DNA of 64,000 nt. Source: Hexactinellida sp. DTS-2022. Lineage: Eukaryota; Porifera; Hexactinellida. Where the stretch lies: assembly GCA_028753945.1 (NCBI GenBank), contig JAPNXP010000007.1, forward strand, positions 744,001-808,000, given 5' to 3'. The position numbers and the translations under genes are program-made. Below, piece after piece: positions 1 through 64,000 of the stretch. A model generated the notes under the pieces. It made no database searches. It saw only the letters and a list, made by a program, of their open reading frames with translations, and was not told where the DNA came from. Positions within the stretch are counted from its first letter, which is position 1; each line of letters begins with the position of its first letter.

Positions 1-206
1 TATTAAACAGGTGCAAAAATGTGTCAAAAAAAATGTAGTAAAAAATCGTGACCCCAGGTGCACATCTGTAACCCATGAGACACCTGTCCTGAAATTTTGG
101 GTTCTTAGTTAATTAAACTCTGTTCAGTGGACGATCTACGGACCAATAATAATAACCAAAGCACTAAGACCAATACTGGGCCACTATACTATAGTATAGT
201 CGGCAC
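1..206. repeat. Left arm of a 206 bp inverted repeat around TRAF exon A1
   Basis: This arm is the reverse complement of 3369-3575 at roughly 90 percent identity by eye. Both share the core CCCATGAGACACCTGTCCTG (seen inverted in the right arm). The arms enclose about 3.2 kb that includes the first exon of TRAF copy 1. The left end may extend beyond the window. A large foldback transposon or an inverted duplication would both explain it. Confidence 0.75.
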
Positions 207-290
207 AGTAATAACCATAACGTCATCAGATGATGACATATCACAATTCTGGAGGGTGCTATGTATACCTGGATACCATATTCCTATATA

Positions 291-484
291 CAGTCAGGTT
301 CTTTTTTTATGAACATTCAAGGGACCAAAAATTGTGTTCATAATGGAGAGACTTCATAATAAGCGAACTCAACTTAATACAAATCCTATGTAAGTTGTTA
401 AATTGGGACCGTAGGATTTGTTCATAATAAAAAATCTTCATATTAAGCAGACGAAATCTTGTTCATAATAAGCAGACCTGACTG
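291..484. mobile_element. TA-flanked MITE, TIR CAGTCAGGTTC
   Basis: The element begins CAGTCAGGTTC and ends GACCTGACTG, flanked by TA on both sides. Internal halves repeat the motif 'ttcataataagc'. It is non-coding and about 194 bp long, typical of a non-autonomous Tc/mariner- or pogo-like element. Confidence 0.6.
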
Positions 485-554
485 TACATAGTTATAATAC
501 ACTTTTCAGCTCTATCATTGCTAATTATTCGAATAAAGATCAATTCTCCATTTT

Positions 555-624
555 GAAAATTAGAAACTGGCCTCTTTGTTTTATGGCCTTCTCGGCGACA
601 TATATAGCAGTATATTAAGTAGAC
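555..624. mobile_element. Single end of the GGCCT...TTAAGTAGACC foldback family
   Basis: This matches the right arm of the foldback element at 44503-45288, including GGCCTTCTCGGCGACATATA. Only one end is present, so it is a truncated or solo copy. Confidence 0.55.
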
Positions 625-1890
625 CCCGCTTAATTTTGTTGGAATTTTTATGATTTGTTTGTTTGATCATTGGCAAGAACTACATCCGTATTATTGATGA
701 TGTTTGTTTGTTTGGATTATTATATTAATGACTTTCTAACAACGTTTGCAGTAACTAATTCCGTTAAGTTAACGGGATTTTTTCTACTAATAATCCATTC
801 TAAATTTGATCCTCTCATCCTGAAGATTAGCAATGGATTCAGATGTTTATACGTAATAAATAATAACTCATTGTTTGCAATTAGTACAATCATTGCATTG
901 ATTGCTAATACGATGAATTTTTTGCATTCTCAGATATTGCACATGGTATAGTCTATAGTAATAATTCTACAGGTGACTCTGGCATAAACATTATTTTATA
1001 AAACAAAACATTGTTTTATAATGATTGTAAACCTTGTGATATATTTATGTAATTATTTGTTGAATAAAAATGTGTAATCTATTTAGATGAGGTCATTTAT
1101 AATAACGGACTTGCTTATATATCGACAAATATCTTCCAATTAAAACCTGGCTTCGTAAAGGTGAATTTTAATGTTTAAAAATGACTTTGCCAGTGCCTGA
1201 AAATCGATTAGAAAATGTGTTGGCTGATAATAAGTATTTCCAAAATAAATTATTTATTTGTCATCAATATTTTTTAGAAAATGGACTGCAAATGGGATTT
1301 AATTTAATTTAATTTAATATGGCATAGGCCAGTTCTATTTTTCAATATTAAATTAAACATATTCTGTTGAAGAGCTTTCTTAGAATACAAATTACTATTT
1401 TATTTGAATAATGAAATCGCTTTGGGTCTTTTGCACTCACTTAATTTGTTCCAATGGGGTTTTAAGCAAAAACTTTATATTCAGCAATGCAATCTACGAA
1501 ATAATAACAATTTACATAGAATGTGCTAACCTAATTAATACGAACCTAAAGAAATTATATATTATGACTTTTAAATATCAAATAAAGTCATCAGAATTAG
1601 TGGAATGGTATTATTCTCGAAGCTTATTGCTAGTGTTATGTCCGTTCGCGTGGCCCACGTATAGAGGACATAAATTTGTATATGTTAACTTCTGAGTTTC
1701 AAAATAGGAAAATTCCTCATGATATTGATCAATTAAATATTTCTACGTCAATAAGTATACAAAATAGAGTGTGAAACATTCCGATTTTTTTGCAATAGAT
1801 TGATCCTAAATTTCGATAGTGCTAATTACGATGAATATGTTTTCGAATAAAAAGAAAGAAAGCTTTAATAATTGCACATACCCAAAAATT
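625..1890. other. AT-rich spacer with no supported gene
   Basis: The only open frames are under 100 codons, of low complexity, and match no family I recognise. A short direct repeat of 'atttaattta' lies near 1300. No transposon ends were found. Confidence 0.5.
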
Positions 1891-2189
1891 AGGGCTGAAA
1901 CGAATATCCGTATTTTAACGAACGAACCTTTTCTAAACGAACGAATATTCGAATATTTGTTTGTTTGATGACTAAGCTTTAAATCAATTTCATGATGATG
2001 GAAAATAGAGAGGAAAATAATTTTTTGTTAATGTTCCATTAATTTAATCACAGTCACAAAGTGTATTAGACACAAAACCAATTCATTCCCTCTCCAACTA
2101 CAAAAATCATGTTGTTGTCCATAAGTAGTAAACGAATGAATATTCGTTCAAACATTTCGACGAATATTCGGTATATTCGTTTCAGCCCT
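1891..2189. mobile_element. hAT-like MITE, TIR AGGGCTGAAACGAATAT
   Basis: The ends AGGGCTGAAACGAATAT and ATATTCGTTTCAGCCCT are inverted repeats. Near-identical 8 bp flanks (ccaaaaat / caaaaaat) look like an aged target duplication. Subterminal 'cgaatattcg' motifs recur in both orientations. A second copy lies at 62596-62923. No coding capacity. Confidence 0.75.
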
Positions 2190-2565
2190 ACAAAAAATAT
2201 TATACACAAAGTACTTCCAAAACAACAACAAGTGGAGCAACTGGAAAATCATCACTATTTCCCTTGGCAAGCCACTTTGTAGCACTACTATAGCTATATA
2301 CGTAGTTAGCTAACCGCTAACTTAATTGCTGATATAATTACATGGGTTAAATTGTACAAATCTCCAGGAAACAACTTAAGATATTCCGGTTGATGGGCTC
2401 ACAAACTGTCTACGAACAGAGTTCAAAACTAATATTCTCTAAAAATATGAAATGAGGATAGTATCCCATTACAATACAATATTAAATATCCCAGTATACT
2501 ATAGTCTCATACTGTAAAGATCGTTAATTATTATCACAAACTATTCGTATATCCCATTGCATAGA

Positions 2566-5500
2566 ATGAGTGCATTGGCGGTAGATTCCGAAGAAATAGA
2601 TACATTAGTATACAAGCGATCCGATGGGAAGTACAGAGGGTGGAAAACAGAGTTGTTAGTGGAACAGCTGATAACCAAGTTGGAGGAGAGATTCCTACTC
2701 TGTAGCTATTGCGAGGCTTTAATGAGAGATGCCTGTCTCCTTGAGGAGGAAGGAAAACAGGTATTGAGGTGTATTACATGCATTCCTGAGGGTATAACCT
2801 GGCAACCAGCTCTATTGAGTAGAGACTCAGTCAACGAGAAACTTGTTAGTAGCTATTGATAAAATAGTTAATTCTTGTTTGTTGTTTGTTTGTATATTAG
2901 TTAGTTTGTTGTATTATTTTCAATTGATCCTTATGCCTCGTAACACCTCTACAAATGGATCTTAACACCTTGAGGTGATGATGACATCGATAAAAAAATG
3001 TGTTTTTACAATTTTGGCTATTATATACTTCAATGGGTTTGTGTTGGGTGAACATTCAATACGCACATAAAAAATGTTGACTCATCACCTATTATATTCT
3101 AATGAAACCTGAATATCTCTGAAATGAAGTGAGCTAAAAGGAAAATTCCAACTCGCTGGACATCATTACCTTCCGAAACACCTTTCTGAAATGGTTTAAC
3201 ACCTTTATAATGACGATGACTTGATAAAATCTAAAATTACACCTGTGGCAATAGCTTTTTTTGGAGGCACTATCATCCACCAACGACCAAAAGATAGTGC
3301 TTCCAAGGAGCGTGCGACGGCACAGGTGTAATTTTAGATTTATTGTTGTTCATTTGTTTATTTTAACTGTGCCAACTATACCATAGTGGCCCAGTATTGC
3401 TCTTAGTGCTTTGGTTATTAATATTATTGTTCCGTATCGTCTCCACAGAACAGAGCATAATTAACTAAGAACTGAAATTTTCAGGACAGGTGTCTCATGG
3501 GTTACAGATGTGCACCTGAGGTCACGATTTTTTATCACACTTTTTTGAACACATTTTTATACCTGTTTAATGTTAGAAAAGGAACAATAAATAGTGCGCG
3601 ACTATTCAATTTATATGCATTCGATAGATTCAATGTAATTTAATTCTACACCTTGTCACAGTGCACGAATTTTCAAATTCCGCTTCATTTGTGCCACAAT
3701 TGAGTTGCAAATTTCCTTTGTTTACTAACAATTCAGTTCAATTGAAAGTGTTAAATCTAATTCTATTGTTTCAACTCGTTATTATTATATTGATTCAACT
3801 TGTGAGATGGCTTCTATTTTCTATTTGAAAACTAATATTTTACATTCCATAACAACGACAGATTATGTGATTAGATTTACTTCTCCGAGAATATGCTTGC
3901 ACAATGGATACACTGACATATTTAATTCAAATTAGGGTAATTCGCTCTGTGTTTAATTTATTGAGACGGTTCCAATTAGATTATTGGGGTTATCGAGTGC
4001 GCTGAATTCAAATATTATAATGAAATTCAATTTTAAATTAATAATTATTGCAAATAATTGAAATTAATATATTTTGCTATACATAATAATGGTGTTAAAT
4101 TATTAATAATTTGAATAATTATTTATACTAATTTGCTAAATGGCATTAATCTCAGAGATGATACAAGATAGAATCAAACTTCCAATTTATCAATTGATCC
4201 TTATGCCACGTAACACCTCTACAAATGGATCTTGACACCTTGAGGTGATGATGACATCGATAAAAATGTGTTTTACAATTTTGTCTATTATATACTTTCA
4301 ATGGGTTGGTTGGCTATCAATAAACCACCACCAAAAGATAGTGCTGTTGTATGACAGTTTACTACCATGACAGGCTTACTACCTCTATTACTAGTACCAT
4401 GGATGTTCTCTATCCATGACAGATTTACTACCTTACATGACAGAATTACTACCCTTTGATCTTGACTTGAGTATTACTATGCACTTTTAATGGTTTCTTA
4501 CTTTCTTTCTTCTACTTGACTAAATACAAACAGCATGTATTCAATATAGGAAATGGTAATTCATTTATATTATTTATTCTACTCATCGATTTGAGAAAGT
4601 ACACAAATTATAGTCTTGATTCAAGAAATTACATTACAATAATGAATATCTCTGAATATTCAAAGCTTGTGGATTTCTTTCCCATGTGATTTTGCCGAGC
4701 GATTTTTTGAACTCAACAAAATTCGCAAGACGAAATTTTAAAATGCCTGCCTCAGGCTATCAACTTAGTGAAGTTATTGACAGGATACATTGTCGTACTA
4801 CAACTTTTTTTTACACAGAAGGCTTCAGCAATGCAATGATCATTGAGTAGAGGCTGTAGAGCGATACGGTTTTTGACAGCTAATATATTCTCAGATTCCC
4901 AATAGGTTATGTATTGTTAAATCCATTAAAAGGTCGTATCTCCGATGTTAGAATAATTATCTATACCAATCACAATGCTATACATATTAATTAGCCTAGT
5001 AAATAATGAATACGGGGAAGGCGGATGTGGAAATGTCAATTATATAGATGATTGAGCAAGTCAAATTCAATAAAATTTCCTATATCGAATACATGCTGTT
5101 TCTATTTAGTCAAGTAGAAGAAAGAAAGAAAGAAACCATTAAAAGTGCATAGTAATACTCAAGTCATGATCAAAGGGTAGTAATTCTGTCATGTAAGGTA
5201 GTAAATCTGTCATAGATAGAGAACATCCATGGTACTAGTAATAGAGGTAGTAAGCCTGTCATGGTAGTAAAACTGTCATACAACATGCCACCAAAGGAAC
5301 ATGCGTCGGCACAGGCTGCAATTTTTGATTTTTGTTTTTTAATTATTTTTGTTTATTTGTTTTTAAAATGTTTGTTTGATTACTTGCCTGTTCGTTTGTG
5401 TGTTTATGAGTGTATTTATTTAGATCCGGTGTCCGTTGAGTGAGAGAGGGTGCGAGTGGGGAGACACGGTAAGTAGAGCGATACAACACATAGGTGAATG

Positions 5501-6464
5501 CGGTTTCGTTTGTGTGCTGTGTCCGCTTGAGTGTGTCGAGTCGGAGGGAGAGAGAAGTGGCAAAGTGGTGCGAGTGGAGAGGAGACGAGTGGCGGAGCAC
5601 GAGAGAGAGTATTGTCCGTACAGGGTTCTTAAGTGTGAGTTCTGTGACCAATCGGTAATGGCCTGTGAGATGAATCTCCATACGGGAGAGTGCGAGGGTT
5701 TCCTGGTTGTGTGTCCGAATGGCTGCTCGGCAGGAGGGGGGACGGGCAGCAGACAAGCGAGGAGAGGAGACATGCCACTGCACTTAGCGGAGTGCCCTCT
5801 CCAGAGTGTGCAGTGTCCGTATTGGGAGCAGGGATGTGCAGAGGAGATGGAGAGGAGACAGCTGGAGATCCATGAGAGGGAATTTATGCACATTCATTTC
5901 AAACTGGCAATGAAGGAGTTAGGGAAAATAAAACAAATGCAAATTGAATCAAATGACAAAATACAATTAATAGAAAAACAGAATGCGGAATTTAAAGAAA
6001 CTATTTTCACACATGTATTTAGTGGGGGATTGGAATGGAATGTTGACTTTGTTAGACAGAAAATAGGAAAGAAAGAGAATACTTACAGTGAGCCATTCTT
6101 TGTGGGACTGTACATGTGTCAGTGTAAGATTGTGTGGAACATTAATAATACCGACAAAGTAGGTTGTCTTATTTGTATTATGAAAGGGCAGTATGATGAT
6201 AAACTGAAATGGCCCTTCTTGTACAAATATAAATTCGTTTTGCTCAATCAAAATACAAATCAAGAAGATCACATTATGTCTGGTGAGATAACAAATAATC
6301 TACTAGAGACATTCCAAGACTGCTTTCTGAGACCAACAAATATAAGGAATATGGGGTTTGGAAAACTAAAATTTATTACAAATGCTGAAATATTAGGCGA
6401 GAAATATTGCAGAGACGATTCCATTAATCTTCAAATAACTGTAGAACAGATGCCTTCCTTCTAA
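2566..6464 (+). CDS. TRAF-family protein, copy 1 (RING-like, five TRAF fingers, MATH)
   Basis: Join 2566-2844 and 5424-6464, 439 residues. The first ATG of exon A gives MSALAV; the upstream TTG-initiated extension is not needed. Exon B follows TTTAG and continues in phase with IRCPLSERGCEW, a canonical TRAF finger start. Odd points: the 2579 bp intron is a composite. Its 5' part (2845-3345) is the long, hairpin-containing type. At 4191 the start of a second, short-type intron sequence begins, and that one is interrupted by a 941 bp foldback element. So exons A1 and B1 may come from different ancestral units, and splicing between them is unproven. The MATH domain here has CFLRP and ends QMPSF, where most copies have CFQRP and QLPSF. 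Exon A encodes GITWQPALL. Confidence 0.75.
3227..3341. repeat. Intronic hairpin element (TIR AAATCTAAAATTACACCTGTG), intron 1
   Basis: The two ends are a near-perfect 21 bp inverted repeat. A second, inner inverted repeat (ggaggcactatc / gatagtgcttcc) lets the whole ~115 bp fold as a long hairpin. Related copies occupy the introns of TRAF copies 3, 4, 6, 7, 8, 10 and 11. Confidence 0.75.
3369..3575. repeat. Right arm of the inverted repeat paired with 1-206
   Basis: This arm contains CAGGACAGGTGTCTCATGGG, the complement of the motif at about 77-96. It sits in the intron of TRAF copy 1, directly after the hairpin. The stretch after it, 3576-4190, is AT-rich and I see no gene in it. Confidence 0.75.
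4345..5285. mobile_element. 941 bp foldback element inserted in TRAF copy 1 intron
   Basis: The ends TGTTGTATGACAGT and ACTGTCATACAACA extend into inverted arms of about 210 bp (4345-4554 and 5076-5285). The arms contain several 'gacag-nnn-tactacc' sub-repeats. The flanking intron sequence (ctatcaataaaccacc / ccaccaaaggaacatg) is continuous in copies 2, 5, 9 and 12, which shows this is an insertion. The centre has no open frame of note. Confidence 0.8.
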
Positions 6465-6685
6465 GTTACCGTTTTTCGGATTTATATTATTTGTGTTTTA
6501 TTTGTTTGTCTATAATTGGTTCATGACAAACTGAATATTTACACTACTTAGGAATTCCCTATTTACAATTTTTTTATGTATTTTATTGTTGTGACAAGAA
6601 TATCAACGAACTTATTAATAATCTAAATTTGGTAGAATTGCGCCATTACAAACACGGTTGATACGAACACTATCTCAGTCCCCTT

Positions 6686-6732
6686 CAAAGTATTTTATTA
6701 TCACAAACTATTCGTATATCCCATTGCATAGA
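6686..6732 (+). promoter_or_regulatory. Conserved block immediately upstream of every TRAF exon A
   Basis: The run TTATCACAAACTATTCGTAT followed by ATCCCATTGCATAGA precedes the ATG in all twelve copies (for example 2530-2565, 10233-10268, 15083-15112, 24261 equivalents and 45653-45688). It contains a TATA-like 'cgtatat' about 20 bp before the ATG. It may be the core promoter with a very short leader. The AG in CATAG|AATG could alternatively be a 3' splice site for an upstream or trans-spliced leader. Which one is right cannot be told from sequence alone. Confidence 0.45.
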
Positions 6733-8397
6733 ATGAGTGCATTGGCGGTAGATTCCGAAGAAATAGATACATTAGTATACAAGCGATCCGATGGGAAGTA
6801 CAGAGGGTGGAAAACAGAGTTGTTAGTGGAACAGCTGATAACCAAATTGGAGGAGAGATTCCTACTCTGCAGCTATTGCGAGGCTTTAATGAGAGATGCC
6901 TGTCTCCTTGAAGAGGAAGGAAAACAGGTATTGAGGTGTATTACATGCATTCCTGATGGCGTAACCTGGCAACCAGCTCTAATGAGTAGAGACTCCATCA
7001 ACGAGAAATTTGTTAGTAGCTATTGATATTTTGATAAAATAGTTAATTCTTGTTTGTTTGTTTGTTTGTTTATATAGTGATCAATTGATCCTTATGCCAC
7101 GTAACACATCTAAAAATGGGTCTTGACACCTTGAAGTGATGATGACTTCGCTAAAAAATGTGTTTTTACAATTTTGTCTATAATATACTTTCAATGGGTT
7201 GGTTGGCTATCAATAAAGCACCAAAGGAACATGCGTCGGCACAGGCTGCAATTTTGGATTTTTCTTTTTTTAATTTTTTTGTTTATTTGTTTTAAAAATG
7301 TTTGTTTGATTACTTGCCTGTTCGTTTGTGTGTTTATGAGTGTGTTTATTTAGATCCGGTGTCCGTTGAGTGAGAGAGGGTGCGAGTGGGGAGACACGGT
7401 AAGTAGAGCGATACAACACATAAGTGAATGCGGTTTCGTTTGTGTGCTGTGTCCGCTTGAGTGTGTCGAGTCGGAGGGAGAGAGAAGTGGCAAAGTGGTG
7501 CGAGTGGAGAGGAGACGAGTGGCGGAGCACGAGAGGGAGTATTGTCCGCACAGGGTTCTTAAGTGTGAGTTCTGTGACCGATCGGTAATGGCCTGTGAGA
7601 TGAATCTCCATATGGGAGAGTGCGAGGGTTTCCTAGTTGTGTGTCCGAATGGCTGCTCGGCAGCAGGGGGGACGGGCAGCAGACAAGCGAGGAGAGGAGA
7701 CATGCCACTGCACTTAGCGGAGTGCCCTCTCCAGAGTGTGCAGTGTCCGTATTGGGAGCAGGGATGTGCAGAGGAGATGGAGAGGAGACAGCTGGAGATC
7801 CATGAGAGGGAATTTATGCACATTCATTTCAAACTGGCAATGAAGGAGTTAGGGAAAATAAAACAATTAGAACAAATGCAAATTCAATCAAATTTCAGAA
7901 TACAATTTTTAGAAAAACAGAATACGGAATTGAAAGAAACAATTTTCACACACGTATTTACTGGTAGATTGGAATGGAAGATTGACTTTGTTAGACAGAA
8001 AATAGTAATGAAAGAGGATACTTCCAGTGAGCCATTCTTTATAGGACTGTACATCTGTCAGTGTGAGATTCAGTGGAATATTACTGGCAACGTAGGTTGT
8101 TTTATTTGTATTATGAAAGGGCAGTATGATGATAAGCTGAAATGGCCTTTTTTGTGCAGATATAAATTCATTCTACTCAATCAAAATACAAATCAAGAAG
8201 ATTATATTAAGTCTGGTGAGATAACAAATAATTATGTAGAGAAATTACTTCACTGCTTTCAGAGACCAACCAATAAGAGAAATATTGGGTTTGGAAATCC
8301 TTCATTTATCACAAATGCTGAAATATTGAGCGAGAAATATTGCAGACTTGATTCGATTAATTTTCAAATAACTGTAGAACAGTTGCCTTCCTTCTAA
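6733..8397 (+). CDS. TRAF-family protein, copy 2 (reference copy for the array)
   Basis: Join 6733-7011 and 7354-8397, 440 residues, 342 bp intron (short type). Exon A has Cys 46, 49, 57, 69 and 72. These resemble half of a TRAF RING but lack the CxH loop, so E3 activity is doubtful. Exon B supplies five TRAF-type fingers: C96/C103/H115/C119, C126/C130/H152/C157, C164/C167/H179/C183, C190/C194/H213/C217 and C224/C231/H243 with a late His. A coiled coil (about 255-290, with QLEQMQIQSN) follows, then a MATH/TRAF-C domain with SEPFF, MKGQYDDKLKWPF, FQRP and DSINFQITVEQ. In known TRAFs this domain trimerises and binds receptor tails; these would be cytoplasmic signalling adaptors. Unlike its siblings it has RLDSIN for RDDSIN. 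The partner is unknown. Confidence 0.85.
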
Positions 8398-8623
8398 TTT
8401 TTTATTTTTTTATTTATATTATTTGTGTATGTTTGTTTGTCTAGAATTGGTTCATGACAAACTGAACAATTACGTTACCAGGAATTCCATATTTACAAAT
8501 TTTATATGAATTTTATTGTTGCGACAAGAGTAGATAAACGAACTTATTAATAATTAGAATTTTATTAAAACTCCGTTATTACGAATACGGTTGATACGAA
8601 CATTATTTCAGTCCCCTTCCAGA

Positions 8624-10225
8624 CAGTGGAGTTGCTTTATTAGCTACTCCCCTATTAGCAATAATATTGCTTTATTAGCAACCGCTTTTCAGATCCCAAG
8701 CGTGACAATCTATCTATTAAAAGTGCAATTGTTGTGTGTTTGTGTGTTTGTTTGTGTGTTGTCCAGAATTAATTGGAAAGACGACGAGTCCCAGAAAGCT
8801 GAAAATTTGTATACAGGGTAACATGGGTAATCTTTACTGCGACAACGATCTATTGGTTTTTGAAGAGAAGTATTCACATTTAAAGGTGACAAAATAAGTT
8901 AGCCAATTTAATTCGATGGTTTGTCATAATGGATTAGCTATACTTCATCAATTAGTATAAATAGACTGTGCTAATAGCAATATTTTCTGAGGCTGCATCT
9001 GATTGAGTGAAAATAAATTCATCTAACCAATCAATCATTTGTCTATTCTATTGCATGTTTTTATTTTAGTATTATTTCAATGGTTCAGTGAGGAGTAAGC
9101 TGCGTAGCGGCCCTCAACTTGAAGTGCGTAGCACATTGTTGTAAGGAATGAGCATCCCTACCGAATTTTGGTCTATTTCAACCCAATTTGGACGCATTTG
9201 GGCTATATAAGAACGAGACTCAATAGATGTTCACTGAAGCTGTTATTGTATGAAATTTTTAATTGCAAAGAATATACCATATAATTTACAAATAACACAA
9301 TGCACTAATTATTTGCATGATTGTGCATTACAGTCAACGTATCCCTTAGCCATTTCAGTGTTCGGGCCAACGCCGATTTGACTTGCCAGCGGCGGTCAAA
9401 TCGACTCTGCAGCTAGCCACTCAAAATGACTTCCATAATGTATTTTGCACCCTAAAAATCGAAAGCAAGACCATTTACCTGGGATGGTGGATGGTTTCTA
9501 TTTAATTTGAAGGTGCGGGTAGTAAATAAGCTTAGTAAAGGATCTCATTTTAGAGATTTTGCGTGATACCGAATTATATTGTATTTATGTGTTGAAAAAG
9601 TGTCGTATCTCCAGCCGGCGTATTGCCGTTTTCTGAAATTTATCGGTTGATGAAGCCGGAACGAGGCTGGTCAAATGTGGCACATAACTTGGCTTAGGGG
9701 GAAACTGATTACAGTGTCTTAATTATTGTTTGTTTGAGAGTAATGTAATTCGCCGATGTCCAGATACATCAAATTCATGTATAGTTATCACTCTCAATGT
9801 CGATCGGGTTATCTCGATGCACGTGCATTAGTGCAAGATCCGTGAGTCGCTCGTCGCCCATTGTGCTGTGCTTCTCAGGTAGAGTTTCAATCTGCGTGGA
9901 TACTCATTACTGACATGCAAAGCAGCACCCTAAGGACATTGTGAATGTTGGGATAGCACAGCATTCACAATGTTGGGGTATAATATATTAATATTACAAA
10001 AATTGTGTGCGAGAAGTACAGTGAGCTGCAAGTAAAATAGGAAATGGTAAAGTTACCCAGTTAAATTTGTATACGCAATACTGCGCCCCCTGTGGGCACC
10101 AGTGGTGCGTAGCACGGATCTGTCGCAAAGCGACCGAGACCAAAGGGCTCGTACTGTTAATTTAATTCCCCTATTAGCAACCAGATTTAGTGCCAAACAC
10201 GGGTTGCTATTAAGCGAACTCCACT
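8624..10225. mobile_element. 1.6 kb inverted-repeat element upstream of TRAF copy 3
   Basis: The left end CAGTGGAGTTGCTTTATTAG and the right end CTATTAAGCGAACTCCACTT are imperfect inverted repeats of the 'ttagcaac' type used by pogo/Tc-like elements. The interior is non-coding, with a GT microsatellite near 8730 and an inverted motif (cattcacaatgttggg) near 9950. Copies with the same interior lie at 28597, 32427 (shortened) and 38453, always directly upstream of a TRAF exon A. It therefore duplicates as part of the gene unit. Confidence 0.7.
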
Positions 10226-10268
10226 TTACTTTACTATCACAAACTATTCGTATATCCCATTGCATAGA

Positions 10269-12407
10269 ATGAGTGCATTGGCGGTAGACTCCGAAGAAAT
10301 AGATACATTAGTATACAAGCGATCAGATGGTAAGTGCAGAGGGTGGAAAACAGAGTTGTTAGTGGAACAGCTGATAAGCAAATTGGAGGAGAGATTCCTA
10401 CTCTGCAGCTATTGCGAGGCTTTAATGAGAGATGCCTGTCTCCTTGAGGAGGAAGGAAAACATGTATTGAGGTGTATTACATGCATTCCTGAGGGCGTAA
10501 CCTGGCAACCAGCTCTAATGAGTAGAGACTCAATCAACGAGAAGCTTGTTAGTAGTTATTGTTAAAATAGTTAATTCTTGTTTGTTTGTTTATATTCTTA
10601 TCAATTGATCCTTATGCCACGTAACACCTCTACAAATGGATCTTGACACCTTGAGCCTGAGGTGATGATGACATCGTCATAAAATGTGTTTTACAATTTT
10701 GTCTATTCTATAAAAGCGCTTACAAACTAAGCAAAAAAATTTGTAGATCGTCTATCAGGCTTGTCAAAAGTTCCCCAATCATTAACTCAGTTCAGGTCTT
10801 TAACAAAAATTTCCTCGGGTCACTCAAAACTCAGATCAATTCAGGTCACGACCTGAACTTTTGACAAGCCTGCCGTCTATAAATTCTATAGACCAAAGCC
10901 CTGCTGTCTATGGGTAATGCTTATTTAGTAAGAAAACCTGATCTATTTCTAGACGGTCTACATAACAAGTTATTTCTATTTTCAATGGGTTGGTTGGTAT
11001 TGGGTGAACACAGAACACGCACATAATAAACGCTGACTCATAAGTCATAACCTATTATATTCTACTGAAACTTGAATATCTCTGAAATGAAGTGAGCTAA
11101 AACAAACTTCTAACTCGCTAAACATCATTACCGTTCGAAACACTTTCTGAAATGGTTTAACACCTTTATAATGATGATGACTTGAGAGAAAAATCTAAAA
11201 TTACACCTGTGGTAATAGCTTTTCTTTGGAGGCACTATCATTCACCAACCACCAAAAGATAGTGCTTCCAAGGAGCAGGCGACAGCACAGGTGTAATTTT
11301 AGATTTTTTGTTGTTGCTTTTCGTTGTTGATTATTTGTTGTTTATTTATTTATTTATTTATGAGTGTTTATTTAGATCCGGTGTCCATTGAGTGAGAGAG
11401 GGTGCGAGTGGGGGGACACGGTAAGTAGAGCGATACAACACATAAGTGAATGCGGTTTCGTTTGTGTGCTGTGTCCGCTTGAGTGTGTCGAGTCGGAGGG
11501 AGAGAGAAGTGGCAAAGTGGTGCGAGTGGAGAGGAGACGAGTGGCGGAGCACGAGAGGGAGTATTGTCCGCACAGGGTTCTTAAGTGTGAGTTCTGTGAC
11601 CGATCGGTAGTGGCCTGTGAGATGAATCTCCATATGGGAGAGTGCGAGGGTTTCCTAGTTGTGTGTCCGAATGGCTGCTCGGCAGCAGGGGGGACGGGCA
11701 GCAGACAAGCGAGGAGAGGAGACATGCCACTGCACTTAGCGGAGTGCCCTCTCCAGAGTGTGCAGTGTCCGTATTGGGAGCAGGGATGTGCAGAGGAGAT
11801 GGAGAGGAGACAGCTGGAGATCCATGAGAGGGAATTTATGCACATTCATTTCAAACTGGCAATGAAGGAGTTAAAGCAAATGCAAATTGAATCAAATGTC
11901 AGAATACAATTATTGGAAAAACAGAATGCGGAATTGAAAGACACAATTTTCACACATGTATTTACTGGTAGATTGGATTGGAAGGTTGACTTAGTTAAAC
12001 AGAAAATAGAAAAGAAAGAGGATACTCACAGTGAGCCATTCTTTGTAGGACTGTACATGTGTCAGTGTGGGATTGAGTGGAACTATAATAATTCCGTCAA
12101 TGTAGGTTGTTATATTTGTATTATGAAAGGGCAGTATGATGACAAACTGAAATGGCCTTTCTTGTGCAGATATAAATTCGTTCTCCTCAATCGGAAAAGA
12201 AATCAAGAAAATCACACTTGGTCTGATGAGGTAACAAATAATTATTTAGAGAAATTCCCTGACTGCTTTCAGAGACCAACAGATATAAGGAATGTTGGGG
12301 TTGGAAATTCTTCATTTATCACGAATGCTGAAATATTGAGCGATAATTATTGCAGAGACGATTCCATTAATCTTCAAATAACTATAGAACAGTTGCCTTC
12401 CTTCTAA
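10269..12407 (+). CDS. TRAF-family protein, copy 3
   Basis: Join 10269-10547 and 11376-12407, 436 residues. The intron is 828 bp, long type, and carries both the hairpin element and a separate hAT MITE. Exon A reads GKCRGW and GKHVLRC where others have GKYRGW and GKQVLRC. The coiled coil is shortened (KELKQMQIESN). Its coiled coil and MATH start (NVRIQLLEKQNAELKDTIFT, then RLDWKVDLVKQ) are the same as in copy 7, so exons B3 and B7 are sister sequences, although their A exons differ. The MATH strand reads SVNVGCYICIMKGQYDD. No disruption seen. Confidence 0.85.
10756..10872. mobile_element. hAT-like MITE in TRAF copy 3 intron
   Basis: The ends CAGGCTTGTCAAAAGTTC and GAACTTTTGACAAGCCTG are perfect inverted repeats, flanked by tcgtctat / ccgtctat, a near-perfect 8 bp target duplication. 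The interior contains 'caggtcacgacctga', another palindrome. Confidence 0.8.
11201..11306. repeat. Intronic hairpin element, TRAF copy 3
   Basis: Same family as 3227-3341: AAATCTAAAATTACACCTGTG at the left, CACAGGTGTAATTTTAGATTT at the right, and the inner ggaggcactatc/gatagtgcttcc pair. Both arms are intact. Confidence 0.75.
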
Positions 12408-12840
12408 GTTTGCTTTTTTCTGTTTTTATATTATTTGTGTTTGTTTGTTTGTCTAGAATTGGTTCATGACAACTGAATACATATTTATACTACTTGGGAA
12501 TTCCATATTTACAAATTTTATATGAATTTTATTTTGTGACAAGAGTAGAAACGAACTTATTAATAATTCTAAATTTAGTAGAATCCGTTATTAAGAACAC
12601 GGTTGATACGAAATTCCAGCTAACACGAATACTATTTCCGTCGGTCAACGGAATTGTCCTCGCAGGTAGCCGGAATACTGTCATTTAACCATTGTCTTGC
12701 ACCCATTCTGTCTGAATAAATTGTTATATGTATATTTATATCACCTATGGTACTCAAAGTGTCTACCCAAACTAATCGATTTACACCTTCATGTGTTAAT
12801 AACTTAATATGCTATATTGAAGTATAAAACCTATTTAAAT

Positions 12841-12995
12841 GAGAATTTACTTATCTACCGATCATCGGCGTTTGTATTAAATAACCTGGCTAGTTTCTAC
12901 CGATGGTGTTTTTTTTATATACATAAAAAAACAATCGGTAGAAAGTAGCGAGGTGTTTTAATACAAACGCCGATGATCGGTGGATAAGTAAACTC
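12841..12995. mobile_element. 155 bp palindromic MITE
   Basis: The arm ACTTATCTACCGATCATCGG is repeated inverted at the right end (CCGATGATCGGTGGATAAGT). 'Tttaaat' flanks both sides, where other copies of this spacer read straight through 'cctatttaaatgattatg'. It is inserted in the MULE-derived spacer before TRAF copy 4. Confidence 0.75.
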
Positions 12996-13049
12996 TTTAA
13001 ATGATTATGTAATCTGTGAGTAATATTAATGATCAAAAACCATTTGTGA

Positions 13050-13700
13050 TGGCAACACCCTTAATTGCATAAACAATCAAGAGCACGAGATCTAAAGCTA
13101 AAATTATTATAAATGGATTTATTTACACATTAAACCAATCCTCTAATGAATTCAAACATTGGGTATGTGAAAAGCGTGGTACGTGTAAAGCACGAATAAC
13201 AACCAATTTTGATTTGGTAATTACAAAACCGAGGGATATGGCTCAAACACTAGAGAGTCACACTCATGGACCAGAAATGGCAAGGATTAATATGCTACAG
13301 GGTTACAACAATATGAAGGAACGTGCTCCGAAAGATACAGATCAAAGCAATAGATCCATTTATGCTTGCAGGGTAGACATTGACAATGAGTGAATCAAGT
13401 TTGTCCAACTACCAAATGCAAATTCAATCAATTGGCTTGGCTAGCCTCTATATGGAAGATCAAGAGTTCGCTCTTAAGAGGAGAATGCTTTCAAGTCTTG
13501 CATTCGACCGGAACATGATGTAATCGATCGTTTTATTATACTTATGGGCCACTTTCCACAATCCGACTGAAGTAGCGGAATATTTTGAGGAGACATACAT
13601 CGGAAGAAGATTACCAGATCTAACACGCAGGATACCTCCATTTCCAATTAGATTTTGGAGTATGCATTCGAGGGTCAGAGAGAACAAGCAATAGAAGATG
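13050..13700 (+). pseudogene. MULE-type transposase remnant with FLYWCH-like zinc finger, spacer before copy 4
   Basis: From about 13060 the frame encodes STRSKAK, then TLNQSSNEFKHWVCEKRGTC, HTHGPEMARINMLQGYN, a FLYWCH-like pattern (W, CxxxxxC, HxH) as found in MULE-associated proteins. After a gap, 13435-13700 encodes degraded transposase C-terminal sequence (EYFEETYIGRRLPDLTRRIP). An in-frame TAA lies where other copies read GCAGAAACA, and there are further stops. The middle of the transposase with its catalytic residues is missing. This copy alone keeps the correct frame across TLNQSSNEFKHW. Confidence 0.65.
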
Positions 13701-13926
13701 TAAATGTTGCTTAATGGGAAAGTGGAAATATTCATTACGAATCAAAGTACAGTAGATGTCGGATATAAGCACGCCGGTTATAAGAATATATCGGATATAA
13801 GAACACTATGTTGGAAAACGGTTGCCATATATCAGTGTATTATACAGCCATTTGTAAGTACGCTCCTCATCCTGATTAAATCCAATTTCCATACGCCTAA
13901 ATCACAAATTAATGTTACCGTATAAG

Positions 13927-14105
13927 CAGGGCAGGATTTACCCTTGAGTGGCCTGAAGGCTGAACCACACAAGTGGCCCGAACATGATCGACATTGGTCG
14001 GTAGTGGTCCTGTAGTGGCCCATTGGTCCTGTAGTGTCCTGTACATTGGTCCTGTAGTGGCCCGAAGGCTATAGCCTACTTAGCCTAATGGTAAATCCGG
14101 CCCTG
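13927..14105. mobile_element. hAT-like MITE with 8 bp TSD CGTATAAG
   Basis: The ends CAGGGCAGGATTTACC and GGTAAATCCGGCCCTG are inverted repeats. CGTATAAG flanks both sides exactly. The interior contains direct repeats of 'ggtcctgtagtggccc'. No coding capacity. Confidence 0.8.
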
Positions 14106-14274
14106 CGTATAAGAGAGGATTCCAAATTTTCTCGCTCCTAAATTCAAATTTACCAAAAATCATGCTCCTAAAGGAGCGTCTCGCGCTCCTGGATAATTCC
14201 TTGCCCTATATAATTTATGTCGGTTATAAGCACATTAAGTGCAGTTTCCGACGATGTGCTTATAACCTGCATCA

Positions 14275-14774
14275 TGGGCGCCAACTTTGGAGGCCGGACA
14301 CCAAAAGTTGGGGGGGTCCTAATTGGAAATTGGGGTGGTCCCATAGGCGCCAAGTTTGGGGTTTTGGGGGGGGCCGGCCCCCCCCATGATTTTATTTGGG
14401 GGGGGCAGCCCCCCCCATATTCCTTATTGGGGGGGGGTACTGGGGACGCTAGGGGGTTACTGGGAGCAACACCCGGACCTGTCGGTTGATTTAATTTTAT
14501 TTGAAAGTGGTCCTTTTGATCGACCAAGGGATGATAGAGGGTGAGAATCACGTTTGTTACTCAATATATCCTCATTTTGTTTCTGTAGAAACAAATCTGG
14601 AAATATTTATTAAAGATCCCAGTGGCCCCCCCCAGACCCCCCCAAGTGGCCCCCCCCCATCTTTGATTATATTTTCCAAAACTTGACGCCTATGGGTGGT
14701 CCTAATGGGAACGGACCCCCCCAACCTTAAAGGTTGGGGGGGTCCTACCCCGAAAAAAAGGGAAGTTGGCGCTT
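14275..14774. mobile_element. G/C-tract-rich inserted element, ends GGCGCCAACTT / AAGTTGGCGC
   Basis: About 500 bp framed by inverted ends GGGCGCCAACTT and AAGTTGGCGCTT, with 'acctgcat' on both sides as a probable target duplication. The inside is dominated by runs of 6-9 G or C separated by short motifs such as 'ggtcctaattgg'. Apparent proline/glycine-rich frames across it are products of the homopolymers. Confidence 0.6.
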
Positions 14775-15112
14775 ATGACCTGCATGATGCATCCATTGTA
14801 TACAAAGGAAAGGAATCAAAGACTATTACATTTATGTTTAGATTACGATAATCGGGAAACCTTGGTTTATTTGAAAGGAATCACCCATAACTTAAAATTT
14901 TAAATATTTTCATTAAATTAATTTCTACAATCAATATCATATCATTCATAAGTTTATTACCTAATAAATAATCATATTAATTTGACATTCGTCTCAAATT
15001 TATAGCAACGAACTTTCCGGCGACGAAAATTCCGCCATTCATTTCATTCCCCTTCAATGCATTTTATTATCACATTATTATCACAAACAATTCGTATATC
15101 CCATTGCGTAGA

Positions 15113-17664
15113 ATGAGTGCATTGGCGGTAGATTCCGAAGAAATAGATACATTAGTATACAAGCGATCAGATGGGAAGTACAGAGGGTGGAAAACAGAGT
15201 TGTTAGTGGAACAGCTGATAAGCAAATTGGAGGAGAGATTCCTACTCTGCAGCTATTGCGAGGCTTTAATGAGAGATGCCTGTCTCCTTGAGGAGGAAGG
15301 AAAACAGGTATTGAGGTGTATTACATGCATTCCTGAGGGTTTAACCTGGCAACCAGCTCTATTGAGTAGAGACTCCATCAACGAGAAACTTGTTAGTAGT
15401 TATTGTTAAAATAGTTAATTATTGTTTGTTTATTAGTTTATTTGTTTATATTATTATCAATTGATCCTTGTGCCACGTACACCTCTACCAGGGAATGAAA
15501 GGTCACGAACGAACTTATTGAACTTGAACTGAACGAACTGAACGCAGGGCTTTTAAGCAATTCACGGTGAACGAACTGAACGAACGCCAACGGTTTCCAA
15601 ACGGCAATTGAACGAACTGAACGAACTGAACTGAACGAATTGAACGAATTGAACGGATTGAACGAACTGAACTGAACGAACTAAACTGAATAAAGATAAA
15701 TTAGAAATATTGATCCATTAAATATAATAGGTGACTGCAAAAGTGCTAATTCCGGACATCTCTAGTGGACTCCTGTCTGTTAGCTTAGATTCTAGCTTAA
15801 CCTGAACTTCGATAACAGCTTGGAGGATCGAACAGTCTATCATAAACAGAATAGTTCGACCCACTCACTGTACACTGAACGAACTGAATTGAACGGATTG
15901 AACGAACTGAACGAACTAAACGAACTGAACGAACTGAACGAACTTAATTGAACGGATTGAACGGATTGAACGAAAGCGGGTCAGCCCATGAACGAACTGA
16001 ACGAACGCTGGAGGAGCTGAAGTTAGGAGGTGAACTTGAACGAACTGAACGTGCGTCGATTTGAGATGAACTGAATTGCATCAATTCTGTCCGTTCGTGA
16101 ACCTTTCATGCCCTGACCTCTACACATGGGTCTTGACACCTTGAGGTAATGATGACATCGTAAAAAATTTGTTTTACAATTTGTCTATTATATATTCTCA
16201 ATGTTTTGGTTGGTGTTGGGTGAACACCCAACACGCACATAAAAAATGCTGACTCATCACCAATTATATTCTACTGAAACTTGAATATCTCTGAAATGAA
16301 GTGAGCTAAATGGAAACTTCTAACTCACTAAACGTCATTACCTTCCGAAACACCTTTCTGAAATGGTTTAACACCTTTATAATGATGACGACTTTACAAA
16401 AAATCTAAAATTACACCTGTGGCATAGCTTTTTTGGAGGCTCTATCATCCACCAACCACCAATAGTGCTTCCAAGGAGCATGCGACGGCACAGGTGTGAT
16501 TTTATATATTTTTTGTTTGTTTGTTTGTTGTTGATTATTTGTTGTTTATTAGGTTTTTTTGTTTATTAGTTTGTTGTTTGTTTGTTTATTTATTTACCGT
16601 ATTTGTTTATTTAGATCCGGTGTCCGTTGAGTGAGAGAGGGTGCGAATGGGGAGACACGGTGAGTAGAGCGATACAACACATAAGTGAATGCGGTTTCGT
16701 TTGTGTGCTGTGTCCGCTTGCGTGTGTCGAGTCGGAGGGAGAGAGAAGTGGCAAAGTGGTGCGAGTGGAGAGGAGACGAGTGGCGGAGCACGAGAGGGAG
16801 TATTGTCCGCACAGGGTTCTTAAGTGTGAGTTCTGTGACCGATCGGTAGTGGCCTGTGAGATGAATCTCCATATGGGAGAGTGCGAGGGTTTCCTGGTTG
16901 TGTGTCCGAATGGCTGCGAGGCAGCAGTGGGGACGGGCAGCAGACAAGCGAGGAGAGGAGACATGCCACTGCACTTAGCGGAGTGCCCTCTCCAGAGTGT
17001 GCAGTGTCCGTATTGGGAGCAGGGATGTGGAGAGGAGATGGAGAGGAGACAGCTGGAGATCCATGAGAGGGAATTTATGTACATTCATTTCAAACTAGCA
17101 ATGAAGGTGTTAGGGAAAGTAAAGCAATTAGAACAAATGCAAATTGAATCCAATGACAGAATGCAATTATTAGAAAAACAGAATGCAAAATTGATACAAA
17201 CTATTTCCACACATCTATTTACCGGTAGATTGGAATGGAAGGTTGACTTAGTTAGACAGAAAATAGAAAATAAAGAGTATACTCACAGTGAGCCATTCTT
17301 TGTAGGACTGTACATGTGTCAGTGTAAGATTGAGTGGAACCATAAAAATACCGGTAAAGTAGGTTGTTTTATTTTTATTATGAAGGGGCAATATGATGAT
17401 AAACTGAAATGGCCTTTCTTGTACAAATATAAACTGGTTCTACTCAATCAAAATACAAATCAAGAAGATCACACTTGGTCTGATGAGGTATCAAATTATT
17501 ATCTAGGGAAATTACTTCACTGCTTTCTGAGACCAACAAATACGAGAAATAGTGGATTTGGAAAGCGTTCATTTATTACAAATGCTGAAATATTGAGCGA
17601 GAAATATTGCAGAGACGATTCCATTAATCTTCAAATAACTATAGAACAGTTGCCTTCCTTCTAA
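15113..17664 (+). CDS. TRAF-family protein, copy 4
   Basis: Join 15113-15391 and 16615-17664, 442 residues, one of the longest copies. The 1223 bp intron is enlarged by a 627 bp repeat-rich hAT-like insertion. Exon A encodes GLTWQPALL. Exon B shows several private changes in the otherwise uniform finger region: CPLACVES for CPLECVES, AAVGTGS, and CGEEMER for CAEEMER. The coiled coil is KVLGKVKQLEQMQIESNDRM, and the MATH region has KEYTHSEPFFVGLYMCQCKI and KVGCFIFIMKGQYDD. All finger Cys/His positions are kept, so it is probably functional. Confidence 0.85.
15489..16115. mobile_element. hAT-like element filled with GAACGAACT tandem repeats, TSD ACCTCTAC
   Basis: The ends CAGGGAATGAAAGGTCACGAAC and GTTCGTGAACCTTTCATGCCCTG (quoted here in part) are inverted repeats. 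The 8 bp sequence ACCTCTAC occurs on each side, and other TRAF introns read through this site once. The interior is a minisatellite of 'ctgaacgaa' and 'ggattgaa' variants in three blocks (15505-15680, 15885-15975, 15990-16055). Confidence 0.85.
16401..16510. repeat. Intronic hairpin element, TRAF copy 4 (right arm decayed)
   Basis: The left arm AAATCTAAAATTACACCTGTG is intact. The right arm reads CACAGGTGTGATTTTATAT, so the outer base pairs are lost. Confidence 0.65.
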
Positions 17665-17989
17665 GTTTGATTTTTTCAGTTTTTATATTATTTGTGTTTG
17701 TTTGTTTGTCTAGAATTGGTTCATGACAACTGAATACATATTTATACTACTTGGGAATTCCATATTTACAAATTTTATATGAATTTTATATTGTGACAAG
17801 ATTAGTAAACAAACTTATTAATAATTCTAAATTTAGTAGAATCCGTTATTACGAATTCGGTTGATACGAAATTTCGGTTAATACGAACACTATTTCAGTC
17901 GGTCAACGAAATTGTCCTCGCAGGTAGCCGGAAGTAGTAACTTACATTGAAGTATAAAACCTATTTAAATGATTATGTAATCTGTGAGT

Positions 17990-18460
17990 AATATTAATGA
18001 TCAAAAACATTTGTGATGGCCATTTATGCTTGCGGGGTAGACAATGAGTGAATCAAGTTTAGTCCAACTACCAAATGTAAATACAATCAATTGGCTTGAC
18101 TAGCCTCTATATGGAAGATCAAGAGATCGCTCTTAAGATGAGAATGCTTCCAAGTCTTGCATTCGTACCGGAACATGATGTCATCGATTGTTTCATTGTA
18201 CTTATGGGCCACTTTCCACAATCTGCAACGGAAGTAGCGGAATATTTTGAGGAGACATACATCGGAAGAAGATTACCAGATCTAACACGCAGGATACCTC
18301 CATTTCCAATCTGATTTTGGAGTATGCATTCGAGGGTGTTAAACAAAACTGCTCGCACAAACAATTCCATAGAGGAATGGCATAATGCGTTTCAATCTTG
18401 CCTATCTTCTCCACATCCTAGTATTTCAAAATTATTGCGACATTTTCATACTGAATAAGC
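17990..18460 (+). pseudogene. MULE transposase remnant, C-terminal part only, spacer before copy 5
   Basis: The FLYWCH-like part has been deleted here ('tgtgatggccatttatgcttg' joins the two sides). What remains encodes MEDQEIALKMRMLPSLAFVP, EVAEYFEETYIGRRLPDL and, after a TGA, SRVLNKTARTNNSIEEWHNA. This resembles the C-terminal region of MULE transposases (R-TNN-EGWH pattern). Here E replaces the usual G. Clearly inactive. Confidence 0.65.
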
Positions 18461-18530
18461 AATACAGGATGTAAATGTTGCTAAATGGGAAAGTGGAAAT
18501 ATTCATTTTCAAACAAAGTACAGTAGATGT

Positions 18531-18684
18531 AGGATATAAGCACGCCGGTTATAAGAACATATCGGATATAAGAACACTATGTTGGAAAAAGGTTGTCATA
18601 TACCCAATATATTTTATGTCGGTTATAAGCACATTAAGTGCAGTTTCCGACGATGTGCTTATAACCTGCATTATGGATCCACTG
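18531..18684. mobile_element. TATAAGCAC-type MITE, intact
   Basis: CAGTAGATGTAGGATATAAG at the left and the inverted end 'gtgcttataacctgcattatggatccactg' at the right, flanked by TA. An internal palindrome (gtgcagtttccgacgatgtgc) is preserved. It follows the MULE remnant in every spacer of this class. Confidence 0.7.
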
Positions 18685-18985
18685 TATACAAAGGAAAGGA
18701 ATCAAAGATTATTAAATTTATGTTTAGATTACGACAATCGCGAAACCTTGGTTTATTTGAAAGGAATCACCCATAACTTAAAATTTTAAATATAAATTAT
18801 ATTTATTTCTATGATCAATATCATATCATTCATAGGTTTATTACCTAATAAATAATCATTTTAATTTGAAATTCATCTCAAATTTTAAGCAACGAACTTT
18901 CCGGCGACGAAAATTACGCCAATCATTTCAGTCCCCTTCAAAGTATTTTATTATCACAAACTATTCGTATATCCCATTGCATAGA

Positions 18986-20654
18986 ATGAGTGCATTGGCG
19001 GTAGATTCCGAAGAAATAGATACATTAGTGTACAAGCGATCAGATGGGAAGTACAGAGGGGGAAAACAGAGTTGTTAGAGGAACAGCTGGTAAGCAAATT
19101 GGAGGAGAGATTCCTACTCTGCAGCTATTGCGAGGCTTTAATGAGAGATGCCTGTCTCCTTGAGGAGGAAGGAAAACAGGTATTGAGGTGTATTACATGC
19201 ATTCCTGAGGGCGTAACCTGGCAACCAGCTCTAATGAGTAGAGACTCCATCAACGAGAAACTTGTTAGTAGCTATTGTTAAAATAGTTAATTCTTGTTTG
19301 TTTGTTTGTTTGTTTATTAGTTAGTTTGTTTATATTATTTTCAATTGATCCTTATCCACGTAACACCTCTACAAATGGATCTTGAGGCCTTGAGGTGATG
19401 ATGACATCGCTAAAAAATGTGTTTTTTACAATTTTGTCTATTATATACTTTCAATGGGTTGGTTGGCTATTAATAAACCACCAAAGGAACATGCGTCGGC
19501 ACAGGCTGCAATTTTGGATTTTTGTTTTTTAATTTTTTTTGTTTATTTGTTTAAAAAATGTTTGTTTGATTACTTGCTTGTTCGTTTGTGTGTTTATGTG
19601 TGTGTTTATTTAGATCCGGTGTCCGTTGAGTGAGAGAGGGTGCGAGTGGGGAGACACGGTAAGTAGAGCGATACAACACATAAGTGAATGCGGTTTCGTT
19701 TGTGTGCTGTGTCCGCTTGAGTGTGTCGAGTCGGAGGGAGAGAGAAGTGCCAAAGTGGTGCGAGTGGAGAGGAGACGAGTGGCGGAGCACGAGAGGGAGT
19801 ATTGTCCGCACAGGGTTCTTAGGTGTGAGTTCTGTGACCGATCGGTAATGGCCTGTGAGATGAATCTCCATATGGGAGAGTGCGAGGGTTTCCTGATTGT
19901 GTGTCCGAATGGCTGCGAGGCAGCAGGGGGGACGGGCAGCAGACAAGCGAGGAGAGGAGACATGCCACTGCACTTAGCGGAGTGCCCTCTCCAGAGTGTG
20001 CAGTGTCCGTATTGGGAGCAGGGATGTGCAGAGGAGATGGAGAGGAGACAGCTGGAGATCCATGAGAGGGAATTTATGCACATTCATTTCAAACTGGCAA
20101 TGAAGGAGTTAAAGGAAATAAAACAAATGCAAATTGAATCAAATGACAAAATACAATTAATAGAAAAACAGAATGTGGAATTTAAAGAGAGTATTTCCAC
20201 ACACATATTTACTGGGGGATTGGAATGGAAGGTTGACTTTGTTAGACAGAAAATAGTAAAGAAAAAGAATACTTACAGTGATCCATTCTTTGTAGGACTG
20301 TATATGTGTCAGTGCAACATTGAGTGGAACCGTAATAATACCGGCAAAGTAGGTTGTTATATTTTTATTATGAAAGGGCAGTATGATGACAAACTGAAAT
20401 GGCCTTTCTTGTACAGATATAAATTTGTTCTACTCAATCAAAATACAAATCAAGAAGATTACATTCGGTCTGATGAGGTAACAAATGATGATCTAGAGGA
20501 ATCAGTTGACTGCTTTCAGAGACCAACCAATATGAGGAATGTTGGGTTTGGAAATCCTTCATTTATCACAAATGCTGAAATATTAAGCGAGAAATATTGC
20601 AGAGACGATTCCATTAATCTTCAAATAACTGTAGAACAGTTGCCTTCCTTCTAA
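18986..20654 (+). pseudogene. TRAF-family gene copy 5, frameshift in exon A
   Basis: Exon A 18986-19263 is 278 bp, one less than in all other copies. A single T is missing at about 19061 (AGAGGGGGAAAAC where siblings have AGAGGGTGGAAAAC), which shifts the frame after GKYRG and stops soon after. Exon B 19614-20654 is fully open (346 codons) with all five fingers and a complete MATH domain. It shares KELKEIKQMQIESNDKIQLI and NVEFKESISTH with copy 11. The 350 bp intron is the short type. A start within exon A after the shift would give only the Cys module. This is either a recent pseudogene or an assembly error next to a G run. Confidence 0.7.
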
Positions 20655-20766
20655 GTTTGCTTTTTTCGGATTTATGTTATTGTGTTTGTTTGTTTGTTTG
20701 TCTGGAATTGGTTCATGACAAATTGAATTATTACTCTACTTATGAATTCGCTCTTTACAATTTTTA

Positions 20767-20866
20767 CAGGTAAACCTCCCAAAGCGGCACCTCCGAGTAG
20801 CGGCAACCTCCGAGAAGCGGCACAAAATCATTCTCCCGATCGGTGAAACTTTGGGAGGTTTACCTG
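20767..20866. mobile_element. 100 bp palindromic MITE, TIR CAGGTAAACCTCCCAAAG
   Basis: Perfect 18 bp inverted ends with TA on each side, inserted in the 3' flank of TRAF copy 5. Internal direct repeats 'cctccgagtagcggcaa' and 'cctccgagaagcggcac'. Confidence 0.8.
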
Positions 20867-21189
20867 TATATGAATTTTATTGTTGTGACAAGAGTAGATA
20901 AACGAACTTATTAATAATTCTAAATTTAGTATAATTCCATTATTAAGAACACGGTTGATACGAAATTCCAGCTAACACGGACACTATTTCAGTCGGTCAA
21001 CGAAATTGTCGTCGCAGGTAGCCGGAATACTGTCATTTAACCATTGTCTTGCACTCATTCTGTCTGAATAAATTGTTGTATGCATATTTATATCACCTAT
21101 GATACTCAAAGTGTCTACCCAAACTTATCGATTTAGACCTTCATGTGTTAATAACTTAATATGCTATATGAAGTATAAAACCTATTTAA

Positions 21190-23545
21190 ATAATCAAAAA
21201 CCATTTGTGATGGCAACACCCTTATTTGCAGAAACAATCAAGAGCACGAGATCTAAAGATAAAAATTTAGACATGGATTTATTTACACACTAAACAATCC
21301 TCTAATCCAGTGGTTCTCAAACTGTGGTACGCGAGCTCCTTCTGGTGGTTCGTGAAGCTATAGGCGGTTGGGAGGAGGAGTCAGGGGAAGGGGGGGGCGG
21401 ACACTTGCTCCTCCCCTAATTCAGCCATTTGAATTGTTGGCAGTTTATTGTTGATATTATTCAACACCGTCAATACCTTCAATTCTCTAATGTTGCTAGA
21501 GTACACATTCTAAATCAATTGTATTTTGTTTTTGTTGGCAAATTATGCTTCCTGCAGGTAGATTAGTAGTTAACATTAACTCTGCAAAAAAATCCTGGGG
21601 GTAGACTCGCCAAACCCCCTTAGGTCGCTCGCTACTTTCGCTGCTTGTACATTTGACCGCGCAGAGATTTTCTCCTAGCTACGCCCTTGAGAGGGGGTAC
21701 ATCATTATACTTTAAAAATACATCAAAATTGAAATGTTATCTATAGTATTAAGAAAGCTTGATCCGTCCGTCTGTCCGTCCGTCCGCCCCTGTAACTCTT
21801 TGCTACATTACCCGATCCTGGCGAATTAAATATCAATCGAAAGCTCTTCCAAGGGAGACCTCGGGTAATATACTGGGTCCCACAAAAAGGTGTTACGTAG
21901 TTGCAAAATTACACAGCATTTTGTGTTTACGTACTAATGTGCATATATAAGCCTATTGTTAATGTCTAATCCTATTGGTTACTGCTAAGTGGGATATTAA
22001 TCCTATTGGCTACTGCCAACTGGGATATTAATCATATTTTGTACTACCAATTGCGGTGCCTAAAATAAATCAATTTGTTAAATTTTACTTAATCATTTAC
22101 TACATCATGCAACGTAATCCAGTCAGACAGTTCACCCACACACCGTTGCCGGCCGGATTGATAACAACCCTGAATCCTGCAATGTAATAAGTCTGCAAGG
22201 CAAAACGAATGCAAAGGCCAAAATGCATGTTTGTCCCTCGAGGAGCTTACATTACCGTTGTTGGATCCCGCGTTGGTGCCTCGAGGCAATCCTTTTCGTC
22301 ATAAACCAGGAAGCATAAAAACGACCGCTGATGGCAGAAGCATGGAGGAAGGGATATGCAGAGAATAGTGCCATACAGTTTGGTTAGAAAGCTCGGGAAT
22401 GGCTCTATATGACTAATATTGTATATCGGGAAGTATTTAACAGCTAAGCTGCAACCCGTAGCATTGTAAGAAGCTATAACTGGGGGTCGCATCCCAACTG
22501 TTTATGCCGATTAATTCGTCGCAAGGCGACGGGTCACTTGAAGCAGGGTGTGATACAGAGGGGGCCTGGGATTTCCCCCCCCCCCAACAAAAGTTTCCCC
22601 CCCCAGGAAAGATGCCCCCATCCCAGGAATTGCTTAACTTTGTCTCATAGTTATTAAATCAAGGATTAGTAATTGCTAATACGTATAAACAGGATTAAAG
22701 CATAGAATGATTATGCCAACTAAATACATTAATTTTGGCCTATACATGTATATTCTGCTCCTTTATCCAAGGGAACAGTCTGTTTCTAGAAAAGTTCCCC
22801 CCCCAGGAAAAATTTCTGTATCAATCCCTGACTTGGTTAGTTAAATACAATGGAAATGTACTTTAGTACGATATGCTGTACGTCGTTTTCAGGGGTGTAT
22901 TTAAATATCGATCATTATGGTGGTACGCGCTGTGAAAAGTTTGAGAACCATTGCTCTAATCAATCCAAACATTGGGTATGTGAAAAGCGTGGTACGTGTA
23001 AAGCACGAATAACAACGAATTTTGATTTAGTAATTACAAAACCGAAGGATATTACTGAAACACTGGAGAGTCACACTCATGGACCAGATATGGCAAGGAT
23101 TAATATGCTACAGGGTTACAACAAAATGAAGGAACGTGCTCCGAAAAATACAGATCGAAGCACTAGATCCATTTATGCTTGCGGGGTAGACAATTAATTA
23201 ATCAAGTTTAGTCCAACTACCAAATGCAAATTAAATCAATTGGCTTGGCTAGCCTCTATATGGAAGATCAAGAATTCGCTCTTAAGATGAGAATGCTTCC
23301 AAGTCTTGCATTCGTACCGGACATGATGTCATCGATTGATTCATTATACTTATGGGCCACTTTCCACAATCCGACTGAAGTAGCGGAATATTTTGAAGAG
23401 ACATACATCGGAAGAAGATTACCGGATCTAACACGCAGGATACCTCCATTTCCAATTTGATTTTGGAATATGCATTCGAGGGTGTTAAACAAAACTGCTC
23501 GCACAAACAATTCCATAGGGGGATGGCATAATGTGTCTCAGTCTG
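21190..23545 (+). pseudogene. MULE/FLYWCH remnant split by an hAT element, spacer before copy 6
   Basis: The left part at 21208-21307 encodes MATPLFAETIKSTRS. After the hAT insertion the frame resumes at 22962 with KHWVCEKRGTCKARITTNFD and SHTHGPDMARINMLQGYN. The C-terminal part at 23240-23545 encodes MEDQEFALKMRMLPSLAFVP and EVAEYFEETYIGRRLPDL, with a TGA after PPFPI and a frame slip near 23320. Confidence 0.65.
21308..22953. mobile_element. hAT-like element, 1646 bp, TIR CAGTGGTTCTCAAACT, TSD CTCTAATC
   Basis: The inverted ends CAGTGGTTCTCAAACT and AGTTTGAGAACCATTG are classic hAT termini. CTCTAATC occurs immediately on both sides. The interior holds a 'ccgtccgtctgtccgtccgt' run near 21763 and a C-tract-rich block at 22570-22815. 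I see no hAT transposase. The longest frames are under 120 codons, and the one at the right end runs out into the flanking FLYWCH sequence. Non-autonomous. Confidence 0.85.
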
Positions 23546-24002
23546 GCCTATCGCATATAAGAACACTATGTTGGAAACTGTTGCCATATACCCAATATAA
23601 TTTATGTCGGTTATAAGAACATACTGGTTATAAGCACATTAAATGCAGTTTCCGACGATATGCTTATAACCGGCACCACTGTATAAAAAGGAAAGGAATC
23701 AAAGACTATTAAATTTATGTTTAGATTACGATAATCGGGAAACCTTGGTTTATTTGAAAAAATCACCCATAACTTTAAATTTTAAATACCTATTCATTAT
23801 ATTTATTCCTACAATCATTATCATATCATTCATAGGTTTATTACCTAATAAATAATCATATTTTTAATTTGAAATTCGTCTCAAATTTTAAGCAACGAAC
23901 TTTCCGGCGACGAAAATTCCGCCAATTATTTTCAGTCCCTTTCAAAAAGTATTTTATTATCACATTATTATCACAAACTATTCGTATATCCCATTGCATA
24001 GA

Positions 24003-25887
24003 ATGAGTGCATTGGCGGTAGATTCCGAAGAAATAGATACATTAGTATACAAGCGATCAGATGGGAAGTACAGAGGGTGGAAAACAGAGTTGTTAGTGGA
24101 ACAGCTGATAACCAAATTGGAGGAGAGATTCCTACTCTGTAGCTATTGCGAGGCTTTAATGAGAGATGCCTGTCTCCTTGAGGAAGAAGGAAAACAGGTA
24201 TTGAGGTGTATTACATGCATTCCTGAGGGCGTAACCTGGCAACCAGCTCTAATGAGTAGAGACTCAATCAATGAGAAACTTGTTAGTAGCTATTAATACA
24301 ATAGTTAATTCTTGTTTGTTTGTTTGTTTGTTTGTTTATATTGTGATCAATTGATCCTTGTGCCACGTACACCTCTACCCATGGGTCTTGACACCTTGAG
24401 CCTGATGTAATGATGACATGGTAAAAAATTTGTTCTACAATTTGTCTATTATATATTTTCAATGTTTTGGTTGGTGTTGGGGGAACACTAAACACGCACA
24501 TAAAAATGCTGACTCATCACCTATCATATTCTACTGAAACTTGAATATCTATGAAATGAAATGAGCTAAAAGGAAACTTCTAACTCACTAAACGTCATTA
24601 CTTTCCGAAACACCTTTCTGAAATGGTTTAACACCTTCATAATGATGATGACTTGAGAAGAAATCTAAAATTACACCTGTGGCAATAACTTTTCTTTGGA
24701 GGCACTATCATCCACCCACCACCAAAGATAGTGCTTCCAAGGAGCATGCGGCGGCACAGGTGATATTTTAGATTTTTTGTTGTTGTTTTCGTTGTCGATT
24801 ATTTGTTGTTTGTTTGTTTGTTTGTTTATTTATTTATTTGTTTATTTAGATCCGGTGTCCATTGAGTGAGAGAGGGTGCGAGTGGGGGGACACGGTGAGT
24901 AGAGCGATACAACACATAAGTGAATGCGGTTTCGTTTGTGTGCTGTGTCCGCTTGAGTGTGTCGAGTCGGAGGGAGAGAGAAGTGGCAAAGTGGTGCGAG
25001 TGGAGAGGAGACGAGTGGCGGAGCACGAGAGGGAGTATTGTCCGCACAGGATTCTTAAGTGTGAGTTCTGTGACCGATCGGTAATGGCCTGTGAGATGAA
25101 TCTCCATATGGGAGAGTGCGAGGGTTTCCTGGTTGTGTGTCCGAATGGCTGCGAGGCAGCAGGGGGGACGGGCAGCAGACAAGCGAGGAGAGGAGACATG
25201 CCACTGCACTTAGCGGAGTGCCCTCTCCAGAGTGTGCAGTGTCCGTATTGGGAGCAGGGATGTGCAGAGGAGATGGAGAGGAGACAGCTGGAGATCCATG
25301 AGAGGGAATTTATGCACATTCATTTCAAACTGGCAATGAAGGAGTTAGGAAAAATAAAGCAAATGCAAATTGAATCAAATGACAAAATACAATTAGTAGA
25401 AAAACAGAATGCGGAATTGAAAGAAACTATTTCCAGACATGTATTAACAGGGGGATTGGATTGGAAGATTGACTTAGTTAGACAGAAATTAGGAAAGAAA
25501 GTGGATACTTTCAGTGAGCCATTCTTTGTAGGCCTGTACATGTGCCAGTGTTACATTGTGTGGAACCGTAATAATACCGGTAAAATAGGTTGTTATATTT
25601 GTATTATGAAAGGGCAGTATGATGATAAACTGAAATGGCCTTTCTTGTGCAGATATAAATTCGTTCTACTCAATCAAAATACAAATCAAGATCACATTCA
25701 CTTTGATGAGGTAACAAATGATATTCTAGAGAAATTACTTCACTGCTTTCAGAGACCAACCAATATGAGGAATAATGGGTTTGGATGTTCTTCATTTATC
25801 ACAAATGCTGAAATATTCAGTGATGAATATTGCAGAGACGATTCCATTAATCTTCAAATAACTGTAGAACAGTTACCTCACTTCTAA
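24003..25887 (+). CDS. TRAF-family protein, copy 6
   Basis: Join 24003-24281 and 24850-25887, 438 residues, 568 bp long-type intron. In exon B the conserved VS codons are GTGAGT rather than GTAAGT, as in copies 4 and 10. MATH differences: RHVLTGGLDWKIDLVRQKLG, KVDTFSEPFFVGLYMCQCYI, a two-residue gap (NTNQDHIHFDEV), GFGCSSFITNAEIFSDEYC, and the end QLPHF instead of QLPSF. All zinc ligands are present. Confidence 0.85.
24661..24775. repeat. Intronic hairpin element, TRAF copy 6
   Basis: AAATCTAAAATTACACCTGTG at the left. The right arm has a small change (acaggtgatattttagattt). The inner stem gaggcactatc/gatagtgcttc is present. Confidence 0.7.
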
Positions 25888-26172
25888 GTTTACTATTTTC
25901 AGATTTTATATTATTTCTGTTTGTATGTTTGTCTATAATTGGTTCATGACAAACTGAATTATTACGCTACTTGGGAATTCCATATTTACAAATTTTATAT
26001 GATTTTTATTGTTGTGACAAGAGTAATAACGAACTTATTAATAATTCTAAATTCAGTATAAATCCGTTATTTCGGACGCGGTTAATAATACAAACACAAT
26101 TTCTGTCCCTTTCAAAAAGTATTCAATTATCACATTATTATCACAAACTATTCGTATATCCCATTGCATAGA

Positions 26173-28354
26173 ATGAGTGCATTGGCGGTAGATTCCGAAG
26201 AAATAGATACATTAGTATACAAGCGATCAGATGGGAAGTACAGAGGGTGGAAAACAGAGTTGTTAGTGGAACAGCTGATAAGCAAATTGGAGGAGAGATT
26301 CCTACTCTGTAGCTATTGCGAGGCTTTAATGAGAGATGCCTGTCTCCTTGAGGAGGAAGGAAAACAGGTATTGAGGTGTATTACATGCATTCCTGAGAAC
26401 GTAACCTGGCAACCAGCTCGAATGAGTAGAGACTCAATCAACGAGAAACTTGTTAGTCGTTATTGTTAAAATAGTTAATTCTTGTTTGTTTGTTTATATT
26501 GTGATCGATTGATCCTTATGCCTCGTAACACCTCTACAAATGGATCTTGACACCTTGAGCCTGAGGTGATGATGACATCGTCATAAAATGTGTTTTACAA
26601 TTTTGTCTATTATATATTATCAATGGTTGGTTGGTGTTGGGTGAACACCCAACACGGACATAAAAAATGTTGACTCATCACCTATTATATTCTACTGAAA
26701 CTTGAATATCTCTCAAATGAAGTGAGCTAAAAGAAAAACTTCTAGCTCGCTAAACATCATTACCCTCCGAAACACCTTTCTGAATTTATTGACTACCTTT
26801 GTAATGATGATGACTTCACAAAAATCTAAAATTACACCTGTGGCAACAGCATGTTCTTTGGAGGCATTTTCATCCACCAACCACCAATTGTGCTACCAAG
26901 GAGCATGCGATGGCACATGAGTAATTTTAGATATTTTGTTGTTGTTTTTCGTTACTTGTTTGTTTATTTATTAGTTTATTAGTTGTTTTTTTTTGTTGTT
27001 TTTTTAAATTACCGTATTTCCCCGAATAAGCGCCGGGGGCTTAAATAAGCGCCGGGTCAATAAAAATGACATTAGTATGATAAAATTTAAACACATTACT
27101 AGATCACTGTAATGTAATTCCATTGATTTTGTCAACTTCAGTAGGTATACTGTTGGTGGAAACCATTAGAACCCACTTGAATATTATATTCTGGATTTTT
27201 CACAAAAATTTCAGGATAATTTTGGCCCACGAAAACAATAAGCGCCGGGGCGCTTATTCGGGGAAATACGGTATTTATTTATTTATTTGTTTGTTTGTGT
27301 GTTTATTCGTTTGTTTATTTAGATCCGGTGTCCATTGAGTGAGAGAGGGTGCGAGTGGGGAGACACGGTAAGTAGAGCGATACAGCACATAAGTGAATGC
27401 GGTTTCGTTTGTGTGCTGTGTCCGCTTGAGTGTGTCGAGTCGGAGGGAGAGAGAAGTGGAAAAGTGGTGCGAGTGGAGAGGAGACGAGTGGCGGAGCACG
27501 AGAGGGAGTATTGTCCGCACAGGGTTCTTAAGTGTGAGTTCTGTGACCGATCGGTAGTGGCCTGTGAGATGAATCTCCATATGGGAGAGTGCGAGGGTTT
27601 CCTGGTTGTGTGTCCGAATGGCTGCGAGGCAGCAGGGGGGACGGGCAGCAGACAAGCGAGGAGAGGAGACATGCCACTGCACTTAGCGGAGTGCCCTCTC
27701 CAGAGTGTGCAGTGTCCGTATTGGGAGCAGGGATGTGCAGAGGAGATGGAGAGGAGACAGCTGGAGATCCATGAGAGGGAATTTATGCACATTCATTTCA
27801 AACTGGCAATGAAGGAGTTAGGGAAAATGCAAATTGAATCAAATGTCAGAATACAATTATTGGAAAAACAGAATGCGGAATTGAAAGACACAATTTTCAC
27901 ACATGTATTTACTGGTAGATTGGATTGGAAGGTTGACTTAGTTAAACAGAAAATAGTAAAGAAAGAGAATACTTATAGTGAGCCATTCTTTGTAGGACTG
28001 TACATGTGTCAGTGTAAGATTGAGTGGAACTTTAATAATACCGGAAATGTAGGTTTTTTTGTTTGTATTATGAAAGGGCAGTATGATGATAAACTTAAAT
28101 GGCCTTTCTTGTACCGATATAAATTTGTTCTACTCAATCAAAATACAAATCAAGAAGATTACATTCAGTCTGGTGAGGTAACAAATGATTATCTAGAGGA
28201 ATTCCCTCACTGCTTTCAGAGACCAACAGATATAAGGAATGTTGGGGTTGGAAATCCTTCATTTATCACGAATGCTGAAATATTGAGCGATAATTATTGC
28301 AGAGACGATTCCATTAATCTTCAAATAACTATAGAACAGTTGCCTTCCTTCTAA
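26173..28354 (+). CDS. TRAF-family protein, copy 7
   Basis: Join 26173-26451 and 27323-28354, 436 residues. The 871 bp intron contains the hairpin and a 262 bp palindromic element. Only 285 bp separate it from copy 6, the tightest spacing apart from copies 1 and 2. Exon A encodes the unusual ENVTWQPARMSRDS, shared only with copy 11. Exon B is instead closest to copy 3 (NVRIQLLEKQNAELKDTIFT; PTDIRNVGVGN). The MATH strand has GNVGFFVCIMKGQYDD, with Phe for the usual Cys. Confidence 0.85.
26822..26935. repeat. Intronic hairpin element, TRAF copy 7 (decayed)
   Basis: AAATCTAAAATTACACCTGTG is intact at the left; the right end reads CACATGAGTAATTTTAGATAT. The inner stem is weakened (ggaggcattttc / ttgtgctaccaa). 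Confidence 0.6.
27011..27272. mobile_element. 262 bp element, TIR ACCGTATTTCCCCGAATAAG
   Basis: The ends ACCGTATTTCCCCGAATAAG and CTTATTCGGGGAAATACGGT are perfect inverted repeats followed by repeated 'cgccggg' motifs. It is inserted in the TRAF copy 7 intron. A relative with 'tcgccccc' motifs lies at 47924-48186. I do not assign a superfamily. Confidence 0.75.
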
Positions 28355-28596
28355 GTTTGCTTTTTTCAGATTTTATATTATTTGTGTTTATTTGTTTGTC
28401 TAGGTTCATGACAACTGAATACATATTTATACTACTTGGGAATTCCATATTTACAAATTTTATATGAATTTTATATTGTGACAAGAGTAGTAAACGAACT
28501 TATTAATAATTCTAAATTTAGTTGAATCCGTTATTACGAACACGGTTGATGCGAAATTCCAGTTAACACGAACATATTTCAGTCCCCTTCCAAGTA

Positions 28597-30179
28597 CAGT
28601 GGAGTTGCTTTATTGGCATCCGATTTTCAGATCCCAAGCGTGACAATCTACCTATTAAAAGCGCAATTGTTGTGTGTTTGTGTGTTTGTTTGTGTGTTGG
28701 TCCAGAATTAATTGGAAAGACGACGAGTCCCAGAAATCTGAAAATTTGTATCCTAGGATAATCTTTACTGCGACAACAATCTATTGGTTTTTGAAGAGAA
28801 GTATTCACATTTAAAGGTGACAAAATAAGTTAGCCAATTTAATTCGATGGTTTGTCAGTATGGATTAGCTATAATTCATCAATTAGTATAAATAGACTGT
28901 GCTAATAGCAATATTTTCTGAGGCTGCAATCTGATTGAGTGAAAATAAATTCATCTAACCAATCAATCATTTGTCTATTCTATTGCATGTTTTTATTTTA
29001 GTATTATTTGAATGGTTCAGTGAGGAGTAAGCTGCGTAACAGCCCTCAACTTGAGGTGCGTAGCAAAGGCGCCCACAGACCCCTAAAAATGAGACGCACA
29101 TTGTTGTAAGGAATGAGCATCCCTACCGAATTTTGGTCTATTTCAACCCAATTTGGACGCATTTTGGCTATATAAGAACGAGACTCAATAGATGTTCACT
29201 GAAGCTGTTATTGTATTAAATTTTTAATTGCAAAGAATATACCATTTAATTGTACAAATAACACAATGCACTATTTATTAGCATGATTGTGCATTACAGT
29301 CAACATACCCCTTAGCCATTTCAGTTTTCGGGCCAACGCCGATTTGACTTGCCAGCGGCGGTCAAATCGACTCTGCAGCCACTCAAAATGACTTCCATAA
29401 TGTATTTTGCAACCCTCAAAATCGAAAGCAAGACCATTTACCTGGAATGGGGGAATGGTTTCTATTTAATTTCAAGGTGCGGGTAGTAAGTAAGCTTAGT
29501 AAAGACTCTCATTTTAGAGATTTTGCGTGATAATGAATTATATTTTATTTATGTGTTGAAAAGTGTCGTATCTCCAGCCGGCGTATTGCCGTTTTCTGAA
29601 ATTTATCGGTTGATGAAGCGGAACAAGGCTGGCCGAATGTGGCCCATAACTTGGCCCTAGGGGGAAACTGATTCCAGTGGTCTTAATTATTGTTTGTTTG
29701 AGAGTAATGTAATTCGCCGATGTCCAGATACATCAAATTAATGTATAGTTATCATTCTCAATGTCGATCGGGTTATCTCGATGCACGTGCATTAGTGCAA
29801 GATCCGTGAGTCGCTCGTCGCCCATTGTGCTGTGCTTCTCAGGTAGAATTTCAACCTGCGTGGATACTCATTACTGACATGCAAAGCAACACCCTATGGA
29901 CATTGTGAATGTTGGGATAGCACAGCATTCACAATGTTGGGGTATAATATATTAATTAATATTACAAAAATTGGTTGCGAGAAGTACAGTGAGCTGCAAG
30001 TAAAATAGGAAATGGTAAAGTTACCCAGTTAAATTTGTATACGCATGTGCTTATACTGCGACCACAGCCGATCTGTCGCAAAGCGACCGAGACCAAAGGG
30101 CTCGTACTGATAATTTAATTCCCCTATTAGCAACCATATTTAGTGCCAAACACGGGTTGCTATTAAGCGAACTCCACTT
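28597..30179. mobile_element. Inverted-repeat element upstream of TRAF copy 8 (relative of 8624-10225)
   Basis: CAGTGGAGTTGCTTTATT at the left and TATTAAGCGAACTCCACTT at the right. The interior runs parallel to the copy at 8624 with small indels (for example an added 'gcgcccacagacccctaaaa' near 29070, shared with the copy at 38453). Non-coding. Confidence 0.7.
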
Positions 30180-30221
30180 TACTTTATTATCACAAACTAT
30201 TCGTATATCCCATTGCATAGA

Positions 30222-32182
30222 ATGAGTGCATTGGCGGTAGATTCCGAAGAAATAGATACATTAGTATACAAGCGATCAGATGGGAAGTACAGAGGGTGGA
30301 AAACAGAGTTGTTAGTGGAACAGCTGATAAGCAAATTGGAGGAGAGATTCCTACTCTGCAGCTATTGCGAGGCTTTAATGAGAGATGCCTGTCTCCTTGA
30401 GGAGGAAGGAAAACAGGTATTGAGGTGTATTACATGCATTCCTGAGGGCGTAACCTGGCAACCAGCTCTAATGAGTAGAGACTCCATCAACGAGAAATTT
30501 GTTAGTAGTTATTGTTAAAATAGTTAATTCTTGTTTGTCTGTTTGTTTGCTTATTAGTTAGTTTGTTTATTAATTGATCCTTGTGCCACATACACCTCTA
30601 CACATGGCTCTTGACACCTTGAGGTAATGATCACATCGTGAAAAATTTGTTTACAATTTTGTCTATTATATATTTTCAATGTTTTGGTTGGTGTTGGGTG
30701 AACACCAAACACGCACATAAAAAATGTTGACTCATCACCAATTATATTATACTGAAACTTGAATATCTCTGAAATGAAGTGAGCTAAATGGAAACTTCTA
30801 ACTAGCTAAACGTCATTACCGTCCGAAACACCATTCTGAAATGGTTTAACACCTTTATGATGATGATGACTTGAGAGAAAAAATCTAAAATTACACCTGT
30901 GGCAATAGCTTTTTTGGAGGCACTATCATCCACCAACCACCAATAGTGCTTCCAAGGAGCAGGAGACGATACAGGTGTAATTTTATATTTTTTGTTGTTG
31001 TTCATTGTTGATTATTTGTTGTTTGTTTGTTTGTTTAATATTTTGTTTTTTTTTGTTGTTTTTTGTTTTTTGCTTATTAGTTTGTTGTTTGTTTAATTAT
31101 TAATTTATTTGTTTATTTATTTGTTTATTTAGATCCGGTGTCCATTGAGTGAGAGAGGGTGCGAGTGGGGAGACACGGTAAGTAGAGCGATACAACACAT
31201 AAGTGAATGCGGTTTCGTTTGTGTGCTGTGTCCGCTTGAGTGTGTCGAGTCGGAGGGAGAGAGAAGTGGCAAAGTGGTGCGAGTGGAGAGGAGACGAGTG
31301 GCGGAGCACGAGAGGGAGTATTGTCCTCACAGGGTTCTTAAGTGTGAGTTCTGTGACCGATCGGTAATGGCCTGTGAGATGAATCTCCATATGGGAGAGT
31401 GCGAGGGTTTCCTAGTTGTGTGTCCGAATAGCTGCTCGGCCGAAGGGGGGACGGGCAGCAGACAAGCGAGGAGAGGAGACATGCCACTGCACTTAGCGGA
31501 GTGCCCTCTCCAGAGTGTGCAGTGTCCGTATTGGGAGCAGGGATGTGCAGAGGAGATGGAGAGGAGACAGCTGGAGATCCATGAGAGGGAATTTATGCAC
31601 ATTCATTTCAAACTGGCAATGAAGGAGTTAAAGGAAATAAAGGAAATGAAACAAATGCAAATTGAATCAAATTTCAGAATACAATTATTGGAAAAACACA
31701 ATGCAAAATTGATGCAAACTATTTCCACACATCTTTTTACTGGTAGATTGGGATGGAAGGTTGAAATAGTTAGACAGAAGATAGTAAAGAGAAAGAATAC
31801 TTACAGTGAGCCATTCTTTGTAGGACTGTACATGTGTCAGTGTAGCATTGAGTGGAACCGTACGAATAACGGCAAAGTAGGTTGTTTTATTTTTATTATG
31901 AAAGGGCAGTATGATGATAAACTGAAATGGCCCTTTTTGTGCAGATATAAATTTGTTCTACTCAATCGGAATAGAAATCAAGAAGATCATACTTGGTCTG
32001 ATGAGACAACAATTGATTATCTAGAGGAATTCCCTGACTGCTTTCAGAGACCAACAAATATAAGGAATGATGGGTTTGGACATCCTTCATTTTTCACAAA
32101 TGCTGAAATATTAAGCGAGAAATATTGCAGAGACGATTCCATTAATCTTCAAATAACTGTAGAACAGTTGCCTTCCTTCTAA
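30222..32182 (+). CDS. TRAF-family protein, copy 8
   Basis: Join 30222-30500 and 31133-32182, 442 residues, 632 bp long-type intron. Private features: CPNSCSAEGGTGS in finger 4, where siblings have CPNGC; a longer coiled coil (KELKEIKEMKQMQIESN); LGWKVEIVRQKIV for LEWKVDLVRQ; and NAEILSEKYC preceded by PSFFTNAE. Finger ligands are preserved. Its 5' flank is the 1.6 kb element. Confidence 0.85.
30881..30990. repeat. Intronic hairpin element, TRAF copy 8
   Basis: AAATCTAAAATTACACCTGTG at the left; ACAGGTGTAATTTTATATTT at the right, slightly decayed. Confidence 0.65.
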
Positions 32183-32426
32183 GTTAGATTTTTTCGGATT
32201 TTATATTATTTGTATATGTTTGTTTTTCTAGATTGGTTCATGACAAACTGAATAATACACTACTTAGGAATTCCCTATTCAAACATTTTCTATGAATTTT
32301 ATTGTTGTGACAAGAGTAGATAAACGAACTTATTAATAATTGTATATTTAGTAGAACTCCGTTTTACGAACACGGTTGATGCGAATTCCGGTTAATACGA
32401 ACACTATTTCAGTCCCCTTCCAAGTA

Positions 32427-32992
32427 CAGTGGGGTTGCTTTATTAGCAACCGCTTTTTAGATCCCAAGCGTGACAATCTATCTATTTAAAGCGCAATTGT
32501 TGTGTGTTTGTTTGTGTGTTGGTCCAGAATTAATTCGAAAGACGACGAGTCCCAGAAAGCTGAAAACTTGTATCCTAGGGTAATCTTTACTGCGACGACG
32601 ATCTATTGGTTTTCTAAGAGAAATATTTATATTTAAAGGTGACAAAAAATGTTAGCCAATTTAATTCGAGGGTTTGTCAGTGTGGATTAGCTATGCTTCA
32701 TCAATTAATATAAATAGACTGTGCATTATATTCCTTAGGCTGCAAACTGATTGAGTGAAAATAAATTAATCTAACCAATCAATCAGGTCTTTTCTATTGC
32801 ATGTTTTTATTTTAGTATTATTTCAATGTTTCAGTGAGAAGTAAGGCCGCGTAGCAGCCTTCAACTTGAGGTGTGTAGCACCGATCTGTCGCAAAGTGAT
32901 CGAGACCTAAGGGCTCGTACTGTTAATTTAATTCCCCTATTAGCTACCAGATTTAGTGCCATACACGGGTTGCTATTAAGCGAACTCCACTT
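32427..32992. mobile_element. Internally deleted inverted-repeat element upstream of TRAF copy 9
   Basis: Same ends as the 8624 family (CAGTGGGGTTGCTTTATTAG; CTATTAAGCGAACTCCACTT) but only 566 bp long. About 1 kb of the interior, from the 'ttgaggtg' motif to the 'ccgatctgtcgcaaag' motif, is missing. Confidence 0.7.
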
Positions 32993-33034
32993 TATTTTAT
33001 TATCACAAACTATTCGTATATCCCATTGCATAGA

Positions 33035-34690
33035 ATGAGTGCATTGGCGGTAGATTCCGAAGAAATAGATACATTAGTATACAAGCGATCAGATGGGAAG
33101 TACAGAGGGTGGAAAACAGAGTTGTTAGTGGAACAGCTGATAACCAAATTGGAGGAGAGATTCCTACTCTGTAGCTATTGCGAGGCTTTAATGAGAGATG
33201 CTTGTCTCCTTGAGGAGGAAGGAAAACAGGTATTGAGGTGTATTACATGCATTCCTGAGGGCGTAACCTGGCAACCAGCTCTAATGAGTAGAGACTCAGT
33301 CAACGAGAAATTTGTTAGTAGCTATTGTTAAAATAGTTAATTCTTGTTTGTTTGTTTGTTTGTTTGTTATATTATTTTCAATTGATCCTTATGCCACGCA
33401 ACACCTCTACAAATGGATCTTGAGACCTTGAGGTGATGATGACATCGCTAAAAAATGTGTTTTTACAATTTTGTCTATAATATACTTTCAATGGGTTGGT
33501 TGGCTATCAATAAAGCACCAAAGGAACATGCGTCGGCACAGGCTGCAATTTTGGATTTTTGTTTTTTAATTTTTTTGTTTATTCGTTTTAAAAATGTTTG
33601 TTTGATTACTTGCTTGTTCGTTTGTGTGTTTATTTATTTGTTTATTTAGATCCGGTGTCCGTTGAGTGAGAGAGGGTGCGAGTGGGGAGATACGGTAAGT
33701 AGAGCGATACAACACATAAGTGAATGCGGTTTCGTTTGTGTGCTGTGTCCGCTTGAGTGTGTCGAGTCGGAGGGAGAGAGAAGTGGCAAAGTGGTGCGAG
33801 TGGAGAGGAGACGAGTGGCGGAGCACGAGAGGGAGTATTGTCCGCACAGGGTTCTTAAGTGTGAGTTCTGTGACCAATCGGTAATGGCCTGTGAGATGAA
33901 TCTCCATATGGGAGAGTGCGAGGGTTTCCTGGTTGTGTGTCCGAATGGCTGCGAGGCAGCAGGGGGGACGGGCAGCAGACAAGCGAGGAGAGGAGACATG
34001 CCACTGCACTTAGCGGAGTGCCCTCTCCAGAGTGTGCAGTGTCCGTATTGGGAGCAGGGATGTGCAGAGGAGATGGAGAGGAGACAGCTGGAGATCCATG
34101 AGAGGGAATTTATGCACATTCATTTCAAACTGGCAATGAAGGAGTTAGGGAAAATAAAACAAATGCAAATTGAATCAAATGACAGAATACAATTATTGGA
34201 AAAACAGGATGCAAAATTGATGCAAACTATTTCTACACATGTATTTACAGGTAGATTGGATTGGAAGATTGACTTAGTTAAACAGAAAATAGAAAAGAAA
34301 GAGAATACTTACAGTGAGCCATTCTTTGTATGACTGTACATGTGTCAGTGTAAGTTTGAGTGGAACCGTAATAATACCGGCAAAGTAGGTTGTTTTATTC
34401 GTATTATGAAAGGGCAGTATGATGATAAACTAAAATGGCCTTTCTTGTACAGATTTAAATTTGTTCTACTCAATCAAAATACAAATCAAGAAGATTACAT
34501 TCAGTCTGGTGAGGTAACAAATGATTTTCTAGAGAAATCAGTTAACCACTTTCAGAGACCAACAAATGTAAGGAATAGTGGGTTTGGAAATTCTTCATTT
34601 ATTACGATTGCTGAAATATTAAGCGATGAATATTGCAGAGACGATTCCATTAATCTTCAAATAACTGTAGAACAGTTGCCTTCCTTCTAA
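33035..34690 (+). pseudogene. TRAF-family gene copy 9, nonsense codon in MATH domain
   Basis: Exon A 33035-33313 and exon B 33650-34690, with a 336 bp short-type intron. At 34331-34333 the sequence is TGA where all other copies have GGA (FFVGLYMCQC), a single G to T change. The frame is otherwise open to the normal end. As it stands the product would be about 320 residues: RING-like module, five fingers and coiled coil, but almost no MATH domain. A truncated protein of this kind could still bind zinc-finger partners and act as a dominant-negative, but a young pseudogene is simpler. Confidence 0.7.
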
Positions 34691-35149
34691 GTTTACTTTT
34701 TTCGGATTTATATTATTGTGATTCTTTGTTTGTCTAGAATTGGTTCATGACAAATTGAATTATTTGACTACTTATGAATTCCCTTTTTACAAATTTTTAT
34801 ATGAATATTATTGTTGTGACAAGAGTAGATAAACGAACTTATTGATGATTATAAATTTAATATAATCCCGTTATTACGAACAAGGTTGATATTAAATTCC
34901 AACTAACAAGAACACTTTTTCCGTCCGTCAACGGAATTGTCGTCGCAGGTAGCCGGAATACTGTTATTTAACCATTGTCTTGCACTCATTCTGTATGAAA
35001 TAAATTTTTGTACGTATATTTATATCACCTATGGTACTCAAAGTGTCTACTCAAACTTATCGATTTACACCTTCATGTGTTAATATGCTATGTTGAAGTA
35101 TAAAACCTATTTAAATGATTATGTAATCTGTGAGTAATATTAATGATCA

Positions 35150-35906
35150 AAAAACATTTGTGATGTCAACACCCTTAATTGCAGAAACAATCAAGAGCAC
35201 GAGATCTAAAGAAAAATTATTATACATGGATTTATTTACACACTAAACAATCCTCTAATCAATTCAAACATTGGGTATGTGAAAAGCGTGATACATGTAA
35301 AGCACGATTAACAACAAATTTTGATTTAGTAATTACAAAACCGAAGGATATTACTGAAATACTGGAGAGTCACACTCATGGACCAGATATGGCAAAAATT
35401 AATATGCTACAGGGTTACAACTAAATGAAGGAACGTTCTCCGCAAGATAGAGATCAAAGCACTAGATCCATTTATGCTTGTGGGGTAGACAATGAGTGAA
35501 TCAAGTTTAGTCCAACTACCAAATACAAATTCAATCAATTGGCTTGGCTAGCTTCTATATGGAAGATCAAGAGTTCGCTCTTAAGAGGAGAATGCTTCCA
35601 AGTCTTGCATTCGTACCGGAACATGATGCCATCGATTGTTTCATTATACTTATGGGCCACTTTCCACAATCTGCGACAGAAGTAGCGGAATATTTTGATG
35701 AGACATACATCGGAAGAAGATTACCAGATCAGACACGCAGGATACCTCCATTTCCAAATAGATTTTGGATAATGCATTCGAGGGTGTTAAACAAAACTGC
35801 TCGCACAAACAATTCCATAGAGGGATGGCATGATGCGTTTCAGTCTGGCCTATCTTCTCCACATCCTAGTTTTTCAAAATTAATGCGACATTTTCAGAGA
35901 GAATAA
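35150..35906 (+). pseudogene. MULE/FLYWCH remnant, spacer before copy 10 (best-preserved C-terminus)
   Basis: 35235-35424 encodes KQSSNQFKHWVCEKRDTCKA and SHTHGPDMAKINMLQGYN, then stops at TAA where siblings have AAC-AAA. 35544-35906 is an open 120-codon frame with FALKRRMLPSLAFVPEHDAI, EVAEYFDETYIGRRLPDQTR, RFWIMHSRVLNKTARTNNSI and EGWHDAFQSGL. The last block resembles the C-terminal TNNS-EGWH region of MULE transposases. The catalytic core is absent. Confidence 0.7.
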
Positions 35907-35967
35907 GCAATACAGGATGTAATGTTGCTAAATGGGAAAGTGGAAATATTCATTTCCAAACAAAGTA

Positions 35968-36141
35968 CAGTAGATTTTGGATATAAGCACGCCGGTTATA
36001 AGAACATATCGGATATAAGAACACTATGTTGAAAAACGGTTGCCATATACCCTATATAATTTATGTCGGTTATACGAACATGACGGTTATAAGCACATTA
36101 AGTGCAGTTTCCGACGATGTGCTTATAACCGGTATCCACTG
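35968..36141. mobile_element. TATAAGCAC-type MITE
   Basis: The left end CAGTAGATTTTGGATATAAG and the inverted right end (gtgcttataaccggtatccactg) are flanked by TA. It includes the internal 'ggttataagcacattaag' segment. Confidence 0.7.
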
Positions 36142-36314
36142 TATACAAAGTAAAGGATTCAAATACTATTAAATTTATGTTTAGAATACGATAATCGCGA
36201 AACCTTGGTTTATTTGAAAGGAATCACCCATAACTTCCAATCATTTTAGTCCCTTTCAAAGTATTTTATTATCACATTATTATCACAAACTATTCGTATA
36301 TCCCATTGCATAGA

Positions 36315-38212
36315 ATGAGTGCATTGGCGGTAGATTCCGAAGAAATAGATACATTAGTATACAAGCGATCAGATGGGAAGTACAGAGGGTGGAAAACAGA
36401 GTTGTTAGTGGAACAGCTGATAACCAAATTGGAGGAGAGATTCCTACTCTGCAGCTATTGCGAGGCTTTAATGAGAGATGCCTGTCTCCTTGAGGAGGAA
36501 GGAAAACAGGTATTGAGGTGTGTTACATGCATTCCTGAGGGCGTAACCTGGCAACCAGCTCTAATGAGTAGAGACTCAATCAACGAGAAACTTGTTAGTA
36601 GTTATTGTTAAAATAGTTAATTCTTGTTTGTTTGTTTATTTGTTTGTATTCTTATCAATTGGTCCTTATGCCACGTAACACCTCTACAAATGGGTATTGA
36701 CACCTTGAGGTGATGATGACATCGTCATAAAATGTGTTTTTACAATTTTGTCTTATATATTTTCAATGGGTTGTTGTTGGGTGAACTCATCACCTATTAT
36801 ATTCTACTGAAACTTGAATGTCTCTGAAATGAAGTGAGCGAAAAGGAAACTTCTAACTCACTAAACGTCGATACCCTCCGAAACACCTTTCTGAATTGGT
36901 TTAACACCTTTATATTGAAGATTACTTGTGAAAAAATCTAAAATTACCCTTGTGGTAATAGCTTTTTTGGAGGCACTATCATACATCAATCACCAAAGAT
37001 AGTGCTTCCAAGGAGCCTGCGACGGCACAGGTGTAATTTTAGATTTTTTGATGATCGTTTGTTGTTTGTTTGATTATTAGTTATTTTGTTTGTTGTTGTT
37101 TGTTTATTCGTTTATTTTATTTTTTGTTTATTTGTTTGTGTGTTTATGAGTGTGTTTATTTAGATCCGGTGTCCATTGAGTGAGAGAGGGTGCGAGTGGG
37201 GGACACGGTGAGTAGAGCGATACAACACATAAGTGAATGCGGTTTCGTTTGTGTGCTGTGTCCGCTTGAGTGTGTCGAGTCGGAGGGAGAGAGAAGTGGC
37301 AAAGTGGTGCGAGTGGAGAGGAGACGAGTGGCGGAGCACGAGAGGGAGTATTGTCCGCACAGGGTTCTTAAGTGTGAGTTCTGTGACCGATCGGTAATGG
37401 CCTGTGAGATGAATCTCCATATGGGAGAGTGCGAGGATTTCCTAGTTGTGTGTCCGAATGGCTGCTCGGCAGGAGGGGGGACGGGCAGCAGACAAGCGAG
37501 GAGAGGAGACATGCCACTGCACTTAGCGGAGTGCCCTCTCCAGAGTGTGCAGTGTCCGTATTGGGAGCAGGGATGTGCAGAGGAGATGGAGAGGAGACAG
37601 CTGGAGATCCATGAGAGGGAATTTATGTACATTCATTTCAAACTGGCAATGAAGGAGTTAGGGAAATTAAAGCAATTGGAACAAATGCAAATTGAATCAA
37701 ATTTTAGAATACAATTATTGGAAAAACAGAATGCGGAATTAAAAGAGAGTATTTCTACACATGTATTAACTGGTAGATTGGAATGGAAGGTTGACTTAGT
37801 TAGACAGAAAATAGAAAAGAAAAAGAATACTTTCAGTGAGCCATTCTTTGTAGGACTGTACATGTGCCAGTGTGAGATTAATTGGAACCGTAATAATACC
37901 GGCAAAGTGGGTTGTTATATTTGTATTATGAAAGGGCAGTATGATGATAAACTGAAATGGCCTTTCTTGTACAGATATAAATTAGTTCTACTCAATCAAA
38001 AAACAAATCAAGAAGATTATACTTGGTCTGATGAGATAACAAATAATTATCTAGAGAATTCAGTTGACTGCTTTCAGAGACCAACAAATAAGAGAAATAA
38101 AGGGTTTGGATATTCATCTTATATCACAAATGCTGAAATATTAAGCAATAAATATTGCAGAGACGATTCCATTAATCTTCAAATAACTGTAGAACAGTTG
38201 CCTTCCTTCTAA
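36315..38212 (+). pseudogene. TRAF-family gene copy 10, frameshift at start of exon B
   Basis: Exon A 36315-36593 is intact. Exon B 37164-38212 has one G too few in the run at about 37198-37202 (GAGTGGGGGACACGG where siblings have six G or GGGGAG). This breaks the frame between CEW and DTVSRAIQ in finger 1. After that the frame is open to the normal stop and encodes four and a half fingers, coiled coil KELGKLKQLEQMQIESNFRI and a full MATH domain (GFGYSSYITNAEILSNKYC). Finger 4 has CEDFLVVCP instead of CEGFLVVCP. Because the change is in a homopolymer, a sequencing error is a real possibility and the gene may be functional. Confidence 0.65.
36934..37046. repeat. Intronic hairpin element, TRAF copy 10
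   Basis: The left arm reads AAATCTAAAATTACCCTTGTG (two changes); the right arm CACAGGTGTAATTTTAGATTT is intact. Confidence 0.65.
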
Positions 38213-38452
38213 GTTTGATTTTTTCGGATTTGCATTATTTGTGTTTGTTTGTCTAGAATTGGTTCATGACAAACTGAATAATTACACTATTAGGAATTCC
38301 CTATTTAAACATTTTATATGAATTTTATTGTTGTGACAAGAGTAGATAAATTAATAATTAGTAATTAGAATTTTATTAAAACTCCGTTATTACGAAACGG
38401 TTGATACGAAATTCCGGTTAATACGAACATTATTTCAGTCCCCTTCCAAGTA

Positions 38453-39942
38453 CAGTGGAGTTGCTTTATTAGCAATAATATTGCTTTATTAGCATCCGCT
38501 TTCAGATCCCAAGCGTGACAATCTATCTATATATTAAAAGCTCAATTGTTGTTTGTTTGTGTGTTTATTTGTTTGTTTGTGTGTGTGTTTGTTTGTTTGT
38601 GTTTGTCTAGAATTAATAGGAAAGACCACAAGCTCTAGAAATCTGAAATATTTTCTGAGGCTGCAATCTGATTGAGTGAAAATAAATTCATCTAACTAAT
38701 CAATCATTTGTCCATTCTATTGCATGTTTTTATTTTAGTATTATTTCAATGCTTCAGTGAGGAGTAAGCTGCGTAACAGCCCTCAACTTGCGGTGCGTAG
38801 CAAAGGCGCCCACAGACCCCTAAAAATGAGACGCACATTGTTGTAAGGAATGAGCATTCCTACCGAATTTTGGTCTATTTCAACCCAATTTGGACGCATT
38901 TTGGCTATATAAGAACGAGACTCAATAGATGTTCACTGAAGCTGTTATTGTATTTTAATTAAATTTTTAATTGCAAAGAATATACCATTTAATTGTAAAA
39001 TAACACAATGCACTAATTATTAGCATGATTGTTCATTACAGTCAACGTACCCCTTAGCCATTTCAGTGTTCGGGCCAACGCCGATTTGACTTGCCAGCGG
39101 CGGTCAAATCGACTCTGCAGCCAGCCAGCCACTCAAAATGACTTCCATAATGTATTTTGCAACCCTCAAAATCGCAAGCAAGACCATTTACCTGGAATGG
39201 GGGAATGGTTTCTATTTAATTTGAAGGTGCGGGTAGTCAGTAAGCTTAGTAAAGACTCTCATTTTAGAGATTTTGCGTGATAGCGAATTATATTGTATTT
39301 ATGTGTTGAAAAAGTGTCGTATCTCCAACCGGCGTATTGCCGTTTTCTGAAATTTATCGGTTGATGAAGCGGAACAAGGCTGGCCGAATGTGGCCCATAA
39401 CTTGGCCCTAGGGGGAAACTGATTCCAGTGGTCTTAATTATTGTTTGTTTGAGAGTAATGTAATTCGCCGATGTCCAGATACATCAAATTCATGTATAGT
39501 TATCACTCTCAATGTCGATCGGGTTATCTCGATGCACGTGCATTAGTGCAAGATCCGTGAGTCGCTCGTCGCCCATTGTGCTGTGCTTCTCAGGTAGAAT
39601 TTCAACCTGCGTGGATACTCATTACTGACATGCAAAGCAACACCCTATGGACATTGTGAATGTTGGGATAGCACAGCATTCACAATGTTGGGGTATAATA
39701 TATTAATATTACAAAAATTGGTTGCGAGAAGTACAGTGAGCTGCAAGTAAAATAGGAAATGGTAAAGTTACCCAGTTAAATTTGTATACGCAATACTGCG
39801 CCCCCTGTGGGCGCCAGTGGTGCGTAGCACGGATCTGTCGCAAAGCGACCGAGACCAAAGGGCTCGTACTGTTAATTTAATTCCCCTATTAGCAACCAGA
39901 TTTAGTGCCAAACACGGGTTACTATTAAGCGAACTCCACTTT
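38453..39942. mobile_element. Inverted-repeat element upstream of TRAF copy 11 (relative of 8624-10225)
   Basis: CAGTGGAGTTGCTTTATTAG at the left; TATTAAGCGAACTCCACTT at the right. A GT-rich microsatellite at 38548-38610 is expanded relative to the other copies, and the block after it is shortened. Confidence 0.7.
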
Positions 39943-39983
39943 ACTTTACTATCACAAACTATTCGTATATTCCATTGCATAGA

Positions 39984-41864
39984 ATGAGTGCATTGGCGGT
40001 AGATTCCGAAGAAATAGATACATTAGTATACAAGCGATCCGATGGGAAGTACAGAGGGTGGAAAACAGAGTTGTTAGTGGAACAGCTGATAACCAAATTG
40101 GAGGAGAGATTCCTACTCTGTAGCTATTGCGAGGCTTTAATGAGAGATGCCTGTCTCCTTGAGGAGGAAGGAAAACAGGTATTGAGGTGTATTACATGCA
40201 TTCCTGAGAACGTAACCTGGCAACCAGCTCGAATGAGTAGAGACTCAATCAACGAGAAACTTGTTAGTCGTTATTGTTAAAATAGTAAATTCTTGTTTGT
40301 TTGTTTATTAGTTAGCCTTTGTTTATATTCTTATCAATTGATCCTTGTGCCACGTACACCTCTACACATGGGTCTTGACACCTTGAGGTGATGATGACAT
40401 CGTCAAAAAATTTGTTTTACCATTATGTCTATTATATATTTTCAATGGGTTGGTTGGTGTTAGGTTACTCAACACCCACATAAAAAATGCTGACTCATCA
40501 CCTATTATATTCTATTGAAACTTGAATATCTCTGAAATGAAGTGAGCTAAAAGAAACTTCTAACTCGCTAAACGTCATTACCGTTCGAAACACCTTTCTG
40601 AATTGGCTTAACACCTTTATAATGATGATGACTTGACAAAAAATCTAGAATTACACCTGTGGCAACAGCATGTTATTTGGAGGCACTATCGATCCACCAA
40701 CCACCATAAGATGGTGCTTCCAAGGAGCATGCGACGGCACAGGTGTTATTTTAGATTTTTTGTTAGTTTTTAGTTTTTTGTTTTGTTTGTTTATATATTT
40801 ATTTATTTGTTTTGTTTATTTAGATCCGGTGTCCGTTGAGTGAGAGAGGGTGCGAGTGGGGAGACACGGTAAGTAGAGCGATACAACACATAAGTGAATG
40901 CGGTTTCGTTTGTGTGCTGTGTCCGCTTGAGTGTGTCGAGTCGGAGGGAGAGAGAAGTGGCAAAGTGGTGCGAGTGGAGAGGAGACGAGTGGCGGAGCAC
41001 GAGAGGGAGTATTGTCCGCACAGGGTTCTTAAGTGTGAGTTCTGTGACCAATCGGTAATGGCCTGTGAGATGAATCTCCATATGGGAGAGTGCGAGGGTT
41101 TCCTAGTTGTGTGTCCGAATGGCTGCGAGGCAGCAGGGGGGACGGGCAGCAGACAAGCGAGGAGAGGAGACATGCCACTGCACTTAGCGGAGTGCCCTCT
41201 CCAGAGTGTGCAGTGTCCGTATTGGGAGCAGGGATGTGCGGAGGAGATGGAGAGGAGACAGCTGGAGATCCATGAGAGGGAATTTATGCACATTCATTTC
41301 AAACTGGCAATGAAGGAGTTAAAGGAAATAAAACAAATGCAAATTGAATCAAATGACAAAATACAATTAATAGAAAAACAGAATGTGGAATTTAAAGAGA
41401 GTATTTCCACACACGTATTTACTGGGGGATTGGAATGGAAGGTTGACTTTGTTAGACAGAAAATATTAAAGAAAAAGAATACTTACAGTGAGCCATTCTT
41501 TGTAGGCCTGTACATGTGTCAGTGTAACATTGAGTGGAACCGTAATAGTACTGGCAAAGTGGGTTGTTATATTTGTATTATGAAAGGGCAGTATGATGAC
41601 AAACTGAAATGGCCTTTCTTGTACAGATATAAATTTGTTCTACTCAATCAAAATACAAATCAAGAAGATTACATTCGGTCTGATGAGGTAACAAATGATG
41701 ATCTAGAGGAATTTCTTGACTGCTTTCAGAGACCAAAAGATATATGGAATGATGGGTTTGGATATTCTTCATTTATCACAAGTGCTAAAATATTAAGCGA
41801 TAATTATTGCAGAGACGATTCCATTAATCTTCAAATAACTGTGGAACAGTTGCCTTCCTTCTAA
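39984..41864 (+). CDS. TRAF-family protein, copy 11
   Basis: Join 39984-40262 and 40824-41864, 439 residues, 561 bp long-type intron. Exon A is the ENVTWQPAR type otherwise found only in copy 7. Exon B is the NVEFKESISTH type otherwise found only in copy 5. It is a clear mosaic of the two lineages. MATH differences: STGKVGCYICIMKG, RPKDIWNDGFGYSSFITSAK where siblings have RPTNIRN...TNAE. No disruption. Confidence 0.85.
40641..40758. repeat. Intronic hairpin element, TRAF copy 11
   Basis: AAATCTAGAATTACACCTGTG at the left (one change); CACAGGTGTTATTTTAGATTT at the right; the inner stem is imperfect. Confidence 0.65.
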
Positions 41865-42305
41865 GTTTACCTTTTTTTTCGGATTTTATATTATTTGTGT
41901 TTGTTTGTCTAGAATTGGTTCATGACAAACTTAATATTCCACTACCTAGGAATTCCCTATTTACAAATTTTCTATGAATTTTATTGTTGTGACGAGATTA
42001 ATCTTCGAACTTATTAATAATTTTAAATTTAGTAGTTCGTAATACGAACACGGTTAATATGAAATTCCAGCTAACACGAACACTATTTCAGTCGGTCAAC
42101 GGAATTGTCCTCGCAGGTAGCTGGAATCCTGTCATTTAACCATTGTCTTGCACTTTCTGTCGGAAATATATTTTTGTATGTATATTGATATATATCACCT
42201 ATGGTTACTCAAAGAGTCTACCCAAACTTATCGATTTACACCTTCATGTGTTAATATGCTATTTTGAAGTATAAAACCTATTTAAATGATTATGTAATCT
42301 GTGAG

Positions 42306-42775
42306 GAGGCGCATGCATTAATCAGAATTTTGTAAGCTGTAATTAGTTAGAATATGGAACACTGGCGTTAGTCAGAATAGCTTTTTCCGTAAGTTGGCGT
42401 TAGTTAGAATGAGTTTTCACTAAGTTGGCGTTAGTCAGAATGGATTTAAGATGTTGACGTTAGTCAAATAATTATTAAATTTCTCTCTTATATGTTCGCA
42501 ATTTATTGGGATTTCAAAGAAATTCGTTCTACAAAGCGACAATTTGTAACGATCATATTTATTCAAACAAAACCTTAGACTTACTTTCATGATCATTGTG
42601 GGGAATCTGTTAAATTTGACTAACGTCAACATCCTAAATCCATTCTGACTAACGCAACTTAGTGAAAACACATTCTGACTAACGCCAACTTACCTAAAAA
42701 GTCATTTTGACTAACGCCAGTCTTCAATATTCTAACTAATGACAACTTACAAATTCTGACTAATGCAGCGCCCCC
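42306..42775. mobile_element. 470 bp element with 'ggcgttagtcagaat' sub-repeats and 7 bp TSD CTGTGAG
   Basis: The inverted ends (left GCATTAATCAGAATTTTGTAAG, right CTTACAAATTCTGACTAATGC, given in part) are flanked by CTGTGAG on both sides. In other spacers of this class the site reads once as 'atctgtgagtaat'. The motif 'ttggcgttagtcagaatg' occurs at least four times on the left half and inverted on the right half. Confidence 0.75.
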
Positions 42776-42789
42776 CTGTGAGTAATATT

Positions 42790-43560
42790 AATGATCAAAA
42801 AACACTTGTGATGGCAACACCCTTAATTGCAGAAACAATCAAGAGCACGAGATCTAAAGCTAAAATTATTATACATAGATTTATTTACACACTAAACAAT
42901 CCTCTAATCAATTCACACATTGGGTATGTGAAAAGCGTGGTACGTGTAAAGCACGAATTTCAACGAATTTTGATTTGGTAATTATAAAACCGAAGGATAT
43001 TACTGAAATACTGGAGAGTCACACTCATGGACCAGATATGGCAAGGATTAATATGCTACAGGGTTATAACAAAATGAAGGAACGTGCTCCGCAAGATACA
43101 GATCAAAGCACTAGATCCATTTATGCTTGCGGGGTAGACAATGAGTGGATCAAGTTTAGTCCAACTACCAAATGCAAATTCAATCAATTGGCTTGGCTAT
43201 ATGGAAGATCAAGAGTTCGCTCTTAAGAGGAGAATGCTTCCAAGTTTTGTATTCGTACCGGAACATGATGTCATCGATTGTTTCACGATACTTATGGGCG
43301 AGTTTCCACAATCTGCAACGGAAGTAGCGGAATATTTTGAGGAGACATACATCGGAAGAAGATTACCAGATTTAACTCGAAGGATACCTCCAATTAGATC
43401 CAATTAGATTTTGGAATATGCATTCGAGGGTGTTAAACAAAACTGCTCGCACAAACAATTCCATACGGATATGGCATAATGCGTTTCAGTCTGGCCTATA
43501 TTCTCCACATCCTAGTTTTCAAAATTGATGCGACATTTTCAGAGAGAACAAGCAATACAA
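42790..43560 (+). pseudogene. MULE/FLYWCH remnant, spacer before copy 12
   Basis: The frame at 42810 encodes MATPLIAETIKSTRSKAKII but slips by one base before HWVCEKR. At 42960-43150 another frame encodes KPKDITEILESHTHGPDMAR and MLQGYNKMKERAPQDTDQST. 43195-43407 encodes MEDQEFALKRRMLPSFVFVP and EVAEYFEETYIGRRLPDLTR. 'Tccaattagatccaattaga' is a local duplication that shifts the frame. Confidence 0.65.
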
Positions 43561-43653
43561 GATGTAAATAATTTTTCTAAATTGGAAAGTGGAAATATTC
43601 ATTTCCAAACAAAGTATAATAGATGTGGGTTATAAGAACATATCGGATATAAG

Positions 43654-44025
43654 GCCAGGTTAAATAAATAAATTGTTTATCATCAAGGTTTTTTCACAAA
43701 ATTCGGACGGCGGACGGGATTTTATTTTTATTTTTTACTTCCATTGATGTGCAAATAGCATAACCAATGCCAAACAATAATTTTTTTTTTAATTATAAAA
43801 TTACAACAATGTTAAATTATTAAATAATGCTCTAAATAGAAAGACTATTAAAAATTGATACATAGGACTTAGGAGTACTTACTTTACACAAGTTTATAGC
43901 TATTATTTTGACTATTATTTTTAATTAAGAGATATTAATAAAATATATCCTGACGGACGGGGGGGGGGGGTAAATTTGGGACGGGCGGGGATGATAAAGC
44001 AAGTTATTTATTTTATATGGCCTAA
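43654..44025. mobile_element. Probable inserted element with a G12 run
   Basis: The uninterrupted MITE sequence 'ggatataagaacactatgttgg' is split here after 'ggatataag' and resumes with 'aagaacactgttg' at about 44026. The inserted 370 bp start 'gccaggttaaata' and end 'tatatggcct' and contain 'gacggacgggggggggggg'. Ends are not clear inverted repeats, so the class is unknown. Confidence 0.45.
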
Positions 44026-44049
44026 GAACACTGTTGAAAAACGGTTGCC

Positions 44050-44471
44050 CTGTCACTGGAAAATTGGTCCCGGACCAATTTTTTCGGGTAAAATTCGTCC
44101 GGTGGACCAATATTCCATGGAAAATGGTCCTAACCCCCTGAAATTTTGGTCCCACCATGGGACCAATATTCCATGGAAATTTTACCCATAGAAATTGGTC
44201 CGGGGGACCAAAATTCCATGGAAAAATGGTCCTAGGACCAGTTTTCCATGGAATTTTGGTCTCGGATCAATTTTTTCGGGGCCCAATTTTCCAGAGACAG
44301 GCTTATTCATAAATTTTTTGGTCCCAATATGGCGAAAAATTGCCTAGGTTAAAATTCAAGTAAATTCGGTAACTAAATAAACACAAACCTCAGCTCAGAG
44401 GGACCAAATTTCCATGAAAATTTTGGTCCCCCCGGACCAATTTTCCAAGGGAACCAAAATTTCCGTGACAG
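44050..44471. mobile_element. Element built of GGACCAA-TTCCATGGAA palindromes
   Basis: The ends CTGTCACTGGAAAATTGGTC and the inverse GAACCAAAATTTCCGTGACAG (partly quoted) bracket the insertion inside 'cggttgcc/ccatatacc'. The interior is a series of about ten 'ggaccaa...ttccatgga' units in both orientations, so the whole strand can form many small hairpins. Confidence 0.7.
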
Positions 44472-44502
44472 CCATATACCCTAGATATAATTTATGTCGG
44501 TT

Positions 44503-45288
44503 CATGGCCTACTTAATATACGGCTATATATGTCGCGAGAAGGCCATAAAACAAGAGGCCAGTTTCTAATTTTAATTCTAGGATAAACTATACCTCCTAT
44601 TCTTGTTATTTGGGTTGTATATGGGGTAATCAACCATTGCGAGTCCATTAGAACCACTTTTGAGAATCTCAGATTTGTGGTTAAGCTATTTAGGCGCCAT
44701 TTAATGATGACACCACAAATATACAAAAAAATTCGAGTCTAAAGAACTACAACAAAATGAAAATAATTTGCTAATATACTTAGAATACATTTTCCGAATA
44801 TATAATGAGAATGATATATATAAACCAGCAATTATATACGTTTTATGGACGAAAATATTAAGTTGTAATTCGGAATTTCGGATAATACTTGTATTTTAGC
44901 ATGTGGTTGCTTTATAATTTTAAAAAAAATTATAATGTCGCCATTTTGTGATTTAGAAGCCTTTGGGGTATGAAATATATCCCTATTTTAGTATTCCTAT
45001 TATAAAATTATTAGAAAGTAGGAAGTAACGGAAATTTATGATATTTGAATTTTTTAATTTTACCAAAAATTGTTACCGTCATCATTAAAAAGCGCCTAAA
45101 TAGCTTAACCACAAATCTGAGATTCTCAAAAGTGATTATAATGGACTCGCAATGGTTGATTACCCCATATACAAGCCAAATAACAACAATAGGAGGCATA
45201 GTTTATCCTAGAATTAAAATTAAAATTGGCCTCTTTGTCTTATGGCCTTCTCGGCGACATATATAGCCGTATATTAAGTAGACCATGG
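44503..45288. mobile_element. 786 bp foldback element, arms about 215 bp, flanks TCGGTT
   Basis: The left arm starts CATGGCCTACTTAATATACG. The right arm ends CGTATATTAAGTAGACCATGG (partly quoted) and is its inverse, including 'gccataaaacaagaggcc' versus 'ggcctctttgtcttatggc' and a conserved stretch on 'ataggaggcatagtttatcc'. TCGGTT lies on each side. Reading frames in opposite orientation (44502-44726 and 45045-45266) are the two arms, not genes. Confidence 0.75.
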
Positions 45289-45688
45289 TCGGTTATAAGA
45301 ACATGACGGTTATAAGCACATTACCTGCAGTTTCCGACTATGTGCTTATAAACGGCATCCACTGTATACAAAGGAAAGGAATCAAATACTATTAAATTTA
45401 TGTTTAGATTACGATAATCGCGATACCTTGGTTTATTTGAAAGGAATCACCCATAACTTAAAAATTTAAATATACACTATATTATTACTACAATCAATAG
45501 ATTCAATATCATATCATTCATAGGTTTATTACCTAATAAATAATCAAAATTAATTTGACATTCGTCTCAAATTTTAAGCAACGAACTTTCCGGCGACGAA
45601 AATTCCGCCAATTGTTTTCAGTCCCTTTCAAAAAGTATTTTATTATCACATTATTATCACAAACTATTCGTATATCCCATTGCATAGA

Positions 45689-47324
45689 ATGAGTGCATTG
45701 GCGGTAGATTCCGAAGAAATAGATACATTAGTATACAAGCGATCAGATGGGAAGTTCAGAGGGTGGAAAACAGAGTTGTTAGTGGAACAGCTGATAACCA
45801 AATTGGAGGAGAGATTCCTACTCTGCAGCTATTGCGAGGCTTTAATGAGAGATGCCTGTCTCCTTGAGGAGGAAGGAAAACAGGTATTGAGGTGTATTAC
45901 ATGCATTCCTGAGGGCGTAACCTGGCAACCAGCTCTAATGAGTAGAGACTCAGTCAATGAGAAACTTGTTAGTAGTTATTGTTAAAATAGTTAATTCTTG
46001 TTTGTTGTATTATTTTCACTTGCTACTTATGCCACGTAACACCTCTATAAATGGATCTTGAGACCTTGAGGTGGTGATGACATCGCTAAAAAATGCGTTT
46101 TTACAATTTTGTCTATTATATATTTCAATGGGTTGGCTGGCTATCAATAAACCACCAAAGGAACATGCGTCGGCACAGGCTGCAATTTTGGATTTTTGTT
46201 TTTTAATTTTTTTGTTTTTTTGTTTTTAAAATGTTTGTTTGATTACTTGCTTGTTTGTTTGTGTGTTTATGAGTGTGTTTATTTAGATCCGGTGTCCGTT
46301 GAGTGAGAGAGGGTGCGAGTGGGGCGACACGGTAAGTAGAGCGATACAACACATGAGTGAATGCGGTTTCGTTTGTGTGCTGTGTCCGCTTGAGTGTGTC
46401 GAGTCGGAGGGAGAGAGAAGTGGCAAAGTGGTGCGAGTGGAGAGGAGACGAGTGGCGGAGCACGAGAGGGAGTATTGTCCGCACAGGGTTCTTAGGTGTG
46501 AGTTCTGTGACCGATCGGTAATGGCCTGTGAGATGAATCTCCATACGGGAGAGTGCGAGGGTTTCCTGGTTGTGTGTCCGAATGGCTGCTCGGCAGCAGG
46601 GGGGACGGGCAGCAGACAAGCGAGGAGAGGAGACATGCCACTGCACTTAGCGGAGTGCCCTCTCCAGAGTGTGCAGTGTCCGTATTGGGAGCAGGGATGT
46701 GCGGAGGAGATGGAGAGGAGACAGCTGGAGATCCATGAGAGGGAATTTATGCACATTCATTTCAAACTGGCAATGAAGGAGTTAGGGAAAATAAAACAAT
46801 TCGAACAAATGCTAATTGAATCAAATGACAGAATAAAATTATTGGAAAAACAGAATGCGGAATTGAAAGAATGTGTATTTACTGGGGGATTGGATTGGAA
46901 GATTGACTTAATTAGACAGAAAATAGAAAAGAAAGGGAATACTTTCAGTGAGCCATTCTTTGTAGGACTGTACATGTGTCAGTGCTACATTGTGTGGAAC
47001 CGTAATAATGCCGGCAACGTAGGTTGTTTTATTTGTATTATGAAAGGGCAATATGATGATAAACTGAAATGGCCTTTCTTGTACAAAATTAAATTTGTTC
47101 TATTCATTCAGAATACAAATCAAGAAGATTATACGCAGTCTGGTGGCACAACAAATCATTGTCTAGAGAAATTTCCTCACTGCTTTCAGAGACCAACAAA
47201 TATATGTAATGATGGGTTTGGAATTCCTTCATTTATCACAAATGCTGAATTATTAAGCGAGAAATATTGCAGAGACGATTCCATTAATCTTCAAATAACT
47301 GTGGAACAGTTGCCTTCCTTCTAA
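45689..47324 (+). CDS. TRAF-family protein, copy 12 (last of the array)
   Basis: Join 45689-45967 and 46287-47324, 438 residues, 319 bp short-type intron. Exon A has GKFRGWK for GKYRGWK. The coiled-coil/MATH junction lost residues (AELKECVFTGGLDWKIDLIR, where siblings have ETIFTHVFTGGLEW). The MATH core is the most divergent of the array: NNAGNVGCFICIMKG, FLYKIKFVLFIQNTNQEDYT, SGGTTNHCLEKFPHCF, NICNDGFGIPSFITNAELLS. All zinc-finger ligands are conserved. No further TRAF copy follows; VPS53 starts 450 bp downstream. Confidence 0.85.
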
Positions 47325-47468
47325 GTTTGCTTTTTCGGATTTTATATTATTTGTGTTTGTTTGTCTAGAATTGGTTCATGAATAATTCCATATTTACAAA
47401 TTTTATATTAATTTTATTGTTGTAACAAGAGTGAATAAACAAATTTATTAATAATTCTACATAAATTA

Positions 47469-47663
47469 AGTGGAACCTCGTTATTACGAACACGGTTGAA
47501 TCGGGTTGATACGATATTCCGGTTAATACGAATACTATTTCAGTGCACTTCAAAGTGTTTTCAATACAAATGATATTGGTTTATAATTTGGTTGATACTA
47601 ATTCCGGGTAAGGCGGACACATTTTACGATCCCATGGTGTTCGTACTAACGAGTTCCTACAGT
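47469..47663. mobile_element. CAGTAGAACCTCGTTA-family MITE, full copy between TRAF 12 and VPS53
   Basis: AGTGGAACCTCGTTATTACG at the left and CGTACTAACGAGTTCCTACAGT at the right (partly quoted). The left half, 'gaacacggttgatacgaa...ctatttcagtccccttc', also occurs, without a right half, between every TRAF stop codon and the next exon A or spacer element. Confidence 0.7.
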
Positions 47664-47770
47664 GATTAGATTTTAAGAACATTCATTGTTAATTTGTTAT
47701 TATTATTTTTACTTGCTTTTTAAGTTCGCGCATTAATTAATTGACCTTAAAAACTTATAACTTCAGTAGA

Positions 47771-50700
47771 ATGAGTAGTGAGATGAATGACGCTAATATA
47801 GAACTGTTGTTCGGAGAGGAACAAGACGATCTCAAGCTGGAAGAGATGCTGAAGTTCCCAGAAGAAGTAGAGATTGCGTTAGAAAAGGTTCGTTAATATT
47901 TGTAATTTGAGGAAATATAATGTACCGTATTTCCTTGAATAGTAGCCCCCCCTCGAATAATCGCCCCCCTTGAATAATCGCCCCCCCCCAAATAGGTCCT
48001 AATTATTTTTTGACACCGCCTAGAATACCCGTTGATATCAAATAATCGCCTCCCTACAATTATTGACTCTCTCAAATGATTATATTCCACAAATATTCGC
48101 CATTCTCGAAAATCATAACATTTTCTTGGGCCTAAATGGGGCTTGAAATCAATAATCGCCCCGGCTACTATTCAAGGCAATACGGTATATAATAGACAAT
48201 CTGAGTATAGAGTAACTCCGGTTAATAGATTTCTCCGCTTAATAGAGCCACCGGTTAAATAGATTTCTCCGCTTATTGGGGTCAAAATTTCACAGGATTT
48301 ATAGGATGGAATTGTAGTTTGACTCAAAATATTTTCGGTTAATAGATTTCTCCGCTTAATTTGGTCAAACTACCCTCGAACAAAGTGACCCTATTAAGCG
48401 GAGTCGACTGTAATTCTATTCGCATATTAATATAAACTGAGTTTACCTAATACAGGTAGACTGTCGTTAATTCAACCACGGATAAGGTGAGTATTTGTTA
48501 GTTAATTAAGAGTACAATTTAAGTGACTCCGTTTGTTACGAATTTCCTCATCATACGAACAAATTTATAAGGTATTAACGAGAATCTACTCTAGTAGTAT
48601 CCAATTTCGTATTATTTAACAAAGGATCCTAAATTTAAAAGACTTGAATACTTATTTAATTTATGAACACCACTATTTCTAACTTCTAATTAACTATTTC
48701 TTACACAACCATAAAGCGGAGTATAACTCCGATAATAATATCAAATAAAGCAGTTTATGCTATACCATGGCCAGTTCTCAGGAATCTTATTACGATACAG
48801 AAGATATAATAGTGGATGTTAATTCCCAAGTATCGGTTCACACTATTATTTCTACAAACTCACAAACTGAACATATCTCACTCGATTCTTTTGAAATCCA
48901 AGATTTTGATTCCAACGCACGCAAAAGAAAGCATCCTATTCAACCAATAGAAACATCGCAATTAGAGTCACCTAAACGGAAATCTGACATTTCAGGTGAC
49001 TTGGAATCTAACTGTTGTTCCATTTGTTATGAACCATGGACAAGCACGGGTTTACACAGATTGGTGTCATTAAAATGCGGGCATTTATTCGGTGACAATT
49101 GTATTGATAAATGGCTTCGTCAGAACAATAATAGTAACGAAAGGAAATGTCCACAATGTAAGATGCTTGTTTCATTCAAGGATATTCGGCCTATTTACGC
49201 TTCTAAGCTAATTGCTGTTGATAATTCAGAATTACAGAATGCATTGAAAAAACTTGACAGTGAAAAGGCTGTCTCTATTCAAGCCAAAAAGTCTGAGACT
49301 AATATGGCGCTCAAATATCAGCTGACTCGAGCCGAGTGCGAGCGTTTAAAAACGCAAGTTTTGCAGTTAGAAATAAAATTACAAAATGCTATCAAAAACA
49401 AAAATGACCCTGTCGATAGCAACGAATTTATGGAAATGGTATGTTCTGACGAAATATCAAAACCAGAAATGTTTGTACAGAAAGTCAAAGATCTTTTGCT
49501 TGCATCAGCAGGTGGATGTAGAATTTTAGAAATAAATCCATCTCTCGGAATGATACTGGTTTCACGACCATCCACTGTACATCTATTTCGCGGTTATGGG
49601 CTTGTTAAAATCAGCTGTAGAGATTTGAAGGAATACCAATTTGTCCCTATACACAGTAATGTTATACGTGACCTGAAATTCTGTCCTAATAAAGACGATT
49701 TATTACTGAGCGTCTCAACTGATAAAACCGCGAAATTAACCAATATTACTTCAAACTCAAACGTGACAAGTTTCGTGTTACCAGCCCAATCCTGGGCTTG
49801 TTGCTGGGACAGTGATGATGCTAATTATTTCTATGCAGCCTTGAATAATGGCAAAATAGAGCAGTTTGATATTCGGAACACAAACAGTTGTGTATTCAGT
49901 TTATTCTGTGGAATTTCAAAGCCTATTACATCGATCAGCTGTGTTCCCTCGAATTCTATTGGAGGAATGTTGGTTGCTACAATTAGCGGTTGTAGTTTCG
50001 TTGAGAAAAATGATATCAGTAATTTCACACCTACGATTTTACCGGATTTGAGTGGGAATTGCACTAGCATTACTTATGATCCTGTAAATGCGAAATTTCT
50101 CGCTTCTTTCCGTCCTACGCTTACGATGCCAATGACAAGACATGCTGTGTGTGAAATTTCGCGATGTCCCTCTTCTGCACAGAATGAAGCACCTTTCATA
50201 ACTTCGACACAACTCAACCAATTCACAGGTGGCTCCAGCCAAACGACACTTTCTAGATCTCATATTTTCACACCTTTTTCGCGGCAATCTGAAATGTGTC
50301 TCGCTTTTGGTGACGAATCATCGCGATCTCTCGAAATATGTAACACTTTTACCTCGAAAAAACTAACTTGTTATACCAGTAGTAAACCTGTTGTCGACGT
50401 CAAATCTTATTTGAATTTTGTAACTGCGCTAACTGAAGACAAATTGTTTATTTATGAATTGAAATAAATACCAATTGAACTAATGTGTTGCTATGAAACT
50501 AACTATTTATTCATTATTTGACGTTACTACGAGGAGAAATAAATCAAATTTATATTTGTGTTTATTATTATTATCTCCCAAATGTTAGTTAATTTATTTA
50601 TAATGGCAGCTAGGAAATTTCAATAGCATTTTATCTGTAGATATTTCCAATACTTTGGTGAGGTTGAATTATATAAGAGGGCCATTCAAATGGTAAACTT

Positions 50701-53700
50701 AGTGCTATACAATGTGTGACAGTTTGACAAATCATCCTTTTATATTACAAATGGTCATGAAAGCGTGACATAGGATGAGAGGTATATTTACAGTGAACTC
50801 CCGTTATAACCAAGTCGGATAACGAAACGAAGATTTTGCATTAATTATTATCCGCTTATAATGAATACCCGGATATAACGAAGGGATTACAGGTCCCAAG
50901 CACTTCTATATTACGAGAGTTGACTGTAATTCGTTACATAACGTGTCTAACCATTTCACAGTATACTGTATTTCATATTTTCGTATCCATATGGCTTATG
51001 TAAAATCGAGTTTTATTTCTAAATAAAATACTTCCGAAATATCAATTTTTAACTTTTAATAAAATAAATGCAATTACATGCTAATTGACTACAAACAAAC
51101 ATAACTAGTTACAAACTATCCTTATTAGTATTGAGTTTGATAGAACACTTTTTTACACTCAATTGCTAAATCCTCTCTTCTATTATTCCTCCATTTTTCC
51201 ACTGTTATACTCAGTGCTTCTTTAAATCCACTCTTGTCCTCTCGACTTAAAGTATCCCAGAGTTTATCGAAAATGTCCTGAAAGAATTGAGGTTCAACGA
51301 TTATATTGAATGCATCTAACTGAAATTGTTTCTCAAAATGTATCATATGTTTGTTTCTATGCGATTTTTTATCCGAATCCGGCCGAAATTTCGTTTCATG
51401 TAGTTCTTCTGTGTCCGGCTTTATTCGCTTCCCAGTCAAACAGTGCACTCCATCTTGTTGACATTTTTCACATAAACTCGACAAATGCGGTTTTTTCATC
51501 AATAAGTTGTCACTATGTGATTCTAAATGGTACACTTTAAATGGCCATTCGTATATTTCACATTTTTTGCATTCTTGTTGATACCCCTGCCATGCATAAC
51601 CTGAGTGCCATTGTTGGCGACAACTTTTGCACTTAAAATGACCAAAAAAACGTTTTGACTCATCATCTTCTGTTAGGTTTTCCTTTTCCAAATATCCAGT
51701 TAAGATTTCTATACCTCCTGACAGTCTATAGAATATCGGTATATTCACAGGTTCTTTTGATTTTCGCTTTTTCTTGCTACCACTTGCGTATCTGTTTGCC
51801 ATTCTGATAATGCCTAAAGTGTGATTTGAGTCAAGTAGACTTTCTTTTATTGAGAAATATAAGCCTACTATGCATTTGTTTTGATGTCATAATAGTGTTC
51901 ATAAAAATAGCATTTCTAAGTACGTAACTATTTAGATTATTTTCAAATAATATTGTCTCGTGACAAAGATGAAATCATATCATATAAAAATGTTGGCCCA
52001 TAGGAATTCACAATTTATCAGCGGCCGTATTTCACTAAGAACTTAAGATCGGTCTTAGTGCTTTTAAGTCTTAAGTTCGATCTTAAGTCGTATTTACTAA
52101 GATTTAAGTTCGATCTTATAAGTATTGTATTTGATTCGATTTTCACTAATTACTTCATAAACGTTGTTCAAACTTACTTCTATCGAACATTTAATCTACC
52201 TTGATTGATATTTGATATTAGCTATGGCTTACAGGAGTGGGGAATCATTTCCTAATAATTTGACATTAATTGCCTCAACTGTTGCTCAATAAGAAAAATG
52301 AAGAAATATATATTTTTAATAGATCAATAATAAATAAACACTTACTAAATTATACATTAGTTTTGTATTTAATTTGGATAATGCTCTATTCTAATCATAT
52401 TTACCTTAACGATATATTTAAGTTCGCTCTTAAGACTTAAGATTGATCTTAGTACTTAATATCTTAGTGAATATTTGTAGCAAAGTCTTGAATTCTGGTG
52501 TAACGTATTATACGCAGTAGATCCTCCTTAGTAGGAACACGGGTAATACGAACACTATTTCAGTCCCCTTCAAAGCCTTTTCAATGCAAATTATGTTGGT
52601 TAATACGAATTCCGGATAAGGCGGACGCATTTTGACGGTGTTGTTCATACTGACGAGGTTCTACTGCAAATGTACATTTTCGATATACCGTGAACTCACG
52701 TTATACTATAAGCAGTGTATTATACTTATACAGCCATTTGTAAATACGCTCCTAATCCAGGTCTGATCCATTTTCATTCGCCTAAAACACAATTATTGTT
52801 ACGGTATAGGAGAAGATTCCAATTTTTCGCGCTCCTAATTATTTTTTCCCCTAAATCATACTCCAAAAGGAGCGTTTCGCGCTCCTGGATAGTTCCTTGG
52901 GTGTATAGTATAGTCAACTCTCGTTATAACGAGAGTTCTCTTAATATGTTATGTATAATACTGCTTAACACGCTTATTTTACAACTGGGTTATTCAGTTT
53001 ATACTTATCCAACGATCATCAGCATTCTATACAATTTCATTTCTGTTGAGCAAATACTATTGGTGCATATAACTAGGGAATTATAACGGTAACATGGGTT
53101 ATTGTACAGTAGAATTATTCTAATGCTTATTAGCTAACAGACTATGTATGTTGAGTAATTAGTAATTGGTTCTACGCAAGTTTTCTTACATTTCTCTTAT
53201 TTAATTGAATTAATTAATAGCAATCTTGTTAATACAGCAAATCAGATTGAAATTGCTAACTGTTATGTTTGTATTTTGGAAAACGAACAGTATTATTGTG
53301 TCTACTTTCAATATAATTACAGAAAGACTGTAATACATCAATACATTACGTATCAATAAGATTGTCTACATAAGCATAGCTGTGCCATATATTGAATTAC
53401 CCAATTAACCTCAGAAATTATATCTAAATACAGTAGACCCTCATTAATTAATCGTGCCAATGACATAAAATTGTTCGAATAAAGAATACCCTATCCTATT
53501 ACGTATATTTGAGTGTACTTTAATTAATACAGTATTATTGATTAAGTTCCTACATACCCTCGCTAAATACGAACCATATGTACTCATAAAAAAATATAAT
53601 GATAAGAAAGCCAATAATAATATATACAGTTACTATGAAATATTCAAAAATTTGATATCTGCCAACCAATTAACGTGAGTCTACTATAATTCCTAATTAT

Positions 53701-56700
53701 AGTAGAACCTCGTTAGTACGAACACCAGGGGACCTTCAAAATGTGTTCGCCTTATCCGAAATTCATATTAACCGGTGTAATTTGACTGAAAGTTTTGAAG
53801 GGAGTTTTTAATAGTGTTCGTACTAACCGGAGTTTCGTAATAACTTGTCACGTTAGGTAATTTGTAATTTTGTACTCCATTTGTCCATTTGTAATAATTT
53901 TGATTATGAAACTTTTTATTCTGTAGTTATTCCCAGATATGGATCCTATGTGTGCCAGAAATTTTAATGTAACTGATTTTATTAACAACGAATTCCCAAC
54001 TGAACAGGTTGGTATTATTGCTGTATTATTTGTATTTCAATTATAATCGAATTTTTAACTGATTCCATATTTCTTATAAATCTAGTCCCTCGCTAATATC
54101 GATGATTTTATGAGTCGAATGAAGCTTGAAATCAGGTAAGCTTAAACCCTGGGAATTCTACACAATTTTTATACTGTAAATTGAGGTTATAATATACATT
54201 ATTTGTAATAATAATACGTATTAGCAAATAACTTATTTTCACTCAATATTTATATACAAAATAGTCATTTTCATTGTGCCAAAATCTCCAGGAATTAAAG
54301 AATTCAATATCTCATCTAAGATAACAGAAACAGCTTAATCCGTTTTTAGATGTATTTCTGAGTAAATCTGCTCTAATATTCTGATAAACCCGGAAAAAAA
54401 ACCTTGAAAATTAAATTTTCATTATTATGATATAATATACAGTAGAACCTCGTTAATACGAACACGGTTAGTACGAATTTCCGGATAAGACGAACAAACA
54501 GTTCCACAAAATCAGGTCCCTACAATGGCTATTCAATGGGTATTACTCCGGTTAATACGAACTCCGGATAAAGCGAACAAATTTTTACCGTCTGTTGGTG
54601 TTCGTATTAACGAGGTTATAATAGATCATAAACTGAACTCTAACTATACTCTGCACTGATTAGGAATCTTGATAAAGAGATACGGGAGATTGTACATGGA
54701 GAGGCTGGAGTGGGATATGAAGGAGAAGTAGTCAGTTAATAATTATATTATTTATTTTTGTTTTTCTTATAGCAACATGGTTATATAATAGTCTAATAGT
54801 ATAATTTGTACTAAATATCCTGCTAAAAGACCTTGTTATTAACTACAGTAGAACCTCATTAGTAAGTACGAACACGGTTAATGCGAAATTCCGATTAGTA
54901 CGAACACTATTTCAGTCCCAACAAAGCCTTTTCCATACAAATGATATTGGTTATTACGAATTTCCAAATAAGGCGAACACATTTTGACGGTCCCCCGGTA
55001 TTCGTACTAACGAAGTTCTACTGTATACAATTTAGTTAATATATTATGACTGAAAATGCTCACTTTACTGTTATTAATTAATTCAGGCATTATCTAAAGC
55101 AAAAGATGCGATTAACCAATTATTTTCAAGAATTACAGATATTAAAGATAAAGCTGAAACTTCTGAGCAAATGGTTTGTTTGCAATTTTCATAGAAAATA
55201 CATTAATTCAAATTTAATTGTAATCTAATCCATTATACATTTTATATAATTTCCTAATAATGATCCTTGCTTTTCAGTTTTGCTATTATTGTTTGTACTA
55301 CAGTAAACTCTTATTATAACGAAGTGTTTGGGACCTGTAAATTCCTTCGTTATTTCTAGATATTCGTTATAAGCGGTTAATAATTAATGCATTTAGAGCT
55401 CTGGAGGAAAATTTCCATTTCATTAAAACAGTTATTTCGTTGTATCCGACTTCGTAATATCAGGAATTCGCATTGCTTTTAGTATGATTGTTGTACTGTT
55501 TTATAAGTGATAAATTATATTTATTTTGTCGTATTCCTTTCAATTTATTTGTGTATACGAACGTAAAACTACATCGTTTATATTTTCCGTAGTATTGTTG
55601 TTATTGTTTACATTTGTTTACTGGTACACTAGCAAATGTTGTTGTTGTTATTGTTTACATTTGTTTACATTTGTTTACTGGTATACTAGCAAATGTTGTT
55701 GTTGTTATTGTTTACATTTGTTTACTGGTACACTAGCAAATGTGTTGTTGTTATTGTTTACATTTGTTTACTGGTACACTAGCAAATGTGTTGTTGTTAT
55801 TGTTTACATTTGTTTACTGGTATACTTAGCAAATGTTGTTGTTGTTATTTATTATTTGCACAGGTTAAAGCTATCACCCGAGACATTAAGGAACTGGACA
55901 CTGCTAAAGATAACTTAACATTTTCTATAAAAACATTAGAGAATCTTTCTATGCTTGTTAGATCCATTGAAGATCTATCGTAAGTTAATATAGCGAATAT
56001 TTTTGTCTCAATTTTTAACTGCAAGTCAAAAATATGCAGTTTCTCCATTTCATAAATAAGATATTATATTCGCAATTTGTTAAATTGTTTGGAAAAAATA
56101 TTTATTTATTATATTATATAAATACAGTAAACTTTCGTTATAACGAAGTGCTTGGGACCTGTAAATTCCTTCGTTATATCCGGATATTCGTTATAAGCTG
56201 ATAATAATTTATGCATTTAGTGCTCTGGGGGAAAATCTCCATTTCGTTATATACGGATATAGTATAAAAATCCGGCTTCGCAAATGTGATTTTAGTTTGA
56301 AAAATGTCCTTACCTGTGTCCTATTATTTTATTAGAAAAGTGTGGCTGATTTATAAGTATTCCCAGAAATTGAGGGGGAAGGACACACTAACAATTTCTA
56401 TAAACTATTTTCCTATTTCATGCTTTTAAACTTAATTATTTACTAACAGATTAAATTGTATTCTATAAATAAAACATGAAACTTGCATATTACGATGTGA
56501 CATCAAGTTACGCCCTGCTTCAGTAATTTTTCTCTTACTGAAAGAGTCAGTTTTTAATTTCTGTTTAGAAAACAAACTAAAGTAGTGTTATTATTGAGTA
56601 ATACATGGTTTAAGTTTAATAACCAAATCATCATTATAATGCATGTACATACATATTCATAATGAAACACCATTTCTTAATTTATCTCTATAATTAAAGC

Positions 56701-59700
56701 AATTTCGATATTACACTCGACGATAAAATTCCATGTAATTTGAAATGAAAGTGTTGGATTTTACTTTCGAATGATTCAAGTGTTCTGACATTTTGAGAAA
56801 TTATTTGACTTGACATCATTTTTAGTTTATCAAAGTTAACAATAATTAATTTACTAATTTTATAAAAAAAACATTAATCATTTAGTTATTAACCGGAAGT
56901 TGTTTTTCCAAAAGCCTAAATTCTTATTACAAATTTACAATTCCAATATCCTGATTAAATTTGCTTTACTATCTGTTTTTACATTATTTCCTGTTTATAA
57001 TACTTTTTATGAGTAATCCCTTACAAATATATAATTCTATAATCAGAACTAGTCTATATAGCCATCTCTTGATTGACTGTAATTCTATACTATGCACACA
57101 TTTGCTATTTATTTTGCTTTGCTCATCAATTTATCTAAAATAACATAATTATATTCCCAACTTATTATTTAGGCAGAATATTGCTCAGAAAAAGTACCTT
57201 GAAGTTGAGAAAATCTTGGAACGAATTGGTTCGGTTAGTAATACTTTCCAAATGTTCACAGATATCAAAGAAATTACAGAATTACTTCAGAGGTTTAATT
57301 AATACAATTAATTAATTATAATTATGACAAGTCTTTTTCTTGTTTCCAATACATTTGGTATTCATTAAATTCCCTGAATAGTAAAGAGGTTATATGATAT
57401 TCCGAGAAACTTAACCATTTCTGATTAGAATATAGTTTCTGGAAATTCCTCTTTATATACAGCCCATTTGTTTTGTGCCAACTCTACCATTTTGGCTTTC
57501 AATTTGAATTTATTCCCGTATTTACATTTGGGATGTTGTATTTTGTTTAATATACAGTACTTGTACATTCTGTTGAAAATGAAACTAGAATACATTTAAA
57601 ACACATATTTTAAGACATCTGTATATTTAACCTTTGTTATTTTAGATTAAATTATACACACAAATGTGCTGTTGTACATATGTTAGAAAACTCTTTCTGT
57701 AATATTTAGTTATTTTATCATTTTATTGTATTTTACGTTGTTGTAACAAATAATGATAACAACAACAATTACTTTACAACCCCTGAAAATCCCCTAATTA
57801 TTATACAATTTTGATCAGGAATTGCTGTATATTGCTATATGAAATATGTATTTGTTTCTTCACATACTAACTATTTTATTATTTAAATACAGTAGAACCT
57901 CGTTAGTACGAAAATGGTTAATACGAACACTATTTCAGTCCCCTTCAATGCCTTTTCAATACAAATTATACCGGTTAATACTAATTCAGGATAAGGCGAA
58001 CGCATTTTGACGGTGGTGTTCGTAATAACGAGGTTCTACTGTATTATGTAATTCTTTATAAATATGGAATTAATTGGAATTTCTAATGACACCAAAAGTA
58101 TACCTTTACTTAAATTAATACAAATTTCTATGTAGTGTTACTCGAATGCAAACTGATCTTGGATTACAAATAAAGAAAGATTTTGAAGAAGCAACAACAA
58201 CAAAAGGAATAAAGGTACACAATCAGAGCAATAACATTCCAATCTCTATGTTCCGAAGTGTATATCTTATATATGTACATTATTCCATCGATTCCCAATA
58301 TAGTGGATCCGGTTATAAGCACATCGTCGGGAACTGCACTTAATGTTCTTATAACTGGAATAAATTATATAGGGTATATGGCAACCGTTTTCCAGTAGAA
58401 TGTTCTTATAACCGGTGTTCTTATATCCGATATGTTCTTATAACCGGTGTGCTTATATCCGATATCTGCTGTATACGATTTAATAATTACTTTCACTCAA
58501 TTTGTATATTCCAGCGCTTTAAGAATTGGGCTTTAAAAAAAAAATTCCGATTATTTGAAAACCTGAAATTTGTGCCACAAGTGGTTCATGCTAGGAACAC
58601 ATATACAATTTCAAATATAAAGGTGTTGGCCGATACATAATTAAAGAGTTATCTTTGCAATTTGCAATGAAATAACTTTGGACGAACTATAGTATATCAT
58701 TATTATGATATTTTGTACCAATTCATGATAGTTCATAGTCATGGGTCAAATATCTCCCATAATTCCATTTTAAAATGTTTGAAATAATTAAGTTTGCGCG
58801 ATGTTTAATTGGTGTTATAATATCCAAATATTGTATAAATGCAACTAAAAGCTATGCATGTAAGTAATTCTTGACTTTTTTCTGCGAATTTCTTTTTCTG
58901 TTAAAATAGCTATTATTCTGCAAGCTGCAAGCAAGCTAAGTTGAAATTGCCTTAGTATAAGCCGAATACTTTAGAACAATTGCGTATTTCCCTTTTTAAG
59001 TTCCATTTTGTAGAAAAGTATATCTCTCCTGTATTGAATCTTCTCATCTTCTAATTCTTTTTTGAGATTTTCCAGTTCATAAAGTTCGGTAGAAAGCCTA
59101 TTGAGTTGTTGTTTCAAAGATGCTTTACTTATTTTATAATATTTTCTCCTGTTCTTTATGTTTAATTTGTCCATCTGGGTCATGTTCGCTTTGAAGATTA
59201 GCTCATTTAATTCTGGAATAGGCATCTCGCAAATATATTCCATTGTGTATTGCACTTGAGATATTTCAATATATTCGTTTATTTCAAATTCCATTGTTGA
59301 AATTTTTGTATTTTAGTTTTGTTTATTAGTGTTTGTTGTTTTTGTTTTGGTTGATTCTTAATTTTAATTCTCTTCTTATATAGTTAAAAATACAAAAAAA
59401 AGCTGAGAACCTTTTTTTGTTGCATGACTCCTAACCCATTATTAATTAGCTTTATTCTCTTTCCATTTTACTAAATAACTAGGAATTCATTTAGTTTCAA
59501 AATGAAATTAAAAGAATTAGTTGCCCTAGTTGAAACTGTGTTTTCTCAAATTGTAGCCAGAATTTATCTATTGATGTATTATCACGAGACTCTTGTAATC
59601 CCTCCGTTACTTTCACTATTATATACTGTAATATACACCATTCTTACATTTATATTCTAAGCGAATTGTATATTGTCCACTTAGATTTGCAAAAGCTTTC

Positions 59701-62700
59701 TAATTCTGGGAATATATGTTCCAAAAAAATATCCTTCATTTTATTGAAGATAAAATCACGAAAATGATTTTAAATCAGTTATGTACTCCGGACCATATTG
59801 TACAATAAGTTAATAACATATCAAATTAAGTTATAAATACTAACTAATAGCTTTGCTATTTATAAATCATCCTCGTTAATGTGAACTAATATCACATTTT
59901 GTAATTACAGTCGACAACCGTTAATTCGAACAAATTTATTTTTTTCTTGGAAGCCCCTCCCATACAATATTCGTTTCATAATTCGATAATTCGCTAATTC
60001 GACCAAATTTATTTTCCCTTGAGTGTTCGAAATAACGGATGTTTTTGACTGTATTATATTTTGTATCAATACACATTCTGCTTTCCTCATCCTAATATGT
60101 ATGTAAAACTGACATTGTATAATTAGGTACTTAACAATAATCCATACTATAATTCAAATACTGTCAGGTCTGCAAATCTACTGTACTTAATTTGGTTGAT
60201 CTAGGCCAGGTTCACAAATAATTGAAACGAAATAATTAATGCATGCATTTTTTGATTTATACTGTAACAATAATTTGAGGAAAATATAATTAATTTATTA
60301 GGTATGTATATATCACATATGCTTTCAATATTTGGTTGGTGATTACTTTAAAAAAATGGCCTAATTTGCAGTGAAATGTTTAGTATTCTTTTTTAAACCT
60401 CAACCTACGAACTGGCTACTGTTATACACATTCCTTATTTTCATAACAACCAATGTATTACATAGGTTGTTATGATTATTATTTAACAAATTCAACAATT
60501 GGACAATTTCAGTTGTAATATTTTCAAATTATTTTCAAGCCTATGAAATATTCATTTCATTATTAATTCTGAGAAATTCTACTTCAAAATTAACTTTCAC
60601 TGATGTTGATCTATGTCACATAATGTATTCTATTTGTTGGATACTGCTCTTCAATTTATAAACATAGTTTTATCATGCATGCTACGTGTGAGTTGCAAAG
60701 AGCTTTAGCAATTTTCAGGTGTTCGCTTTGATTGTTGTAAATCAGCGATTCCCAAACTTTTTCAACTCTGGGACCCCCTATAACTAATATTATACATTCT
60801 GTGGACCCCCTACCATTGACCGTAATATAAATTATGGACCCCAGGTTGGGAACCACTGTTTTAAATAATATAATTATTGTGATGTCTCATTTAATTGCAA
60901 GTTAGAAAATAAATAATCAAACACTTAATAAATATATATGTTAAATAATTGCAATGTTTATTCTTATATAAAGTTGCTAGTGATTATAAAAGGAAAAAAA
61001 TAAAACAAACATAAATACAGTAGACTCTGGTTAATATGAATTTCAGGATTATGCGACAGATTTCGACGATCCCATGGTGTTCGAATTAACGAGAGTCTAC
61101 TGTAATAGTGACCCAGTTGACCACTGATATATATTTGTATATATTGTTGTTGTTTATCTAATATATTTTATATTATTAGGAAAGTCACAACTCTCTTCTA
61201 GCAGATGCCTGTCGTGTAGTTAATTTACTGGAACCATCCTTGAGGTATCATCTCTTGCAAACCAATAAAATTGCTTTTTAACATATAATAACAATTTTAT
61301 ATTCTACTTGCTTTCAACATTTTATTGTTGTTTAAAATGCCAACTATTGTGATTTGATTAATTAACTAAAACTCCTATTCCCACAAAGATATACAATAAG
61401 TCATTATTCCAAGTAACATTAACCATAGCTATTTAATTCAGTAGTAAGCTCTCATTTGCATTGATCTCTATATTATAATACCATCTTTGGATGCGAGTTT
61501 TATTGATTATATAGAAAGTAACTTGAACTATCATATTATTGGTTGGATAATGTAGTAATATTATATTAAATAAGTTATGATAATTATCACATAGTTGAAC
61601 TTTGCCTTAAGATATTATTTGCATATTCAATGACATAATTATAATAGAGTAGATATCCTGGAAAACTAATTCAGAGATTTTCTAGAAAGATGTGAACTTA
61701 CAGTAGACTTTCGTTAAAACGGAAATATTTGGTAAGGAGCACAAGGTTTAATTCCCTTAGCCTATACAAATGCATGTAAGTGACTCCGGATAATACAAAA
61801 AATTCACGGTTCCCTTGTGTTCGTATTAACGAGAGTCTACTGTATTCTTTTTACCAATGCTAATTATAGTACAGTAAAAATATGCTTAAACAAAATTTCG
61901 TGTACTATGAAAATCCCTCTGGCCTTATTTAACAATACAGTAAAACCTCGTTAGTACAAACACGGTTAACACGAACACTATTTCAATCCACTTCAAAGCC
62001 TTTCAATACAAATGACATTGGTTATTAGTAACTTATTACGAATTCCGTAATAAGGCGAACGCATTTTGACGGTTCGTACTAACGAGGCCGCGAGGTTCTA
62101 CTATAACTGGAAATTAAATAATTCTCTTCAATAAATCCATTTACTAAAAGTTTTCCTAACTAATCTCAGTTACAAATAATGGAATCCAGGAATTTATTAC
62201 TCCATAATTAGTAAATACCAACTATTTACCTTACTATAGTATTATAAATATCATATTTTATAAGCTTAGCTAAACAAATCTCTTATTCGGTTATTCCAGT
62301 GAAAGTTTTACCAATAATAATTTCAGATGATAATCTTATAACTGCCAACCAACTATGATAGGTATTTTTACTACAATTTAAATTCTATTACTTTCAATGT
62401 GTACGTTTATGCCATGTTGTAAATATTGATTCAATCTAGTTGCATAATAATTTCAATTGAAAGTAATTATTGCAATATGTACTAAATTTTATTTTCATAT
62501 ATCCATCCGGTTTCCGGTTGACATATGGCAATACAGAATATTCCTCTCATGTAGATTTAATGAATAATATTTTTGAGAATTTTGATACTAAAAAGTAGGA
62601 CTGAAATGAATATTCGAAATGTAACGAACGAACCTTTTTGTAAACGAACGAATATTCAAATATTCGTTTGGATGACTAAGCATTAAATAAATTTCAGGAC

Positions 62701-63512
62701 ACAAAATATTTGGAAAAGAGGTTTTGGTAGGTTTTGATTTTGGTATTGGAAAATAGGTTTTTTGGAATATAGGTTTTAATTATTTACGAGACCTCCAAGC
62801 TAAACAAAAGTAATGTTGTTGTCCAAAAGTAGTCAACGAATATTCATTTGGAAACGACGAATATTCGTTCAATCATTTCGAACGAATATTCGAATATTCG
62901 GTACTATATTCGTTTCAGCCCTACTAAAAAGAGCTAATTATCTTGAAAACGATGAAATTCATTCTTTAATGAATTAATACAATTCGTTTCAAGCACCAAT
63001 TTGTGTAGTCATTTAGTAATACCCCACCTAATCTACTATTTCATGTTAGTATTTGTCCAAATAAAATTGAGTTCTTATGGTTTGACGTTTGACAAGGGTG
63101 GCACAAAGAGTGCAGCCAGTTACAAAGTTAAATCGGTATAAAGTAAATGAGTAGAGCCATGGCCTACTTAATACACGGCCGTGTATGTCACCGAGAAGGT
63201 TTAATAATTAAGTAGGCCATGGTAGGCTAACCAAGTTCGAGGGAGCTCGGTTGAGAAATGCCCTGAGGCCTTGATTATTATTTTATCTAAATAAAAATAT
63301 ATTTATTACAGTCGACTCCGCTTAATAGAGCCACTGGTTAATAGATTTCTCCGCTTAATGGGGCCAAAGTAACCTTGTCCCGAGGTGACTCTATTAAGCG
63401 GAGTCAACTGTATTTATTTTATATCCCGCTTTCTTATAGAGAAGAAATTGTTGCCAAATTCATTGAACTCCAATTATTCGAGTATAAAATGCTATACAAA
63501 GAGAACCTAGAG
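47771..63512 (+). CDS. VPS53: VPS53, N-terminal ten exons (3' end outside the window)
   Basis: Exons: 47771-47887, 53927-54007, 54086-54135, 54664-54730 (or -54727), 55087-55173, 55864-55979, 57173-57292, 58136-58214, 61180-61244, 63440-63512; 284-285 codons, phases consistent, GT-AG throughout. VPS53 is the shared subunit of the GARP and EARP tethers, which bring endosome-derived vesicles to the trans-Golgi or recycling endosomes. The joined product follows the family closely: [11 protein letters not shown], then [100 protein letters not shown] and [16 protein letters not shown]. It is the coiled-coil Vps53_N region. None of these exons exceeds 120 bp and they are easy to miss. Exon 4's donor is ambiguous between GTAGTC and GTCAGT, three bases apart. 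Exon 1's donor GTTCGT is weak. Confidence 0.88.
47924..48186. mobile_element. 263 bp element, TIR ACCGTATTTCC (relative of 27011-27272)
   Basis: ACCGTATTTCCTTGAATAGT at the left and ACTATTCAAGGCAATACGGT at the right. Internal 'gaataatcgcccccc' repeats take the place of the 'gaataagcgccggg' repeats of the relative. It begins 36 bp inside VPS53 intron 1. Confidence 0.75.
48209..48412. mobile_element. MITE with CTCCGCTTAATAGA repeats
   Basis: Left 'gagtaactccggttaatagatttctccgc', right 'ctattaagcggagtcgactg'. A shorter relative with better ends (CAGTCGACTCCGCTTAATAG) is at 63309-63410. Confidence 0.65.
48767..50467 (+). CDS. RFWD3: RFWD3-like RING / WD-repeat E3 ubiquitin ligase, intronless, nested in VPS53 intron 1
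   Basis: 566 residues, ACCATGG start context. Human RFWD3 ubiquitinates RPA and RAD51 at stalled forks and interstrand crosslinks and stabilises p53. RING at 84-131: CSIC, then [16 protein letters not shown] and RKCPQC. The unusual Gly after HLF, where most RINGs have Cys, is also typical of RFWD3. A coiled coil (about 152-212, [20 protein letters not shown]) follows. The rest is a WD-type propeller: [40 protein letters not shown], and the end [10 protein letters not shown]. The N-terminus before the RING is only 83 residues, much shorter than in vertebrates, and contains an NLS-like ARKRK and scattered SQ/TS sites. Absence of introns suggests a retrocopy or intron loss. An AATAAA lies at 50464 and another near 50537. 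Confidence 0.8.
   Translation: MASSQESYYDTEDIIVDVNSQVSVHTIISTNSQTEHISLDSFEIQDFDSNARKRKHPIQPIETSQLESPKRKSDISGDLESNCCSICYEPWTSTGLHRLVSLKCGHLFGDNCIDKWLRQNNNSNERKCPQCKMLVSFKDIRPIYASKLIAVDNSELQNALKKLDSEKAVSIQAKKSETNMALKYQLTRAECERLKTQVLQLEIKLQNAIKNKNDPVDSNEFMEMVCSDEISKPEMFVQKVKDLLLASAGGCRILEINPSLGMILVSRPSTVHLFRGYGLVKISCRDLKEYQFVPIHSNVIRDLKFCPNKDDLLLSVSTDKTAKLTNITSNSNVTSFVLPAQSWACCWDSDDANYFYAALNNGKIEQFDIRNTNSCVFSLFCGISKPITSISCVPSNSIGGMLVATISGCSFVEKNDISNFTPTILPDLSGNCTSITYDPVNAKFLASFRPTLTMPMTRHAVCEISRCPSSAQNEAPFITSTQLNQFTGGSSQTTLSRSHIFTPFSRQSEMCLAFGDESSRSLEICNTFTSKKLTCYTSSKPVVDVKSYLNFVTALTEDKLFIYELK
50791..50926. mobile_element. MITE, TIR CAGTGAACTCCCGTTATAAC
   Basis: The right end is the inverse with changes (ttacgagagttgactg). 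The interior has 'ggtcccaagcacttc', shared with the elements at 55301 and 56125. Flanked by TA. Confidence 0.6.
51125..51802 (-). CDS. 3CxxC-type zinc-finger protein (ZAR1/RTP-like fold), nested in VPS53 intron 1
   Basis: 225 residues, single exon, on the opposite strand to VPS53 and convergent with the RFWD3-like gene (stop codons about 660 bp apart). The zf-3CxxC domain spans about 52-122: [20 protein letters not shown] (C58, C61), [16 protein letters not shown] (C78, C81), [13 protein letters not shown] (C111, C114, C121) with H106. In ZAR1 and related oocyte proteins this zinc module binds RNA; in RTPs it sits in membrane chaperones. There is no transmembrane segment here, but a basic KKKRKSK near the N-terminus suggests a nuclear or RNA-binding protein. 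The C-terminal 100 residues ([20 protein letters not shown]) are not a domain I recognise. Orthology to a named gene is not clear. Confidence 0.75.
   Translation of the reverse strand: MANRYASGSKKKRKSKEPVNIPIFYRLSGGIEILTGYLEKENLTEDDESKRFFGHFKCKSCRQQWHSGYAWQGYQQECKKCEIYEWPFKVYHLESHSDNLLMKKPHLSSLCEKCQQDGVHCLTGKRIKPDTEELHETKFRPDSDKKSHRNKHMIHFEKQFQLDAFNIIVEPQFFQDIFDKLWDTLSREDKSGFKEALSITVEKWRNNRREDLAIECKKVFYQTQY
52027..52487. mobile_element. 460 bp element rich in 'cttaagttcgatctt' repeats
   Basis: The left end 'gtatttcactaagaacttaa' and the right end 'cttagtgaatatt' are inverted. Several copies of TTAAGTTCGATCTTA and its inverse cluster at each end. It lies in VPS53 intron 1, in the 5' flank of the 3CxxC gene. 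No gene inside. Confidence 0.6.
52515..52666. mobile_element. CAGTAGAACCTCGTTA-family MITE
   Basis: CAGTAGATCCTCCTTAGTAG at the left and ACGAGGTTCTACTG at the right. It shares 'ctatttcagtccccttcaaa' and 'ggataaggcggacgcatttt' with other copies. Confidence 0.7.
52712..52905. mobile_element. Element with GGAGCGTTTCGCGCTCC hairpin
   Basis: Closely matches the segment nested at about 13826-14210 ('gtgtattatacagccatttg ... cgctcctggataattccttg'), with the hAT MITE absent here. The two copies confirm that the segment is a repeat and define the hAT insertion point. Confidence 0.6.
53431..53687. mobile_element. MITE, TIR CAGTAGACCCTCATTAATTA
   Basis: The right end 'aattaacgtgagtctacta' is the inverse with changes. 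257 bp, TA on both sides, AT-rich interior without genes. Confidence 0.55.
53701..53845. mobile_element. CAGTAGAACCTCGTTA-family MITE, opposite orientation
   Basis: Starts AGTAGAACCTCGTTAGTACG and continues with 'ttcgccttatccgaaattc', the reverse of the usual order, and ends 'gtactaaccggagtttcg'. It ends about 80 bp before VPS53 exon 2. Confidence 0.65.
54440..54619. mobile_element. CAGTAGAACCTCGTTA-family MITE
   Basis: CAGTAGAACCTCGTTAATAC at the left and GTATTAACGAGGTT at the right. The middle contains two 'ccggataa-gcgaacaaa' copies. It ends 44 bp before VPS53 exon 4. Confidence 0.7.
54846..55023. mobile_element. CAGTAGAACCTCGTTA-family MITE
   Basis: CAGTAGAACCTCATTAGTAA at the left and CGTACTAACGAAGTTCTACTG at the right (partly quoted), flanked by TA, in VPS53 intron 4. 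Confidence 0.7.
55301..55461. mobile_element. CAGTAAACTCTTATTATAACG MITE
   Basis: Shares 'gggacctgtaaattccttcg' and 'taatttatgcatttag'-like sequence with the element at 56125. The right end is decayed (gtatccgacttcgtaat). Confidence 0.6.
55597..55848. repeat. Minisatellite of about 47 bp, five units, in VPS53 intron 5
   Basis: The unit contains TTGTTTACATTTGTTTACTG followed by GTACACTAGCAAATGTTG. 'Agcaaatg' recurs at about 55631, 55688, 55736, 55782 and 55829. One unit carries an extra 'tttacatttg'. It ends directly before exon 6 and produces a spurious Cys/Phe-rich frame. Confidence 0.85.
56125..56280. mobile_element. CAGTAAACTTTCGTTATAACG MITE
   Basis: A relative of 55301 with 'cttgggacctgtaaattcct' and 'ttcgttatatccggatattc'. 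The right end reads 'aaaatccggcttcg'. Confidence 0.6.
57890..58041. mobile_element. CAGTAGAACCTCGTTA-family MITE (most regular copy)
   Basis: CAGTAGAACCTCGTTAGTAC at the left and GTAATAACGAGGTTCTACTG at the right, flanked by TA. The interior has 'ctatttcagtccccttcaat' and 'ggataaggcgaacgcatttt'. About 152 bp. Confidence 0.8.
58301..58472. mobile_element. TATAAGCAC-type MITE in VPS53 intron 8, inverted
   Basis: The same family as the MITE at the end of each MULE-type TRAF spacer, here in reverse ('ggatccggttataagcacat ... gtgcttatatccgatatctg'). It contains the 'atatagggtatatggcaacc' core. This shows that the MITE also moves on its own. Confidence 0.75.
58971..59294 (-). CDS. Putative small bZIP protein (Maf/CNC-like) nested in VPS53 intron 8
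   Basis: 107 residues, single exon. An [11 protein letters not shown] segment aligns with the extended homology region of Maf/CNC factors (MSVRELNQHL type). After it come [20 protein letters not shown] and a leucine zipper with Leu at heptad spacing (L-x6-L-x6-L-x6-L in [20 protein letters not shown], then KKEL) and further hydrophobics. In the basic region the Asn-Arg pair is kept, but the Ala-Ala and Cys-Arg contacts of the NxxxAAxxCR signature are replaced by YY and IS. DNA binding may therefore be altered or lost, as in an inhibitory dimer partner. It could also be a decayed copy or a generic coiled coil. The frame is cleanly open in AT-rich DNA, which supports selection, but not strongly. 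Confidence 0.45.
   Translation of the reverse strand: MEFEINEYIEISQVQYTMEYICEMPIPELNELIFKANMTQMDKLNIKNRRKYYKISKASLKQQLNRLSTELYELENLKKELEDEKIQYRRDILFYKMELKKGNTQLF
59908..60051. mobile_element. MITE, TIR CAGTCGACAACCGTTAATTC
   Basis: The inverse end is 'gaaataacggatgtttttgactg', TA-flanked, with internal 'aattcgaacaaatttatttt' and 'aattcgaccaaatttatttt'. Confidence 0.65.
60743..60858. mobile_element. hAT-like MITE, TIR CAGCGATTCCCAAACTT
   Basis: The right end GGTTGGGAACCACTG is the inverse. The flanks ttgtaaat / ttttaaat resemble an 8 bp target duplication. 'Gggaccccct' and 'tggaccccct' repeat inside. Confidence 0.7.
61018..61102. mobile_element. Short CAGTAGACTCTGGTTAATA MITE
   Basis: 85 bp. 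CAGTAGACTCTGGTTAATAT at the left and ATTAACGAGAGTCTACTG at the right, TA-flanked. It lies 77 bp before VPS53 exon 9. Confidence 0.7.
61701..61842. mobile_element. CAGTAGACTTTCGTTAAAACG MITE
   Basis: The right end 'gtattaacgagagtctactg' is the inverse; TA-flanked; in VPS53 intron 9. Confidence 0.65.
61938..62102. mobile_element. CAGTAGAACCTCGTTA-family MITE
   Basis: CAGTAAAACCTCGTTAGTAC at the left. The right end has an extra 'ggccgcga' (actaacgaggccgcgaggttcta). Confidence 0.65.
62596..62923. mobile_element. hAT-like MITE with perfect 8 bp TSD CTAAAAAG
   Basis: A second copy of the family at 1891-2189: TAGGACTGAAATGAATATTC at the left and ATATTCGTTTCAGCCCTA at the right. CTAAAAAG is on both sides. 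It contains a local 'aggttttggtaggttttgat' repeat. Confidence 0.85.
63158..63222. repeat. Small CATGGCCTACTTAATA palindrome
   Basis: The ends CATGGCCTACTTAATACACG and TTAAGTAGGCCATGG are inverted repeats. This is a miniature derivative of the foldback family at 44503-45288. Confidence 0.6.
63309..63410. mobile_element. 102 bp MITE, TIR CAGTCGACTCCGCTTAATAG
   Basis: The right end CTATTAAGCGGAGTCAACTG is the inverse, TA-flanked. It ends 29 bp before VPS53 exon 10. Confidence 0.75.
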
Positions 63513-63654
63513 GTAAGTAATTAGCGAACTTATTAACCCAAGTAATTTGTATGTATTCGCATATGCTAGGGAGTTTAACTTTGTTCCCCTTAACCCGATA
63601 TTTCGCCTTATCCGTATTCGTATTAACGAGAGTCTTAGTACAGTAGAACCACTA

Positions 63655-63793
63655 CAGTGGTGTTAGCCTAATAACAATTGCTCTATTAGCAAGTTATTTT
63701 CAGGCCCCAAGCGAGCATTTAATGTTAAATATGTTCGCCTATTAGCAAGTAAATTTCGTGCAAATGCGACTTGCTATTACGCGAACACCACTG
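63655..63793. mobile_element. MITE, TIR CAGTGGTGTT
   Basis: CAGTGGTGTTAGCCTAATAA at the left and GCTATTACGCGAACACCACTG at the right (partly quoted). The inner 'ctattagcaagttattttca' resembles the ends of the 1.6 kb elements in the TRAF array. Downstream (63800-63930) is a reversed, decayed CAGTAGAACC-family copy. Confidence 0.7.
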
Positions 63794-64000
63794 TAGTTAA
63801 TATGTACACCAAGGGACGGTCAAAATTTTACTCCTTATCCGGACCGGAATTTGTATTAACCGGTGTCATTTGTATTGAAAAGGCTTTGAAGGGGACTGAA
63901 ATAGTGTACGTAATAACTCGGAAATTCATATTTATCGTGTATATGGTAATTGTTACCAGAAGAACTTAATTAATAACACAATTAATTCACTTGACACCTA

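Follow-up and report, generated by a model that had tools for sequence, protein, structure and literature searches.

The window, the whole 64-kb stretch of DNA analyzed here, carries a 12-gene tandem array of TRAF-like genes that has probably evolved in two modes, the zinc-finger half of each gene being homogenized by gene conversion and the MATH half diversified, and that may form a recognition repertoire. Among the titles and abstract openings listed by a literature search poor in subscription papers, none describes such a pattern for TRAF genes.

Tandem copies and their domain order

The anchor catgagagggaatttatg has 12 exact matches in the window, all on the + strand. When up to three mismatches are allowed the number is also 12, with 0.04 expected by chance. 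No exact match was reported elsewhere in the 112.4-Mb genome. All 12 copies are in the same (+) orientation with flanking blocks in common. The model of an exon A and an exon B is a prediction from sequence and splice signals, with the splice donors located from sequence and alignment. The parts of the copies are as follows.

2566..2844, +, copy 1 exon A, with a short zinc module (CxxC...CxxC) at the RING position (end from alignment)
5424..5903, +, copy 1 finger half, homogenized
5904..6464, +, copy 1 coiled coil and MATH, diversified
6733..7011, +, copy 2 exon A, no Pfam family matched
7354..7833, +, copy 2 finger half, zf-TRAF
7834..8397, +, copy 2 coiled coil and MATH
10269..10547, +, copy 3 exon A (end from alignment)
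11376..11855, +, copy 3 finger half
11856..12407, +, copy 3 coiled coil and MATH
15113..15391, +, copy 4 exon A (end from alignment)
16615..17094, +, copy 4 finger half
17095..17664, +, copy 4 coiled coil and MATH
18986..19263, +, copy 5 exon A, 1-nt deletion giving a frameshift
19614..20093, +, copy 5 finger half
20094..20654, +, copy 5 coiled coil and MATH
24003..24281, +, copy 6 exon A (end from alignment)
24850..25329, +, copy 6 finger half
25330..25887, +, copy 6 coiled coil and MATH
26173..26451, +, copy 7 exon A (end from alignment)
27323..27802, +, copy 7 finger half
27803..28354, +, copy 7 coiled coil and MATH
30222..30500, +, copy 8 exon A (end from alignment)
31133..31612, +, copy 8 finger half
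31613..32182, +, copy 8 coiled coil and MATH
33035..33313, +, copy 9 exon A (end from alignment)
33650..34129, +, copy 9 finger half
34130..34690, +, copy 9 coiled coil and MATH, in-frame TGA
36315..36593, +, copy 10 exon A (end from alignment)
37164..37642, +, copy 10 finger half, one nucleotide deleted from a G run close to its start
37643..38212, +, copy 10 coiled coil and MATH
39984..40262, +, copy 11 exon A (end from alignment)
40824..41303, +, copy 11 finger half, copy taken for the structure model
41304..41864, +, copy 11 coiled coil and MATH, predicted structure similar to solved TRAF domains
45689..45967, +, copy 12 exon A (end from alignment)
46287..46766, +, copy 12 finger half
46767..47324, +, copy 12 coiled coil and MATH

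A frameshift or stop is present in three of the 12 copies (5, 9, and 10), leaving nine in which no defect was seen. The stop in the MATH half of copy 9 is a GGA-to-TGA change. The deletion at the exon B start of copy 10 is possibly an assembly error because the G run is a homopolymer.

Copy 2 encodes TRAF-type zinc fingers (PF02176, E 8.2e-12) and a C-terminal TRAF-C/MATH domain (PF21355, E 4.1e-17; PF22486, E 7.2e-14) according to Pfam. A coiled coil (TRAF-N) is predicted ahead of MATH in the copy 11 model as a helix spanning residues 155-199 (mean pLDDT 88.9), and the best 50 of 496 Foldseek matches to this model are TRAF-domain chains (E 3.3e-12 to 3.1e-9). Like the vertebrate TRAF1/2/3/5, the copies have the order zf-TRAF, coiled coil, TRAF-C/MATH. 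A difference is that exon A of copy 2 has no recognizable RING; it gives 0 Pfam families and only the CxxC...CxxC is kept. A RING is absent from TRAF1 too (PMC7215387). We therefore use the label TRAF-like and claim no E3 activity. There is no BTB domain among the four Pfam matches of copy 2 exon B, nor any of the finTRIM domains RING, B-box, and B30.2 among the copy 2 Pfam matches.

The switch inside exon B

A sequence-only reading of this DNA had described the first ~480 bp of exon B as nearly identical and GC-rich in all copies and the stretch after the anchor as AT-rich and variable. Sliding-window identity and GC3 over the 12 copies bear out this two-half contrast. Compared pairwise in 40-bp windows, the copies are on average 0.93-1.00 identical up to position 480 of exon B and 0.80-0.95 identical beyond it. 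In the 12-copy alignment, divergence changes at column 493 (support 489-499), with 6.5% of columns variable before this point and 37.9% after it. The gain in lnL is 80.0 versus at most 11.0 among 300 permutations. The change point in GC content is at column 457 (441-461), where the value drops from 0.57 to 0.33 (gain 30.3 versus a permutation maximum of 6.8). The fingers have a GC3 of 0.60, well above the 0.33 of MATH. The split into a uniform and a variable half therefore stands, but its border is not the start of MATH. The divergence switch is at residue 165 of copy 11, ~12 codons past the final finger helix (modeled at residues 144-153) and inside the coiled-coil helix.

The same reading proposed that GC-biased gene conversion made the finger half GC-rich, which we find unlikely. 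Consistent with such a bias, the change points in third-position divergence (codon 166) and GC3 (codon 165) coincide. GC at fourfold sites (GC4) in the array fingers is 0.62 versus ~0.41 in the nearest relatives, a trio of paralogues, and exceeds the equilibrium of 0.36 implied by singletons. However, in 15 of 17 other loci GC4 is likewise higher in the front half than in the back half, with one tie and one reverse, the latter having just seven back-half sites; the comparison omits L034, which is the front part of the L025 gene. Among the 15 are L024 and L031, for which the matches listed include no neighbor within 100 kb. Exon A is homogenized, yet its GC4 is only 0.38. In the array, exon A and MATH also exceed their counterparts in the trio in GC4 (0.38 versus 0.20-0.24 and 0.27 versus 0.13-0.19, respectively), and the finger singletons lack an excess toward GC, with 11 GC-to-AT changes versus five AT-to-GC. 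Because the contrast is family-wide and the array variants have no bias to GC, GC-biased conversion is unsupported. The high GC of the fingers is mainly a compositional trait of the family as a whole and not a demonstrated product of conversion.

Probable homogenization of exon A and the fingers

Judged by pairwise comparison of the copies, silent sites are unusually alike in exon A and over the opening ~490 bp of exon B, where the zinc fingers and the initial turns of the coiled coil are encoded. Introns, 3' flanks, and the MATH half have diverged far more. The dS is 0.033 in the fingers, 0.058 in exon A, and 0.161 in the coiled coil and MATH. In all 66 pairs the finger dS is below that of the coiled coil and MATH, and the correlation between finger and MATH dS across pairs is 0.00. 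Divergence is 0.177 in the first 180 bp of the intron (0.119 without copy 4) and 0.217 in the 3' flank (0.155 without copy 5). The finger dS is lower than the intron value in 66 of 66 pairs and lower than the 3' flank value in 63 of 66. MATH divergence is thus at about the level of the intron and 3' flank, and the anomalous parts are exon A and the fingers.

Purifying selection alone, with constrained fingers, a relaxed MATH, and no conversion, could account for the low finger dN (0.014) and fits the binding of zinc by the fingers. It is extremely improbable given that finger dS is also ~fivefold below MATH dS within the array, where equal synonymous divergence in the two halves would have spoken against exchange. 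At fourfold sites, the nine intact copies differ from the paralogue trio by 0.81 in the fingers, part of which may stem from the GC shift, and by 0.54-0.57 in MATH. Finger silent sites are near saturation against the paralogues, and this comparison contradicts purifying selection as the sole cause. The effect is also missing from two other clusters in the genome, in which finger divergence is not below that of the C-terminal half; low finger dS is therefore not intrinsic. Since the finger silent sites are, by the fourfold comparison, under no standing (long-term) constraint, short-tract gene conversion between copies, though not seen directly, would best explain the uniformity of exon A and the fingers.

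We also considered antisense overlap as a source of silent-site conservation and rejected it, as three paralogues have 2-12 antisense stops per frame. In the array, an antisense ORF of 157-158 aa is open across the finger half in 11 of 12 copies, with a stop in copy 8. The copies are nearly identical over the finger half anyway.

Unequal crossing-over with recent duplication could have made the fingers alike without conversion. The single orientation of the copies and their common flanking blocks are consistent with this, as is the last 120 bp of the intron, which is also alike in copies 1, 2, 5, 9, and 12 (divergence 0.043-0.089). Over all pairs, however, the alike block is flanked on both sides by divergent sequence, the intron and MATH. 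A two-ended exchange is therefore needed, and we consider crossing-over without conversion highly improbable.

The sites themselves give a mixed picture of exchange. Among the informative sites of the fingers, 58% of pairs are incompatible. With a filter of at least eight informative sites, this value was reached in 0 of 294, 0 of 303, and 2 of 238 simulations without recombination; among unfiltered simulations single runs equal it (maxima 0.667 and 1.0). PHI found no spatial signal in the fingers (p=0.82) because their 11 informative sites are too few. In a GENECONV-like test, the type of check proposed at the outset, one of 66 finger pairs passes globally (p=0.034). The fingers combine silent-site likeness above that of flanking sequence with reticulate sites, as in concerted evolution, with PHI and the GENECONV-like test weak. 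The proposal that exchange homogenizes exon A and the fingers is supported by the dS contrast and the fourfold comparison with paralogues. Within MATH, PHI gives p=0.0035, the best pair has a global p of 0.076, and incompatibility is 0.54, within the range of simulations with strong rate variation (up to 0.547). Exchange inside MATH is moderately supported. Tracts of conversion into MATH may be rare, either because divergence blocks pairing, because selection removes them, or both.

Diversification of MATH and comparable systems

Selection and recombination were tested with our own implementations. In the MATH half, M2a is preferred over M1a (2dL 81.7), with 17% (17.3%) of codons at an omega of 4.2 and 65% at 0.29. 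The 2dL is 99.0 with a star tree, 55.8 with the nine intact copies, 52.8 with MATH alone, and 13.8 and 35.1 with the two halves of MATH taken separately. For M7 and M8 it is 102.7. The maximum 2dL in 36 null simulations, with recombination from none to complete, was 8.28. The initial reading had left MATH either free to diverge or under diversifying selection, and the site models and simulations favor the latter. The dN/dS of MATH is 0.79 overall, below 1 though not far below it throughout, as one class of codons is near 4.

Of the 10 positions that align with the TRAF2 groove for receptor peptides, 7 are selected codons (posterior >0.5, one of the seven being at 0.50), compared with 20 of the 139 other positions (p=0.00026). 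With a posterior >0.9 the numbers are 5 of 10 versus 12 of 139 (p=0.0019). The groove residues are taken from PMC6125299. The TRAF2 contacts with TRADD have no enrichment of selected codons (3 of 10, p=0.26). By these codon models, the MATH half diversifies under selection and its selected codons are enriched at positions aligned with the TRAF2 groove.

MATH could instead be merely relaxed or decaying. In line with this are the overall dN/dS, the three broken copies, and the numbers of codons with 3, 4, and 5 or more residues (41, 16, and 7), which show no excess over neutral simulations. Relaxation without positive selection is nevertheless very unlikely, as M2a is strongly preferred in the intact copies as well, most codons have the low omega, and the selected ones are enriched at the groove. 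In addition, five codons have at least six residues, versus a mean of 0.6 (maximum 4) in 100 fully neutral simulations with slightly lower silent diversity and a mean of 1.6 (maximum 5) in 100 neutral simulations with slightly higher silent diversity.

The structure alignment covered 11 of the 12 copies (copy 9 omitted; copy 10 via its downstream open frame) and 14 paralogues. The PxQ/E-E specificity residues of TRAF1/2/3/5, R393, Y395, and S453-S455, are not conserved in any copy. At the position aligned with R393, copies 6 and 12 have Y and copy 8 has S, never a conserved R. At the other specificity-aligned positions, R, Y, and S are absent from all copies. Several hot-spot residues are conserved across TRAF1/2/3/5 (PMC6125299), and these are the ones variable in the array.

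Each copy may couple a common output, the fingers and N-terminal zinc module, to a different short peptide ligand, so that the array would be a small intracellular recognition repertoire. Candidate ligands are the tails of host receptors, the tails of adaptors, or foreign peptides. A recognition repertoire is a fair inference and our best reading of the array. That the repertoire arose from TRAF adaptors, with a signaling adaptor turned into a variable receptor by joining a concerted, interchangeable output half to many selected grooves, is a possibility we advance tentatively. TRAF proteins are usually viewed as fixed relays from receptors to NF-kB or MAPK signaling. Here the peptide groove of the relay itself appears as the diversified element, like in antiviral TRIM proteins. 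The nine seemingly intact copies, with one output half and different grooves, are natural replicates for asking whether this sponge uses adaptor repertoires for specificity. Concerted evolution and diversifying selection are also separable within a single exon.

The closest known systems are the finTRIM and MATH-BTB expansions. The MATH domain of nematode and plant MATH-BTB/BATH substrate adaptors evolves adaptively. Like in the array, MATH is their diversified recognition part; theirs belongs to a ubiquitin-linked adaptor and they carry a BTB in place of TRAF fingers. Similar to the array, the finTRIM genes of teleost fish have many lineage-specific duplicates and a C-terminal ligand-binding domain positively selected by the same site models, with 15.6% of sites selected under M2a versus 17.3% here (PMC2657112). 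Their selected sites are on the recognition surface and those of the array at the aligned groove. The likeness is in evolutionary pattern only, as finTRIMs are RING/B-box/B30.2 proteins. The main text of that paper uses the term gene conversion 0 times, and its accessible parts describe a few selected sites in the N-terminal half too and no homogenized N-terminal half (PMC2657112). The planarian TRAF expansion is also lineage-specific, with mostly TRAF-like MATH-domain proteins (121 domains), and was proposed as a source of candidates for immunity tests; selection, groove, and conversion analyses are absent from the accessible account (PMC6109357).

Other clusters in the genome differ in how far they follow this pattern. 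The paralogue trio has homogenized fingers and a conserved MATH (dN 0.035, dS 0.120); homogenization alone therefore implies no repertoire. Two further clusters follow the trend of a more variable C-terminal part, with an omega of 1.25 and 1.03 there versus 0.35-0.49 in the fingers. One of the two has, between the fingers and a variable end, a hydrophobic stretch resembling a membrane span by eye and a repeat stalk. The predicted structure of this protein has a mean pLDDT of 36.9, too low to be interpreted. No Pfam MATH match was found for its C-terminal part, which is colinear with a MATH profile (probability 1.1%, E 0.047) and is tentatively labeled MATH-like on this comparison. In the C4 cluster at 5.63 Mb, MATH has a dN of 0.158 and a dS of 0.126; its mean omega (M0 1.13) is by likelihood not above 1 (2dL 0.27 against an omega of 1), and the site model alone is significant (p=0.006).

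Two halves of exon B in the tandem array

The window (bases 744001-808000 of contig C16, in a genome of 112.4 Mb and 18 contigs) contains 12 tandem genes, all in the same orientation. Each has an exon A of 279 bp (278 in copy 5) with a CxxC...CxxC module, an intron of 319-2579 bp, and an exon B of 1032-1050 bp, frameshifted in one copy, that encodes TRAF-type zinc fingers, a coiled coil and a MATH domain. Exon A, tested in a single copy, had no Pfam match. Copies 5, 9 and 10 each carry a frameshift or stop. An AlphaFold2 model of copy 11 has a mean pLDDT of 88.9, and its top solved-structure matches are TRAF domains. A genome search with exon B returned at least 119 exon-level matches (E up to 0.001), counted as stretches rather than genes. 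The array therefore belongs to a large TRAF-like expansion, as one of its branches.

The division of exon B into two differing halves, proposed in the sequence-only reading, was confirmed by change points and silent divergence. Variable sites change at alignment column 493 (489-499) and overall GC at column 457 (441-461). Restricted to third positions, variability changes at codon 166 and GC3 at codon 165. Mean pairwise dS is 0.058 in exon A (without copy 5), 0.033 in the fingers, 0.193 in the coiled coil and 0.155 in MATH. The noncoding background is 0.177 over the intron's first 180 bp (0.119 when copy 4, with its differing intron, is excluded), 0.329 over the intron's last 120 bp, and 0.217 over the first 200 bp of the 3' flank (0.155 without copy 5, where the flank is replaced beyond ~110 bp). 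The MATH half is thus near background, and exon A and the fingers are unusually alike. Relative to coiled coil plus MATH, dS is lower for the fingers in 66/66 pairs, the two being uncorrelated across pairs, and for exon A in 65 of 66.

Conversion, constraint and GC content in the fingers

That reading ascribed the likeness of exon A and the fingers to GC-biased gene conversion. The array's nearest relatives provide a comparison:

G000 (genome assembly), C16, 4.33 and 4.92 Mb: paralogue trio L021-L023, with homogenised fingers and conserved MATH

At fourfold sites the nine intact copies differ from the trio by 0.81 in the fingers and 0.54-0.57 in MATH, and from a fourth locus by 0.73 and 0.51, indicating that finger silent sites are not fixed long-term, although the GC shift may inflate the finger values. 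In two other tandem clusters finger divergence does not fall below that of the C-terminal half (0.074 versus 0.071, fingers lower in 3/6 pairs; 0.135-0.173 versus 0.126). The array finger sites are reticulate: 58% of site pairs are incompatible, a level matched in 0/294, 0/303 and 2/238 no-recombination simulations (500 under each of three rate models, counted only where informative sites numbered 8 or more). Across all pairs, divergent sequence flanks the alike block on either side, which calls for short two-ended tracts, as in conversion. The last 120 bp of the intron is also common to five copies (0.043-0.089). Counting against exchange, PHI on the array fingers was not significant and few pairs passed a GENECONV-like test. 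The dS, fourfold and reticulate-site evidence nevertheless suggests conversion and not constraint as the source of the finger likeness.

The GC contrast between the halves is real; its attribution to biased conversion was not supported. GC4 is higher in the front than the back half in 15 of 17 other loci (one tie; one reverse, with 7 sites), these loci being non-independent and their front 480 bp in some not exactly fingers. Exon A is homogenised, yet its GC4 is 0.38. The GC shift relative to the trio spans the whole array: exon A 0.38 versus 0.20-0.24, fingers 0.62 versus ~0.41, MATH 0.27 versus 0.13-0.19. Finger singletons run 11 toward AT and 5 toward GC. The best evidence that may link GC and conversion is the coincidence of the third-position change points.

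Antisense to the finger half, an ORF of 157-158 aa (window 5420-5893, minus strand, and equivalents) runs uninterrupted in 11 of the 12 copies, while a stop breaks it in copy 8; in three paralogues that were compared, every antisense frame contains stops.

Diversifying selection on the MATH half

Codon site models, in a purpose-written implementation, bore out the suggestion of diversifying selection on MATH. M0 omega is 0.86 in the MATH half and 0.46 in the fingers. In the MATH half M2a is favored over M1a (2dL 81.7) and places 17.3% of codons in a class with omega 4.2 and 65% in one with omega 0.29. The same comparison gave 99.0 on a star tree, 55.8 with the nine intact copies, 52.8 for MATH alone, and 13.8 and 35.1 for the two MATH halves separately; M7/M8 on the MATH half gave 102.7. 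The largest 2dL among 36 null datasets, with recombination from none up to codon-wise shuffling, was 8.28. In a tree-free count, five codons have at least 6 residues. Neutral simulations, 100 per setting, gave a mean of 0.6 (maximum 4) when silent diversity was slightly lower and 1.6 (maximum 5) when it was slightly higher. At thresholds of 3, 4 or 5 residues there was no excess over simulated neutrality, a result to be expected where constraint acts on most codons.

With MATH aligned to TRAF3 (TRAF2 numbering), selected codons fall at 7 of the ten receptor-peptide positions taken from PMC6125299, compared with 20/139 in the rest of MATH (p=0.00026). Posteriors are 1.00 at R393, 0.93 at Y395, 0.74 at F410, 1.00 at S453, 0.98 at S454, 0.50 at S455 and 0.98 at C469, the F447-S453 stretch, which includes an array insertion, being less certainly aligned. 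Codons aligned with L432, F447 and F456 were not selected in the site model. TRADD contacts of TRAF2, from PMC7215387, were not enriched in selected codons (3/10, p=0.26).

These genes probably combine a constant output half with copy-specific predicted grooves. Exchange between copies would maintain the former, and each groove would offer a different binding surface, with host receptor tails, host adaptors or foreign peptides as candidate ligands. The array shows the evolutionary pattern of the finTRIM family in TRAF-like genes, to which it adds the concerted front half.

Related clusters and other features

Two further clusters show the same tendency toward a faster C-terminal part:

G000, C4:5628700-5650600 (L069-L079): tandem cluster of seven TRAF-like genes that carry the CxxC module and zinc fingers
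G000, C6:1068850-1082400 (L080-L084): TRAF-like cluster

In most genes of the C4 cluster a hydrophobic stretch, recognised by eye (copy 1: KVWVIIELVLAGIAVVLAAIIGISV), and a stalk whose repeat number varies (repeat NSRETNSNLQKIQ) separate the fingers from a fast-evolving C-terminal domain, which would be extracellular if the protein is N-in/C-out; one copy has an in-frame stop. For five copies, two of the seven being excluded, the C-terminal part has an omega of 1.25, with dN > dS in 9/10 pairs and M2a at p=0.006; M0 is no different from 1. In the C6 cluster, where one of 5 stretches taken proved a different gene type, the fingers (3 copies) have dS 0.102 and omega 0.35, and part of the C-terminal region (4 copies) 0.226 and 1.03, with dN > dS in 3/6 pairs. 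The trio is an exception to the trend, as its MATH is conserved (dN 0.035 at dS 0.120). Its finger dS is 0.029, lower than MATH in 3/3 pairs, with a small contrast (0.032 versus 0.043) in the neighboring pair; two of its members, oppositely oriented, are separated by 2.3 kb, and the third is ~0.58 Mb off.

Other features were observed in and outside the window:

G000, C4:740384-740590 (L051), outside the array: partial exon A match, 68% identity to the array's, with a stop and GC4 0.62; no exon B match nearby among the exon-level matches
Window 48764-50467, plus strand: RFWD3-like RING + WD40 E3 ligase gene adjoining the array (PF23419, E 1.2e-84)
Window 51125-51886, minus strand: ORF with 3CxxC zinc-ribbon domain (PF17180, E 2.7e-12)
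Window 35511-35906, plus strand, between copies 9 and 10: 131-aa open frame, no Pfam match, transposase-like by eye only
Window 4358-5271, within copy 1's long intron: foldback element whose 209-nt arms are 95% complementary
Window 44536-45253, 42329-42753 and 12842-12996: foldback-like pairs
Window 55595-55849: minisatellite, period 46, 5.2 copies
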